The notes under the pieces were generated by a model. It had not been told where the DNA came from and did not search any database. It saw only the letters and a program-made list of their open reading frames with translations. Both the position numbers and the translations under genes were made by a program. From NCBI GenBank assembly GCA_025602905.1, contig JAHLKI010000019.1, positions 186,001 to 250,000 on the forward strand: 64,000 nt of DNA. The letters run 5' to 3'. This DNA is from Phlyctochytrium arcticum (Eukaryota > Chytridiomycota > Chytridiomycetes > Chytridiales > Chytridiaceae). Shown in pieces: positions 1 through 64,000 of this stretch; positions within the stretch are counted from its first letter, which is position 1; every line of letters starts with the position of its first letter.

Positions 1-545
1 ATTCACACAAATCATAAATGAATGCTCATTTCCAAAAACTTGACAAAACGTACCTTTAGTACCCTACCCAGATTCCTCTGCTGATATTCCTGGAACAGGA
101 TGCGGAGACCGAACAAATCATTTCGGACGCCTACAATCGGTTGTGGGCGATGCACCCGAATAGGCCTGAAATCCAAAGCTGCCTCCTCGTCCTTGGTGAG
201 GGGTTATCGGGGTCGTTGAAGAGGCTGTGGGTAGAGGAGGTTAGGAAGGGTGTGACATGGAAAGTGTCTAGTGACCGTGAGGTGATTGGTTCGTGGAACC
301 CGCGCTATTCAAAATCATCAACAAATGCTAATTTCCGAAAACTCGCAAAAACGTACCTTTTAGTGGATGTTATTGCCACAGGATATCGTACTGCCGAGGC
401 CGACACATTGTTTTGGATTCGCACAATGGGTTGCCCGCCTGTGCACCCGAATGGCTCCAAACACGAGATTAGCCTCCTCGTCCTTTGCCCAGGGCTTATC
501 CGCGTGGGGTTGTGTTCGGGTCCCGGGTTTCTGCCCAACGCTTTG
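1..545 (-). repeat. Tandem decayed copies of the SGF73 3' end (left array)
   Basis: Read on the minus strand this stretch repeats the 3' end of SGF73. One remnant of the last exon lies at about 540-395 and a second at about 300-120; the second still reads PLTKDEEAALDF and IRVHRPQPIVG with one interruption. Each is followed directly by a remnant of the end of the preceding exon (about 390-355 and 118-60). A diverged intron beginning GGTACGTTTT comes next (about 355-305, and again at 60-1). The order exon tail, intron, last exon is that of the intact gene at 6056-7452, so whole genomic segments were duplicated. The array runs off the left edge. No unit could encode a complete protein. Confidence 0.75.
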
Positions 546-1626
546 ACCGAACTAAAAGCATGCCGTTCAAAGGTATAGTGTGAGTAGAACCCTTGGAAAA
601 TCTCTCTCTATGCCTGATGGATGTCAGCCTCAAATACAATAATCAAAACCACCAAAATACGGAAGTCATACCTGTCTCGCAACGCACGTCCAGGATAGGT
701 GTTGCTTGCCAGCGATATTACACTTGCAGTTTCGTTCTACTACCAAATCCAAGTCTTCCCAAATCTAGTATCGAAAGTCAGTTCACCTCCACATTACGAA
801 ACACCAAAAATACCCAAATCACACCTGGCTTTCAAAAACCGGTATAAGCAACGGTATCCACGTCACTCCCGTTGTGGTCTTCTTTAGTTTGAGCTCAGGA
901 TCTAGTGGTTGAAGGCAAACGGAAGGTGGCGGTAGATTGCGTTGAAGAGATGGTGAGGATTGAGGTGGGAAGATTCCCGAGATCGCGTGTCGCGCTGGGC
1001 TTTTGCAGTTTTGGCCTTCCGTAGGCTCGGCCTTTCTCGGCCTTAAGCGGCCCCTGGAATCTCATAAAAAAGTCTGCTGGTGCTTTTTCTTGGACAACAT
1101 ACAAATTTTAAAAAAAAAAACTCGTAAAAACAAAAACAGTTGGTACACGTCAAAAGATTTTGTACTGGAATTTTTTTTCCTGTATTTGCTGATGTGTACA
1201 CTGGTAATGTATCAGAAAAAAAGGCTCGGCTCCCATTAGTGTAGAAAATGGTAGAGGGGACCCCGTTTCGCAACAAAAATAATGAATTATACTGACAGAT
1301 GCTTTTTTCGGTCTGACATTGGAGCTTGGAATACAGATTCGCAAAAGTGCGTACCGATAGCTGTTTCTTTTCACTGCGACGCTCAGTGAAACCCCACGAA
1401 GCCTTCAAGCAATCCTCACTCAACCCTTCCAAAAGAACAGTATAAGTGAATACATATTTTTAACCTCTCCTTCTCGGACTGGCAGCATAGGCAAATCGCG
1501 ATACAATCTTTGGCATTATCTTAACATTGTGGGATGGTGTGGTTACGGACTAGGGAACGGTGGGAAGGGGGGGAGGTGGAGGGTGGATGAAGGTGTTGGG
1601 CGTTGAGTACGTAATTTTCCTATAAA
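546..1626. other. Intergenic, no gene supported
   Basis: Only short overlapping open frames of up to 129 codons are present, with no recognisable domain and no splice-linked coding pattern. The minus strand here is the 3' flank of the damaged SGF73 copy. Confidence 0.5.
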
Positions 1627-2932
1627 CTACACAGGCCGCCCCCTCAAGGCGTTTACAAGGGCCTGGCGGCCCTGAAAAGCCCGCAGCATTCTCAACGCCG
1701 AGAAATCGCTCTGGGGGCCAATGATGGGTTGTGGGCGATGGGCACGGATAGCCTCAAATACCAAATCCGCTTCTTCTTCCTTGCTCATAGGTTTCTCGGC
1801 GTTGGGGGTGGGGATGGTGAGGGGCGGCGGTATGAGGGAAGCCCTGCCAGGAAGGGGGGATTTACGACCAACGCCGGCTTTTACGTACATTCAGAAAATG
1901 AGTTTATTTTCTTAAAAAGGAAATCCAACAACTTACCCTTCCCCAGGTAATTCTGCCGGTGCTCTTGAAACAAGAGGTCGTATAGCTGGGACCGTCCGGC
2001 GACACTGCGCTTGGCTCCCACTGAGTGGATCTTACAGGTAATCGAGCGAGTACAGAGGACCCCGGTGTCCCTTCGTACCCCACATTGCTTGTCCAAGTCA
2101 ATGGGCTCAGATGCTATATACAACAAACTTAGTTGCAAGGAAATGAGGTCCCAAAAGAATTAGGTTCTTTACTTTTCTTAGTCCGAGCAACTTTGTTAGG
2201 TCGAGTGACAGGTTCATCCGCGGCGGCCTTTTTGGGCTTGCTGGCTGTCGTTGTTGTGGCGGCGGCGGGTTTCAGTTGAAATGGGGGGTTTGATGGTTTG
2301 TGGCATTTGCCGACAAAGGCGTAACAAAGGTGTTATGATGAGGCTATTTTGCAAAAGAGTACGACTGCCAATGTATACCTAAGGAATCCGAGGTGTCCTT
2401 CTCGGCAACCGGCCTTTTACGTTTCTTGCTGGGAACTGATTGGCTACTGCCTTCTGCTGCTGCCGAGATTTTTTGGTATAACAACACATGTTTCTAAACA
2501 TAAGATCGATTTTAAAAATCACTCATCACACAATTCATAGCCGACAGAACGAAAGATACGTACCGTAATGTTTGGCAAATGCGGTTTGCAATATGACCCG
2601 GTCGCACACCTTACAGGATACGAGGACTGTAGGGTCTGCAGGAGCCATGCCGAAAATGTAGCCGTCCACGGGAGGGGATCCGACTTGGTCGAGCCTCACA
2701 GTGCTTGGACTGATGGTGTTGTGCGTAGTTGTGGGTGAGATGGAAGATGAAGTAGAAGTAGAAGTGCTAGAATGTTCTACTTCAGAAGCAGGTACAGCAA
2801 AAAAAATCAACATTTCGTCAACGTCAAGTTTCCTTGGATAATAAAAAATTGTCGTATATTACCATCTGGCAATCCAAGATTGTCTCGCAATGAAGTCCAC
2901 TTGAGATACTGCTTGCCAATTAAGAGCGACAT
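1627..2932 (-). pseudogene. Damaged SGF73/ataxin-7-like paralogue (copy A)
   Basis: This is a paralogue of the intact gene at 6056-7452, in opposite orientation. Recognisable exons are 2863-2932 (start MSLLIGKQYLKWTSLRDNLG), about 2564-2802 (C2HC zinc finger, CKVCDRV), an exon holding KKRKRP near 2400-2480, 1937-2113 (SCA7 domain, DLDKQCGV and CTRSITCKIHS) and 1627-1877 (C-terminal exon with EEEADLVFEAIRAHRPQPI). Lesions in the middle: the intron-1 acceptor AG is TG, although an in-frame AG lies 18 nt downstream; a run of six A in the third exon shifts the frame into a TAG where five would keep it open; and the acceptor before the fourth exon is missing. The zinc-finger, SCA7 and C-terminal exons remain open. 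It is probably a recent pseudogene, but an alternatively spliced short product or a homopolymer sequencing error cannot be excluded. Confidence 0.7.
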
Positions 2933-3184
2933 GATTTTGTACAGTTTTTTCTCGGTATATGCGTGCCTCGTTGGTCAAACTTGACTTGATTTATGAAACC
3001 AGAATCGAAACACTTTGATTTTGCAAAAATCTTCTATATCTAGTTGGCGAGGCTGCGCAACAAGACCCCTCGTCAGTTCAGGGTTTATGCCAGTTATAGA
3101 CACTTTTGCATAGACTTTCAGGACATCTTTTTAAGAATAATTACGCTGCACATCGGATATTTATGCAGCCAGCCGCCCAAGGGA

Positions 3185-3310
3185 AATCCGGCACGGATGC
3201 GCAGCACCTAGACTAATTCTCATCAAAATTAATGCCGCGACCCCTCCGCCGACCGATTTTCGACCAGTCAAGACCTTTTTCACACAATTTTGGGACTTTA
3301 AAGGTGCTGC
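3185..3310 (+). repeat. Dispersed direct repeat, copy 1
   Basis: Shares ordered blocks with 5408-5530 in the same orientation: GCGCAGCACCTAGACTAATT, then CTCCGCCGAC, then a closing TTTTGGGACT block. It is diverged, with small indels, and no coding potential is evident. Confidence 0.6.
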
Positions 3311-5407
3311 TGTACCGGCTCTGGGCTTTTCTGGCCATATCAAAACTGCACATCCTCTGCCAGTCGGAGAAAATCGCAAGTCTAAGCAATAATATTGAAT
3401 GTGTACTGAAACATATGCAAATTAACTATACGCAAAGAGAGGTGTGAGCATGTCATAACTCAATCATGCGATTGTCATGGCCAAATAGGTGTTGAATCTA
3501 TTTTCAAAACCGGGGGAATTGGTTCAGGGTAATTTTCGACAAAGGAATAGATCCAATCACTTGCTGGTCCAGTCGTCCAAGATTTTACTGAAATAATTTT
3601 GACCACAGCGTCGACCGTAAATTTGTCTTCGACTTGGGTGAAGAATTTATGGGTTTTGCTGCACTGAGTGGTTCATTGTCTTGTCGTCTGGAAGATTTGG
3701 TCAAAGCAGCGGAAGAGTTTAGAGGGTCAATCGCTCCTTGAAAAGGTGGTGGGACCGTCCGAAGAAAGTTGATCGTTGGATTAGAGGATTGTTGAGGTTC
3801 GACCCGTTGTACCCAACGATTCAAGATAGAGAACCGTCCCGGAAGTTGAGCTTACGTCGTAGTGGAATCTGGAACGGTAAGTGTGTCGACAATTCCAGAA
3901 CGTTGACCATGATGGAAAAAGGTAATGAGTTGGAGTATGGAAATTTCCTTTAATCTGTGTCGAAAATTTTCAAAGAGTCTTGGATGTAGGAAGATATCAA
4001 GAAAATCGAAGAACCGGAGAAGTTTGAGACCTGACCATGATGTTTGGAGAGAACCAGGTGGAGGTACTGGGTGAAACCGAGCAGCAGTAAAAGTTGTGGA
4101 GACCAGAGACATGCAAATTGATCTTGATATATAGAACTGAGATATTTTCGAAAATAGTGGAATAGGTTTGTACCCGGTTCTTGACATCCAGAGTTCCCAC
4201 GTTCGTTGATTGTCGGGTGTCAGTGCTGAGACCGGGTTGGCGACAGACAGGTATTCAACGGTATGAAGAACTCCAAGTTAAAGTCATCGCCCCCACAAGG
4301 TGTCAATAAGTCACTGGTATATTCCATTGCTAACAACGCTGTGGTTGCAGGCGTGGTATCCGCCATATTGGGTGGTTAGGTTAAGAGCCTCAATTCACTT
4401 TGAATTCGACCACCCATTGAGTAAAAACTCGGGACGTATTGCTTCCGGGAGCACTCCCACTATATACAGGAAACATATGTCTATATGATACATGATGTGA
4501 GAGCGTATCAATGATGTAGGAATCCCCTGCGGAAGGGATAAGGGTGCGTGCACAATCAAGTGGGAGGTGGCAGTGTGATCGCATTCAGGAATGACACCTG
4601 TCATTGGCAGAGGCCCCGCTGTCATAACCATTCTTGTCATTCCGGAACTTTTCATGCATGTACTTGGCTTATAGAGTTGGTAGATTTGAAAGATTTCAGT
4701 GGCTCTGGGTCAAGTATTGCCCAGATGACTTGTGTTATTTGTAGTTTCTCTGTTTGAGCTATTGCTATTCTTGCATCTGCCTTATTTTCAACTTTGCTTG
4801 TGCGAATCCCGATTTTGCGTTCTCTATAATTTTTTTTTCGCCTTGATATACTTTGCCTTTGGCCTTGCTGCGTCTCGTTGTGCGTCTTCCAACCATTCTT
4901 TTTCACCTGTCAATTTTTTCTTTACGTCCAGCCTTTCTTCCTTTATTTTCTTACGCTTCCTTCACTAAGTCTTTGTTTGCCTTTGCTGTGTTTTGATGTT
5001 AACCTATACCGCCTTGGTGATACTTTTATTTTGTAGATTTAACCTTCCATTTTCACGCTCGATAAAATGATTACTTTGCCCCTCCATGTATTCGCTCCTA
5101 CTTTTCCCTTTGAGTGAGAGTTACCAGACAAGCTCCAAAGTAACACCCCAAAAAATATGTGATGGTACATTTAAATCAAAGCAGCTATACACGCCAATCC
5201 ATCAACGCAAATCTGAAATGGTACTGGCAAAGTTCCAGGTTTGCTTTGTGCATCGTTGCACTCTCCTTCTTACAGCAAGCTCACGGCATAAAGTGCCAAA
5301 TTTCCATGCACATAAAAGAGGGGATCACGACGATGGAAGGCGACAGAGTTGGGTGCCATTCGTCTACATTAGTGAGATTTTCACTCACACTTTCTCTCAC
5401 GCGGTAT

Positions 5408-5530
5408 AGATTTTCACCCCAACGCGCAGCATCTAGACTAATTCTTGAAGAAATAATCAGGAGACATCTCCGCCGACTCAATTTCAACCATATTAAGACG
5501 TTTCTTAACCTATTTTGGGACTGTTACAAC
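5408..5530 (+). repeat. Dispersed direct repeat, copy 2
   Basis: Partner of 3185-3310 with the same blocks in the same order. It lies upstream of the intact SGF73 copy. The same orientation is unexpected if the SGF73 pair arose by one simple inverted duplication. Confidence 0.6.
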
Positions 5531-6055
5531 CCTTGTTGGGCGTAAAGTGCCATTGAATTGGGTATGAAGTTTGCAGAAACTCAATGCCACCTCCTATGAC
5601 ACTCCCAAAATCACGTGATCCAGCAGAAACCCGTCAACAGTCAGTTCAACAGTCAGCACAATTTCGCACAAACAAGAGTCGTGTTCTCTCCAATAGACTC
5701 ACTATATACCCGGGCATCCTTCAAAACTATCGAACCAAGGACTCTTTACGACTTACGTATCTTACGAATTGTCAAGTTTTGTGTTGTTTCGCGCACAAAA
5801 TTCCGGGTTTGGGAACTTTCGAAGAATATTGCGTTTGAATTGGTCACACTGGGAGAAGCGGCGGTCACCCCTAGGAGGGATTCTTATGGCCAACTGAGTC
5901 CGTCGAGTAGAGTTCAACAGACAGCGTTAGCCTATAGGAGATTTGCCCTCGATATCAAGCTACTCCTTTATATTTCCGTTGTCTTCAAAATCAAGTTCGA
6001 AAGTCAAAACCGCATCAAAAGGGGACGAAGACAGCGGTGGTAGATTTTGCTGGGC

Positions 6056-7452
6056 ATGTCACTGCTTACTGGAAAGCAGCACCTAACGTGGACATCGTTG
6101 CGTGACAGTCTCGGACTCCCTGATGGTAAAACATGACAACCATTTTCTAATATCCAAATGAACCTAATTTTTGATTTTTGTTATAGCTGTACCCGCCCTC
6201 GAAGTAGACGACCCATCATTTTCCATCTCCCCAACAACAACAACAAGCACAACCCACCACACCCACCCAACCCCCAGTCCAGGAACGACAACCCACGACC
6301 AATTCGGGTCTCCCCCCATTGACGCCTACATTTTCGGCATGGCTCCTGCTGACCCTACCGTCCTTGTCTCCTGTAATGTTTGTAGTCGAGTCGTACTGCA
6401 AACGGCGTTTGCCGAGCATTCAAGTACGTATACTTTCCGTCTTTTATATTTATAGAATTCTGTTTTTCTGATGTTTAATGTTTAGAATCATGTTCCGTCA
6501 TCCCAAAAACCGAGACCAAAGCAGCAACACCCTCATCCTCATCATCAACCACCATCAAACTCAATTCCAAGAAGCGTAAAAAGGCTGATGACAGTATATC
6601 CATCACGCATTCCTCGGGTAACACCATATATATCATTCCCCCCCAAAAAAAACATCATTCTCATCATTGTTTTTGCATTAGGCACACCATTTAAGGCTGA
6701 ACGTACCGATAAACCATCATCTTCTTCTTTCGAGTCCCAACCATCCCTCTTTCCACCCGCCTCAACACCCAATAAGATCGAAAAATCCGCCGATAAAGTC
6801 GACAGACCCACCTCCAAAATGTCCAAAGCCGCTCGCAACATCAAAAGTAAAAAAATCCCCCTTCCTTTCTCTTTTCCACACAACTCACACACACTAAACT
6901 CTTTTTTCCAGTCGCTACAGGTCCCATCGACTTGGATAAACAATGTGGAGTCCGATTGGATAATGGGGCGCTGTGTACGCGTTCGATTACATGCAAGATT
7001 CATTCTGTGGGCGCTAAACGGGGGGTTGCGGGACGATCTCAGCAATACGATATATTGTTTCAAGAACATCAACAGCGGAATCTTGGGCGGGCGCTCAAGG
7101 GTACGTTTTTTCGGGGTTTTCATTTAACTTTCAATTTTTTTTTGATATTGTATGTGTGGTAGCTGGGGACCCACGGGCAGGAAACACTCCTCTAAAATCA
7201 TCCATCCCCTCCCGGTCTTCATCCACCTCCAACGTCCCACCCCTTCTCGCCGCATCTACTCCCAACCCCTTTATCGACCCCGAGAAACCACTGACAAAAG
7301 ATGAAGAAGCCGATCTGGTGTTTAGTGCCATAAGGGTACATCGCCCGCAACCCATTGTAGGAGTTCAAAGCGACGTGTCGGCCGTGGGAGTCGTCTGGGC
7401 GTTTAAACGCCGACAAGCTTTGATGAATGCGTTTATGGGACAACCCGTATAG
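6056..7452 (+). CDS. SGF73: Sgf73/ataxin-7-like SAGA deubiquitinase-module subunit
   Basis: Exons 6056-6125, 6187-6423, 6486-6617, 6682-6846, 6912-7100 and 7163-7452 encode 360 aa; all five introns are 61-65 nt GT-AG and all phases agree. A C2HC zinc finger has Cys85, Cys88, His100 and Cys104; the last Cys appears only after the second splice. A basic KKRKK stretch lies near residue 135. The SCA7 domain begins near 207 (DLDKQCGV) with Cys213, Cys223, Cys229 and His232. In yeast and animals this family anchors the Ubp8/USP22 deubiquitinase module in SAGA, with the SCA7 domain contacting nucleosomes. The protein is shorter than yeast Sgf73 (about 650 aa), mostly for lack of long linkers. The start is fixed by the matching 23-residue first exon of the paralogue at 2863-2932. 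Decayed copies of its 3' end follow directly. Confidence 0.88.
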
Positions 7453-7745
7453 TCAATACATACCATTTTATGTTTCAAACCGTCGACCCCAAAAAACCCA
7501 CCTGACAAAAAATGAACTGGTGTTGCCATTGTAAGAAGTTCAAAGCGTGGGAGTCGTATGGCCGCACGACAAGTTTTGGCGAATGCATTTATGGGTATGT
7601 AGTCAATACATACCATTTATGTCGACCCCCACCCACCTGACAAAAAATGAACTGGTGTTTAGTACATCGCCATTGTAAGGAGTTTAAAGCGACTGGGAGT
7701 CGTTTGGCCGCCGATAAGCTTTGATGAATACATTCATGTGTAGTT
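7453..7745 (+). repeat. Two tandem decayed copies of the SGF73 3' end (right array)
   Basis: Immediately after the stop codon the last-exon sequence recurs twice in the same orientation, at about 7487-7619 and 7622-7745. Both copies keep the blocks for a diverged LTKDEEADLVF, the segment around GGAGTCGT, and the AATGCATTTATGGG-type end. Copy 1 also repeats the 3' flank (TAGTCAATACATACCATTT, present after the gene at 7450 and again at 7609). Indels and deletions break the frame in both, so they are non-coding remnants. Confidence 0.8.
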
Positions 7746-7847
7746 TTTCTGAAATCAACCAAATACAACCAAAAACGTGGGAACATTCGCGTTATATACG
7801 TAGTAAAAAAAAGGACAAAATTGACGCAAACACAACATAACGAATAA

Positions 7848-8165
7848 GAAAATTTCATAGAGAATCATTATGGTATTAAAAAAAAACAATGATGAGACAA
7901 GTATTTTCCAAAAAAAAAAAAGTAAAGGAAGCGCAACCCCCTTCCAACTCCCATCTACGTACTCAAATCCTGCTGCACCACCAACTGATAATACAACCCT
8001 CTACCCGCAATCAAACTCTCATGGGTGCCCTGTTCAGCCACTGGGCAATCGCAATGGTAGTACGTCCTTTTGCCGCTTTTATCCAATGCGACTTTGACCG
8101 ATTTTTCTCAAAAGTAGCAAAAGATGAACGTAAAGAAAATTTCATAGAGAATTATATATAAAAAA
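7848..8165 (-). repeat. Decayed tandem copy of the ABC transporter 3' end
   Basis: Bases 7870-8160 duplicate the region 8176-8490, that is the last codons of the transporter plus its 3' flank, in the same orientation. Shared blocks include TCAAATCCTGCTGCA, CTGATAATACAACCCTCT and CAAACTCTCATGGGTGCCCT. The copy lacks roughly 57 bases present in the gene and is out of frame. GAAAATTTCATAGAGAAT occurs at both unit boundaries (about 7849 and 8136), giving a unit of about 290 bp. Confidence 0.85.
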
Positions 8166-8267
8166 AAGAGAGCAAAATGAAAAAAAAAAACAATGATGAG
8201 GAAACAGATTTCAGAGACCATAACAAGTATTTTCCAAAAAAAAAAGAAACACCCCCTCCATCTCCCC

Positions 8268-11200
8268 TTACGTACTCAAATCCTGCTGCACAACCAACTG
8301 ATAATACAACCCTCTCTCCCCAATCAAACTCTCATGGGTGCCCTGTTCGGCCACAACGCCATCCTTGAAGACATAAATCACATCGGCATGTTTGATGGAA
8401 CTCAGACGATGGGCAATGGCAATGGTAGTGCGTCCCTTGGCGGCCTTGTCAAGAGCGACTTGGACGACTTTTTCGGATGTAGCGTCGAGAGCGGACGTGG
8501 CTTCGTCCAAAAGTAGGATTTTGGGGTTTCGGATAAGTGCCCGGGCGATTGCGATGCGTTGTTTTTGGCCGCCAGACATTTGGGTGCCTTTTCCGCCTAG
8601 AGAAGTGTTGTAGCCGTCAGGTAAGGAGACGATAAAGTCGTGGATGTTGGCGTCTTTGGCGGCTTGGATGATAACCTCCTCAGAGGGGGTAGTAGTCAGG
8701 CCGTAGGTAATGTTGTCTTTGATGGAGAGGTTGTAGAGGTTGGGTTCTTGGCCTACGAGGGAGATAAAGTCGCGGAGGTTGGGTAGTGAGAGGGAATTGA
8801 CGGGCTGGCCGTCGACTGTGATGACACCCGAGGATGGGTCATAGAATCGTTCCATGAGTCCAATAGTGGTGGATTTACCGCACCCGGAGGGACCGACTAA
8901 TGCCACAAATTGTCCTGGTTCAACAGTCAAGTTGAGTCCACGCAGGACTTTGATGGTAGGACGGTTAGGATACACGAAATGCACATCCTTGAATTCGACA
9001 CGGCCGCGAATGGTCTCTTTGTTCAATGTCGCGCCCGATGTATCCCAGTTGTCAATCACCGGAACTCTATCCAATAAATCCAGGATATCTACCGCAGAAT
9101 CCCTTGCTTTGCCCACATCCGGCATAAGCGAGAAGACCCGTCCAGCAGCTTGAGACGCGAATACAATCGCCATAAATGTCGTGAAAAAAGTTTTGATGCC
9201 GTCTTCGCCGCCGTATTCGCCAGAGACGATAAGTGACCCGCCGTACCAGAACCCAAGAGCGTTCATCAAAAACGTGACAGTTTGGGAAAAAGCGTAAATG
9301 GCCGTGTTGCCAATCGCATTACGGTGTCCGATGCGTAAAGGTTCTTCTAGATCCCGGTGGTATGCGTCCGCCACATCTTTTTCGCGGGATAAAGCGGCAA
9401 CGGTTCGCATGGATCCGACAGCTTCACAGGCGACTTGGGCAGAGCGTTCATAGAAGATTTTGGTAGCCTGGTTGCCTTTTCGGAGTAGATCCATGCGCCA
9501 TTTGTTGGCGGCAATCATGAGTGGGAGGGTGGCGAGAACGACTAGGCCGAGTTTCCAGCCTGTGACTAGAGCGACAATGGCACCACCGGCGATGGAAGCA
9601 AACAGTTCGAGTAAGTTGCCCGCGATTTGTCCCGACATGTTTTGGACATTCTGAGCGTCGTTGGAGAGATTAGAAGTCAATGCGCCCACGGAATGTTCCT
9701 CAACGTCAAACCAAGCGATATCCTGTCGCATCATACTCCTAAAACTCATATCCCTCAAGCGGGTCGTAAGCCGTTCACCCGAGATTCCAAACATGGCAAA
9801 CTTGATGAAACTCGCAAACAAATTCGCAATCCCAATAATCAAAAACATGAGTGCCCAGAAATTCGCGTCATCCTGTCGGGTAGCGGGTGGGGCAAAAAAG
9901 ACTTTGATAAAGTATCCGAATAGAATGGCGAATACGGGTTGCGTGATGCCGTTGACGATGGCGCCCAGCATGCCCACAGCAATGAAATGACCTTCGGGTT
10001 TGTTGAGTTTCATGATGCGACCGAAAATTTTGAGGGTGTGGAGGTATGAATCTGTTTTGCTCATTTTCTTGGTGCGGGCTGAACGGCCGGATTTGGCGCT
10101 GCGGGCTAGGGAGTGAACGGATCCTTTGCGGGAGAGAGAGTTGATGTCGGTCTTGTTGGGACGCATGGCCATTTCCGTGTGTCCTTCATCTTCTAAATCT
10201 TCTTGGCCGGGGGGTAGGATACGGACCGCGTCAGGATCAATCTTGGGTTTCTTTTGGTTTTCCTCGGCTTCCTTTTTAGCACTGATTTGTTGGGCTTCGA
10301 CTAACCGACGGTAAAAGCCACCTTCCTTGGCCACCAAAGAGTGATGATCGCCCACTTCGACAATCCGGCCTTGATCCATGACGACAATCCGATTGGCTCC
10401 TCGAATCGTAGACAGACGATGAGCAATAACGATCGTGGTTCGGCCCTGGGTAGCCCGATCCAATGCTTCCTGCACGAGTTTTTCCGACTCGGTATCCAAC
10501 GCCGACGTCGCCTCATCCAACAGTAGGATACGTGGGTTCTTGACAATAGCCCGAGCAATCGCAATCCGCTGTTTCTGTCCACCCGACAAAAGCAGTCCGC
10601 GCTCGCCAATCCGAGTCTCGTAGCCAAGTGGTAAAGCCATAATAAAGTTGTGGGCATTGGCAAATTTGCAGGCCTCAACAATCAGTTCCATCTTTTTCTC
10701 CATGTCCAATGATTCTTGAGCGGTTCCTACTAGACCGTGAGCGACGTTTTCTGCGAGAGTGCCCTTGAAGAGAACAGGTTCTTGGGTGACGTAACCGATT
10801 TGCAAGCGGAGCCACTTCAAGTTGAGGTTGGTAATGTCGTTGCCGTCCAAATGAATGGTGCCTGCCTCGGGGTCATAGAATCTCTCGAGGAGTTGGATAA
10901 TGGTGGATTTACCGGATCCCGAACTGCCGACCAAAGCACAGGTTGTGCCCGCATCAATTTCAATCGACATGTCGTGCAAGACGACAACTTCAGGGCGGGA
11001 CGGGTACCGAAACTTGACATTCTTGACGACAATTTTCCCTTCGACACTGGCAGGCTGGAATCCCGCGGGCGAAGCCGAGTCGATTTCGGGGACGCGGTCA
11101 ATGGCTTCAAAGAGAGTGGTTCCCGCTCCAATAGCAAACGAAAAGGCCGTGACTTCACTAGAAGTACCAGCCAAAGCAAAAGCACCAATGAGGACGGAAA

Positions 11201-12491
11201 AGAAACACGTCATGATATCTCCAGGCTGGACTTCATTCGAGTTGAGCATTTTGGCACCGTACCAAAAGGCCAAGGCATAGGTCCCGAAGATGACAAACTG
11301 AATGACACCCCAACCGAGACCCGTCGCAATTTGTTTCTTGATGCCGAGACGTTCGGCGGCGCCCAGCATAGAGTCGTAGCGAATAGACATTTTGGGAGCG
11401 GCCATGAAAGAGGTGACGGTTCGAATCGAGGAAAAGGTTTCTTCGGCGACATCTCCCGCCGCAGCGTATTCCGTGAGTCCCTGACGAGTGTACTTGCCGA
11501 CAAATTTGCCAAGGACGGCGGCCGAGATGCCAATGGCGGGGACACAACACAGTAAAACCAAAGTCAATTTCCAAGAGTGAGAAAAGGCGACGGCGAAACC
11601 GGCGACAAATGTGCTGAAATTCATGAAAAACATGGGCACCTTTTCCGAGATGCCGTCCTGGACCATTTGGGTGTCGGTAATGATGCGCGTCGAGACTTGG
11701 CCGCCTCCGGTATTGTCAAAGTAGGCAATGTTTTGTCGTAGGATGCCTTGGAGGTAGCCTTCCCGGACCCGATGGGAAATGTTTTCACCGGTAAAGAGCC
11801 AAGTGGCCATGTAAATGTAGGTGGCGAAAAACATGGCTATACCGAGGTAGACGAAAATGAGGGCCTTTTCGTTGATGGTGTTTTGCATGCCGTCCTGGTA
11901 GGCTTTGGCTTGGGCGGGGGTGAGGACGGCGTAGTTGACTTGACCGAGTTCACCAAAGGAATTGGTGAGGTCGCCAAAGATGATTGTCATGAGGGGGAGG
12001 ACGGCACCGGCGCCGGATGCGGCCAACAATCCTACAATCATGAGGAGTCGTTCGCCATGGGTCGAGTAGCGAGTGAGGAGGGTCATGTACTTGATGCGAT
12101 TCTTTTTCTCTCCTTTGGTATCTGTTGGTTCACTTAAAGCAGCCGGTCCACCGGCGGTTCCGCGAGTTCCTCCAAAAGCTCCTCCTCCAGAGACGGGCGT
12201 GTCTCCAGTGGGACTTGTCTGATCACTGGTGACAATGGCGATGGATTCGACCAGATCGGATGGATCGCCCATAGCTTGGACGGGAGCAATGCCGGGGACC
12301 ATGTTTGCGGGGGCGGGGCCAGAACGGCGGGAAGCGTTGGAGTTGCGGCGTTCGCGATTGGCATACTCTGGAACTTGGTGGGCCGAGTCGTCGAGTCTTT
12401 CTTGCTGTTCTTGTTCATAGTGGTTGTGGTTGCCTGTAGGTTGAGCAGCGGGAACGACCTCGACCATTTCTTGGCCCGAGGACGATGCCAT
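8268..12491 (-). CDS. ABCB-type full-length multidrug exporter (P-glycoprotein family)
   Basis: A single uninterrupted frame of 1407 aa, unusual here because most neighbours are split by introns. After a disordered N-terminus of about 140 residues come two halves, each with a six-helix membrane domain and a nucleotide-binding domain. NBD1 has Walker A GSSGSGKST near 522, signature LSGGQKQR near 635 and Walker B ILLLDE at 655-660. NBD2 has Walker A GPSGCGKST near 1200, signature MSGGQKQR near 1305 and Walker B near 1325-1330, each followed by an H-loop AHRLS. A charged, Ser/Arg-rich linker lies at about 735-815. The TM-NBD-TM-NBD order and length match the ABCB/MDR family, which pumps hydrophobic compounds or peptides out of the cell using ATP; the actual substrate cannot be read from sequence. 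Every catalytic motif is intact. Confidence 0.93.
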   Translation of the reverse strand: MASSSGQEMVEVVPAAQPTGNHNHYEQEQQERLDDSAHQVPEYANRERRNSNASRRSGPAPANMVPGIAPVQAMGDPSDLVESIAIVTSDQTSPTGDTPVSGGGAFGGTRGTAGGPAALSEPTDTKGEKKNRIKYMTLLTRYSTHGERLLMIVGLLAASGAGAVLPLMTIIFGDLTNSFGELGQVNYAVLTPAQAKAYQDGMQNTINEKALIFVYLGIAMFFATYIYMATWLFTGENISHRVREGYLQGILRQNIAYFDNTGGGQVSTRIITDTQMVQDGISEKVPMFFMNFSTFVAGFAVAFSHSWKLTLVLLCCVPAIGISAAVLGKFVGKYTRQGLTEYAAAGDVAEETFSSIRTVTSFMAAPKMSIRYDSMLGAAERLGIKKQIATGLGWGVIQFVIFGTYALAFWYGAKMLNSNEVQPGDIMTCFFSVLIGAFALAGTSSEVTAFSFAIGAGTTLFEAIDRVPEIDSASPAGFQPASVEGKIVVKNVKFRYPSRPEVVVLHDMSIEIDAGTTCALVGSSGSGKSTIIQLLERFYDPEAGTIHLDGNDITNLNLKWLRLQIGYVTQEPVLFKGTLAENVAHGLVGTAQESLDMEKKMELIVEACKFANAHNFIMALPLGYETRIGERGLLLSGGQKQRIAIARAIVKNPRILLLDEATSALDTESEKLVQEALDRATQGRTTIVIAHRLSTIRGANRIVVMDQGRIVEVGDHHSLVAKEGGFYRRLVEAQQISAKKEAEENQKKPKIDPDAVRILPPGQEDLEDEGHTEMAMRPNKTDINSLSRKGSVHSLARSAKSGRSARTKKMSKTDSYLHTLKIFGRIMKLNKPEGHFIAVGMLGAIVNGITQPVFAILFGYFIKVFFAPPATRQDDANFWALMFLIIGIANLFASFIKFAMFGISGERLTTRLRDMSFRSMMRQDIAWFDVEEHSVGALTSNLSNDAQNVQNMSGQIAGNLLELFASIAGGAIVALVTGWKLGLVVLATLPLMIAANKWRMDLLRKGNQATKIFYERSAQVACEAVGSMRTVAALSREKDVADAYHRDLEEPLRIGHRNAIGNTAIYAFSQTVTFLMNALGFWYGGSLIVSGEYGGEDGIKTFFTTFMAIVFASQAAGRVFSLMPDVGKARDSAVDILDLLDRVPVIDNWDTSGATLNKETIRGRVEFKDVHFVYPNRPTIKVLRGLNLTVEPGQFVALVGPSGCGKSTTIGLMERFYDPSSGVITVDGQPVNSLSLPNLRDFISLVGQEPNLYNLSIKDNITYGLTTTPSEEVIIQAAKDANIHDFIVSLPDGYNTSLGGKGTQMSGGQKQRIAIARALIRNPKILLLDEATSALDATSEKVVQVALDKAAKGRTTIAIAHRLSSIKHADVIYVFKDGVVAEQGTHESLIGERGLYYQLVVQQDLST

Positions 12492-13539
12492 GGTTGTTTC
12501 TTAGTTCTTGGCAGTTGTGGTATCTGAGTTCATTGGAGAGGAGAATGTAAGCATAAAGAAATAAACGGGATGCGCGGAGCAATGCCTCACCTTGTTGGGT
12601 TCTTGGTTCTTGGTTCTTGGCGGGGGTGGGTATCTATGAATGTTCAAAACGGGATGCTGCTGGGATGCGGAAGACGACGAGATGCCCAGCTCTTTCTTAA
12701 ATACGGGCGCTCTTCGGGCCTCGGCAGAATTTTAGCGGCGGAGATGAGAAATCCGCGTCGAATATTCACCCGACTTAGGGTTACTCCTAATGCCCCGGTA
12801 CTCCATAATGTACTTACTGTACGCTCAAACAGCAGCCACTATATGTCCATCTTCATATATGACAGGCAAGCAAGCACCCACCAAAGCAATATGGCTCAAG
12901 GGGCCCTGTGGGTGACTGTGTCTGTGTGAATATGCTCTGTAGATCACCCCACTACGAGTATATATCACGCAGGAGATGTGAGCAGCTAGCTTCCCATGCC
13001 CAAAAGAAACATGTGACCTCTCTGTTCAATCTGTTCCCCTATGGCCTCCCTGATATGATGGCCTCCTGCTCTCTCAGCTCTCAGCCTCTCCTGTCCCTAT
13101 GCTCCCTAAATGCCCTATGCTCCATTGCTCCCTGTAAATGCTCGAGTAATATTATCACAGACCCAAAATAAACGTGGCGCCATTATAGAACATTCCACGG
13201 GTATCGGCTAAACTCGGGGATGCTTACTTCAGCATCTGTGGCGTGGAGCCTTTGGACATCCACCTCACGCGAGAGCTCAGAGCAATGGGAGACCACCACC
13301 GTAATCAAGAACACGGTGAAAACCGGATAGAAGAACCTTGAGGAAGAACGAAAGAGTACCAAAGGATGATGCACTTATACATATTGAAATATTGGAACAT
13401 GTGTGGGGGTTCCTATATCACATCCATATACCGGTGCTTCCTAACACTCTATAGTAAAAAGAATGGGTAAAGAATAAAGGGCGCGGACGATCCATCAGGC
13501 GATGGGTTCTCCCAGAGCAGGAACCTCTGTCTTGACCAT
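12492..13539. other. Intergenic, 5' flank of the ABC transporter
   Basis: No gene supported. Open frames are shorter than 130 codons and without recognisable domains. A small direct repeat of the TTCTTGGTTCTTGG type lies at about 12597-12622, just upstream of the transporter start. Confidence 0.5.
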
Positions 13540-13935
13540 GTCGCGCGTGCATCATCGCTTGGTTTACTACTGGCTTCCGCTGCTGTCGATATTTTAGGTA
13601 CAACCCAAACATGATTCTAAAAACTCAATGTTAACAAGACTTCATCACACAATCCATAGCCGAGATACGTTACCTGAATGTTGGGGAAACATGACCCGGT
13701 CGCACAGACACTAGGACAGTGGGATCCGCAAGAGAGCCATTCCGAATACGTAGTGCGTCCATGGGAATGAAGGCGAGGCTTACAGTGCCTGGACTAAGGG
13801 TGTGGTGGGTGGCTTGGAAGATGAAGTAGTTGTGCTAGAATCGTCTAGATCCAGCTATACAAAAATCAAACATCTCATCAATAAAAGGTCCGCATGGAAA
13901 AGTTAGAGAAGCAAACATACCTCATGGGTCAAGTT
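13540..13935 (-). pseudogene. SGF73 fragment, exons 2-3 region (copy C)
   Basis: On the minus strand this aligns with the middle of SGF73 copy A (about 2430-2830). It keeps the order: remnant of exon 3 (about 13560-13600), the intron ending near 13660, the zinc-finger exon remnant (about 13670-13830, with blocks for GSP, DPTVL and CDRV) and the start of that exon near 13850. Several deletions and stops break the frame. No SCA7 exon follows within the next kilobase, so only the 5' half was copied or kept. Confidence 0.65.
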
Positions 13936-15327
13936 AACAAAAAAATGTGATGTTGGGAAAGAAAGACGATGAAGAAAAAGGAAACGTGTATCAGGCGATT
14001 AGGACCCACGATGTATTCCCGCTAAACACAATTCGGAAGGTCAAAAGAAGGTTGTATAACAGAAATACAGGTAAATGCAGTTGGTTGAACACATCCCGTG
14101 TTTGGTCAATTTGGGCAAAACGTTTCGTGACACGCACGGCAAACACCAGCTCGGGTTTTTGTCAAATTTCGACACACAAAATCCGCACTGGAGTAGTGCT
14201 GTTTCCAGCGACATACAATCAAGTGTCATACGACCGTGAGGACAAACGTTGCTGTTTGACAGAAATAGTACTGTCCAACAAGGATCAGACCCGCTGTTCT
14301 CCACACAATCACGGCACACGTGTCTCTGGATCCTCTCAGCCTCCGTCCTCTCCAACGTTAACAGCCTGAAACCCGTTGCCGGCTTGTACAAAATCCAGTT
14401 TGTCCCTTACGCACGCATAGAGCCTGTCATATCGGGATTAGAACAATGAGTTCGGGGGTATTTTTCAAGTGTCCATACCGATCAACTTCAACGCGGTCCT
14501 CCTTCCCCCTCGTCGAATTGGCGTGCGATCCAGAACAATTGAGCCGAAATCGCCTCTCCCCCGCGTATGCCATCAGTTGTTTTTAAACTGCCTAGTTGGC
14601 GGTGATGGCATTGCGGTGTCAATGGATCCTCTCGGCCCTTTTGGTCTTCCGGTTCCAGCTGTCAAAGACGTGACTTTTCTGAGGGTAGCCAGCCAATGTG
14701 CGGATTGTAGTGAGTGAGCTTGTAAGTGGTCACCAACACCACTGAGGTGCTTGAAAAGGGGTGTGCATCGGGGGGTTTGATGATAGGGGTGTGAAGGATC
14801 GTGATTATGGGGGTGCCGCAATCTTGGGCTAGCGCGGCCTCGATGATGCATCACAAAAGAGCGTGCCATGATCCCTTAGATTCCATAGACTAAACTGGGT
14901 ACAGTCAGCACAGTTCCTGTAACATCTCACTCATCTCTTGTCTACTCACCAATGCTGTCAGTGCGCGACTGACAGGTCGGTTGGGAATGACCAAAATCAG
15001 TTGGGAAAAAAGCATGAACCCGCACTTGGTAGTCTATGGCGTCTGAGCTGTATGGTGGGTGGTTTTCTTGAGCCTGGCAGAGTTTCGCCCCAAGGCAAAC
15101 ATATTAGTCTGATTGGGGGACAAGGAAGAAGCGGAGAGAGTGAGAGGAACGCGAAACGTGATGAAGCCCCAGATCCAAACTTTGACAGCTCTCAGAAAGG
15201 CTACATTGCAAATCGTGGCACAGTGCGATGACAGTGCTTGCGCTGAATCCGCTGAATTTTGGAATTTGGAAAACAAGGTGGGAGGAACGCAGCATAAGGG
15301 CCATACCTATATCTCAGTCGGGAACCG
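13936..15327. other. Intergenic upstream of UBA4
   Basis: No gene supported. The minus strand at 14041-14391 has an open frame of 116 codons with about a dozen Cys, including CxxC-like pairs. It matches no family I recognise and has no convincing start context. Confidence 0.4.
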
Positions 15328-17187
15328 ATGAAGTCAACCGAAGACCAACTCCGTGAAGAAATCTCAAAACTACGACTCGAAAATGAAGCGTTGCGCAAAC
15401 AAAACGACAATCCTCCCAGTACTCACAATGTTCCCAGTTCGACTCTAACCAATGAAGAAATCGCCCGATTCAGTCGTCAACTCCTGATTCCCGAGATTGG
15501 GGTGCAAGGTGCAGTACTGTGTACTCTCAAATGGTTGATCAAGGGGGACTAAAAGAGTTTGCAAAAAAAAAGGACAGATCAAAATTCGGAATGCGGCTGT
15601 TTTGGTAGTGGGAGCTGGGGGGTTGGGAGCTCCTGCCATCATGTATCTCGCGGCAGCAGGCATTGGTACGTCTTTGCCCAATTCTTCATGTTCCGATTTC
15701 CTGAACGCAAATCGTAGGCCGACTTGGAGTCGTCGATTATGATCCAGTGGAAGGCAGCAATCTCCAACGCCAAATCATTCATGATCAGACCAAGATTGGA
15801 GTGTTGAAGGCCGAGTCGGCACGTATGACGGTCAACAAGTACGATATATCCCCTCCAAATTATGTTGTTTTGGCACATACATGTCTAATGATTTCACTTT
15901 TAGACTATCATCGTTCTGCGATTGTATCCCACACAACGTTTTACTGGATAGTAGCAATGCCATGGATATTATATCAGAGTAAAATACTGCTCTTTCGAAA
16001 AGTCTGAAAATGGCTGTTAACCTCAGCTCGCTTTCTCACAGCTACGATATTGTCATGGACGCTACGGACAATGTAGCAACCCGATACCTCCTCAACGACG
16101 CCTGTGTCCTTCTCAAAAAACCCCTAGTCTCCGGATCCGCTCTCCGAATGGAGGGACAAGTACGTATGCTCCCCCTCCCATCCACTCATATATAAACTTA
16201 GTTTCCCTTAGCTCACAGTCTACAATTACGAAAACGGGCCATGCTACAGATGCATATTCCCCAAACCACCCCCAGCCGAAACCGTCACGAATTGTAGTGA
16301 TGGGGGTGTACTCGGTGTAGGTAAAGAAAACCGTCCTTACCCACCATTCTTCTTTCCCATCATTTTTCTTATTCTGTTTATTAGTCCCGGGGATTATTGG
16401 ATGTGTCCAAGCATTGGAAGTTATCAAGATTTGTACTGGGATAGGATGTACGTGTTATCTTCCATCAACTCTTGCTTCACAGGATTCTGATGGAAATGTA
16501 GCAACCTACAGCCAAAAAATGCTGTTGTTCGACGCTATTCAGGGGACATTCCGAAACATCAAATTACGGGGTCGAAGGCCTGAATGTGCAGTTTGTGGAG
16601 ATACCCCCACCATTACGAAATTGATCGACTATGTCCAATTTTGTGGGTCATCTGCTACCGACAAGGTCAGCCCGTCTCTCTGCTCTTCTCCTTTTCACAT
16701 CAAATTTGACAATGTAATATAGGCGGAAAATCTGGACCTGTTGGACCCATCGGATCGACTGACTGTTCAGGTACCAACAAAAACAAAACCAATCTCTCTT
16801 GGCACTGGAATAAAACTTCTCAATCGTGTTTAGGAGTATCGAGAGTTGGTAATATCTGCCAAATCCCATATTTTATTGGACGTGCGAGATCAAGTCCAAT
16901 TCAATATTTGCTCATTACCCAACTCCAAAAGTACGATCAAAAAAAAACAGTATTTCCCTCATTTGGTAACTTATTCTCTTATAGATATCCCACTGAGGAA
17001 TCTAGAATCCCGGGTAGCTGAGGTCTCCTCCCTTCCCGACGCCCCTGTATTCGTAGTCTGTCGCCGAGGAAACGATTCTCAGGTCGCGATCCAAATTCTG
17101 CAGAAACATGGGTTGAGGGGAAAAGATATTGTGGGGGGGTTGGAGCAGTGGGCGGCCGAGATTGATCCGCAGTTTCCGACATATTAG
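15328..17187 (+). CDS. UBA4: Uba4/MOCS3: E1-like adenylyl- and sulfurtransferase for Urm1
   Basis: Ten exons: 15328-15508, 15573-15665, 15718-15838, 15904-15978, 16042-16159, 16212-16320, 16385-16665, 16723-16770, 16834-16930 and 16985-17187; 441 aa with phases closing exactly. The E1-like ThiF domain has the nucleotide loop GAGGLG near residue 73, zinc Cys207 and Cys210 (CYRC) paired with a later CAVC, and catalytic Cys224 in [11 protein letters not shown]-terminal rhodanese domain carries Cys400 (VVCRRGNDS), the persulfide-carrying residue. In the family this enzyme activates Urm1 for tRNA wobble-uridine thiolation and protein urmylation, and in many eukaryotes MoaD for molybdopterin. The exon-5 acceptor at 16026 is an in-frame alternative that adds five residues. 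About 15 residues after TGIG near 255 look like extra sequence relative to homologues. It converges on SOF1 with a 111-bp gap. Confidence 0.92.
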
Positions 17188-17298
17188 GGGAAAAAAAACG
17201 TATTTAGAATTCAATGTAAGAATAACTTATTAAATTATTGAATGGAAAACAAAGAGTGGTGCAAACTATATACATATTTGGTGAATCTGCCCAGGAAA

Positions 17299-18936
17299 CT
17301 ACTTTTCCTGGGCAATCACATTCTTTTTCCGCTCAGCGGCGTAAGGTACAGCGCCCGGCTTACTATGTTTCCGTCGGTTGTCTTCCTTGCGTTTCACCGA
17401 TTCCGTCATAATGTGCTTGGTCTCCTTTGCCTTGGCGATGGATTTGGGGATCTTGCGGTGTTTGTCAATTCGGCGGAGTTCGGGCATGTGCTTGTAGCGT
17501 TCCTTGACGGCTTTCGTGTAACTCAATGCACTCCGTTCACGGTTAGTCGTCTGACGTAAAATGGTTAGATACAAACCCCAAAGATGTTGTGGTGTATAAC
17601 TTACAGTTCCAAGTTTATCCGACGCACTCGCCTTCCACAACCGAATATTCCCATCATCACTTCCCGAAAGTACAAATTTAGCGTCCATACTAAACTTGAC
17701 ACAGAAAATCCGTTGCATCCGTTTCGTGTGGTAAATATCCCGACTATGTCCTTCCCGAGTTTTAAAGATGCGGACCGTCCGGTCATACCCTCCCGTCACA
17801 AACTCTTCTCCCGTGGGGGAATAATCCAAATCCAGGACAGCCGAAACGTGATCTTTATGGACGTTGAGGGCACTATCCAGTTTTCGCATGTCGTAGGTAT
17901 AACAGTTGTGGTCTTCGTTGGCGGTGGTGAAATTGAAGGCTTCCATGGGGTTCCAGGCGATGGCGTTGGTGCGCATGGCCATGTAGATTTTGGAGAGGGG
18001 GCTGCTGGTTCGGAGATCGTAAATGACGATAGTGCGGTCCGTGCCGCAACTGGCGAAAATGCTGGTCTCGGTTTGGTTAAAACGGACAGAGGTAACGGTT
18101 TCGCTTCCCCATGAGAAAGATTGAACTGGATCGGCTCTATTTTTTTGGGCCAACCATTATTTCTACAGTTCATGTTCAGCGGTAAATCCAACCCCTACGA
18201 ACCTGTCGTGCTCCCAAATATCCACTTTACTACTGGCCGTGGCAAACATATTCTTACTTCGATGATGATCTGCCGAGTTGAAGGATTGATTGGAGAGATA
18301 GGTTTTGACAGACTGGCCAAAAAATGTTAAAATCAAACATCTTGTTTGTTTATATCCAAAGATGATGATACGTACTTGAGTTTGCGAGGGATCCCACAAG
18401 TTGACCGTCTTATCCTCTCCGACGGAAAAGAACTTGTCGCTGTTGGGTACCGAGCAGATACCGCGCACAAAACCTTGATGTCCCTTTGCGCTCCATGTGC
18501 ACTTATTTGTCGACAATGACCAAAGTTTCAGTTCTAAAAGTCATAAAGAGTCAATTCACCCCACCACATCAAGCTAGTTAACATCAAAGTGAAACGAACC
18601 TCCATCCGCACTTCCAGAATAAAGCGTCGTGAGCTTGGTTGGATGCTTGGCAATACAATAAACTCCATCAACATGTCCCGAAAGGGCCGCCACAAACGGT
18701 TTGGCAAACAGTCGTTCGAGCTTGACGGCATTGAGTGCTCGGGTATACTCTCTCGCCTTCTCGAAGGGGTGAAGGGTGGGATCCAAATTTCGTTGGACTT
18801 TGAAAATGTCGCCAGACCGCTCACGGGCAAAGTCTTGGCCTCGACTAATCGTTTTGATTTTCTGGACACACAAAGCAAAAACACAATGGAGTTATTTCGG
18901 TGAAGGCGTATGCTATCGTCCCAGGAAACATACCAT
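17299..18936 (-). CDS. SOF1: Sof1/DCAF13-like WD40 protein of the small-subunit processome
   Basis: Exons on the minus strand: 18934-18936, 18600-18861, 18376-18533, 18203-18312, 17605-18136 and 17299-17550; 438 aa, close to human DCAF13 (445). The first coding exon is just the ATG: it abuts a GT donor, and the next exon opens with codons for KIKTISR, restoring the conserved MK(I/V)K start. Next come the diagnostic DPTLHPFEKAREYTRALNA segment, WD40 repeats (for example SGSDDGNIRLW and GGYDRTVRIF) and the basic Sof1 C-terminal domain (RIDKHRKIPKSI, RRKHSKPG). Sof1 works in the nucleolus in U3-dependent 18S pre-rRNA processing; animal DCAF13 is also a CUL4 adaptor. Confidence is high for the family and good for the tiny first exon. 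Confidence 0.92.
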
Positions 18937-19254
18937 CCTCGCAGGCTTTCAATCTCGATGTGCCTGAACTCTAGGCTATGGGTAGACGTCCTCTAGTCTC
19001 TTGAAAATCGTCACAAGGTGCTTTCCACCAATACAAATTTCGCGGAAAAACAAATTCACGACATGGCCAAAATGGAACTTGCTGCAAGATATATTCACGT
19101 GACTTGTTACTGCGCACATTGCCAAATCACACTCCCAAATATCCCACGACCGCAAATGTATTATAAACAAGGTGGAAAGCATACAACGACATAGAGGGTC
19201 CACTAACAAACAGAGGAATTGACAGTTTTATCCTGGGACATGTTAAATAGTGGT
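18937..19254. promoter_or_regulatory. SOF1 upstream region
   Basis: A 318-bp gap between the SOF1 start (both genes on -) and the stop of the next gene. It must hold the SOF1 promoter and 5' UTR. I see no distinct motif apart from an E-box-like CACGTG near 19096. Confidence 0.4.
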
Positions 19255-19875
19255 TTATTCTCCTTCAGGGATGGTTGATTCCGATGTATCCGCTGCGGGG
19301 GTAGCGGGGGGTTGTTGATCATCGGTAGGGGCCGCATCTGTAGGGGGTGGCCCATCCCCAAGGTTATCCGAAGCTGTTGGAGGACGCGTATTATCATCGG
19401 TATTTTCTTGATCTTCCCGGTCTTCCTCTCCTTCCAGGATCGCTTCTGGGATACCTCGCCGGGTCTCCAAATCTACCAGTTCGGGCGGTTCCAAAGCAGC
19501 TGCAACCTTTCGCTGCTCAGCTTCCAGCTCAGCCGCAATCTGCGCCTGTCGCTCTTCCTCTGCTTTACGCTGTTTGTCCAAAATATTCCCAGTTCGCAAT
19601 TTGAGTTCATCATCAAGTCGTCGCCGGTGCTCCCGTTGCGTCTCCTGGGCCGCATTATAATGATTCTGCAGTGCTTTGATGGCTTCCCGCTTTTTATGAT
19701 CGTCCGCAATCAGCTTTTGCGCCTCGGCATGGTTGAGTAAATATTCCCCGAGAAAGCTGATGGCATCGAGGCCCCTTGGCCCTGAGCTGCTGGTGTCGTA
19801 CCCGTATGTCACAAGCGAGGCAAGGGCAGAGCTGAGGAGAGGCCCAACCGTTTGCTTGAGGTAGTTTGTGTCCAT
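19255..19875 (-). CDS. DPY30-motif protein with acidic coiled-coil tail
   Basis: A 206-aa product from ATG 19875; an in-frame upstream ATG at 19983 would add 36 residues. The N-terminus, about residues 3-52, reads YLKQTVGPLLSSALASL and then DAISFLGEYLLNH, the two helices of the DPY30 dimerisation motif (Dpy-30, radial-spoke RSP2, AK7 and NDK5 relatives). About residues 60-135 are a charged probable coiled coil (KKREAIKAL, EEERQAQIAAELEAEQRK), and the last 65 residues are acidic and Pro-rich. In flagellated eukaryotes such proteins often sit in the axoneme; Dpy-30 itself is in COMPASS. The coiled coil and acidic tail favour a flagellar relative over Dpy-30, but this is inference. It is divergent from the C5orf34-like gene with 182 bp between start codons. 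Confidence 0.75.
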   Translation of the reverse strand: MDTNYLKQTVGPLLSSALASLVTYGYDTSSSGPRGLDAISFLGEYLLNHAEAQKLIADDHKKREAIKALQNHYNAAQETQREHRRRLDDELKLRTGNILDKQRKAEEERQAQIAAELEAEQRKVAAALEPPELVDLETRRGIPEAILEGEEDREDQENTDDNTRPPTASDNLGDGPPPTDAAPTDDQQPPATPAADTSESTIPEGE

Positions 19876-20057
19876 AATGACTGGTTTGGCAGTTCGATAA
19901 TTTTGTGATTTCCGTTGGTCAAAACCACTCCGACCATTACGTAAAATGTTGCCCGTGACTTGAAATTTGGCCAAGAATCCCAAGATCCCAGAAGAGATCT
20001 TGCGCGCGAGATCCTCGAGTACGATCTTGAGGACCCGATCTGCAAAAGACGTTCCCG

Positions 20058-21901
20058 GTGAGGGGGGAGCAAATGCTTCAAAGCTATTTAGCTGAGCAGC
20101 AACCTTTTACTTTGGTGGAATTCGCAAAACGCGGGGACAGGAATGCGGGATGTGACCTAGCTCAAGAAGAGTGGGTATTCTACCTGTTCTCAGACGGGTC
20201 AAGCCGTGCCGAAAATACTACATACCCTTCCAATCAAAGTGCAGATGAAGCCCCCACCAGGGTCGACCTATCCCCGACTGGTGCAAGTGTTACCATCTAT
20301 CATGGGCCGGTATTTACCGACGGCAACCACTCGTATAGCAAAAATGTAGGCCCTTCAACGCAGCACGGAAGAAGCAGATACTTTTTTAGTACCCCTCCCA
20401 AAAAGAGTGTGACACTACATACAGTTGCTGACGGCGCGAAGCGGTTTCTGACGGCTCATGTCCCTTCCGAATATCGGTCGCGGGTGGTGGAACTTTTGGA
20501 TTTTCGCAACAATTATCATGACTTGCCTTACCTTCATGCGTCCTTGATGGAGGCGAGTGAGCTTCAACAAACCTTACAGGTGGGTACTCGCCGGACTATT
20601 CACGGAACATGGTCAGAATTGTAACCATGATTGTAGACAAACAGCCCCATCACCTGTTCTCGCTGGTCCTCAGACGGAGTGTCAGAAGACAGACGGGTCA
20701 TTCATAGTATTGACAAAATAACTTCCATCACGCTTTCTTCTCATCGACAATATTTCACGGTTCGATACCCTGCTGCGGTAGCCGATCCCGAAAACACTGT
20801 CAGTGTCCTGAAGGGCGGATCGAAGCGTTACCAGCACACATATTTGTGGATCGAGCAATCGTTTTCCTGTCACGATGTACCGCAGTACTGGACAACCCCC
20901 CTCGCCATGTTGACTGAACCAGGTGAGGAATGTTGATTGTTGTTGTGAGTATAGCCGTTTGTTTACCAAACGTGTAGCGAAATCAATTACCTCCTCCTAT
21001 GTGACGACCGCACTCCCCAAGGCGACCAGTTTCTCCAGTCCTACTGATAGACGCGATCTGGATCCCCGTTCTAGCCATCAAAAACGGCTCAAGGTCATGT
21101 GGACTCCTACCGCGTTGTACCGTGTCTTACCGGCAAGAACTACGAATGACCTGCACTACGGCCGTGAAATTGAAGCTACTTTACACATTGACGGTTCTGT
21201 CATGCGGAGCTCGGAAGACTTTCGGTTTATCACGCTGTACCACGGCCAGGGTAGTGGTACTGAAACGTATGCTATACCCAATGCACCTCCATATCTCACA
21301 AGCAGCGTCAGCGGGTTAAGGTGCGTGTGCCCTTTTGTGACATGAACAATTTCTTGACTAAACATTGTTAAACACCAGATATCCATTTGCATTAATCACA
21401 TCGGAAATGCTACCAATCTATCAGTCTCATTGTATGCGATCCAGTAGCGACCAGACAGACTCCTCACAGATTGATTCTGGCATCACAGCAGTGATCAAAT
21501 CTGAACTGATTCCCGGACTAGGAGCTTTCACTATTTTCGAACCTGCAGGGGTCCGAGCTCTCTTCGAAGATGGAACGACTTTAGAAACCGACGAGTCGGG
21601 TAGCATTGCTTCAGTCCAAATTGCGGGGGAGAGTGATATGCGTATTGTGCGATGTGCGAATCCTATTGGATGCGAAAAGTATGTCGCGGCTGCGACGCGT
21701 TACAGCGCGCAGGCCCGGGAAAGTCCGAAACGGGTACAGGAGAGGGTGGGAAGGATGAAGAAAGGATCGGCTATGGTAGAGAACTCTATCAAACGAAGCC
21801 AGCGCTTTTTGAAAGCGTCTTCTACATATCCTATCGATCCGGGGACCAACATCCCAGACATCATCAGGAAGAATCAACAGTTCCTCAGCAGACTAACTTA
21901 A
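20058..21901 (+). CDS. C5orf34-like protein
   Basis: Exons 20058-20583, 20674-20922, 20978-21320 and 21379-21901 give 546 aa with consistent phases (human C5orf34 is about 640). I recognise the family by ordered signatures: ELLDFRNN near residue 146, then an HTYLWIEQSFSCHDVPQYW segment corresponding to the TYVW/Q/CPEEW block, then KVMWTPTALYRV with IDGSVMRS and YAIPNAPP, and last ELIPGLGAFTIF with ALFEDGTTL. In animals the protein is poorly characterised. A role with centrioles or cilia would be inference, supported only by its neighbours here. The start is uncertain: ATG 20058 is used, 20073 is in frame, and a further upstream exon is possible. Confidence 0.75.
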
Positions 21902-22063
21902 ATAGAACAGGTAACAGCGTTCAACGACTTATCAAACACCAATCCTGTGATGTATCATTGCGGAGTGTGTAATTTTGACATTGCTTCTAGAACAATTGTA
22001 TTGCACCTAAAATTTCTCAATGAGCACCAACCATTTCTGTGTTTTTGACTCTGTCTCCCCCAC

Positions 22064-22882
22064 TTACATTTTTGCATATGGATTGTTCTTGACTGCCGCT
22101 TTGGCAATCTCGTTACCGTATCGTGCACCCTGAGCAAAATCAGACTCGGAGCCAGTCTCATCACCTTGTGCTTTTCGAATGATGGCGCGCTGCGTGAAGG
22201 CCTGGAAATGGGTACAAGTCAATCGACGGAGCGTGGTCCATAACATGGGTAGGCTCAAACTGACCTGCTTCAGGACCGTGGGGTTACCAGCGCCATGTAG
22301 AATGGCCAATTCCAAATCTGCCAGTGCCTCGGTTGCCTTTCCATCAAGACGATATGCCTGTGCTCTTGTTTGCGGGCATCAGAGTGCTTCCATTTGACCA
22401 TTACTTTAAGTTTCAACAATACCTGTTGTTATAAGCACTTGCATATGTGCGGCACAAGTTGATCGCTTCGGTGAGTTTGGCCAGTCCATCTTTAGTTTCC
22501 TTCTTCTCCACCAGTAAAACACCCTCCGCTTCCAAACGCTTCAACTGCTCAAGCAGCGCAGGATCCAGTTTGGACGTTGATGACACATCAGGAGCTAGTC
22601 CAAAACAATGAGAAAACCAAGAAACAACCAGAGGGTTGGTGTCATACCTGCTTCAGACGGCACATCGTCCTCATCGGGAAGTCCCGCATCTGAAAATCAA
22701 CCAGTGAGCTGCACAATGTTGGGTAAATGAACCGCCGATTTTGAACGGTACCTGGGTTGAAAATGAAGTTCAAGACATTCTTTGAAAAGGCGGATCTCAG
22801 TTAACGTTTGAGAATTTAGAGGATACAAAAGCATTCGCAGTACCTCGTCACGCCGACTAACTTCCTTTGTCTCTGATACCAT
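22064..22882 (-). CDS. TTC36-like tetratricopeptide repeat protein
   Basis: Exons 22844-22882, 22752-22779, 22648-22689, 22423-22594, 22265-22364 and 22064-22201 encode 172 aa (human TTC36 is 189). The order matches the family: a short N-terminal NFIFNP motif, an acidic linker (DEDDVPSE), three TPR helical pairs including SAYNNRAQAYRLDGKATEAL (split by an intron after NN), FTQRAIIRKAQGDETG.SDF and a terminal NPYAKM. The fifth intron (22202-22264) is in frame without stops and could be retained, adding 21 residues. TPRs mediate protein binding; animal TTC36 relatives have been linked to HSP70 binding and cilia, but function here is unknown. It converges with the C5orf34-like gene (162-bp gap). 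Confidence 0.85.
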
Positions 22883-23270
22883 ATTTGTAGGAAAACTTAT
22901 GAACGGTTTACAAAGTTGACACTCCAACGGTTGAGCAGCTTTGTGGTACGAACTTTTGCGCAGTCGTTGTCATCAACGGTTCAGTACTGAGAGAATCTGA
23001 GACCCCACACACATACATACAAAAGTTGCTTTTAAATTCATTGTCAACATCGTATTTTGTTCGTCTTTGAACTCTTGGACTTAACATTTTGCCTGAACTC
23101 CACTCCATATTTCCGGTCTTCGATATTCTATTCGAGTACCATGGTATAGTATAAAGTTTCATGACCAATCACCAAGCCACGCCACTCCGATCCCTTGAGA
23201 TCCTGTTATCGACCCTGCGTTCCATTCCATACTATACGTCTCTTGCACCTCACTTCTGTGCAAGAAAGAT
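22883..23270. promoter_or_regulatory. Divergent promoter region, TTC36-like gene and acylated-protein gene
   Basis: A 388-bp gap between two divergent start codons. It presumably drives both genes. No clear motif was recognised. Confidence 0.4.
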
Positions 23271-24405
23271 ATGGGTTGCGGAATCTCAAAGATGGGTTGC
23301 AATTGCTCCAAACTATGTGGCCCCTGCTGCCGGTCTAGAAAATCGAAAACACCCCGCGGGACCGTACGTCCCGAAGGCAGCAAAGATGAAGCTTCACCCG
23401 CAAAACCACAAATGGTGACTACCGAAGTCCACTATTACTCTCCAGGAGGTAATCCCACGACGACCAAGACGGCGGCGGGCACCGAAACTGTCACGACGAC
23501 AAACACTGTGGTTACTTCGCTGCCCAATTCAGTAGAGAATGAGGTATGTGTAATGGACGGGAAAAGGTCAACTTGATGTCACCCTGACAAGATGACAAAC
23601 ATAGGAAGAGGATGAAAAGGCAAAGCTACCCGTCAAATCAAGCTCGCAGCTTCACATTACGGGTAAAAAGGCCGGCATCCCTGAGCAACCGAGCGCCAAT
23701 GCGAAATCTGTGGAGAAACTCGCGGATGAGATCCTGGTCCAGGATGACAACCCAGAAGAACCACTGGACCCGGTCGCAGTCGAGGATAAGGACGAACGCG
23801 AGGCTCCTGCTGAAGGTGAACCGGACGAGGCCGCAGAAGTAGAGGATGATGAGGATGACGAGGAAGGGGATGAGGACGCTGATGGCGATGATGACGGTGA
23901 GGATGGGGAGGATGATGATGAGGACGATGGTGATGGTGCCGACGGCGGCGATCCATCCGATCCATCTGGCAAAAAGAAGCGCAAGATTCGAAAGCGCCGG
24001 TACCGTAAGGTTGTGCGTACAGAGGGAGACGCAGCTGACGGACAACCCATACTACGGAAGAAGAAGGCAGTTCGCAGTAAGGTTGTCACATCCAGCTCTC
24101 GGGAAGCACTGGCGGACAAGCCACCAACCTCTGTAAAAGGCTGGGTTGCCAATGCAGCAGACAAGAAGAAAACTGTCCCTGCCAAGCCTTCAACTCCCGT
24201 TGCAAAACCTACAACGCCATCGACTCCTAAAACGGCCAAGAAAACTGTGGTGTCAAAGGCAGTTGCGCCCAGCCCGTCGAGCAGACGAAGCTCTCTCACC
24301 AAAGCAGACGCCAAAAAGAAACCGAATGGAAAATCTGCGACAGACTCGCCTGCGACTAAAAGTCAAATCAGCAGAGCCCATTCCATTGAGACAATTGAGA
24401 TATAG
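23271..24405 (+). CDS. Putatively N-myristoylated/palmitoylated acidic-basic protein
   Basis: Exons 23271-23543 and 23605-24405 encode 357 aa. The N-terminus MGCGISKMGCNCSKLCGPCC has Gly2, Ser6 and six Cys within the first 20 residues, which fits N-myristoylation plus palmitoylation and so membrane anchoring. Residues about 125-230 are strongly acidic (Asp/Glu runs), followed at about 230-245 by a basic KKKRKIRKRRYRK patch and then a Lys/Pro/Ser/Thr-rich disordered tail (AKPSTPVAKPTTPSTP). I recognise no folded domain. The large antisense open frame over the acidic part is a shadow of the biased codons. It could be a membrane-tethered scaffold or flagellar-membrane protein; function is unknown. 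It converges on GTR2 with only 42 bp between stops. Confidence 0.7.
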
Positions 24406-24447
24406 TCTAGCAAACGTCGGTGATTGTATTGCATTTGTTTTGACTTG

Positions 24448-25914
24448 CTATATTCCAAACTGTTTACTCCGGCCCCTTTCTTTACTTCCATTCCCTTCTG
24501 TAACCCCGTCTTTTTGTTCAATAAAATTTTCACTTGAAGTGGCCGGGCCTTTCCGTCGCAGCTCAAAGACCTCCAAGATTGCATCCCGAAAGCATCGGAA
24601 GTTGTAGTCGATCAATCCTTGCTTTTCGAAATTATCTTCTCGCAAAAGACATACTAATGCGAGATGGCTGTGCGTACAAAGGTATCTGGTTAAGCCAACC
24701 AACCGACCAGAAATAAGTCACGAAATACTTACTGATTTATTTCCCGCAAGTACAGCACCATGCCATTATTGAGCTTGATAACCGCATGCGCATCGCCATC
24801 TGCCATGGCAGTTGAGGACTTTGGAGCTTCGTCATCCACGCTGTCAAATGATTTTAGATACCGAGCTCTGTATAATGCACTCACTCGCCCTACCCATAAA
24901 TGCTCGAGACGTCCAAAACCACGTCAATCATATCGCTACACAGCTCATAAGACTGCATGTCTACCGGGGAACTGTCTGTGGCAATGTAAATTTTTGACAA
25001 AACGTCAAAAACAAAGGCTTTCTCAATTCCGGAATTCTGAGAAAATGCATATATAAACAATGCGAAAAATGTGGACAAATATCATAAAAAATACTTACTG
25101 AACAAAGGATATTGAGGAGATTTTCCAGGGTGGGTAGTTGCGGTATAATCTTTTGTATGACTTTAGAAAAGGCTTCATATATGGAGTGGTCATAGATGGA
25201 GGTGAGATAGAAGGAGAGGTGGATGTTGTCTAATTGGGCGTCGGAAAGTTCGTCCGATATTCGTTGATGAATGTCCCGCTGGGTTTCTGTATTCAGGTTA
25301 TAAGCAATGAAAATCGACAAGAATCAAGGCGTTATTACCTACCGATTTTGTGATCATCTGAAAGCCCATCGACTTTGTGCACGAAAACTTCGAATGAAAT
25401 GTTTGGGTTGACTTTATGGGCACGGGTGACAGTAATGTACAGGCGCTGCAGGGCTTCAAGATAATCGTCCTGTGAAATTTCTTGGGATCAGGCATGGTGC
25501 TCCGATCAACCGGTCGCGCCATCATACCTGTGAATCAATGACAAAAACGAGCGCTCCACAGTTTCCGAAAATCATTTCAGAGTCGAATGCCGGATCGAAA
25601 AAGTCTACTTGGCCTGGGAAATCCCAAATCTGAAAGTCAATGAAGGATCTAAGACACGGTTAACAACCATGTTCTCAAGACGCATCAAGCCAATGGCGCA
25701 CATTATATCGTCCTTTTCGATTTTGGTGGTGCTTTCGACGAAAAGTGTTTCATTCGGCGACATCTTGTGGAACACTACACGCTCAATGCTGGATTTGCCA
25801 CTCCTGTTCATTCAAACTTTTAGTTGGACTCCCATAAGTCTTTCCATACAACAAGTCTAACCTCCTTAGCCCCATTAGCAATAGCCTTGGCTTTTCTGCC
25901 CCCATGCCTGCCAT
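24448..25914 (-). CDS. GTR2: Gtr2/RagC-like GTPase of the TORC1 pathway
   Basis: Eight exons: 25862-25914, 25702-25803, 25528-25648, 25343-25469, 25099-25286, 24894-25036, 24733-24840 and 24448-24667; 353 aa (yeast Gtr2 341, human RagC 399). The P-loop GLRRSGKSS is at about 15-23, followed by [16 protein letters not shown], switch II WDFPGQ, the base motif [11 protein letters not shown] and a C-terminal roadblock region ([18 protein letters not shown]). Rag GTPases act as a RagA-RagC type dimer at the vacuole/lysosome to signal amino acids to TORC1; HKVD plus FVIDSQDDY mark the C/D (Gtr2) class. The intron-2 donor is GTGCGC, slightly unusual, and the last intron has an alternative acceptor. 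A Gtr1 partner is not in the window. Confidence 0.93.
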
Positions 25915-26007
25915 GTCATCTCCCTCCTGGTATCTTTTTTGAAAAGTGCAAGTTAGCTCCAAAGGACCTGTAGACGCCAGCCCAGAGGTTCAGGTACCCG
26001 TTATGGT

Positions 26008-26331
26008 CTAGTCCATTACTCTGCACTTCTGTCGCTCCATAGTGTGATATCCCATCATCATAATCGTAATAAGACTAGAAAACTCGGGGTCAGCCAGTCT
26101 TTCAAAGAAACCAAACAAGGGCCTGAAACCTACTGCCATCTTGCTTGCCAGCTGGAGACCCAAAATCACCACAGCGTCCGCCCAAATGATCTCCGCTGCC
26201 GTTTCGGCCAGATTGTAGTGGTTAGGGCTCGCCATGTCATATTCGAATTCGAATGGGTTACGTAATGAGCCGGGAACGCCCCCGCCAAGGAGCAGTTTTT
26301 GCCTTTGCTCCCAAAAAGCGTCAAACGACAT
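26008..26331 (-). CDS. Hypothetical protein, 107 aa
   Basis: An open frame from ATG 26331 to 26008, upstream of GTR2 on the same strand (93-bp gap to the GTR2 start). The first 85 residues look protein-like, with a possible hydrophobic helix (IIWADAVVILGLQLASKMAVGF, about 48-69) and FFERLADPEFSS. The last 20 residues, around an IMMMGYH run, look less so, and an intron may remove them. I do not recognise a family. It is divergent from the next gene with 177 bp between starts. It could be a small membrane protein or a chance frame. Confidence 0.4.
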   Translation of the reverse strand: MSFDAFWEQRQKLLLGGGVPGSLRNPFEFEYDMASPNHYNLAETAAEIIWADAVVILGLQLASKMAVGFRPLFGFFERLADPEFSSLITIMMMGYHTMERQKCRVMD

Positions 26332-26508
26332 TTACCTACTTACACATTTACCTGACCATACCCAACGGCAAAAGATAATTTTAACCAAGGAGGATCATCA
26401 CCCAGGAGCATCACTGTAGCAAAGGCTGAACGCATTTCCTGACGACCGTCAACAACGTTTCACACTCCCATTGGCTTTCTTTGGCTTCGTGCTGCGACAA
26501 CGACGACT

Positions 26509-27737
26509 ATGCGAGGCCTGACTGTGCTCAAATCCTTTTCGAAAGATTCACGAGATAAGCTCAAGGCCGCAAACAAGGCTGGCCTGGAGGCATCTCCTAT
26601 ATCCCCCTCGGTAGATACCATTCCTGCAATCAAAGAGAAGGAAAAGAAACATCGCCGACTTTCAAAAGTACTTCATCTCGGACACAGAAAGTCAAAAACC
26701 AACAAGGATTTACGGATTTCGATTGATGGGCAGTCAGATTTGAAAAGCGCTGGCTCGCTTCCTACATCATCAACAACTCTAGATTCTGCAAGTCGAACAT
26801 CATCAGAAGGAAAATGGGCAGAGCAGATACGACGGTTGAGTGGAGAGGAGCAGAGCCCTGGCCGGAAAAGCGAACTGCGAGAGTCTTACTCGGATGGTGA
26901 CACGACCCTTGCCGCCTCTCCCAACATTAATGACAAGTCGATTCCATATCAATTTCCGGATACCAAACACAACGTAGAAGTGGTGGGTGCCTTTTAGAAC
27001 TCAAAACTGAATGATGTTCTTTATTAACAATTTACGTCTAGGATGACATTGATTCGTATCCAGCTTATTTACGGAGACGCCGCTCATCCATTTATACCAT
27101 CAGCACCGCTGAAACCAATGTGAACAAGTGGGATGGGACTCATGACGATCCAGCAGACTCAGTCCCGATTGCTGCAGAACCAAACACTCTGTTCCGAAAG
27201 GGCACAGCCGGCTCTTGGTCCGGCGTGTTAGATTCCGAGCCAATATTACCAATGTATAGGTTCGGTTTTGACACTGGAAGTTTGGACCGGCTTTCGCACC
27301 GATCCGATTCTTTCTCAATTGCGTCATCACGAAAGAGTTTGGAGCATACCGAAATCAGAGCTTCTACGCCAGTATCGCCGTCGGCTTTAGATAAATTGAC
27401 CGCCCTTATGGGTTCACTGGAAAATGATCAAGATTTCAGTCGCGGTGACAGTCAGGACAGTTTACATCCATTGGATGCAATTTACCAGTCTGTTATTCCC
27501 GCGAATTCTGAATCTGCCCCCGACCAAAGTATACACTCTACAACCATCTCTCACGAGAAACCACACCTCTCGTCGCCAGATACCTATCATTACGAATTAG
27601 ATTTCCGGAGAAAAGACCTTTTTGACAAAGGTCCTGCAGCTGAAGAGGGAAGCGCAGCCGCCACGTACCACGACACACTTTTGCTTTTTGAAAAACATTT
27701 TGTCAATTTTTTTGCATCAACATCCAAAGTAAATTAA
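26509..27737 (+). CDS. Ser-rich protein of unknown function, 389 aa
   Basis: Exons 26509-26982 and 27042-27737 join in phase 0 around a 59-nt intron (GTGGGT...CTAG). The product is largely disordered: a basic N-terminus (KEKEKKHRRLSKVLHLGHRK, about 43-62) and many Ser/Thr-rich stretches with RRXS-type sites (RRLS, RRRRSS), typical phosphorylation contexts. The C-terminus, about 335-389, is more ordered (YHYELDFRRKDLF, FEKHFVNFF). I recognise no domain. Codon use and the clean splice support a real gene; function is unknown. Confidence 0.65.
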
Positions 27738-28650
27738 ACCCACTTTTTTTGTTTCCTATCCACTTTTAAATTTTGTACACGCAATCTTGTACCACCCTTT
27801 ATTTTTGTATAATCAAGTATATCCTCATTGCACCATGAAAACATTTTATCCATAGAATCTTACATTCAGAGTGAATACCCCATCGCAATCTTGAATACAC
27901 CGTGGGAATGGCAATTACCGCTGAAGCAATGAAGAGGTTTCCTCTGTTGACTATTCTGAAGTCTCATCGATCAGACTACCGTACTGCCACTTGACAGAAA
28001 AGTAACATGGAATGCTTGTTGGAATTAGAAACAGAATTTCAATCGCTCGATTTATAAAGATTTTTGAAATTTCCCACGTGTTCGTCAGCCAAATTTGCGA
28101 ATGGGACATGTTTTCATGCCAAGAATATTTCCTTAGAATACTACACTCCTATGCGTGAGACAATAATGCGACTACTGCATGGCCCACTCGGACGTGGCTT
28201 CATGGCATCCTTTTCCTCATCCATCTGAAAACTGTCCTCTTGCAAGGCGCCCCAAGGTGCTTCAGAAAAAATCTGGACCCGATTGCAGGAACCAAGCGCC
28301 GAAACCAAAGCACCGACGCCATGACATGCCCCACATGATAGCTGCATTTTTTCGCATCCAAGATTATATGCTCTCCAACCGCTGATCTGACCGTAAAATC
28401 TTGCCCGCGAAAATCTCAAATTATGGGGTTGAACTACATTCTCGAAATATATACAAAAGAGTGTGAAGGTGTGAGTAGGATGTACCAGAAAAAAAATCGA
28501 GGCGCCATGGGGAAGCGTTGTTTGCCTGTGTCGAGCTTGAGAGATTAAAACAGCTCTATGGTACATTCTGTGGGAAAATTAAGCCGCGATTTGTGGCCAG
28601 TATTTTTTTGGAGGCAACTGTTGGAGAGGCGAGGAATGAATGGTGGTAGC
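27738..28650. other. Intergenic, no gene supported
   Basis: An A+T-rich 3' flank followed by a 141-codon minus-strand frame (28141-28566) with no domain and no neighbouring exons. I see nothing definite. Confidence 0.4.
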
Positions 28651-28654
28651 AGCA

Positions 28655-28768
28655 GGTAGGGATGAGGGTGATACTATCACAGTATTATGAGGGGAATCCG
28701 ACTGCGTAATACTGTACGTAGATGGACGTAGGAAATGTCATTGTCGTAAAGGGTGAGACTATCACCGT
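28655..28768 (-). repeat. Tandem copy of the kelch-A 3' end
   Basis: Just past the stop of kelch gene A, the sequence GGGTGATACTATCAC.GT.TTATGAGGG...CGTAGATGGACGT is repeated at about 28667-28730 and 28750-28815. The ancestral C-terminal codons shared with copies D and E (a QSDSPHNT-like segment) lie beyond the present stop, so the duplication seems to have shortened the frame of gene A. Confidence 0.6.
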
Positions 28769-28769
28769 G

Positions 28770-30245
28770 TTATGAGGGCGTAGACATGATCGTAGATGGA
28801 CGTGGAGACTCGGGGGAAATGAGATCGTCGTATGAGGGTGGCGGCGCAATGTCGGGGGATGAGGATGATGATGAGGGAACTTCAATGCCAGACTGGCGGT
28901 TCAGGTTGCCTATTTCAATGTCATTGGGTTTGTACGCGGGAAGGCATTCTGGTTCTGGTTCTGGGATACAGCGTGGAACGGAGTCGGACGTGGCGGTTGT
29001 TGTTGTGGGTGGATTATTTATGTCGACCAATGGAGTCACTTTGCCTTTCCCGTAGACTCCCATTCGTTTCAGGCAATATGCGAAAGCGGCTAGAGTCGTA
29101 AAAGCGGCAAGAGCAATTGGAACAAAGTTATGACCCAAAATGGCTGGTCTGGTCTCTTCTGGGACATAACTTCGAGCGTCAGGGAATTCTGTCGTCGTCT
29201 CTATGGGCTGAATCGGCTGCCATGTCTTGGTGTTCAAGTCGAGCACTTGCATGGCAGAACCCTTGAATGTCGGAATGGATATTTGGGAGAAGACGTGTAA
29301 GTGGGTGAGCGGCCCCGCCGATGGTCCTGGGTTATTGGGATTGGGCAGATAGCATGAGATATCTGAGATGGAAACAGGATGGGTTGTGTTGGTTGTCGTG
29401 GATAGGTTGTGGTTGGTCCATGTGAGTGATTCCAGGTTCAATTCATGCAGTAGTGGGTCAGGTTGGGCCGTTGCATTCACGGGCCGCCCTCCGTACACAT
29501 ACATGGTCGTCGCACTGGTTGCAACGCAAGGGTACAGTCGGGGTGATGGTGGGGTTCCCTTTGCTTCAAGGGCCGACCAGGTATTATTTTGCAATCGCAT
29601 CAGCGGCGCAGGAATCATCTCGCTCTGGCCGCCAAACAGAACGGCCCCATCTTCGCCCCACGCAGCTGCTGAAGTGTGATTGACGGCATAAGGCAGATCC
29701 GGGCCGTCTGCCCATGGAAGCTCTGCTAGTTGAATTGGGCCACCGTCAGGCCTAATTTTGGTTACACTTGTCTTGACAGTGTTGTTCCCGGCACCTTGCA
29801 ACTGACCGCCAATGGCCCAAATCTGCTTGCTGGTGGAAAGAAGAGCGTATCCCAATCGAGGTGGACCGTCTATCAGAGTATGGCTCGCCCAGAACCAGTT
29901 TCCGCTGACATTGGGTGCCATTAAGTAACGCTGGTGAATGGCACAAGCCGCCCTAGCATTGACGTTGTCGAATAAGGCGAGGCTTTTAGCATTGAGGCTG
30001 AAATTTGGTGATTGCTTTCGAAAGGTAGCCAGTCCTTTGACATTGTCCCAGCTCACAAAAGTGTTCCATGCTGTTTGTATAAAAAATCAGCTGTTGTTGT
30101 CTGAGAGAGCAGATCAAAGGGTCAACGTACTGGTCCCATCAAAGGTAGAATATCCCCCAAAGTAGGAGGAGGAGGAGCAATCCGCTAGCTGCCACACATT
30201 TTTGATGATTGAAGATGCGGCGGTCCAGGACTGGGTGCTCGCCAT
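28770..30245 (-). CDS. Kelch-type single-pass membrane protein with PPxY tail (copy A)
   Basis: Exons 30131-30245 and 28770-30070, joined over a 60-nt intron, give 471 aa. A conserved N-terminus (WTAASSIIKNVWQLADCSSS) is followed by kelch/galactose-oxidase-like beta repeats (IWAIGGQLQGAG, GAVLFGGQSEM, MYVYGGRPVNATA, ELNLESLTWTNHN, VLDLNTKTWQPI), a hydrophobic helix at about 354-371 and a disordered tail with NDIEMGNL and PPSYDDLIS near 449. PPxY motifs bind WW domains such as those of Rsp5/NEDD4 ubiquitin ligases, so the tail is probably cytosolic and the propeller extracytosolic; no classical signal peptide is visible. It has no galactose-oxidase catalytic signature I can identify. It is one of five copies in the window, and the family function is unknown. 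An upstream GCGGCCAAATTC box lies about 150 bp before the ATG. Confidence 0.82.
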
Positions 30246-32525
30246 GTTTTATGTCGAACTTGATAAGAAAAGATTGTTACTCGGTATGCTGGCGACGACG
30301 ACGATCAACGACGACTCCGGCGCATCAGCTGGAGCATTTCCTTTTCTTATTGCCATCGACAGGAATGTTTAGAAGGTGCCAAGTTGGAATTTGGCCGCCC
30401 GCTGAATTTGGCGGATTCGGGCGCTGTAGATTATCCAGATGTACGAGTACCGCTAGTACCGTACTCCAGCAGTGTGCTTCGCCGCCTCCGCGATGGCCGC
30501 GATCTAGTCGAGTACGTTCTGAATTCTCGATCTAATCTACATATATATAGGAATGAAAGTAGTTGATGAAGAATTTGAAGGAAAGTATTGTCCATAACTG
30601 TAGTTTCAACCCATCAGTTCTCAATTTTAACATTCTCGCTTCAAGAAAAAAAAAGTTTGACGACTACTTTTGAATCCTGGCGCACAACATTCGTTTCGTA
30701 CCACCAAACTAAGTTCAACCCATTTCACATTTCTATGTATCATAACTATAGAACTTGTTTACCGTTTTTCTGAAGGCCAAAGAGCACGGAAAATGTTGCT
30801 TTGATTCAGATGCAGAGTTTGTTCAAGTTTTTCAAAAAATGGCAAAAGTATTTCAGGGAGATCATTGATGATCAAACTGGGGTAATGTGACGGAGGGATT
30901 GCTGGAGAGGCAGTGACAACGCTGCGCAACAAAGGTCTTGAAACCTAAACTCATCATTATCAGCACCAGTTTTTAACAGCTCGGATGATGCTGCAGAGGT
31001 GTGTTTTGTTTTGTTTATTGAATGTTCAAATTCGTTGTTCTTTTATATGTACTTTCTCTTTCAGTTGGACTGGATCCTGCTGTTCTTGGTTTGTTTCTCT
31101 CTTGATGTGCGGCTCATCACAAAGGTTGACGAATGCCCACGTACTTCATTTCCGTTTTTTGCTCGTTTTATACTTCTTGGAATGGCTTTCCTATCAGTGT
31201 CGTTGTCCGTTGGAAAAGCTTTGGGTTGTCTAGGCTCGAATTGCTACTTTGAAACGTATGTAATTGCGTTGTCCTTTCTTTTTTACTTGTGATCCTTTTA
31301 TCGCTGATGTTCCTCTCAGATAGAATTGGAAATGAAGATCATGTTGACTACTCAATCAATTCGCGCTGGTAGTCCTGGAGTGTATCATTTGGAGTCATTA
31401 ACATGTTTTGTCTGTTTCCAGTTTTATATGCTCCGAAAGCTCGCGGCATTTACTAAAGGTTTACCCTTTCACTGGTACAGAGTCCAGTCTTTTATTCTTT
31501 CATGTATTTTGAAGATGTTTTTTTTTTTCCTTCGTCTCTGTTTGTTCTTTCTACTCTTTCATCCATGGTTTTTTTTCGCTGTTTCTTTCATTGATTTTGT
31601 TCATTCATTTCTTTTGAAGGATTCTTCTTCCTTTATTCATGATTTCCCGTCTTTCCTTCATTGTTTTAGGATGTCTGTATTTTAATTTTTTTTTGGGTTC
31701 TGTTCCTTCTTTCATTGTTTGATTTCCTTCTTTGATCTCTGTTATTTGATTCGATCGAGAACGCATCTGAGAATCCAAAAACGCAAACGGTCTCGGAAAT
31801 TGGAATCCCAGCTAGCCCGTTCGCACCAGGTACGAACTGGTGTGGTAGATATCAACTTCCTTATCCATATCCTGTTTGCTCCTTTGTCTCTATGTTTCTT
31901 CTGAAAATATCTTGCTTAATTTTTGATCTTCATGCTTGAAGACTCGGTCTTTTTTGAGATGATTTTTTGGAAGAGGCTGAAGGTTACGGTTTATTTTTTC
32001 CTCGTCTTTGGGTTTGCTTTGTTTGACTTGGGTTTCTTTGATTTTGACTTTTGATAGTTCTGTATCATCATGGTCTGTCATCTTTTGTCGTCTAGTGATG
32101 GTGAGTGGTATTCTGCAAGGAGCCAGGTCAGCGATTGGTCGGTTGTATCGGGTCTGATTCTGTCTTTTTTTTTGTAGTAGCCAATCTGCTTCTGCTTCCT
32201 CTGCGTATAACTTCTTTTTTGTGGTGGGAGTGCTGGTGCAGAGGTTGTTGGATATGATGGTACATTGATTACTATCTTTCCCCCTTTCATACTTTGTGGA
32301 GATGCATTTGCATTGGCCTTGTTTTCCGCTTTGAATTGGCTTGCTATCTAATTTGTTGAGTTGGTGGTTGTTTCATTCTCGTCTCTTGAGGTGGGTTTGT
32401 TTGACGTTCCTTTTTAGGTTTTTTTTTTGGTTTTGGTGTTTGGTCGTCTTATTGCGTTTTTGCAGTTGAGTTGGCCGGACGTCTTGTTCTGTCTTCTTTG
32501 ACTGCTGGCAGGTCTATATTTGATC
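30246..32525. other. Gene-poor, pyrimidine-rich intergenic region
   Basis: Begins with the kelch-A promoter, which shares blocks with the 5' flank of pseudogene B at about 36240-36370. From about 30985 to 32470 the plus strand is strongly T/C-biased with long T runs. On the minus strand this gives Lys/Glu-rich open frames of up to 70 codons, for example 31890-32290. They have no recognisable domain and I do not call a gene. Confidence 0.45.
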
Positions 32526-32529
32526 TACT

Positions 32530-32655
32530 TCTGCCATGTATGCAGGCTGTACCGGCCAGCATCGGAATCGCTGCGGGTGCTCGACTCGTCCTGAAGCGTT
32601 CGCGCGGCAGACATGATTATCCTGTAGTATTGGGCAGCAACTGTATTCATACGTG
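32530..32655 (-). repeat. Decayed copy of the 3' end of the 482-aa gene
   Basis: In plus-strand terms GTGCTCGACTCGTCCTGAAG, CGTTCGCGCGGCAGACATGA and the bases around them match 32839-32905 inside the neighbouring gene (GTGCTAGACTCATCCTGAAG, CGTTCGTGCGACAATCATGA). It lies downstream of that gene in the same orientation and is out of frame. Confidence 0.75.
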
Positions 32656-32745
32656 ACTTTCAATCAGAAAAAGGGAACGATTTCTGTCTATATGTACATT
32701 TACTCTTTAGTTGAACAAGAAGTGCGCAGCTGGAGATAGCGCGTG

Positions 32746-34268
32746 TTATATGGCATCCTCATCGTCGTCTACTGCACCAAGATGGGATTGAACAAATCGT
32801 CCCAAGTTGGCCAAATCTACGAAAATGGCTGCGGTGCTAGACTCATCCTGAAGCGTTCGTGCGACAATCATGATTTTGCGGGCCCAGTCGGCAGCTTGTC
32901 GAGCATGTCCTACGCGCAACGATAATGAACTGGAAGATTGTGATGGATTTGCGGATGGGGAGGTGGACACGCTGGGTGAGGTGGGCGGTTCGGGGTGGTG
33001 GTTTTCGCTGACGAGACTGGGGGATGTCGAACGTGATGCCACTGAGCCAGTACCATTTTTACTGGATGGATTGGGGGAAAGTGATAAGGAGGCCATAGAC
33101 GCCGAATGGGTATTGGACCGTGACCGTTCTGACCGCTCAAACGCTTCAAGAGCACTCACGAACCCATCCAGTAGACACATTAGAATCACCCCGGCCAGAT
33201 CAATTACGGATGCCCGGACGCCGACGGGTTCAAATGTGCCTGGTAAATAGAGGGACTCGGTATGTCGAAACATGGGTTCTACCAGGCGTTGTTGGAGGAT
33301 TTGGTGCTCGGTCGTGCGTGAATTGTAGGCAAGGACAAACCAGCTCCATCCCGTCGAGACAAAGCCGTAGTTGCGTCCAATTTGGCCCACGGACGAGTGC
33401 CGGTTGTTTAGTTCGGCTAGTTCTAATTCTGAGCTTGCGAGAGTTTCAGTTTGAGTTACATCGTCTTTGCTGGCTGGCACGCCTTTGGCAATGATGCTGT
33501 CCAGTACCATGATGGCAAACCCCGTCTTTCGATTTGACAATGCGTCCGAGTCAGTGTCAGCGTCGGATATCGCTTCGGTTCGGGCAAACATTCCACCGCC
33601 GAAGAGACGCAAGAGTGGAAATAGGACGTCGGTCATGATGATTTGTTTGCCACTGTCCCCGCTATGCCGAACATCGCCCAGCGCCATCCACGTCGTTTCG
33701 AGCCGCCGAACGATATCGTCCATGGTATTCTCGGGGACGCGGACTTTGGGGATGGTTGTGACGGGTGAGCTGCGCGTAGGCTGGTCAAAGCTTCTGGGGC
33801 GAACTTGCATGGATGGAGAGTTGGGCCGACGCTGTGACGAATAACCATGAGCTGGGCCCGCTGATAAAACAAATACAAGTATGAGTGGGGATGTTCATTT
33901 TTATTGAAACATGAAGAGCATTCAAAGAACTTACTGCTTAAAGCCGCGACCAGAAACCGCTTGGCAACCAGTGGGTCCCACACTCGCAATTCATCCAACC
34001 ACGATACTTGCAGCGGAATTTTTTTCCGTACAAGAATCGACGCCGTAGCCAAGATTTCTGGTACTGTCACGTTGGGATGCTGGGCCAGGATATCCACAAT
34101 CTTTTCCAACCTGTCGGTACTGATGCCCAGTGTGGTGGGCAACGAGCGGACATACTCGGCGACGACATCGATATCGGCCGACGCTGCTTTAGAAAGAAAC
34201 GAATCCGAGACTTTGTAGTTGTTTTTGCTGGATGAAAAGAGCATTTTGGGTGAAAGTTTGCCAGGCAT
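32746..34268 (-). CDS. Hypothetical protein, 482 aa
   Basis: Exons 33935-34268 and 32746-33860, with a 74-nt intron and closing phases. ATG 34268 is chosen (MPGKLSPKMLFSSS); an in-frame ATG at 34322 would add 18 residues. The N-terminal 110 residues look helical (VVAEYVRSLPTTLGISTDRLEKIVDIL, WLDELRVWDPLVAKRFLVAAL). The middle has VRRLETTWMALGDVRHSG and a long helical segment with FALAYN- and DLAGVILMCLLDGFVSALEAF-like stretches. A Ser/Pro-rich disordered insert (about 385-430) precedes a final helix (RQAADWARKIMIVARTLQDES). I recognise no family. It shares a 581-bp divergent upstream region with BMT2. Confidence 0.7.
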
Positions 34269-34849
34269 GTCGAACCAGGCACGCGGCAGGAAGGAGCAGC
34301 AAAAACATCGCCTTAAATACATGTAATGTCCCGAGCATAACTATCAAAACAACAAATAGGTACTATTCTATAGAACTGTTCGATTTCGGAATGCCGCCGG
34401 GAAATTCTGGATATGTTTGCCATTGTTGCGTTTGAATTGGATGTTGCTAATTAGAATCAGGATTCTTTCAGAAAAGATACACTTCCGTCATTTCATGAGG
34501 GTCTGATTGCTAAATGGGACATCGGGTCATGGAAATAAATTTGCCGGTACGGTTTCGCCAGTCTTAACTCTAAAAATAAAAGTGCGGATAAGGTCTTTCG
34601 GCCTGTGGGTTGGGCTTTTAGGGATGAGCCCACGCCCCAAATCCTATTCTCTAACCTGATTTAACAAAATGCATGATACGTTCGAAGGAAGCTGAAAATA
34701 AACATCGTTCCGCGTCAGATGGGGACGGTCGGAGTTGCGGAGTTTGGGGGAAATTTTGAAACGTCACAGCGGTCACGGGATCAGCTTTGCTTTTGACATT
34801 TGTAAAGTCTCTGGCCAACGGCCAATTGACAAAACCCGAGGCTACCAAA
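34269..34849. promoter_or_regulatory. Divergent promoter region, 482-aa gene and BMT2
   Basis: The gap between two divergent start codons. I see no recognised motif. It presumably holds both promoters and 5' UTRs. Confidence 0.4.
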
Positions 34850-35799
34850 ATGCCTCGGCGAAAGGTCAAAAAACCACCACTTCCCATTCCCATCCGTAAG
34901 GATATAACCGCAGCAACGAAAGGGAAACCAACTCACCCTCGTATTCCGACGCAAAGACTGATTTCCACCTATCATGCCCTCAATAAACAGTTAGCACACC
35001 TGGTCAAGAATGGCGAAACAGCAAAAGCTGAGGAGGTGAAGAAGGAAATGGAGGGGTTGGGAGGGCTTCATGCGTATCAACGAGCGTCGTTGCGGGGAGG
35101 GAACGAGCGTAAGGGATTGGGTGCTTGTGGGACTTGGGTCCTGCCTCACCTTCGAAAAGAACATCAAGCACAATTCGACGCTGACGAGACTAGAAGTGAT
35201 TTGCCAAAGAAACGCCAGAAAGGACCGTCATTGCGCTTGCTGGATGTCGGGGCACTTAGCGGAGAAACCTATGCTCGACAGAAAGGATGGCTGGACGTGA
35301 CATCTATCGATCTCAACCCCCAACATCTGTCGGTCATGAAACAAGATTTCTTCGAGAGACCGCTTCCATCGTCCGATACAGAGAAATTCCATGTAATTAG
35401 CTTGAGCTTGGTTGTCAATTTTGTCGGGGACCCCAAGGATCGCGGTATGTTCATGATTTTTGACCAATCGTTCTTTATCCATTTTCTCATTTTCCCCGAT
35501 AATTTCACACAGGCATCATGCTTTCTCGCACAAGAGAATTCCTCCTTCCCAACGGCCTTCTTTTCCTCGTCGTCCCCTTACCATGTGTGACAAATTCCCG
35601 CTATATGACCCACAAACACCTTCTGGACATTATGTCCTCCCTCCATTTCCGGGTGCAAGAGCACCGTTTCTCTCCCAAACTCGCCTTTTATTTATTCAAG
35701 TTGGACGGCCACTCCACAACTCTTCTTCCACCTGGAACCTGGTCGAAAAAGGAAATTCATCCCGGTGTTAGTCGCAATAATTTTTGCATATGTATATAA
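34850..35799 (+). CDS. BMT2: Bmt2-like 25S rRNA adenine-N1 methyltransferase
   Basis: Exons 34850-35444 and 35513-35799 give 293 aa. Family signatures in order: a basic N-terminus, GLGGLHAYQRASLRGG, the SAM-binding LLDVGALSGETYA near 155, DVTSIDLNPQH, DFFERP, FHVISLSLVVNFVGDPKDRG (split by the intron after DR) and LLFLVVPLPCVTNSRYMT. In yeast Bmt2 methylates a single adenine (m1A2142) of 25S rRNA in the nucleolus. The upstream ATG-free 5' region and the Arg/Lys-rich start (MPRRKVKK) support ATG 34850. Nothing is unusual apart from a short divergent C-terminal tail after SKKEIHPGV. Confidence 0.92.
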
Positions 35800-35814
35800 C
35801 TTATTCTAATAGTG

Positions 35815-35920
35815 TTGATGGCATCGCTGTCGCTTTGTAAACGGGGTTTACATAGAAGATGGATTTGCTCTCGTCCAGTCATCTATTTCTTTGCGTGATC
35901 AGGTATTCATTTGCCATCCT
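35815..35920 (-). pseudogene. Remnant related to the gene at 57320-57850
   Basis: On the minus strand GATGGCAAATGAATACCTGA, TCACGCA and a TGACTGGACGAGAGCAAA-like block, then a TATGTAAACCCCGTTT block, match in order 57850-57755 (an exon starting DGKGIPDHDYGQDD). Stops interrupt it. It is a fragment of about 100 bp, about 22 kb from its relative. Confidence 0.5.
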
Positions 35921-36377
35921 TCCAATTTATGCCGCCACATACGAGACCTTCAATGGTTGGCCGGGATTTTTGTCTGCTCTCAAGCATAAGAACAAGATGC
36001 TTGGCGAGTATACCGCGGTATGTTGCCAGAGATCAGTGGTATTTTAACAAGTTATGTTGCGCAGCGTTATCACTGCCTCTCCAGACTCCAGCACTGCCTC
36101 CGTCACATTGGACAACACTTACTTCAAAATCTTCATCAACTTACTCGACTATGTAGATCAAGACACACAGATCGGGAAAGCGGCGAAGCAATACCGTACT
36201 CGCACATCTGGATGATCTATATAGCGTCCGAATCCGCCAAGTTCAGCGGGCGGCCAAATTCAAAGACCAGGCCTTGACTTGGCAATAAAGAAACGTATAT
36301 ACAGTATGCCCCAGTTGATGCGCCGGGGCGATCAGCAAAACGAGTAATAATCTTTCTTATCAAGTTCGACATCACAC
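35921..36377. other. 5' flank of kelch pseudogene B
   Basis: Contains the kelch promoter block GCGGGCGGCCAAATTC at about 36246-36262. It also has a block at 36060-36090 that matches, inverted, the region near 30905-30930 beyond kelch A. No gene is supported. Confidence 0.5.
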
Positions 36378-37540
36378 ATGGCGAGCACCCAGTCCTGGAC
36401 CGCCGTATCTTCAATCATCAAAAATGTGTGGCAGCTAGCGGATTGCTCCTCCACCTCCTTTGGTGGATATTCTACCTTTGATGGGACCAGTACGTTGACC
36501 TTTTTCATCTGCTCTCTCAGGAAAAAAAAAACAGCCTTCGAATTGATTTTCTATATACACAGGCTGGAACAATAAATGTCAAACGACTAGCTTCCTTCCG
36601 AAAGCAATCACCAAATTCCGGCTTCAATGCTAAATGCCTCGCCTTATTCGACAACGTCAATGCTAGAGCGGCTTGTGCCATTCAAAAGCGTTATTTAATG
36701 GCTCAGCATAAACTGGTTCTGGACGAGCCATACTCTGATAGAGGGGCCACCTCGATCGGGATACGGCCTTCTTTCCACCAGTACGCCGATTTGGGCCATT
36801 GGTGGTCAGATGCCAGGTGCCGGGGGGGGGAACACCACTGTCAAGACAAGTGTACCCAGAATTAGGCCCACTGGTGGCTCAATTCAATCAGCAGAGTTTC
36901 TACGGGCGGATCTGCCTTTACGCCGTCAATCACACTTCAGCAGCTGCCTGGGGCGAAAATGGGGCGGTTCTGTTTGGCGGTCAGAGCGAGAGACGAATCC
37001 TGCCCCTTGCAGAATAATACTTGGTCGGCCCTTGAAGCCAAAGGGAACCCACCATCACCTCGACTCTACCCGTGGATCGCAACCAGTGCGACGACCATGT
37101 ATGTGTACGGAGGGCGGCCACTAAATGCAACTTGCCCACTCCTGCATGGAATCACTCACATGGACCAACCACAACCTATTCACGACAACCAACATAGCCC
37201 ATCCTGTTTCCATCTCAGATATCTCATGCCCCATCTGCACTAATCATAATAGCCCACGACCATCGAATCCCTACTTACACGTCTTCTTCCCAAATATCTA
37301 TTCCGACATTCAAGGGACCTCCTCGAATGACATTGAAATGGGCACCCTGAACCGCCAGTCTGACTCCCTCATCATTTTCATCCTCTCCCGACATTGTGCC
37401 AGCACCCTCATACGACGATCTCATTTCCTCCGAGTCTGCATGTCCATCTACAATAATTCATAACACTGTGAGTGTCCCACCTTCATCCATACCTGCTACT
37501 ACTACCATTCATTCCTCCACCCCCCTCACAGCGGCCACTG
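36378..37540 (+). pseudogene. Kelch membrane-protein pseudogene (copy B)
   Basis: The first exon (36378-36491, MASTQSWTAVSSIIKNVWQL) and its donor are intact. The second exon has lost about 18 bases just after the acceptor and runs into stops, and later deletions and frameshifts break it repeatedly (near 36705, 36830, 37000 and 37130). Recognisable blocks include GPPRSGY-like, GGSVWR/LFGGQSE-like, MYVYGGRPLNAT and NDIEMGTLNRQS. The stretch carrying the membrane helix is deleted: TFKG-like codons run straight into the NDIEMG codons. It is the most decayed of the five kelch copies together with C. Confidence 0.85.
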
Positions 37541-38561
37541 CCGACTAAATTTTCCCACAGAATGCACCGTATAGCTATTCTGTTAGGACACTTATATAAC
37601 TGGCAAGTATGGGACATCCACCTGGTTATCTTTATCATTTGGATAACCCACTGCCCGCCTAGAGTCAATCAACTCCGGCATCCCAACATCCCGAATAAAC
37701 AACTCCAACGCATCGTTTGTTGTTTTGCAACCCACAAATACCCCACATCGTTAGGATGCGTCAAATAACAGATTACCCCATTCAAACCACACCCTCGTTT
37801 TGATTACATCAGGAAAAGTCTCTTTCTGAGCTCGACAAAGAAACGCTTCCTCACATTTTCTGATACATCTTACCCACACTTTACTGTATATATCTCCGAG
37901 AATTTAGTTGAACCCCATCAGTTGCGACGGGGGGAAGATTGCATATCATCTTGGATGCTACAAAAAAAAAATGGCGAATTTGTCCTTGCAAGAGTACAGT
38001 TTTTCAAGAGCGGGCCAAGCAAAAGGCTCTCATGCAGCGTAGTGCAGTATTCCAAGGACACATGAAGTTGGGCAAGGACAAACTTTCTCCTGCAAATTGG
38101 AACGTGGGAAATTTTGCAAAAAAAACACCCAAAAAAATGTTTCATCATTTCAATAGTAGTTTGAGATTTTGTTTTGATGCCCGCATTTGCATTTCGGACA
38201 AAAAACCTTCAATCAGAATGACAGAGGTTATAAAAAAAAAACTTGCCTTCTCTGTATTTTGCGTCTGTGGTCTGATACTACCGTACTACCGGGAGAGAAA
38301 AAAAAATCATGACTGCCGCGCTTCAGGACCTGCATAATCTTGAGGATGGCATATATATATATACCCCGCTAACGCACTTTTATAGAACAAAGAAACTCTT
38401 TTCCTACATGATTTTGCCCAGGTACCGCCATTCAAATTCCAACAAATCCCCTTTCGTTTTTTCCTTTTATCACGTATATATAAATACAAAAGTGTTTTTT
38501 TTTAACCAAACCAAACCAACCAACCAAATGTAAAATAATATAAAATATAATCTACAATAAG
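37541..38561. other. Intergenic downstream of the velvet gene
   Basis: No gene supported; the longest open frame is 132 codons (37939-38337) with no recognisable domain. Near 37880 a block GAGAATTTAGTTGAACCCCA recalls sequences beyond kelch A. Confidence 0.4.
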
Positions 38562-41363
38562 CTAATGATCTGACAACGTAGAAGAATGGGCGGTTGAAGA
38601 AGAGTGGGTGTCATCTTCAACGGGGAGTTTCTCAACGGGAGGAGGACGGTGGCGGCGACGGGGGGGATTTTTTGGGGTGGGGGGTTCGGTGGCGGAGGGT
38701 GATGCTGAGGGTCGAGGACCGGCGGGTGTTGCGGATGATGTTGTTGTTGTGGTTGTTGTTGGTGGTGGTGGTGGGGGGACGGAGGAGGATGTCAGCTTGG
38801 GTTGCTGGACGGGGAACTTCTTTGCGCGCATAGTAGTCTTTCGACTAGTAGAACTACTAGCCTTTGAGTTAACGATAGGTGCAGGTGACCCATCCCCTTC
38901 CTCTTCCTCCTCCTCATCCTCCTGCCCTTCTTCTTCCTCGACAGCAGCAGCAGTAGCAGCAGTAGTAGTAGTAGTAGGCGCAACAACAGTTTTAGTTCGC
39001 ATGCCTCTCCGCTTCTTTCCCCGAACGGGAAGTCGGACCCCTTGTCGTGCAAACGATTTGGTGAGGTTGGTTGATTCTAATAAAACAGGGTCAGTATATA
39101 TAGTGATGGGGAGAGAGGATTTGGAAACTTACCAAGCATCCCAGGAAACTCTTTGGCGGTGTACACGGTAAACGGCTCGGAAAAGGTTTCGGCCGTGATG
39201 GTCGTGATGTCGGTTGAGATGAGGGGGTGGTTGGGAGGTTGACCACCGCTATGAGAATTAGACAATTTGAAAAAAAAAGGGGAGGAGTAGAAGTAAACGA
39301 AATGAGAAAAAAAATCACGGGTATGGGTTAATATCATATAAGGAAAAAATCGAGAAATAGGATTGTGCACGTACCTGGCCACACTACATAACCGAAATCC
39401 CAATTTATAAGCCCCTTCAACCCGTACACTCAAATCCCCAAATACAAAAAACACGCCCTGAAGGCCATCCAGTCCCACCAGACTAAATGCCGACGAGACA
39501 AGTGATCCCGTTAACGTATTAAGGTATGTCGCGTCTGATAAGTTTCCATGGGGTGGGTTAAGTTGTGACGAGGATGATGATTGCGGGGTTGGGTTAAGGG
39601 TTTTGGAGATGATGTTGGCTGGGTGTCCGGATAGGGTATATAGACTTGCGTGGAGGATGAGAAGCGGGTGTTCGGTTGTGCTGGGGACTACCGCGTGGGT
39701 AATGGCATGTCGAGCGACAAGTCGAATAACTGTTCATAGATATGAGCATTTGACAGTGAGGAGATGAAATGTGTTTGCAACTTACTCGGTGGAGGATCAA
39801 CTACGCAAAAGTATATGAAAAAATCAAATCATTAATGGACCATCATGAAATTGACACAAACTTTGTTTTGGCAAAATACGTACCCACACGCCGATCACGA
39901 CCTCCAAATCCGCACATCTTGAAAAAATAAATGTCAGTCCAATACTTGCAAAAAAAAAGAATGAAGAAACATACCCTGGCACGTTCTGGCTGCTGAACGA
40001 CTTCCAACTCATACCTAAGTAATTTAAAAAGTAAGTGAAATGTGATAGTTAATCCAAAAATCTGATCTCTTCCACGTCCCCGGCTAAATTTCGGAGGGGT
40101 ACCCAGGACCCGACACCATGGTATGACTGGAAGCCAAAAACACCATTTTGGGCGCGCAGTTCAGCCCGTGGAACCCCGCCGCTTTTTGGCCCTTCCCACT
40201 ATCACGGGCATAATGGCCATTGTCCGCAGCCCAAAAATCCTACACCTTTGGATGGGGGAGTCGTGAATCGAAGCCGTGGAGGGGGGGCTTACAACGAATA
40301 CGTCTGTCGCCCCGAGGGAGAGAGAAAAAATCGTTGCGTAACACCGTCCCCTTCGCCGCAATTCCCCGTCCTCAGGCCCTGACGCGGCGGCAAACAACAA
40401 AAGAATGAGAAAGAGTCCTTACCGAATGCTTCCAGGATCCGACCAGGATATCGTCGTGCTACTGCCACCTGTCTTGGGCGTGCTGGTCCGTCTTTGATCC
40501 ATCCCGTCGCTGGCGGCACTCCTGGGTCCTCTTCCGCGCGTCGTGGTCGGCGTGCCGGTATCGGGCCGTCGGAGCAGTCCGCGTGCATCGCGCGACAGAT
40601 CCAGCGTTGGAGGCGGCTGGAGGTGAGGAGGACGCGAAGGGGATGAGGGTCGGGCCCGCGAATGTCGTTGGGTATGTGAGGATAATGAGGGAGATGATGA
40701 TGGATATGCTGATGTGGATGATGATGATGTGGCCATAGCAGCATCGGGATGGCGATGATGTCCGTACGGGGCCGAGTCGGTTGAGGGGTGAAACTGCGAA
40801 CGATGCGGGGGACGGTATGGGTGTTCGTACTGTTGATGTGGTTGCTGAGAGTGGTGGAGGGGTGATGGATCTAATTGCTCTTGTGGATGCGATTGATGTG
40901 AATGTCGTCGAGGAGAGTAAAAGGGGGGTGGGCCTTCCAAATGTGCTTGCCGCTGCTCCCTCCCATTTCGATGATGATGGTGCTGTTGCTGCTGCTGGTA
41001 ATCCAACGGAGAATGTGGACGTGGTAATGAGCGTTGATGCTGCTGCTGCTGGGTACCCAATGGATGGCTGTCGGGTAGATCTAGATGCATGCGGGAAGAT
41101 CGTTGTTGCTGATGCAGGTCGTGAGGTTCATGGTCCGTGCTGTGACGAGGTGGATAGTCATGATGGGTGGGATGACGGGGCCGTGGTGGTGGTGGTGGTC
41201 CTCCACCGCTGAACGGTCGTTCTGGTGGTGGGGCCGCTTTTCCCTGCTGCTGCTGCTGCTGCTCGTCGATAGTGTCAATGTTGTTGTGGTCAGCTATCCG
41301 CTCCCCGCGGATCATGCCGCTCGGGGAGGGGAATTGCGGTAGTCGTCGCTGTCGATCGGCCAC
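38562..41363 (-). CDS. Velvet-domain regulator (VelB/VosA type) with long Gln/His-rich N-terminus
   Basis: Seven exons: 40423-41363, 39975-40014, 39884-39917, 39786-39800, 39375-39729, 39133-39248 and 38562-39076; 671 aa, phases closing. The first 313 residues are disordered with poly-Gln, poly-His and poly-Pro tracts. The velvet domain then reads RYELEVVQQPERAR, CGFGGRDRR, VDPPPIIRL, FVFGDLSVRVEG, FRLCSVA, SEPFTVYTAKEFPGML and TKSFARQGVRLPVRGKKRRG. The DPPP core is carried by a 15-nt microexon between two introns. The C-terminus is acidic (about 545-575) and then Pro/Thr-rich. Velvet proteins are fungal NF-kB-like DNA-binding factors controlling development and secondary metabolism. Which paralogue (VelB, VosA or VelC) cannot be fixed from sequence alone. 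The C-terminal PVRGKKRRG could serve for nuclear import. Confidence 0.9.
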
Positions 41364-43469
41364 GGTCTACAAAGTTGGGGGAACAGAAGGATAGATTGGC
41401 CGTGGGGGCGGGTGGAGCAGAGGGTGCAAAGGTTAAATATAAAAAGAAGATGAGATTGTTAGTTTTGTTGGCGAGAAGAATGCAGTTACACAATAGGATG
41501 GAAGAATCTGGCCATGCTTGCTTTTGCAGCGCTGCAACTCTGGCCGTTGGGTGCTGCTGCGCAATAATCGAATAGCCGGCCGATTCCCATATGCTGTGCG
41601 CTTCGATAAATCCTGTACTTACCGCAGAGGGGTGGGGCGTAGATGGACCGTTGTCGATCCCGCCGGCGGTCGGGGGACGCCAATGCTTTCTTTGGGGGTT
41701 TGGGTTGGGGACGGCGGGTTTGCCTCTACTCGTCTATAAGAATCGCGAGGTCGTTTCGGCAGGTTGGCGCGAGGACACAAAGTAAGTCGACTGTATTTGA
41801 CGGCGATCCACACGCTGGCTGATACTCGACGATCCAGGTGCTGGAGTATGTAGTCTACCTCCTGTAGTTGTCGTCTGCTGGCTGTTGCTTGACTTCAAGC
41901 AGGGTCCCGGGGCTAAACGGCTTTAACGATGCGTCTATGGAGGATTGTATTGGGGTGGCTGGAAACAAGGCCGCGAAAAAAAGGCTCAGTTATAGCGCCG
42001 GCGTTGCGGGGGGGAGTCCTACTTTCCTCCTCCTACTTTCTTCCTTTGAATCCTTTGCGCCGAGCCCTACTTTACAAACCGTCGATCGCCAAAGCCCCCC
42101 CCCCGCACGATTTTAAACCACCAACGACGTCCTGGGCGACCAGAACGACGCGCCGGTAAAGGTTGTAGTAGGATATGGGCTGGCTGGGCTCTCTCGCCGT
42201 CGCACAACAACAACAATCGTGTTCCCGCCGCCGCCGCCGCAACCACCAACAAAAAACAACCGTCCTCCTTCTTCTTCCTTCCTTCCTTTTGTCTTGTTGC
42301 TGCGGGCGGCCGAGTCCGACTTGCCTATGGCATCCATTTATGCATGTACGCTCGTCGCTCCCCCATTGTCTGCATCTCACACAATTGTACTTTACTCGAG
42401 CACTTATTGCATATACCCATACCCGAGCTGCTGCTGCTGTTGCCCACTGTTTCATCCGATCATCGGACATACATCCTCACGGCCCAGCAACAATGAGGGC
42501 CGCTCTGACGACGAAGGGACGGACGACAAAACGACAATACGACTTTTCACCACCCACGGGCTCGCCCTACCCGCGGATGCTGCTTCCCACGGGCCCATGC
42601 GCGGCGGCCGCCCAAAAGTGTACCGTATCGATATTAATTATATTAAAAACACGGCGCTTCCAGGCTCCAAAAGTTCCCAATCCCATCCCACCCGGTACCA
42701 TGGTACGTCCCGGTACACCCACGTAGGTTGTGCTCCCCATGATGAGTAAGCCTTACTAAGCCGCCGGGCTGGGATATCCGCGAGCTGTTTCTTCTTGTGA
42801 GGACTGTGAAATATGCTGACTTTTTGCCGTGGGGGTTTTTCCTATACGAGTTGCGAGATACGTACTCGTTCGGAATTCCTGTGTGGGTTATCTCGATTTA
42901 ATTCTTTGAAATTCATTCCATTTTTTGCATCAAGGTTACGGTAAAAAATATCCCGGTGGTAAAAAGATGAATTGACCCGCGGGTATATTCCGAGAAATGG
43001 CGGCGACAGATGATCACAGATTCTAGACTTTTTTGCGTATTGGGACTTTATTATCCGATTCCCCATCATAACCGTAATGCCGAAGTGGCAGAAGTGCATA
43101 CTCCGCATTGATACAAACTCGATGTGACCGAGCAAAGACTCGCAATGTATCATCAACCACAGCAATTGCCAAGAAAATATGCGGCGGTGGGAAAAAGTGA
43201 ATCTAAGAAAAATCTGCCAAGAAGATCCAGCTGGCGTGGCTGTGCAGCGACTGTAGCCCTTTTGGGGGCTGTGAGCCTGTGACGTGTGTTGCTAGGAAAA
43301 ATCTAGGCATGACGTCAAAGTGGGAGCGGTCAAGATATAAAAAGTGTGGGGGGGGGGGGGGTCAATTGTATCTTTTTTTGTCCGTCAAACAAAACAAAAA
43401 CACATTTTACTCAAACTTTCCACTTTACACAAAAACCTCACCTAAACAAACCACATAACAAAACTCGAA
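41364..43469. other. Long divergent upstream region, velvet and CYSTM genes
   Basis: About 2.1 kb without a supported gene; open frames reach 183 codons (42175-42726) but are low-complexity, with CAA, GCC and CTT repeats, and lack domains. A CRE-like TGACGTCA lies at 43310-43317, a TATA-like GATATAAAAAG at 43333-43343 and a run of about 14 G right after it, 110-140 bp before the CYSTM start. A long regulated promoter is typical of a developmental regulator such as velvet; that is inference. Confidence 0.5.
43310..43343 (+). promoter_or_regulatory. CRE-like site and TATA box of the CYSTM gene
   Basis: TGACGTCA (43310-43317) is the full palindromic CRE/ATF site, bound in fungi by bZIP stress factors. 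GATATAAAAAG at 43333-43343 is a good TATA box, about 127 bp before ATG 43470. Both are seen directly; function is inferred. Confidence 0.5.
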
Positions 43470-43664
43470 ATGCCACACTACCAACAACAACAACACTACG
43501 GCAACCACTACGGCTCGCAAGCCCAGCCCCAAGTCGTCTACGTCCAAGAACCACGACGCTCCTCCCGCGGCGGCGGCGGCGGATTCTGCTCGGGTCTCCT
43601 AGCGGCCCTCTGTTGTTGCTGCTGTCTGGATGAATGCACGGATTGCTGCTGTTTCTTTTGCTAA
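43470..43664 (+). CDS. CYSTM family small cysteine-rich membrane protein
   Basis: Encodes 64 aa in one exon. A Gln/Tyr/His-rich N-terminus (QQQQHYGNHYG, QPQVVYVQEP) precedes a Gly run and the C-terminal module GGGFCSGLLAALCCCCCLDE ending in CTDCCCFFC, with ten Cys in the last 26 residues. This is the cysteine-rich transmembrane module (CYSTM): a single tail helix with clustered Cys found across fungi and plants, often stress-induced and linked to metal or redox tolerance. The length and position of the module are typical. The CRE and TATA elements just upstream fit stress induction. A Pro/Gln-rich antisense frame over the same DNA is a shadow. Confidence 0.85.
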   Translation: MPHYQQQQHYGNHYGSQAQPQVVYVQEPRRSSRGGGGGFCSGLLAALCCCCCLDECTDCCCFFC

Positions 43665-44963
43665 GACGCTGTTTTTTGAGACGCCCACACGTTCCCCCAC
43701 TCCAATTCATACTACTAGAATATATCCCGATCATCATAGTTTTCACCAAACCTCATTTGATCATTTTTTGCCCCCCTCCAAACCTTTTTTCTTTTTGTAT
43801 ATTTTGTAAATTACTCGCCTGCTTCCATGTTAAACCAATAACACCGTCTTGCCGTCTTAATCGGAAATTTCTGGCTTTGGTGTCGAAACTGTTGCGCTGC
43901 AACTATAAATTCCCTGAATGATATACCTTCATGTCGATGCTTTGATGCAAATATGTGAGCCTGATTGCATCATCAGGACATTCAAAGCTCACCTTGTAAA
44001 AGTTATAATGGCTGTCACACCCTATTTTTCCCACAGCTTGTCGCGGACACAATACTCACGTTGGGAACAACCCAACCCATAAACATCACAAAAAAGGGAT
44101 TATATATCGCCGGCGCGAGTCTTGTTTGACGCATGGGGCAATGACAAACAACTGGGAGGTCAGGCAAAAGAAATAAAGGCAGGATTTTGATCTTTATGAT
44201 GTTTGCAAGTCGTGTTTATGCATATATACCTTTGGACATGACAGTTTACGTTCATCCATGCCGACAATTATCATATGGTAGATGTGGGTGGTTTCTTGCT
44301 ACTCGGGCATATTATATAGCTCACTGCGAACCTCCGATGTATTTCCCATGCTCTTTTACATACCCCGCCCTCTCTTCCTCACATCCCCCCCCCCTCACAT
44401 CCCTCCCGCACTCAGGAGACTCACATCCTCCAACCTCCCCTCAACCCACACTCCCGGAATATATTTATCTTCCAACACTGAAACCCACATTCCCGGAGTG
44501 TGCGCAGCAGGCGGCGAAGCTTGGCCAGACCCGCGCGGTCATCCCCATAACGCGTGGATCGTATACAGTGTGTGGATGGTTTTTTCATGGAGAGTGAAGT
44601 TGGTGTGTGGGTAAAAGACTGGTTTATCGATATCAGTCACATTCACGGGGATCGACTCAGCAAGTGCGGTTGTGGGTCCTGTTACGGGATTTGGACTCGG
44701 CCCATATTACCGGAGATTGCGCAGCATGGCGGATGGTAGGTGATCTGGATTCTGGACTTGGATCTGTCTTATATATAACGACGTACGTTACATTCGAGAA
44801 AAAGGAACGAGAAGGTATTATGCTAATATGAATATACGAGAATCAAGAATACAGTGACTCCAAGTTTGGGTTCTGGAAAAACGATAGCGTATACGATTAG
44901 CACCGGGCCCACCTTTCCGGGGAAGGAATTGAAAGAGCAACAACAGACAAACAAAAGGAGCGC
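43665..44963. other. Intergenic, no gene supported
   Basis: The A/T-rich 3' flank of the CYSTM gene, followed by open frames of 136 and 110 codons (44187-44614) that are Pro/Ser-rich in overlapping frames and show no domain. An internal direct repeat ATTCCCGGAGTG / ACTCCCGGAATA lies near 44450-44500. Confidence 0.4.
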
Positions 44964-45995
44964 CTATTGACGAGGATTAGTCCACCGAAATCCCATTGAC
45001 TTTATAGTGGTGGTGGTGGTGGTATCGCTCATTTTCCGGCGTTTCTCTACTGGTAGTCGTGCGGGCAGATGTACTTTATCTTGCACTGATGATGAAGAAC
45101 AAGAACAACCCAACCAGTTCAAGTCTTCAAGCGGTTGTCGTAACTTTCCAGCGTTTTTACAGGCATCCAGAGCCAGCCGCAATTCACCCTGTTTGCGCGT
45201 CGTCAAGGTTTGGAGTGCGGCCAGTTCGGATTGGAGCCGGTCTACAGTGCGCCAGGCCTCTGGACAGGGATCCGTTGCACCGTTCCTGGTATTGTTATGG
45301 TGGTGGTGAAAGGAGGTGGTGTCGACCTCCTCAGGAGGAGACAATGGGTTGAAAAAACGGGGCGGTTTGTGCGTGGAGGGGGGATTGAAATGCTTCAGAT
45401 GCTTCAGAGGGGCCGGAAGAGACGACGACGATGACGCAGACGGCGAAGCAGCAGCAGCATCTGAATCGACGATGAACGTGGATCCAGTTTGCACAGCAGC
45501 AGAAGCAGCCAAAGGCTTTTCTCGTGCTTCCCGGGTGTGCGGTTTGCCACCACCACCACCACCCCCGCGCCAAAACCTAGCATTATCCATCATCCTTTCA
45601 ATGTCTTGATGCGCTAACGAAGCAGTCTCCCAGGCATCATCAAAGGGCACCACTCGATCATCTTCCTCATCCATTATGTCTTCATTCGCAGTGTGGTCAG
45701 GTATCGGGGAGAGTGACCGCTCCAAGTCATCCATTCGTTCCGCATCCAGATTGTCGGGGAATGATACATCACCTCCCTGATTTTTATTCGTGGGCGACGA
45801 CGACGACTTGGTTGGTGTACTCTGGGACTGGTTGATAATTTCCAGGGCCACGTCCGGAGCCCAGGGGAGTAATTTGGATAGGGTAGCCAAAAGCCTTGTA
45901 TTATTCGGATCGTCCTCGGTTTGCTAACACCAAAATGAGTTTGTTTTTTTTTGGGTGTTGGAGGGAGAGGGGTATCATGGAATCTTACATTCATG
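44964..45995 (-). CDS. Hypothetical protein, 321 aa
   Basis: Exons 45990-45995 (just ATG AAT) and 44964-45923 over a 66-nt intron; an ATG nine bases upstream is out of frame with the splice. The N-terminus (LLATLSKLLPWAPDVALEIINQS) looks like a short helical domain. The middle is acidic (NEDIMDEEDDRVVPFDDAWETASL), then comes a poly-Gly stretch, a Ser-rich disordered region and, near 245-290, a likely coiled coil (VDRLQSELAALQTLTTRKQGELRLALDACKN). I recognise no family. The tiny first exon is inferred only from phase and splice sites. It is divergent from the hydrolase gene with 307 bp between starts. Confidence 0.6.
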
Positions 45996-46302
45996 ATTCA
46001 TCTTCTTCGTTTTGGTTCCCAGAGTTTACGGCCGGCAAATATTGAATTGATGGGGAAACAAACCAAACCAAGACTGACTGTTTTACAACTCTTTTTCTCA
46101 CTCCCAAGTCTTTAATTTTTCTCCAAAACTCCTCTTTTTCGCCCATGAGCCCGTGGGAAAAAAATCACTCGCATAAATAGTTTGTGTGTGCCATGTATAA
46201 AAATGTCTCCCAAATGACACGATTGCGGCGTGCAATGAAGCAGCCAAAAAAACATCTCCATCTTTGAAACCTGACCCATCTCGCGTTCGAAATTGCAAGA
46301 AA
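45996..46302. promoter_or_regulatory. Divergent promoter region, 321-aa gene and hydrolase
   Basis: 307 bp between two divergent starts. A weak TATAAA lies near 46197, about 100 bp before the hydrolase ATG. Nothing else distinct. Confidence 0.4.
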
Positions 46303-47188
46303 ATGTCGACAGACAACTATACAGAACACACCATCGGAGGCCTAACCGTCCATTTCCGAGGCCTACAAACTCTTCCTCCCCCTCCCACCCCCCTCCACAT
46401 CCTCTTCTACACCCACGGCCGCACCCAAACCCTCACAAGTCCAACCCAACTCACCCTCCAATCCCATCTCCGCCGGCATCTCCCCCCACACATCCTCCTC
46501 ATCTCACTCGACCAACGCAACCACGGCCACCGCCTCGTCGATCCAAAACGCAACCGGTCCTGGAATGCCGGGAATGGGATGCATGCGCTGGATATGTGGA
46601 GTATCCAGTTTGGGACGGCAAGGGATGTAGGGTTTTTGATGGATGTCGTGGAGGGGTTTTTGGGCCGGAGGGTGAGCAGATGGGGAATGGTGGGTGAGAG
46701 TTTGGGTGGGCATGCTACATTATTGGGATTGGCCAATGGTAAAAACCAAAAAAAACCCATCCCCCACCATTTCATCATTTGTTTATATTGTTTGGTTTGT
46801 AGATGACCGGTTAACGGTAGGCGTATCCTTCATCGGATGTGGAGACTACCTCACCCTCATGAGCGGCCGAGCCCTCAAATCCGATCCGCCCATCACCTTC
46901 TCCCCCGTCTCGGAAACTCACATCAACGCCCAATTCCTCTGCGCCCTCCAAAAATTCGATCCCGTCAACCGCATCGATGCGTTTCGGCATAAACACGTTA
47001 TGCTGTTGGGTGGAGGGGATGATCGGCTTGTTCCCCCTGGTGATAATGACCGGTTTGTGGAAGGATTGAGGAGGGTTATGACGGATGAAGGGCAGTTGGA
47101 AGTGCATGTGGAGGAGGGAGTAGGGCATCAAGTTACGGAAGACATGTTGGGACGTGCAGTCAAGTTTTTGAATAAATTTCTGGCCTAA
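46303..47188 (+). CDS. Alpha/beta hydrolase-fold protein
   Basis: Exons 46303-46738 and 46803-47188 give 273 aa. The frame opens further upstream, but 46303 is the first ATG. The fold is marked by ILFYTHGRTQ (oxyanion region, about 33-42), LISLDQRNHG, the nucleophile elbow GESLGGH with Ser133, an acid at Asp218/219 in GGGDDRLVP and His254 in GVGHQV, in the expected order and spacing. The family includes esterases, lipases and peptidases such as S9-type serine hydrolases; the substrate cannot be told. No signal peptide is evident, so it is probably cytosolic. The intron falls directly after the nucleophile block. Confidence 0.85.
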
Positions 47189-47366
47189 ATTCATCCCCAC
47201 ATCATCGGCAAGGTTTTGTATATAGACATTTTAGAATGAGAGCCCTCAGGCGGGATAATATATGAATTGAAACGAGATCTTTGATGAATAGAAATACAAA
47301 CAGGTAAACGGGTAAAAAAGAAAGGTACAACTTTTCGGATAAAGCAATGCAGCAAACCCAGGTCCC

Positions 47367-49118
47367 TTACAACTTGGCTCCCTTGGGGTAATACCGCATA
47401 GCCTGTCGCACGCCCAAATCGGCCATAATCTCTTCACTCCCGCCCAGAATCGCCGCAAATTTATAAGTACGCTGAAAGCCTTCAACCAAACGGCCCATGC
47501 CTGTACGGGTAATCGCGCGCCCACCAAAGATTTGGCAGGCCTCGTCCGAGACATTGTGGGCGACGCGGGTGCAGCGGAGTTTGAGGAGGGCGATGGGGCC
47601 GCCGAGTTTGATGCTGGCTTCTTGGTAGTCCATGCGGGTCATTTGGTAAGTCAGGTTTTCGAGCCAGTTGTGGACGGCTTCCACTTCCGAAAACTAAAAG
47701 GATAATCATCAGTCAATTGAGTTCAAGAGGCAAAAGAAAGATAGAGAAGGGGATTTTTTACCATGGTGGCGAGCTTGGCCCGAATGACGGCTTGCTCAAT
47801 GAGGGGTTTGCCAAAGACGATGCGCTGCTGGGCCCACTTGAAACATTCTTCAACCGCCAACCGCATGCTCCGCGTGACCGCCGCCACAATAAACCACCGC
47901 TCATGGTTAAAGTTAAACATGATGACCTGGAACCCTTGGCCTTCCTTGCCCAGTACATTCTCCACGGGGACTTTGACATTTTCAAATGTGACATAGCCGG
48001 TTCCGGCCGATGCCGAGTAAGAAGTTTTAATGGCTTTGGTCTCGACACCCTCACAGCGGGGAATGAGCAGCATGGTGACACCGCTGGCACCCTCTCCGGT
48101 GCGCACGGCGGTGGAAAAGTAGTCGGCATTGGTGGAGCAAGTGATCCATTTTTTGTGTCCATTGACAATATAAAATTTCCCACACGCGGATTTTTTGGCA
48201 GTGGTGCGGATGCCCGCGACATCAGAGCCGGCGGTGGATTCGGTAATGGCCAGACAAATCCGTTTTGTGCCGTTCAACACTTCAGTCACGACGCGTTGCT
48301 TGAGCTCCGGACGGGCAAAGTGGAGCACGGGGGGCAGACCAATGACCATACCCGTCGCCAAAGAGTCTTGGTAGCCGGGGGTTCCCAACCCACCAATTTC
48401 CTCATGGGCAATCATTTCGTGAAAGTAGTCAAATTCTTCAGGTTTGACGCCACCGGGCAGAGTTCGTCCCTTCATGTGGGGGCCAGGACCCATGCGGCAG
48501 GCCAACAACCCGAATTGACCCATCTTTTCAAACGTCTCCTTGTCGGCAATCGTGCCAGTCTCTTCGTTGGACAATGCATCAGGCAACAATTCCGTCTGCA
48601 CAAACTCGCGGACAGCCTTGCGGAACGCAAAATGCGACTCCCTTAAAAAAAAACGCAGATTTTAGCCTCCGAGTGAACCATCAAATGTCCATTCTCTGAA
48701 ACTCACTTGTAGTAAGGCGAGTAAAAGCCTTGCCAGGCGGATGGCTCAGCGTAAGGCACTTTGGAGATATCTCCGGGCTTTTGGAGCACAATTTTGGACT
48801 GGACACCCCGGATCGTTCCAATTTCGTATTTGGGACCCAAGCGAAGCAAGACGGATTGGCGATGAAGACCGTAAAATTCACCTGAGATCAAAAAAAAGTT
48901 GGGATTTTTTTTGGCGTCTTTTACTCCAAGACAATCAGTTACGTACGGGTCGAGTCCTTTCCGGCAAAGTCGAGGAGGATGGCGAGACCACCGGGATGCA
49001 TGTCGGCAAAGTTGGTCAAGTCGTAGACGCGACCGTCAATCACCGTCCACAACGAGTCGGCATTGTTGTGGGTGGCGACCTCGTCCATGGAAAACTCCTT
49101 CATTTCCTTTGCGGGCAT
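47367..49118 (-). CDS. Cytochrome b5 / acyl-CoA dehydrogenase fusion
   Basis: Exons 48947-49118, 48707-48881, 47762-48641 and 47367-47693 encode 517 aa. Residues 1-75 are a cytochrome b5 domain: FSMDEVATHNNADSLWTVID, heme ligands His41 in HPGG and His64 in YGLH. From about 115 an acyl-CoA dehydrogenase follows: helical N-domain, FAD-contacting middle domain with CLAITES-type codons read as ICLAITESTAGSDVAG, KKWIT, and a C-domain with AHNVSDEACQIFGGRAITRTG and GGSEEIMADL. ACADs oxidise acyl-CoA alpha-beta bonds and pass electrons from FAD, usually to ETF; the fused b5 suggests a different electron route or an intramolecular relay. Such b5-ACAD fusions are known in fungi. There is no obvious mitochondrial presequence, and the C-terminus lacks a clear SKL-type peroxisomal signal (it ends GAKL). 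Confidence 0.92.
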
Positions 49119-49935
49119 CTTGCTCTAGAGTTTGTTGTTTTGGTGGGGGTTTTCTCGTTGAAAAGTTACGACCAAGATTGCGACGAACGAGGAAAGACCG
49201 CCCCGGTTATGAAGGCCTCTCTCACGAGATGCCGATTCACACGTGTCGCGTGGAACTCGGCTTACGTAATTAGCCGCGCGATGATCAACGCCGCACGAGC
49301 GGAGGATCTTGGGGGCATCATCATCCCGGACATGTTTCCAAAGCGGCACTAATATAAACTCGCTTGCCTGCCCCTGCCTGCCTGCCTGCCTGCCTGATCT
49401 GCAATGAATCTGGAGGCAGCCGGGAGAAATGAGTTATGTCGGGGGGATGTGTATCCTCGGCGGCAGCAAGTGAACGGGGCCGGAGCTACCGCATATAACA
49501 AGCTATAGAGAGAAAACAAATCCATGGTCGAATTAGATCCATCATGCCAGGGGTCGCCATTCTATATAGGATCTCCAGCATGGTACATAGTATATATATA
49601 TAGCAAGGCTGCATCCCCCCCCCCGCTCGAATGAATAAGATATCTGGCCTCTGTGTCTGGGCCCTCTGGGGCTCCGGGGTGGTTGAAGAATCATGCAAGA
49701 CGGACCAGAGACAGAAAGAAAGGAAGCCAGAAGAAGGTTTGGGAAGGCTGGGCATTAGACGCGACGCGTGATCACCGAGCAGCATGACTCAGGCAGGTGG
49801 GCAGGCAGGCAACTAAGCATGACGGCATCGCGCTCGCTCCGGGGTATATAAAGGGCGACCGTCCTCCTTTCTCTCCAGCACACATTCACTCTTTCACACT
49901 TACAAAACTCGAACCCTAAAACCAAAACCAAAACC
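49119..49935. promoter_or_regulatory. Divergent upstream region, b5-ACAD and RTC3
   Basis: An 817-bp gap. It contains a (CCTG)n tetranucleotide repeat at about 49369-49395, a run of Cs near 49616-49624 and a strong TATATAAA at 49845-49852, 84 bp before the RTC3 start. AGGGG (STRE-like) occurs at 49549-49553. No gene is supported. Confidence 0.5.
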
Positions 49936-50392
49936 ATGTCCACCAACAACAAGGCCGTCGCTCCCGTCCGCATCATCTTGCGCGGAAAGCAGAACCCAGA
50001 CAACGAGACGAGCAACGCAAAATCCGCAGAGTACTTTGTCTTTGCCTTGGCCGACCAGGTAACATTCTTGAGAGCGTTGCATTCACACATACACTCCCCA
50101 TACTCACATTCAAATGACACAGGTCGAAAAATGGCGATCAGACAAGTCAATCCCATTGGTCGAGGTCGTCGACTCGTTTGACATTTTCGAAGTCCCCACT
50201 GGCGGCAACACGGGCATGTTTGAACGCCCATCCAAGCAGATCCTTGAAACCTCGTTTGGTACATCAAACCAGGACGAAATCATTCACAAGATTCTGAGCG
50301 AAGGCAAAATCACCAATGCCAGTGACAAGCTCAACAAGGCCAATGGCCCAGGCAACTCTTCTCGTGGTGCCTACCAGGGTCGTGTTGACTAG
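49936..50392 (+). CDS. RTC3: Rtc3/Hgh16-like small protein with SBDS N-terminal fold
   Basis: Exons 49936-50058 and 50123-50392 encode 130 aa (yeast Rtc3/YHR087W is 111). Family features in order: strand VRIILRGKQNPDNE near 11-24, then SAEYFVFALADQVEKWRSDKSI, LVEVVDSFDIFEVPTGGNTG, the conserved helix SKQILETSFGTSNQDEIIHKILSEG and a C-terminal Gly/Asn/Ser-rich tail ending in RGAYQGRVD. The fold is that of the N-terminal domain of the Shwachman-Bodian-Diamond (SBDS) protein; yeast Rtc3 is stress-induced and thought to act in RNA metabolism. A TATA box 84 bp upstream and a long compact 5' leader with AAAACC repeats fit high inducible expression. Three decayed copies of this gene's 3' end occur downstream at about 54.2, 57.1 and 60.7 kb. 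Confidence 0.88.
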
Positions 50393-51660
50393 ATCATCTT
50401 CTGATACCCACCCCCTTTGAACAAACACACATACACATACCCCTCACCTTTACAATCTTTGTATATATTTCGTTTCAGTTGAATTACATTGTCAAACTCA
50501 TAGAGTGCTACTGAGAATTTTGCGTGAACTTGTGATGTATCTTTTTGACCGACGAAAGCACAGTCAGCTACTACTATGCCCTTGCCATCATCCTTATACA
50601 TAATACATAGGTCCCTTCTATGAAAAATACTGTATGTACTTCCCCGTGACCTACCTACGTTTGTGATCAAGCTGTTGGCCTATCTTGCCTTCTTTGCCTG
50701 CTCATGCCGAAAGCAGGAAACGTCAAAAAACCTCGGCAAGAAATAAAGTACGGTAAGCAGACTCAAGCACCAAACCTGCATTTGCATGCAGTTCCATACT
50801 TTCCTTGCCTGTTTGCTGCTCTATCGCCTGCTCTATGCAATCCCATGCTTTCTTTACGGTACCTTTCCTGTTTGATCTGTGTCTGCTTTTCCGATCATCC
50901 TTCATGACTTGCTACTTTGCTTTCCCTTTATTGACTGTAACTTCCCTAAACTTGACTTTTTGCTTGCATCTTTCCTCTCACCGCCCCAAGCAAGATTTAT
51001 GACGCCGGTCCACATATGCCACGTTCCAGCCAGACTGAAAAGTTTTAAAAAAAATATTTCCTATGAATACTGCTTACAATCTTACTTTTTCGGTTGCTGG
51101 TTTTTCACATCTTCCTTCTTTCTTATCCTACGGGAAACACTTGAACCATGACATTCGTTTACAAAAAGATGCGAATGAATTGGATTTACTTTTCCACATT
51201 ATCTTACTTTTTGCATGCTGCTCATCTTCCTTCTTTATTATCCTACGGGAAATACTTACATGAGATCCGTTTACCGACCATGCCGTTTCTGCCAGAGTAT
51301 ACAAAGATTTTGGAAACCAAATCGCCTATTGGATGCTGTGTACTTTTCCACATCATTACATGCTGGCCTTTTGTGTATCCTTCAGGTAAACCTCCCTTGG
51401 GACATGACATCCGTTACGGACCCTATATGCAATGTTTCATTCAGAGGGGAGGAGAAAAAATAAAGATGCGTTGGAACTTTATGCCTGACTGTGTATGTCT
51501 AGACGGCCTTAGGACGTGTGATGCCAGGTTGGACTCCTGGCGGCCAGTTGTTTTGCTGAGAAACCAACGTTGAGGATATTTGGTAAGCTGTCCAAAAAAA
51601 GTAACTGTGCCTCCTGTGGGAAAATTTCATCCTTTTTCGCTGCTAGTGATTTTTTGGGCA
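50393..51660. other. Intergenic with repeat block
   Basis: RTC3 3' flank, then a pyrimidine-rich stretch (about 50640-51000) and a repeat block (51080-51460) that recurs inverted at about 53850-53975. CATCTTCCTTCTTT.TTATCCTACGGGAAA is itself duplicated in tandem at about 51108-51145 and 51224-51257. Open frames of up to 141 codons (51148-51573) are built from these repeats, so I do not call them genes. Confidence 0.45.
51080..51460 (+). repeat. Inverted-repeat arm left of kelch C
   Basis: GGTTTTTCACATCTTCCTTC at about 51102 and the GACATGACATCCGTTACGGA...TATGCAATGTTTCATTCAG block at about 51399-51445 recur as reverse complements at about 53955-53970 and 53850-53920. The frames read HDIRYGPYMQCF here and NIRYGICIQHF there. 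Diverged; function unknown. Confidence 0.6.
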
Positions 51661-51661
51661 G

Positions 51662-53194
51662 TTACAAGGTAAGTGAAGAAGTAGTGGTATCAGCGGGTAT
51701 GGATGAAGAGGAGGTATCATGGACTCTCACGCCGCTATGAGGAGGAGAATCCGACTGCGTTGGTAATGATCGTAGATGGAAGTGCAGACTCGGATGAAAT
51801 GACATGGTCGTATGAGGGTGGCGCGGGCGCAAGAGTGTCGGGCGAGGATGAGGATGAGGGGGCTTCAGATTCAGACGGGCGGGTCGCACCAGACAGATTA
51901 CCCATTTGAATGTTGTTGTTGGGTGCGTACATGGGAAGACATTCTGGGTCTGGTGGGGGAAGGGGGCCGGGTGTCCTTGTTGTTGTAATGTTGGTTGGGA
52001 GTCAAAAATTTGCGATATACTCCAAGTCGGTTCAGGCCATATGCGGAAGCGGCCAGGACCGCCACGCCCAATATAACGTTGACAGTAATCTGAACAAACG
52101 TCCGAACCCGAAATGAATGCGCCATCTCGAAGCGACGGGGATTTCTGCTGTTATATACACGGGCTGGATCGGCTGCCATGTTTTGGTGTTCAAGTCGAGG
52201 ATTTGCAGCGCAGGACCGGTGAATGTTTGTGTTGAGATTTGAGAGATAATGTGTAGATGGGTGGTCAGTCCTGGGGTACTAGGGTTGGACAGATGGCATG
52301 AGATATCCGAGATGGAGACAGGATGGGTTGTGTTGATTGTGGTGCGTAGGATGTGGTTGGTCCATGTGAGCGATTCCAGGTTCAATTTATGCAGGAGTGG
52401 GTCGGGTTGGGCCGTTGCATTCACGGGCCGCCCTCCGTACACAGACATGGTCGTCGCACTGGTTGCGACGCACGGGTAGAGTCGAGGTGACGGTGGGGTA
52501 CCCTTTGCTTCAAGAGCGGACCAAACATCATTCTGCAATCGCATTAAAGGAGCAGGATTCATCTCGCTCTGACCGCCAAACAAGACGGCGCCATTTTCAC
52601 TCACTCAAGGCAGCCGCTGGAAGTTTGGTTGACGGCATAAGGCAGAAGCGGGGTCGTCTTACCCATTGAAGCTCTGATTGATCCGGACTATCGTAAAGCC
52701 CCCACCTTATTTACTCTTGTCCCGGTGTTTGACCCAGGCACCTGGCTTCTGACTAGTGATGGCCCAAATCTGTAGAAAGAAGAGTGTACCCCGATGGAGG
52801 AGGTGGCCCCTTTGTCAGAAATTCATCAGTCCACCACCAAGTTTCCCTTGACATACGGTGCCATTAAATAACGCTTTTGATTGGCCACAGGCCGCCCTAG
52901 CATGGCCAGTGTCGAATTCAGCGAGGTCTTGAGTGCTGAAACCGACAAGGGGTGATTGCTTTCGGAAGGTGTAGCGAGTCCTTTGACATTATCCCAGCTC
53001 ACAAAAGTGTTCCATGCTGTGTATACAAGAGTTGGGTCAATTCTTGTTTTGTGAATGAGAGAGCAGATGAAAAGGTCCAATGTACTGATTCCATCAATGG
53101 TAGAATATCCACCACCGGAGGAGGAACAATCCGCTAGTTGCCACACATTTTTGATAATTGCAGATGCGGCGGTCCAGGACTGATTGCTCGTCAT
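51662..53194 (-). pseudogene. Kelch membrane-protein pseudogene (copy C)
   Basis: The first exon (53086-53194, MTSNQSWTAASAIIKNVWQL) and a standard intron (53017-53085) survive, and a second-exon start follows (AWNTFVSWDNVKGLATPS). A frameshift appears within the first 25 codons of that exon. Between about 52840 and 52600 the frame shifts repeatedly and a stretch is missing, then 52604-52032 reads through the kelch repeats (NGAVLFGGQSEMNPAP, MSVYGGRPVNATA, ILDLNTKTWQPIQ). A further shift precedes the tail (51735-51932, NIQMGNLSGATRPSESE and PPSYDHVIS). The PPxY tail is still readable although the gene is dead. Confidence 0.85.
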
Positions 53195-53849
53195 GATTCA
53201 ACTGAACTTGATGATTTATTAGTATTCGATTTGCTGGCGACGACGACGACGACGACGGTCAACAGCGGCGACGACCCCCGGAGCATGCATCAGCGCCTTA
53301 TATAAAAAGAAGCAGGTCTTGAAGATCAAATTTAGCTCACTTCTGACTTTGGACGCCCAGATCAAAGCTTTGCGATGATCTACTCGAGTTACGGTACGAT
53401 GAATTCTTTACTTACTCGAGTATACGCCCAGTTGAGGAAAAAAATGTCTCCCATTACTGTGGTTTTCAAATAAACATAAAAAATCCAATCTTTACATTCT
53501 CATACATCCTCGCCTTTACAAAAAAAAGAATTTTAAACCCTGTGCGGACTGGGATTCTTTGACGGAGGCAAGGGATAACTCTGGGGACCACTCACCGGAG
53601 GCAGGCGCAACACTCATTTGACTGGACCTTTTGCGATTGCATCCATGCATTCATGGCGTTCATGTTCCTCGGTTATATTTCCCCGGGAGAAGAGGATCAG
53701 AGCCACCAGCACTGGAAAAGTGTAACCAGCTTTCATAGGCAATGACACATTTTCCGTTCCGGCAGACACTCTTTGGCCGTAGAAGAAAAAATGGGGAAAA
53801 GCTTGCAATGCAAAAGTTAAGTTCAGGTTGGAAAAGTAAGTAGTATTTA

Positions 53850-53975
53850 GAGGCAGGGTTCTTATGCCTTCTGCCCTGAAAATGTTGAATGCAAATCCCG
53901 TAACGAATGTTCATGTCCAAAGTGTTTCCCGGCAGGATATGAAAGAAGGAAGATGTGAAAAACCAGCGGAAAAGT
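53850..53975 (-). repeat. Inverted-repeat arm right of kelch C
   Basis: Reverse complement of blocks in 51080-51460, including GAAAGAAGGAAGATGTGAAA and the NIRYGICIQHF-coding block. Together the arms flank pseudogene C about 0.2-0.7 kb outside it. Confidence 0.6.
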
Positions 53976-54159
53976 CTCTCAAGGGAAAGAAAAAACTACA
54001 ACATAATGAACATGTCTTATGCGGCAAGCAAAACCTCATCGTTTGATACATCCGAGGTTCATCATCCAGATGTTTTGACAGTCGGCAAAAACCACCCAAA
54101 GATCAAAACGGCCCCAGTTTCTTGATACCACTTACTTACCCATCTACCCCAGTATTCTT

Positions 54160-54240
54160 GAATACACTCCGATTTAATTGAATGCATAGTCAAAACTAGA
54201 ACCTTGCTACATCTTTTGCGAAAGTATCCAGTGTATTCAG
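54160..54240 (+). repeat. Weak RTC3 3'-flank copy 1
   Basis: TTAATTGAATGCATAGTCAA, then a TTTTGCGAAAG block and AGTGTATTCAGGATG parallel the RTC3 3' flank (50476-50530) and, more closely, the copies at 57110-57165 and 60765-60835. It is strongly diverged. Confidence 0.4.
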
Positions 54241-55053
54241 GATGCGTGGAATTCACCGGAGGTGCATAAGTGGATCGACGTATCCCGGGAATACCCGATA
54301 ATAGCTTCACCAGAATTTCTCGGCGTAGATTTCTCAGTTTCGAATACGTTTGAGGTCGCCAAGTATCTCCAACTCTATTTGAAGCAAGATTTTTTACAGC
54401 ATCACTAAAACTGTGTGTCTTTGCCGTCATTCCATTTATTGCCGATGCATACAAAAAACAAGCTGGGGGATAGCCGTCATGGGTCGGCCGGAGTTTTGCC
54501 TGCTCAGGCTCCTCTCAGATCAAGCATATCATATATAAGAACCGGATGTGTAGTACGCTAGTTTTGCGCGAAGCCCTGCCTCCGACGGAGCTAGAGCAAT
54601 TTGCAGGTGATAGTACGATCGGAGATGAAGGTTGTGGTTCTTGTGGACCGTTGTGCTCGACCGTGGGCCCAATTGACAAGTTTCGAAAATTCCGAGAACG
54701 TATGATACATTAAGGGGAAACTGGGAATTAAAAATGTTTGTCGATTAGGGGACTACATGCAGTTTTGGACAAATACTTGATTCAATATTCTGCCTCTGCA
54801 GCTTTTGTTGCATGCATATTTTTTTTTGATCGGGAGGACACAGACGTAGACGTAGATCGCGAGGACTCCGCCCAAGAGTTTTGCGAGGCGAGATCTGGCA
54901 GAAAATGGGCCGCGAGCGGCCAAATCTGTACCTATATATGCTTTCTTCTAATAGTTAAGATTCAAGAATAAGAAAGGCTGATGATTCGGTGTCGCCGTTG
55001 ATTGTTTCGTCGTTAGCAACCGAATACATTTCTCAGCAAGTTCAGCAAAAACC

Positions 55054-56617
55054 ATGGCAAGCGACCAGTCCTGGATGGACGCATCAAAAGTGATCAAAAA
55101 TGAGTGGCAGCTCGCGGATTGTTCCTCCTCTGGTGATGGATATTCTACCTTTGATGGATCCAGTAAGTTGACAATTTCTCATCTGCTTTTCCTAGCTTCG
55201 AATTGACCCCTCTTTTCACAGCATGGAACATGTTGATGACCTGGGGTCAAGTCAAAGGACGGGCTGCGTTCCAAAAGCAAGGAAAAGATCCGCACAATAA
55301 CCTCGACGCTGCCTTATTCAATCATGTCAACGCTAGGGCGGCTTGTGCCAATAAACGGCGTTATTTGCTAGCCCCCAGTGTCGGGGAACCTCTCGGCGAA
55401 GCCTGGAGGTCGTCGACCCACATTCTGGCAGAGGGTCCATCTCGATCGGGGTACGCTCTTCTTTCCACCGACAAGCAAATTTGGGCCATCGGTGGTCAAT
55501 TACTAGGTGCCAGGAATAACACTGTCAAGACAAGTGTGATGAATGTTGAGCATTCCGGTCGCCGGCTTCAATGGGTAGATGGCCCGGACCTGCCTTACGC
55601 CATCAACCAAACTTCAGTAACTGCCTTGGGTGAAAATGGCGCCGTCTTGTTTGGCGGTCAGAGCGAGATGGACCCTGCCCCGTTTATGCGATTGCAGAAT
55701 AATACTTGGTCGCCTCTGGAAGCAACAGGAAGCGCACCATCACCACGAATCTACCCGTGCGTCGCAACTAGAGTGAACACCATGTATGTGTACGGAGGGC
55801 GGCCCGTAAATGCAACTGCCCAACCGACTCACTCCTGTACGAATTGAACCTCGAATCGCTCATATGGTCCAACTACACCCTACGCACGACAACCAACACA
55901 ACCCATCCCGTCTCCATCTCAGATATTTCTTGCCATCTGCCCAACCCTAGGAACCCAGGCCCATCGAGGGCGGCCACCAATTTACACGTCTTCTCCCAAA
56001 TCTCAACACCAACATTCACCGGCCCTGCAATGCAAATGCTCGACTTGAACACCAGGACGTGGCAGCCAATTAATGCTGTGGTAACGATTGATCAATATAT
56101 AAAGTACGACACACCCAGTTCCTCGAGTACCTCAACCTTTGTTACAATTGGTATTCCCGTCATCATAGGCATTTTGGTTTTATTTGGTTTCGCATGCTGC
56201 GTGAAACGAACTCGAGGATGTGCCGAAGTGACTCCATCCAAGATCAATACAACTAGCTCCGGTCTCGGTTCACCCACTCATCCGGAATGCCTTCCAGAGC
56301 ACGAGCCCAATGACATCGAAATGGGCAACTCGTCTCGGGCGATCCGCGAGTCTGAAACTGAAGCTAACACCAACCCAACCTCTTTATCTCCCGACATTTC
56401 TGCTCCCGGCCCACCCTCATACGACCACGTCATTTCCTCCATCGCGGCGCAACCCGACACCGAGTCTGCAAGCCCATCTACGGACATACCTACGCAATCG
56501 GATTCCCCTCATAACACCGTCAAAGTCCACGATACCTCACCTTCCTCATCCATCTCTACTGCTACTACGATTCCTATTACGTCCTCACCTTCCTCGCACC
56601 TGTCCAAAAAAAACTAG
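55054..56617 (+). pseudogene. Kelch membrane protein with one-base frameshift (copy D)
   Basis: Exons 55054-55162 and from 55222. The frame runs through the first three kelch repeats and stops at 55847 (TGA). Relative to copy E, one C is missing in the CAACCCGACCCA-like segment near 55826. In the next frame everything downstream is intact to 56617: ESLIWSNYTLRTTTN, MLDLNTRTWQPI, a clear membrane helix (VTIGIPVIIGILVLFGFACCV, near 56140-56205), NDIEMGNSSRAIRESE and PPSYDHVIS. Without the lesion it would be about 510 aa. It may be a very recent pseudogene, a programmed or polymorphic frameshift, or a sequencing error; the otherwise clean frame argues for recent origin. Confidence 0.8.
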
Positions 56618-57319
56618 CAACAAATCGCGAACGGATGTTGAATTTTCCCACGCTTACAGTAGCTATTTTGCAAGGACACTTGTCGGTAGTGTAAATTTTA
56701 GGACCGCTCCTGGACTTCCTCAGCGTTGCTTATCAATAAAACAACTGCTGCCCAAAAATAAACCCGTGCACCATACGTCCAAGCCCAACCTACACACGCA
56801 GTCAAGATTTCTCTGAATACACAATCAAAGTGTCCCACCACACCCGCGGCATGTAGCTATGCATCTTCCTATGGTTTAATCGCTGTATACCGCTACTCGG
56901 AGACCCTTCAAGCGGAAGAAAACAACATGATATACATATCTGTCGGATACAAATGTGGCAACACGGGGGTCAGATACATTAGATTTTGGCTGGGGGCAAA
57001 ATCACCAATGTCAGAGTCGCGTTGATTAGACTTTTTGATACCACTTTGATCATCTCTTACACACACTCACCTACCCCCATCTCCACCTCACAGTATCTAT
57101 TCCGCTTCAGTCAATACATAGTCAAACTCATAATGTGCAATAATTTGCGAGATTTCCCGGCGCAGATTTACGAGGACAAAATTGGGGCAGATCAGTAAGG
57201 GCATATTATTGAAGCGAGAATTCAGCCGGGCAGCCGTCTGTTGAGGTCATGAGCGTTGTTTTTGCACTGGGTCAGACCTACAGACCCAATCGTATCCAGA
57301 AGCGAAGGAATTGACCCGA
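56618..57319. other. Intergenic downstream of kelch D, with RTC3 remnant
   Basis: The kelch 3' flank (to about 56830) followed by the RTC3 3'-end copy at 56985-57165. No gene is supported. Confidence 0.5.
56985..57165 (+). repeat. Decayed RTC3 3'-end copy 2
   Basis: GGGCAAAATCACCAATGTCA, then GAGTCGCGTTGATTAGA, then a CACACACTCACCTACCCCCA stretch and CAATACATAGTCAAACTCAT match the last codons, stop and 3' flank of RTC3 (50305-50510) in order. The coding bases between CAATG(C/T)CAG and GGTCGTGTTGAC are deleted. Same orientation as RTC3. Confidence 0.75.
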
Positions 57320-57850
57320 TTATTCTGATAACTCTAATTTAGGCAGCAGGATTCTGTGCTTGTCGACCATTCGTATGTATCCCCGTGGTCCGCACTCCGC
57401 ATCAAGCGCCTCTTCGAGGCCGGCCGTTATATACTTCTTCTCTTCTGGAGTGGCAGCGTCCGATTCGCACCCCTCTTCTGGAGCAGCCATATCATACGCG
57501 TACCCCTCACCATCACCCGTATCTGGGTTATTTTTCACCAATGCCTTGCTCGGGGACATGGCATCTGAGAGCTTTTGACCCAGGTTGAATAAAGAAAAAT
57601 CTTTATGGTCCATCCTCTGATACTCAGAGACATAGTACGGAGAATTATTGGAATATGCTTGAAAGACGCTTTTACTGACGGAGTGTATGGTATTGACTCC
57701 ACAAATGCTTTTCCTTATGTGCCTGCAAGATTTTCGCACAGCAAACGAACGGGGTTCACATAAAACAGCCAGGTGTTGAAGGTATTTTGCTCCCGTCCAG
57801 TCCAGGTCCAGTCATCTTGTCCGTAATCGTGATCAGGTATTCCTTTGCCA
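57320..57850 (-). CDS. Possible two-exon gene or gene remnant, unknown function
   Basis: The minus-strand frame 57320-57739 reads an acidic, protein-like C-terminus (NLGQKLSDAMSPSKALVKNN, MAAPEEGCESDAATPEEKKY, LEEALDAECGPRGYIRMVDK, ILLPKLELSE). Upstream, 57850-57740 in another frame gives DGKGIPDHDYGQDDWTWTGR after a good acceptor (CATATTTTAG). A splice between the two is not evident and no initiator exon was found, so it could be a truncated pseudogene. A fragment of the upstream exon recurs at 35815-35920. I recognise no domain. Confidence 0.35.
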
Positions 57851-58659
57851 TCCTAAAATATGATTAGCAAGTAATCCAGCCAGAAATTAGGGGTATGTAG
57901 TTTTGTGCAAAGTTAGCCCTGCCTCGTACAACTACCCCGGTTCGATGATTCCAGCTTCGATCATCGATGATCTCCTACCTATGACAGGAAATTTAAGGTT
58001 TCACGCTTCACCCGGTACTAGAATGACGGAAAGAAGTTCGCAGGTTTTAACGTTCTGCATCTAGAATTAAAGCAAAATTTTCCTGCTTTGGCCTTCAGGA
58101 TGCGGTTGACGAGTTCTATTGTCAAAAAAAAATACAGAAACCGCCGAGATGTGAAATCTGCTGAATCAGAGAAAGGTTGCTCGCAATGCGCGGAAAGCAT
58201 ATTATTGCAAGGTGGTACGCGACGATGGTTGTGCGTCCTGTTGTGCGTCCTGTAAGTTGTAACTCCTGTTGTGCGTCCAAACGCCCGAAAGTCAAAAGAT
58301 TCAAATTCAAAGCTCCGTGTCGTAACGCTTCCTTGTTGAGGCGAATATGATATCAAAAATTGGGGTTTATCTGTTGGTTTGAAACTACGGTACAGTGATA
58401 GACAGTGCCCGTTTCAAAAAATTTCCTCAACTGGGCATGAACCTTCATTCCTATGCATGCATGCAGATCAAGACGCAGATCTAGATTCTAGGAGAGAGAG
58501 GAGAGACAGGAGCGACAGCGTCCAAATTCAGAAATGAGCCGCGAGCGGCCAAATTCATCCAAGACTTGGACTTAAAAAAGCTAATGCGCAAACTGATGCT
58601 CCGGGGTCGCCGTTGATCGCCAGCAACCAAGTAATCTCTCAACAAGTTCAGCGAAGTAA
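57851..58659. promoter_or_regulatory. 5' flank of kelch E
   Basis: Contains a short tandem repeat GTTGTGCGTCC (58226-58275, three near copies) and the promoter block GCCGCGAGCGGCCAAATTC at about 58538-58556, roughly 110 bp before the ATG. The block GTCGCCGTTGAT...CAACAAGTTCAGC at 58607-58655 is shared with the kelch-D leader (54996-55047). Confidence 0.5.
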
Positions 58660-60239
58660 ATGGCAGACATCGAGTCGGGCGAGTCCTGGACCGACGCATC
58701 TTCCATCATCAAAAATGTATGGCAGCTAGCGGATTGCTCCTCCTCCTCTGGTGGATATTCTACCTTTGATGGGACCAGTATGTTGACCTCTTCATCTGCT
58801 CTCTCACAAAACAACAGCTCTCAAATTGATTTTCTACACACACAGCATGGAACACTCTTGTGAGCTGGGACAATGTCAAAGGACTGGCTACCTTCCGAAA
58901 GCAATCACCAAATTCCGGACTCAATGCTAAAAGCATCGCCTTATTCGACAACGTCAATGCTAGGGCGGCTTGTGCCATTCAACAGCGTTACTTAATGGCA
59001 CCCAATGTCAGCGGAAACTGGTTCTGGACGGGCCATACTCTGATAGAGGGGCCACCTCGATCGGGATACACTCTTCTTTCCACCAGCACGCAGATTTGGA
59101 TCATTGGTGGTCAGTTGCAAGGTGCCGGGGGGAACAACACTGTCAAGACAAGTCTAACCAAAATTAGGCCTGACGGTGGCCCAATTCAATTAGCAGAGCT
59201 TCAATGGGCAGACGGCCCGGATCTGCCTTATGCAGTCAATCACACTTCAGCATCTGCGTGGGGTGAAAACGGGGCCGTTCTGTTTGGCGGTCAGAGCGAG
59301 ATGAATCCTGCTCCTCTAATGCGATTGCAGAATAATGTTTGGTCGGCTCTTGAGGCAAAGGGTACCCCACCATCACCTCGACTCTACCCGTGCATCGCAA
59401 CCAGTGCGGCGGCCATGTATGTGTACGGAGGGCGGCCACTAAATGCAACTGCGCAACCCGACCCACTGCTGTATGAATTGAACCTCGAATCACTCACATG
59501 GTCCAACCACAACCTACGCACCACAACCAACACAACCCATCCTGTCTCCATCTCAGATATTTCTTGCCATCTGCCGAACCCTGGCAACCAAGGACCATCG
59601 GGGGCGGGGGCGGCCACCCATTTACACATCATCTCCCAAATATCAACCCCGACATTCAGCGGCCCTGCGCTGCAAGTGGTCGATTTGAACACCAAGACGT
59701 GGCAGCGGATTCATCCCGTGAGGACGACAGTAGTAGGCCCTGTCGCTCAATACATCCCGGAGGACACATCCAAATCTGGTCGGACGTTTGTTACAATTGG
59801 CATTCCTGTCATTGCAGTTCTATTCGGTCTCGCATATGGCCTGAGACGACTTCGAGCATATGGCAAAGTGACTCCAGCCGCCAACCTGAATACAATAACC
59901 ACGCCCGGCCCCGTTCCACCCCCTATCCCGGAATGCCCTCCAATATACGGGCCTAATGACATTGAAATGGGCGACTTGGCCCGTGCCATCCGCGAGTCTG
60001 AAGTTGAACCTACCATACCCACAAACCAAACCTCATTATCTCCCGACATTCCTGCTCACGCGCCACCCTCATATGACGATGTCATTTCCTCCATCGCGGC
60101 GCTACCTGACACCGAGTCTGCACGTCCATCTGCGGACAGTACTGCGCAATCGGATTCCCCTCATAACACCGGGATAGGCCATGATACCTCCCCTTCACTC
60201 ATACCCGCTACTGCTACCACTGATTCCTCACCCCCCTAA
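58660..60239 (+). CDS. Kelch-type single-pass membrane protein with PPxY tail (copy E)
   Basis: Exons 58660-58777 and 58846-60239 over a 68-nt intron give 503 aa, the longest intact member. The N-terminus (MADIESGESWTDASSIIKNV) matches the other copies. Kelch-like repeats follow (IWIIGGQLQGAGG, GAVLFGGQSEMNPAP, MYVYGGRPLNATAQPDPLLY, ELNLESLTWSNHN, VVDLNTKTWQRI), then a hydrophobic helix at about 353-372 (TFVTIGIPVIAVLFGLAYGL), a basic stop-transfer RRLRAYGK, NDIEMGDLARAIRESE and PPSYDDVIS at 446-454. The layout suggests a beta-propeller outside the cytosol and a tail offering a WW-domain ligand to an Rsp5/NEDD4-type ligase. Several NxT/NxS sites (NVSGN, NHTS, NATA, NTTH) would suit a secretory-pathway propeller. 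No signal peptide is visible and ligand or enzymatic activity is unknown. Confidence 0.85.
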
Positions 60240-61155
60240 CACCTTCCCAAAAAAAATAACTGGCATCAAATCGCGGACCGGATGCTAAATTGTCCTTCGG
60301 AATGTACAATAGCTGTGTTGATATTATCCTCAGCGTGAATTCCAACGAAACAACTGGCTTAACCCGGTATCGAGCGCCCAGGCCCGTCTAGACACACAAC
60401 AGAGAAGATTTTCAACAAATACATAAGCAAAATGGTCCACACTCGCCGCATGCATCTTCCTGAGTTCCGAATTTATGCCCCCGGAGAGAGAAAAAATCAT
60501 AAACGTGTCTGTAGGATACGAATGCGGCAACCCGGGGCATACCTGAACGCCAGTACAGGACGCGAAGTCATCATTCAATTTTTGACGGGGGGCAAAATCA
60601 CCAATATGCCAGCAGTGTGACGAGCTCAACAAGGTCAACGATCCAGGAAAGTCTTACCGTGGTGCCTACCAGGGTCCGCGGCGATTAGATGCCTCTGATA
60701 CCTATTACTCACACACATACCCATACCCCCATGACCCATCCCACAATCTTTGTTCATATTCCGCTTCAGTTAATACATAGACAAGACCATAACTGGCCAC
60801 AATTTGCGAAGACATTTTAGTGTATTGATGTCTTGAGTGTGCTCGAAGTCAGAGCCTCCAACAATATTTTCGCACCACGGTCTATAGTCGCGTATGATCG
60901 GGATTCGGGTTTATTGCACTGTGGTATGCCCGATTTCTCATGCCCTGTATTGCCAACGCACACAAAAACAATTTGGAGGTGTTCTGCATTTTTGACTGCT
61001 TCAGTCTCTGGCCTTAATCTGAACTGCGCAGGTGGAAGGAAAAACAGTGTCATTGAGGAAGATCTAATGAAAAGAATACATTTACACTTCTGCGGTCTTG
61101 ACGGATCCCGATAGTATGTATACATGAACAAAAAGACCTCTATGAACTATACATT
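60240..61155. other. Intergenic between kelch E and the S41-like gene, with RTC3 remnant
   Basis: Kelch 3' flank, then the RTC3 3'-end copy (60590-60835), then about 300 bp with a 93-codon frame of no recognisable domain. No gene is supported. Confidence 0.5.
60590..60835 (+). repeat. Decayed RTC3 3'-end copy 3
   Basis: GGCAAAATCACCAATATGCC, GAGCTCAACAAGGTCAACGA, CGTGGTGCCTACCAGGGTC, GATTAGATGCCTCTGATACC, CACACACATACCCATACCCC, then CTTCAGTTAATACATAGACA follow the last 30 codons, stop and 3' flank of RTC3 in order. This is the best preserved of the three copies. Frameshifts near the start and a CCGCGG insertion before the stop make it non-coding. Confidence 0.85.
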
Positions 61156-64000
61156 CTATCCTGACACGCTCAAGTTACTAATTGAAGCTGATCGGGTAAT
61201 AGATTTGCTGATATCCGGACTGAAATAGTCCATGACAAGAACGGCGAATCCAGAGTCGAAAACGGTCATGTTCTTGGGGGTAAAATCGATTCTTTCGGTA
61301 AAACAAGTTTTCACGTCCACAGCAACGGCGCTGTTTGATATTTTTCCGCTATTGGGTTCGTAGCGGAATAACATCATCGACAGTCTCGTCGACAGGTTTG
61401 CGGGAGTTTCGAGTTGAACGTCTGCCTTGATATTGAGGGTAGCGCCTTTGCCTACTTTAAATGGAAAGACCGCTCGGGCTGTTACGAGATCGAGGGTTGT
61501 AGGGCGAATACTCAGCGTGCCATCCTGGCTCTTTTGCCAACCATCTTGAGGCGCTGCGACGTTCGACCCAGCATCGTGGTCAAAATTGAAGAGTACGAGC
61601 GGAGGATTTGCCATGGAGGTTCCGGCAGCAATCTCTGGAAGTTCATTCACGTCAGGAAGCATCACGATAGGTCGTTTGGTCATCAGCATTTTTTGCGATC
61701 CCTTGAATCCAAAGATGTTGTATCGGTCCCACCCTAAGGCAGGCTTTTTGGTGGCTATCAATTCGCCCTTGCTTCCTTCACTATTTGATGAGAGCTTTTG
61801 ATCGACAATCAGTACCCCCTTTGAATCGCGGACTTCAATTCGGTCAAAGCCGCTTGAACTGAACGGAATAGAGAAGTTGGTGCGGTAGGACAAGCCAAAA
61901 GGTGACAGAAACTGTAGGTTTGACCGGCCGTCCTTGGCGGCCCGCTGTTTGAGACGCATGGCAATGTGTTTGAATTGAGGAAACACTTCCCCTCCCAATT
62001 GTGCGAATTCTGCTGGCGTTTGTCGAATGACTTCGTCCACTAGAACGCCAGTATCTTCCAGAATTTTACCAGCATTCCGACCAATTCTCACGACTTGCCG
62101 AATAGCGACCCGCATGCCGCTGGTACCAGGGATCAGAATGGTGTTGTTGTTCGCATCTTTGCCAACCGATCCCTCAAAAGGAAGCGGCTTGAAAATGGTA
62201 GGAGCGAAGTTCCGCAAAGCCTCTTGCTGGTCAAACACATTGGCCCCGCCAGCGCCCGTTTGTGGGTCTTCCCCAAAAATTATAGCCGCACCACTATCTT
62301 GCATTCCGGCACAGAAGAAATCACAGGCTGAGTAACACTCACCGTCGGTCAATACGGCCACAGGTTTGAGGTAGGCATGACCGTCGGTATTTAGCTGGTC
62401 GACCGACAAGAACCCTACAGGTTTTGCAAACTTGTCCGTAGGCGCAGCACTCTGTAACGCCAAGCGATCCGCTCGAAACTGGTCTGTGGCAAGACTTTGG
62501 TTCCCAAAAATAATACGATTAGTTGGATGGTTGACGGTTCGAGTTTGCACGGGCTCAGTCTTTCCCGCAAACCACTGGTAGATCCCTTCCGCGATATCAA
62601 TCGTGCCGCCACCGTTCCCGCGCACATCAAACAGGATACCATCTGTATTGCTCAGTGTGTCGGTCAGCAACGTTCTAATGACACCTAGGACCTCGTTGGG
62701 GGTTAAGTTATCGTCTTCAAACTCGTCCAAACGTATAACGCCCATTGAAAAATCCTTGGCCTTGTACGTCGTTTGGAGGACAATATCCGACTTGGTTCCC
62801 TGATACTTGTACTTGGCAAAGCGATAAGGGAAGGGGAATGCGCGATCTGAGCTGGAATCCTTGGGATTTGGTGGAGAGGGAGGAGGAGGAGGTGTATTTC
62901 GCTCCTTGGGCGCGGTTCTGAGACAATCTCGGCCCCCCTGGGCAACATAAGGAACTTTCACAATGGTGGACTCTCCGGTGCCCTGGCGAAAGCCAAACTC
63001 GACTTCGTTATTGGTCGGCAATGGATAGGCGCGTGAGTTTTGGGATGATAGCATATTAAGAGCCTGCCGATATCCGCCAAACTGATTCGCCCCGCCCGTC
63101 ATGTTTTGCACTGAGACCCAGTATTCCCGGAAGGACTTGCCGTCAATTTTGTCAAGTAGATCTCCCGGTTTGATGGCTAGCGCCTCAGTCGGGAACAGTG
63201 TATTGTACTCTGGATCTTGAGAAACGGTACGAACGACGACTTGGGGGTTCATGATTATATCGTCACTCGTCACAAGGTCAAATTGGTAGGGGGTTCCAAT
63301 AAAGTAGCAGGAATGCTGGCCGCCAATTTGGAAGTTGGTGTGCAAATCCCGGAGGGAAAGGGCATGTCTGGCCATGGAATAACTGAAGTCCTTATTTGTC
63401 ATGTTTGCAGCATTTTTTAGAATTTCACTGAAGCTTGCCATGGAGTCCACACCGTCTGTGGAAGACAGAAATGTTTTAGTATGACATCCCTTTCACAACG
63501 CTAAAGTGATTTAATACATACAGTTTTTGAGTTTCTCCTCAATGTTTGCATATATGTTGAGAATCTCTTGTCGCTGCTGCGCGACAAAGACGCGCTCCTC
63601 GGGCGTGTAAGGCAGGAATGTCATCTTCTCACGCGAATCCTTTAATAGACCAAGCTCAAAGTCTTCACTAAGCTTGCGAGTAGCCCTCTTCTCGTTGGGT
63701 TGACTAGTCGCGGCTGGTGCTGCAGTCGAGGACTTGGGCGTTGGTGCTGGCTCTGCCGATGTCTTGCTGGGTGATGAAGTTTTGCCCAATGGACGGATGG
63801 TGGGTGCTGGTGCTGCAGTCCGGGATTTGGGCGTTGGTGCTGGCGCTACCGATGTCTTGCTGGGTGATGAAATTTTGCTCAATGGACGGGTGGTGGGAGC
63901 CGGGGATGAACATTTGCGCAACGGGGGGGTGGTGGATGCTGTTGATGATGGTAATGGGGAGGTTGTCTGAGCTGATCCCGACAGAATGACGAATACCGCA
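61156..64000 (-). CDS. S41 (tail-specific/interphotoreceptor-type) peptidase-like secreted protein, 5' incomplete
   Basis: Exons 63522-64000 (continuing past the right edge) and 61156-63455; at least 925 aa. The visible N-terminal piece starts mid signal peptide (VFVILSGSAQTTSP), then has a Pro/Ser/Thr linker with two tandem units of about 33 residues (PLSKISSPSKTSVAPAPTPK and PLGKTSSPSKTSAEPAPTPK). A helical segment (YTPEERVFVAQQRQEILNIY) precedes the S41-like core: ARHALSLRDLHTNF, PGDLLDKIDGKSFREYW (PDZ-like), DGILFDVRGNGGGTIDIAEG, and LTDGECYSACDFFCAGMQD with the candidate nucleophile Ser. A C-terminal beta-rich region follows. Such proteins, expanded in chytrids, are often secreted; activity here is uncertain because the Ser-Lys pair cannot be confirmed by eye. 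The true start lies outside the window. Confidence 0.85.

Follow-up and report, generated by a model that had tools for sequence, protein, structure and literature searches.

Decayed gene tails in and beside two gene clusters of the chytrid Phlyctochytrium arcticum, probably derived by ordinary partial tandem duplication

Partial tandem gene duplicates are described, in the excerpted text of Katju (2012; PMC3449122), as duplications of part of an open reading frame with a breakpoint within the ORF, which are often lumped with pseudogenes. According to the same excerpt they are frequent in C. elegans and Drosophila and make up about 7% of S. cerevisiae duplicates. For small duplications in Drosophila, the portions of PMC6380325 drawn on here report divergent sites below expectation in 5'UTRs and above expectation in 3'UTRs and coding sequence. 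These portions also cite Emerson et al. 2008 for the rarity of 5'UTR partial duplications relative to 3'UTR ones, and suggest stronger constraint. No dedicated 3'-end copying mechanism surfaced in a literature search of partial coverage, made up mostly of titles and abstract openings. The decayed gene tails of the chytrid P. arcticum described below probably belong to a known class, partial tandem gene duplication.

The stretch of DNA analyzed, termed the window, is 64,000 nucleotides long and corresponds to positions 186001-250000 of contig C19, in a genome of 31.5 Mb on 91 contigs; negative coordinates denote C19 sequence to the left of the window. A simple gene finder of our own, working without transcript backing, gave 65 gene models over 260 kb of C19 (about 37% coding), the 3' ends of which are surer than the 5' ends. 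We take two of the genes to be SGF73, based on its SCA7 domain, and RTC3, based on its lone SBDS_N domain. A preliminary description of the window had reported recurrent, diverged copies of 3' ends downstream of at least five unrelated genes. Such tails are real for SGF73-A, SGF73-B, an ABC transporter, a gene of 474/482 aa and RTC3, all of which score above their shuffled controls, while the one assigned to the gene kelch A was not a copy and one of those assigned to RTC3, near 54160, is weak (Table 1). The parents are not five independent, scattered genes. Many of the copies fall in or beside two duplication-prone gene clusters, with SGF73-A, SGF73-B and the ABC transporter in one block and RTC3 and kelch A in another; the 474-aa gene is placed between kelch K1 and K2. 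The tails are indeed worn, as had been claimed, and cover a range of divergence. Because the copies are about 65-94% identical, an assembly artefact is an unlikely source.

Table 1. Parent genes and tail-like features. Coordinates are window positions except where C19 is given.
Feature	Position	Strand	Source or basis
SGF73-A, parent, SCA7-domain gene	1630..2932	-	tblastn with SGF73-B; SCA7 PF08313 match C19:187953-188111
Decayed tandem SGF73 3'-part copies (H, G, part of E), downstream of SGF73-A	1..545	-	alignment
SGF73-A array, piece H	512-398		
SGF73-A array, piece G	398-127		
SGF73-A array, piece E	135 to -275		
SGF73-A array, piece F	-293 to -585		
SGF73-A array, piece D	-610 to -1619		
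SGF73-B, parent	6056..7452	+	gene model; SCA7 by Pfam on hand-completed model
Two decayed SGF73-B 3'-end copies	~7546-7618 and ~7600-7742 (7546..7742)	+	alignment
SGF73 5'-half fragment, residues ~49-133 of SGF73-B	13524..13829	-	match to SGF73-B
ABC transporter, 1407 aa, parent	8268..12491	-	
Copy of last ~216 bp of ABC coding sequence plus 3' flank	7846..8118	-	source 8133-8483
Own colinear 3' end of kelch K1 (kelch A) behind early stop	28655..28768	-	includes second half of ~75-bp internal tandem duplication
Decayed copy of 3' part of 474/482-aa gene	32566..32682	-	source 32824-32939
RTC3-like gene, SBDS_N domain, parent	49936..50392	+	
Weak RTC3-tail-like sequence upstream of kelch K4	54123..54244	+	match to K5 tail
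RTC3 3' fragment downstream of kelch K4	56981..57152	+	alignment
RTC3 3' fragment downstream of kelch K5	60556..60825	+	junction common to K4 and C1 copies

Behind the ABC transporter, copy and source each span the end of the coding sequence together with its 3' flank and lie head to tail. The copy is only about 273 bp long, its tandem partner begins 3-15 bp beyond its end, and the best tail score of 273.7 compares with a maximum of 58.9 in 200 shuffles. A genome search with 7453-8260 as the query returned only local matches among those listed, from a search that scores its best candidates only. For the 474/482-aa gene, which has 474 aa in our model, the copy lies about 63-180 bp past the stop and scores 80.5 against a shuffle maximum of 45.3 (200 shuffles); no second locus appeared among the genome matches listed.

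The tails behind SGF73-A form an array that begins about 1.1 kb beyond the gene and runs from position 512 leftward to about -1619, past the window edge. Its segment limits were set by hand from the matches and are accurate to within some tens of bases. In SGF73-B coordinates, the starts of pieces G, E, F and D fall at 7038, 7006, 7029 and 6995, all within about 45 bp, while G, E and F end at 7364, 7446 and 7303. The intron is retained in piece E, where the alignment passes through it. Over 433 and 205 columns, which span the intron and continue past the stop, piece D matches SGF73-A at 82% identity; the 433-column stretch crosses the intron unbroken. Since the intron is kept in the array, the SGF73-A tails are DNA-level copies and not retrocopies. 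In 200 shuffles each, the best score of the array (209.4) compares with a maximum of 67.1, and that of the SGF73-B tails (161.3) with 45.3. Longer SGF73 paralogs are also present, namely A, B and a more decayed C, and part of the 5'-half fragment (13559-13765) matches -5908..-5705 at 76%. The SCA7/SGF73 loci look like one local, rearranged gene array, because the four SCA7 matches listed for the genome all fall within C19:180460-193081 (12.6 kb), in mixed orientation and with fragments between them.

The RTC3 copies lie 6.6-10 kb from RTC3, inside an array of kelch genes. The two tails, aligned at 57012-57152 and 60556-60825, score 98 and 203, against shuffle maxima of 44 and 45 (200 shuffles). 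For the weak copy near 54160, the match to the K5 tail scores 59 against 43, and the best match to RTC3 itself, at 54025-54113, scores 50 against 41. A third RTC3 fragment is found behind a kelch gene on another contig, C1, its match starting at RTC3 position 50205, and a four-way alignment showed that the K4, K5 and C1 copies are mutually alignable on both sides of the start of RTC3 similarity. No match to RTC3 49900-50300 above shuffles was detected next to K4 or K5. Since both tails share their junction with the C1 copy, they look like the product of a single founding event carried by the kelch array. On the simplest reading of these alignments, one founding tandem duplication would have had its left end within RTC3 and its right end past a kelch gene, and would then have spread with the kelch family.

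The supposed tail copy of kelch A proved to be the gene's own colinear 3' end past an early stop at 28770, plus a small internal duplication. Sequence beyond that stop lines up colinearly with the 3' ends seen in the four remaining kelch paralogs, and the internal tandem duplication of about 75 bp (28767-28840 / 28682-28755; 44 versus 26 in 50 shuffles) spans the stop. Five kelch paralogs occupy window positions 28770-60295 (K1 -, K2 +, K3 -, K4 +, K5 +), and more kelch copies lie on C1 near 1.17 Mb, one of them with an RTC3 fragment after it. A direct repeat spaced by 122 bp is located at 51079-51274, between the convergent RTC3 and K3, and has an inverted copy near 53.9 kb (53902-53967). An S41 peptidase at 61156-64023, whose best ten named homologs come from P. 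arcticum at 57-75% identity, perhaps belongs to an expanded family; an in-frame tandem repeat of 93 bp is present close to its N-terminus.

That tails are seen only downstream is uninformative on mechanism, because simple tandem duplication forces an orphan tail to lie downstream and an orphan head upstream. The proper test is therefore the rate of tails versus heads, both set against noncoding repeats. Direct repeats were sought without reference to annotation in 1.6-kb frames over 310 kb (260 kb of C19 and 50 kb of C1). Scores of at least 70 occurred in 89 of 767 overlapping frames, as opposed to 1 of 767 unrelated-pair controls. From 42 raw events, 11 with z below 8 or reached by a shuffle were dropped, and the remaining 31 were merged into 22 robust events: 11 noncoding (one being the SGF73-A array), 5 tails, 1 head and 5 both-gene events, in which each copy falls in a gene. 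Direct repeats free of coding sequence are about twice as common as tails among them. For classification and rotation, three genes were added by hand (SGF73-A, 46303-47188 and K2) and the model at 46811..49118 was omitted, and hence also a dehydrogenase-like gene at 47.4-49.1 kb. An apparent tail at 46410-47224 was recounted as both-gene because its model had absorbed the + strand reading frame at 46303-47188, which was read by eye as a hydrolase and whose first part (46303-46806) lacks any Pfam match. The count also excludes repeats at 30999-32660 and 40613-41289 (p 0.10-0.36).

The 17 non-internal events were rotated along the contigs, rotations that left fewer than 6 events not being used. 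Over all 310 kb, discovery window included, the observed tails number 5, or 4 under the strictest gene set, against a rotation mean of 1.1-1.4 (p 0.006-0.023); the single head, against a mean of 1.1-1.5, represents no excess. The hold-out, consisting of about 245 kb outside the window, yielded 2 tails, one of them tentative (1 with the strictest gene set), against 0.7-1.0 (p 0.19-0.53), and 1 ambiguous head (also 1 with the strictest gene set) against 0.7-1.0 expected. Recurrence of tails extends slightly past the window in this way: the solid case follows another ABC transporter (C19:-145236..-140980), the C-terminal part of which has Pfam ABC domains, and the tentative one follows a low-scoring model with no Pfam match (C1:41313..42264). 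The reported lack of 5'-end copies stands inside the window, where no orphan head was found of any gene other than SGF73, and is weakened by the ambiguous head in the hold-out. The strongest core of this head (C1 5544-5591 versus 6492-6542) lies upstream of the start of a helicase-like gene. That gene, at bases 6649-11823 of the 50-kb C1 stretch, matches AAA_30 and viral helicase 1 and may be a mobile element; the interval separating it from its divergent neighbour contains a repeated promoter-like core. Elsewhere in the C1 stretch, at 22232-23802, 204-bp direct repeats that are 83% identical and about 1.2 kb apart flank a low-scoring reading frame. Direct repeats of 41 bp with about 98% identity occur as pairs on C19 at -54789/-51275 and in the C1 stretch at 23959/25309.

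Gap-tolerant alignment of head, mid and tail segments was applied to 64 of 68 models plus SGF73-A, four being left out as short or too near an end. Under the loosest scoring, tails reached z >4 only for the ABC transporter, SGF73-A and the 474-aa gene. The tails of SGF73-B, C1:41313 and C19:-145236 rank first only under stricter scorings, where chance alone should yield about one first rank in each category. Strong matches in the head and mid categories are tandem paralogs (models at -103114 and -126519). Plain blastn tests of heads and tails covered 51 of 53 C19 models (2 were too short) and later 57 C19 and 11 C1 models. They under-detected tails, giving nothing for C1:41313 and 26 bp only for C19:-145236, both of which were apparent by gap-tolerant alignment; an early blastn reading of no recurrence outside the window was overturned by these two alignments.

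Direct repeats lean toward the 3' side of genes. Under the two looser gene sets, the nearest gene boundary is a 3' end for 15 of 17 non-internal events, where about 48-50% would be expected (p ~0.01 by rotation), and for 10 of 12 in the hold-out (p 0.05-0.06). The strictest gene set lowers the counts to 13 of 17 (p 0.07) overall and 8 of 12 (p 0.27) in the hold-out. Noncoding events taken separately fall on the 3' side in 10 of 11 cases (base 48%, p 0.004), or in 9 of 12 with stricter models (p 0.07); outside the window the counts are 8 of 9, or 7 of 10. Measured from the modelled gene end, the ten 3'-side noncoding events are spread over distances of 8 to about 3200 bp that show no evident peak. 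What survives of the 3' bias sensed earlier is a modest, gene-model-dependent lean of direct repeats, not significant with the strictest gene models, that includes repeats without coding sequence.

The tails very likely arose as ordinary partial tandem duplications at the DNA level, followed by decay and growth of arrays. A segment reaching from inside a gene to past its stop would be duplicated head to tail, probably by unequal exchange or template switching; the first copy would leave the gene intact, and the second would become an orphan tail downstream and decay. Some units may have been amplified further, like the SGF73-A tails, or carried by an expanding neighbour array, like the RTC3 tails among the kelch genes. 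Marks of duplication are seen in the common orientation of the copies, their mostly adjacent position, the several units that span stop and 3' flank, and the shared junctions. A breakpoint inside the ORF is found for ABC, SGF73-A, SGF73-B, the 474-aa gene and RTC3, and adjacent, head-to-tail copies in the same orientation for ABC, SGF73-B, the 474-aa gene and within the SGF73-A tail array. Copying of DNA is indicated by the 3' flank kept in the ABC, SGF73 D and RTC3 copies and by the intron kept in SGF73 E and D; no intron position falls within the copied ABC and RTC3 stretches. Counted against ordinary duplication are the tail excess over 310 kb, a figure that includes the discovery window, and the noncoding 3' lean. 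Selection may eliminate the majority of 5'-side duplications, which would disturb promoters, and the mild 3' lean is what such selection would produce.

A dedicated copying process coupled to 3' ends, as the preliminary description proposed, finds no support: the downstream position follows from geometry, several cases come from the SGF73 and kelch arrays, and the excess of tails in the hold-out is not significant. A mutational process linked to 3' ends or to convergent transcription, in which collision, R-loops or terminator template switching preferentially makes short tandem duplications there, is improbable. The lean under the two looser gene sets, including that of the hold-out, speaks for it, but the lean loses significance under the strictest models, the noncoding events show no evident peak near gene ends, and selection on promoters predicts the same asymmetry. 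Slightly less probable still is the more general proposition that, in P. arcticum, a process linked to transcription ends favours short tandem duplications on the 3' side and so seeds decayed tails and 3'-flank repeats genome-wide.

The retention of 3' parts alone is also what would be expected of 5'-truncated retrocopies, in which a reverse-transcribed mRNA retains just its 3' end. This origin is highly improbable: it is contradicted for SGF73 by the last intron in tail copies E and D (the intron is not informative for the other genes), the copies are mostly tandem, adjacent and in the parent's orientation, and no poly(A) tract in gene orientation was seen by eye after the ABC and RTC3 copies. 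There is only a small chance that the tails are remnants of complete tandem paralogs, the 5' portions of which are no longer recognizable after decay. Longer paralogs do exist in both clusters (SGF73 A, B and the decayed C; kelch K1-K5), yet pieces G, E, F and D begin almost together, the RTC3 copies share a junction, RTC3 49900-50300 has no match above shuffles beside K4 or K5, the C1 match begins at 50205, and the short ABC copy is followed almost at once by its tandem partner.

Under partial tandem duplication, tail fragments beside genes need no special copying machinery, and tandem geometry suffices for their downstream position. Plain BLAST can overlook tails of this age, C1:41313 and C19:-145236 being two examples. 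The residual 3'-side lean poses a question that is cheaply testable by gap-tolerant scans of whole fungal genomes; if it proved mutational, duplication would be tied to transcription ends.

The chytrid tails resemble the partial tandem gene duplicates of PMC3449122, as far as its excerpted text describes them, in being segments with a breakpoint inside the ORF. They differ from the cases in that text in that the copies are short (about 100-400 bp) and old and several lie in or beside two gene arrays. With the Drosophila duplications, in the portions of PMC6380325 cited above, they share the asymmetry of small duplications between 5' and 3' sides. Those portions, unlike the chytrid case, concern polymorphism data with many events in which coding sequence is over-represented too, whereas the tails described here come from one genome and represent few events and older copies.
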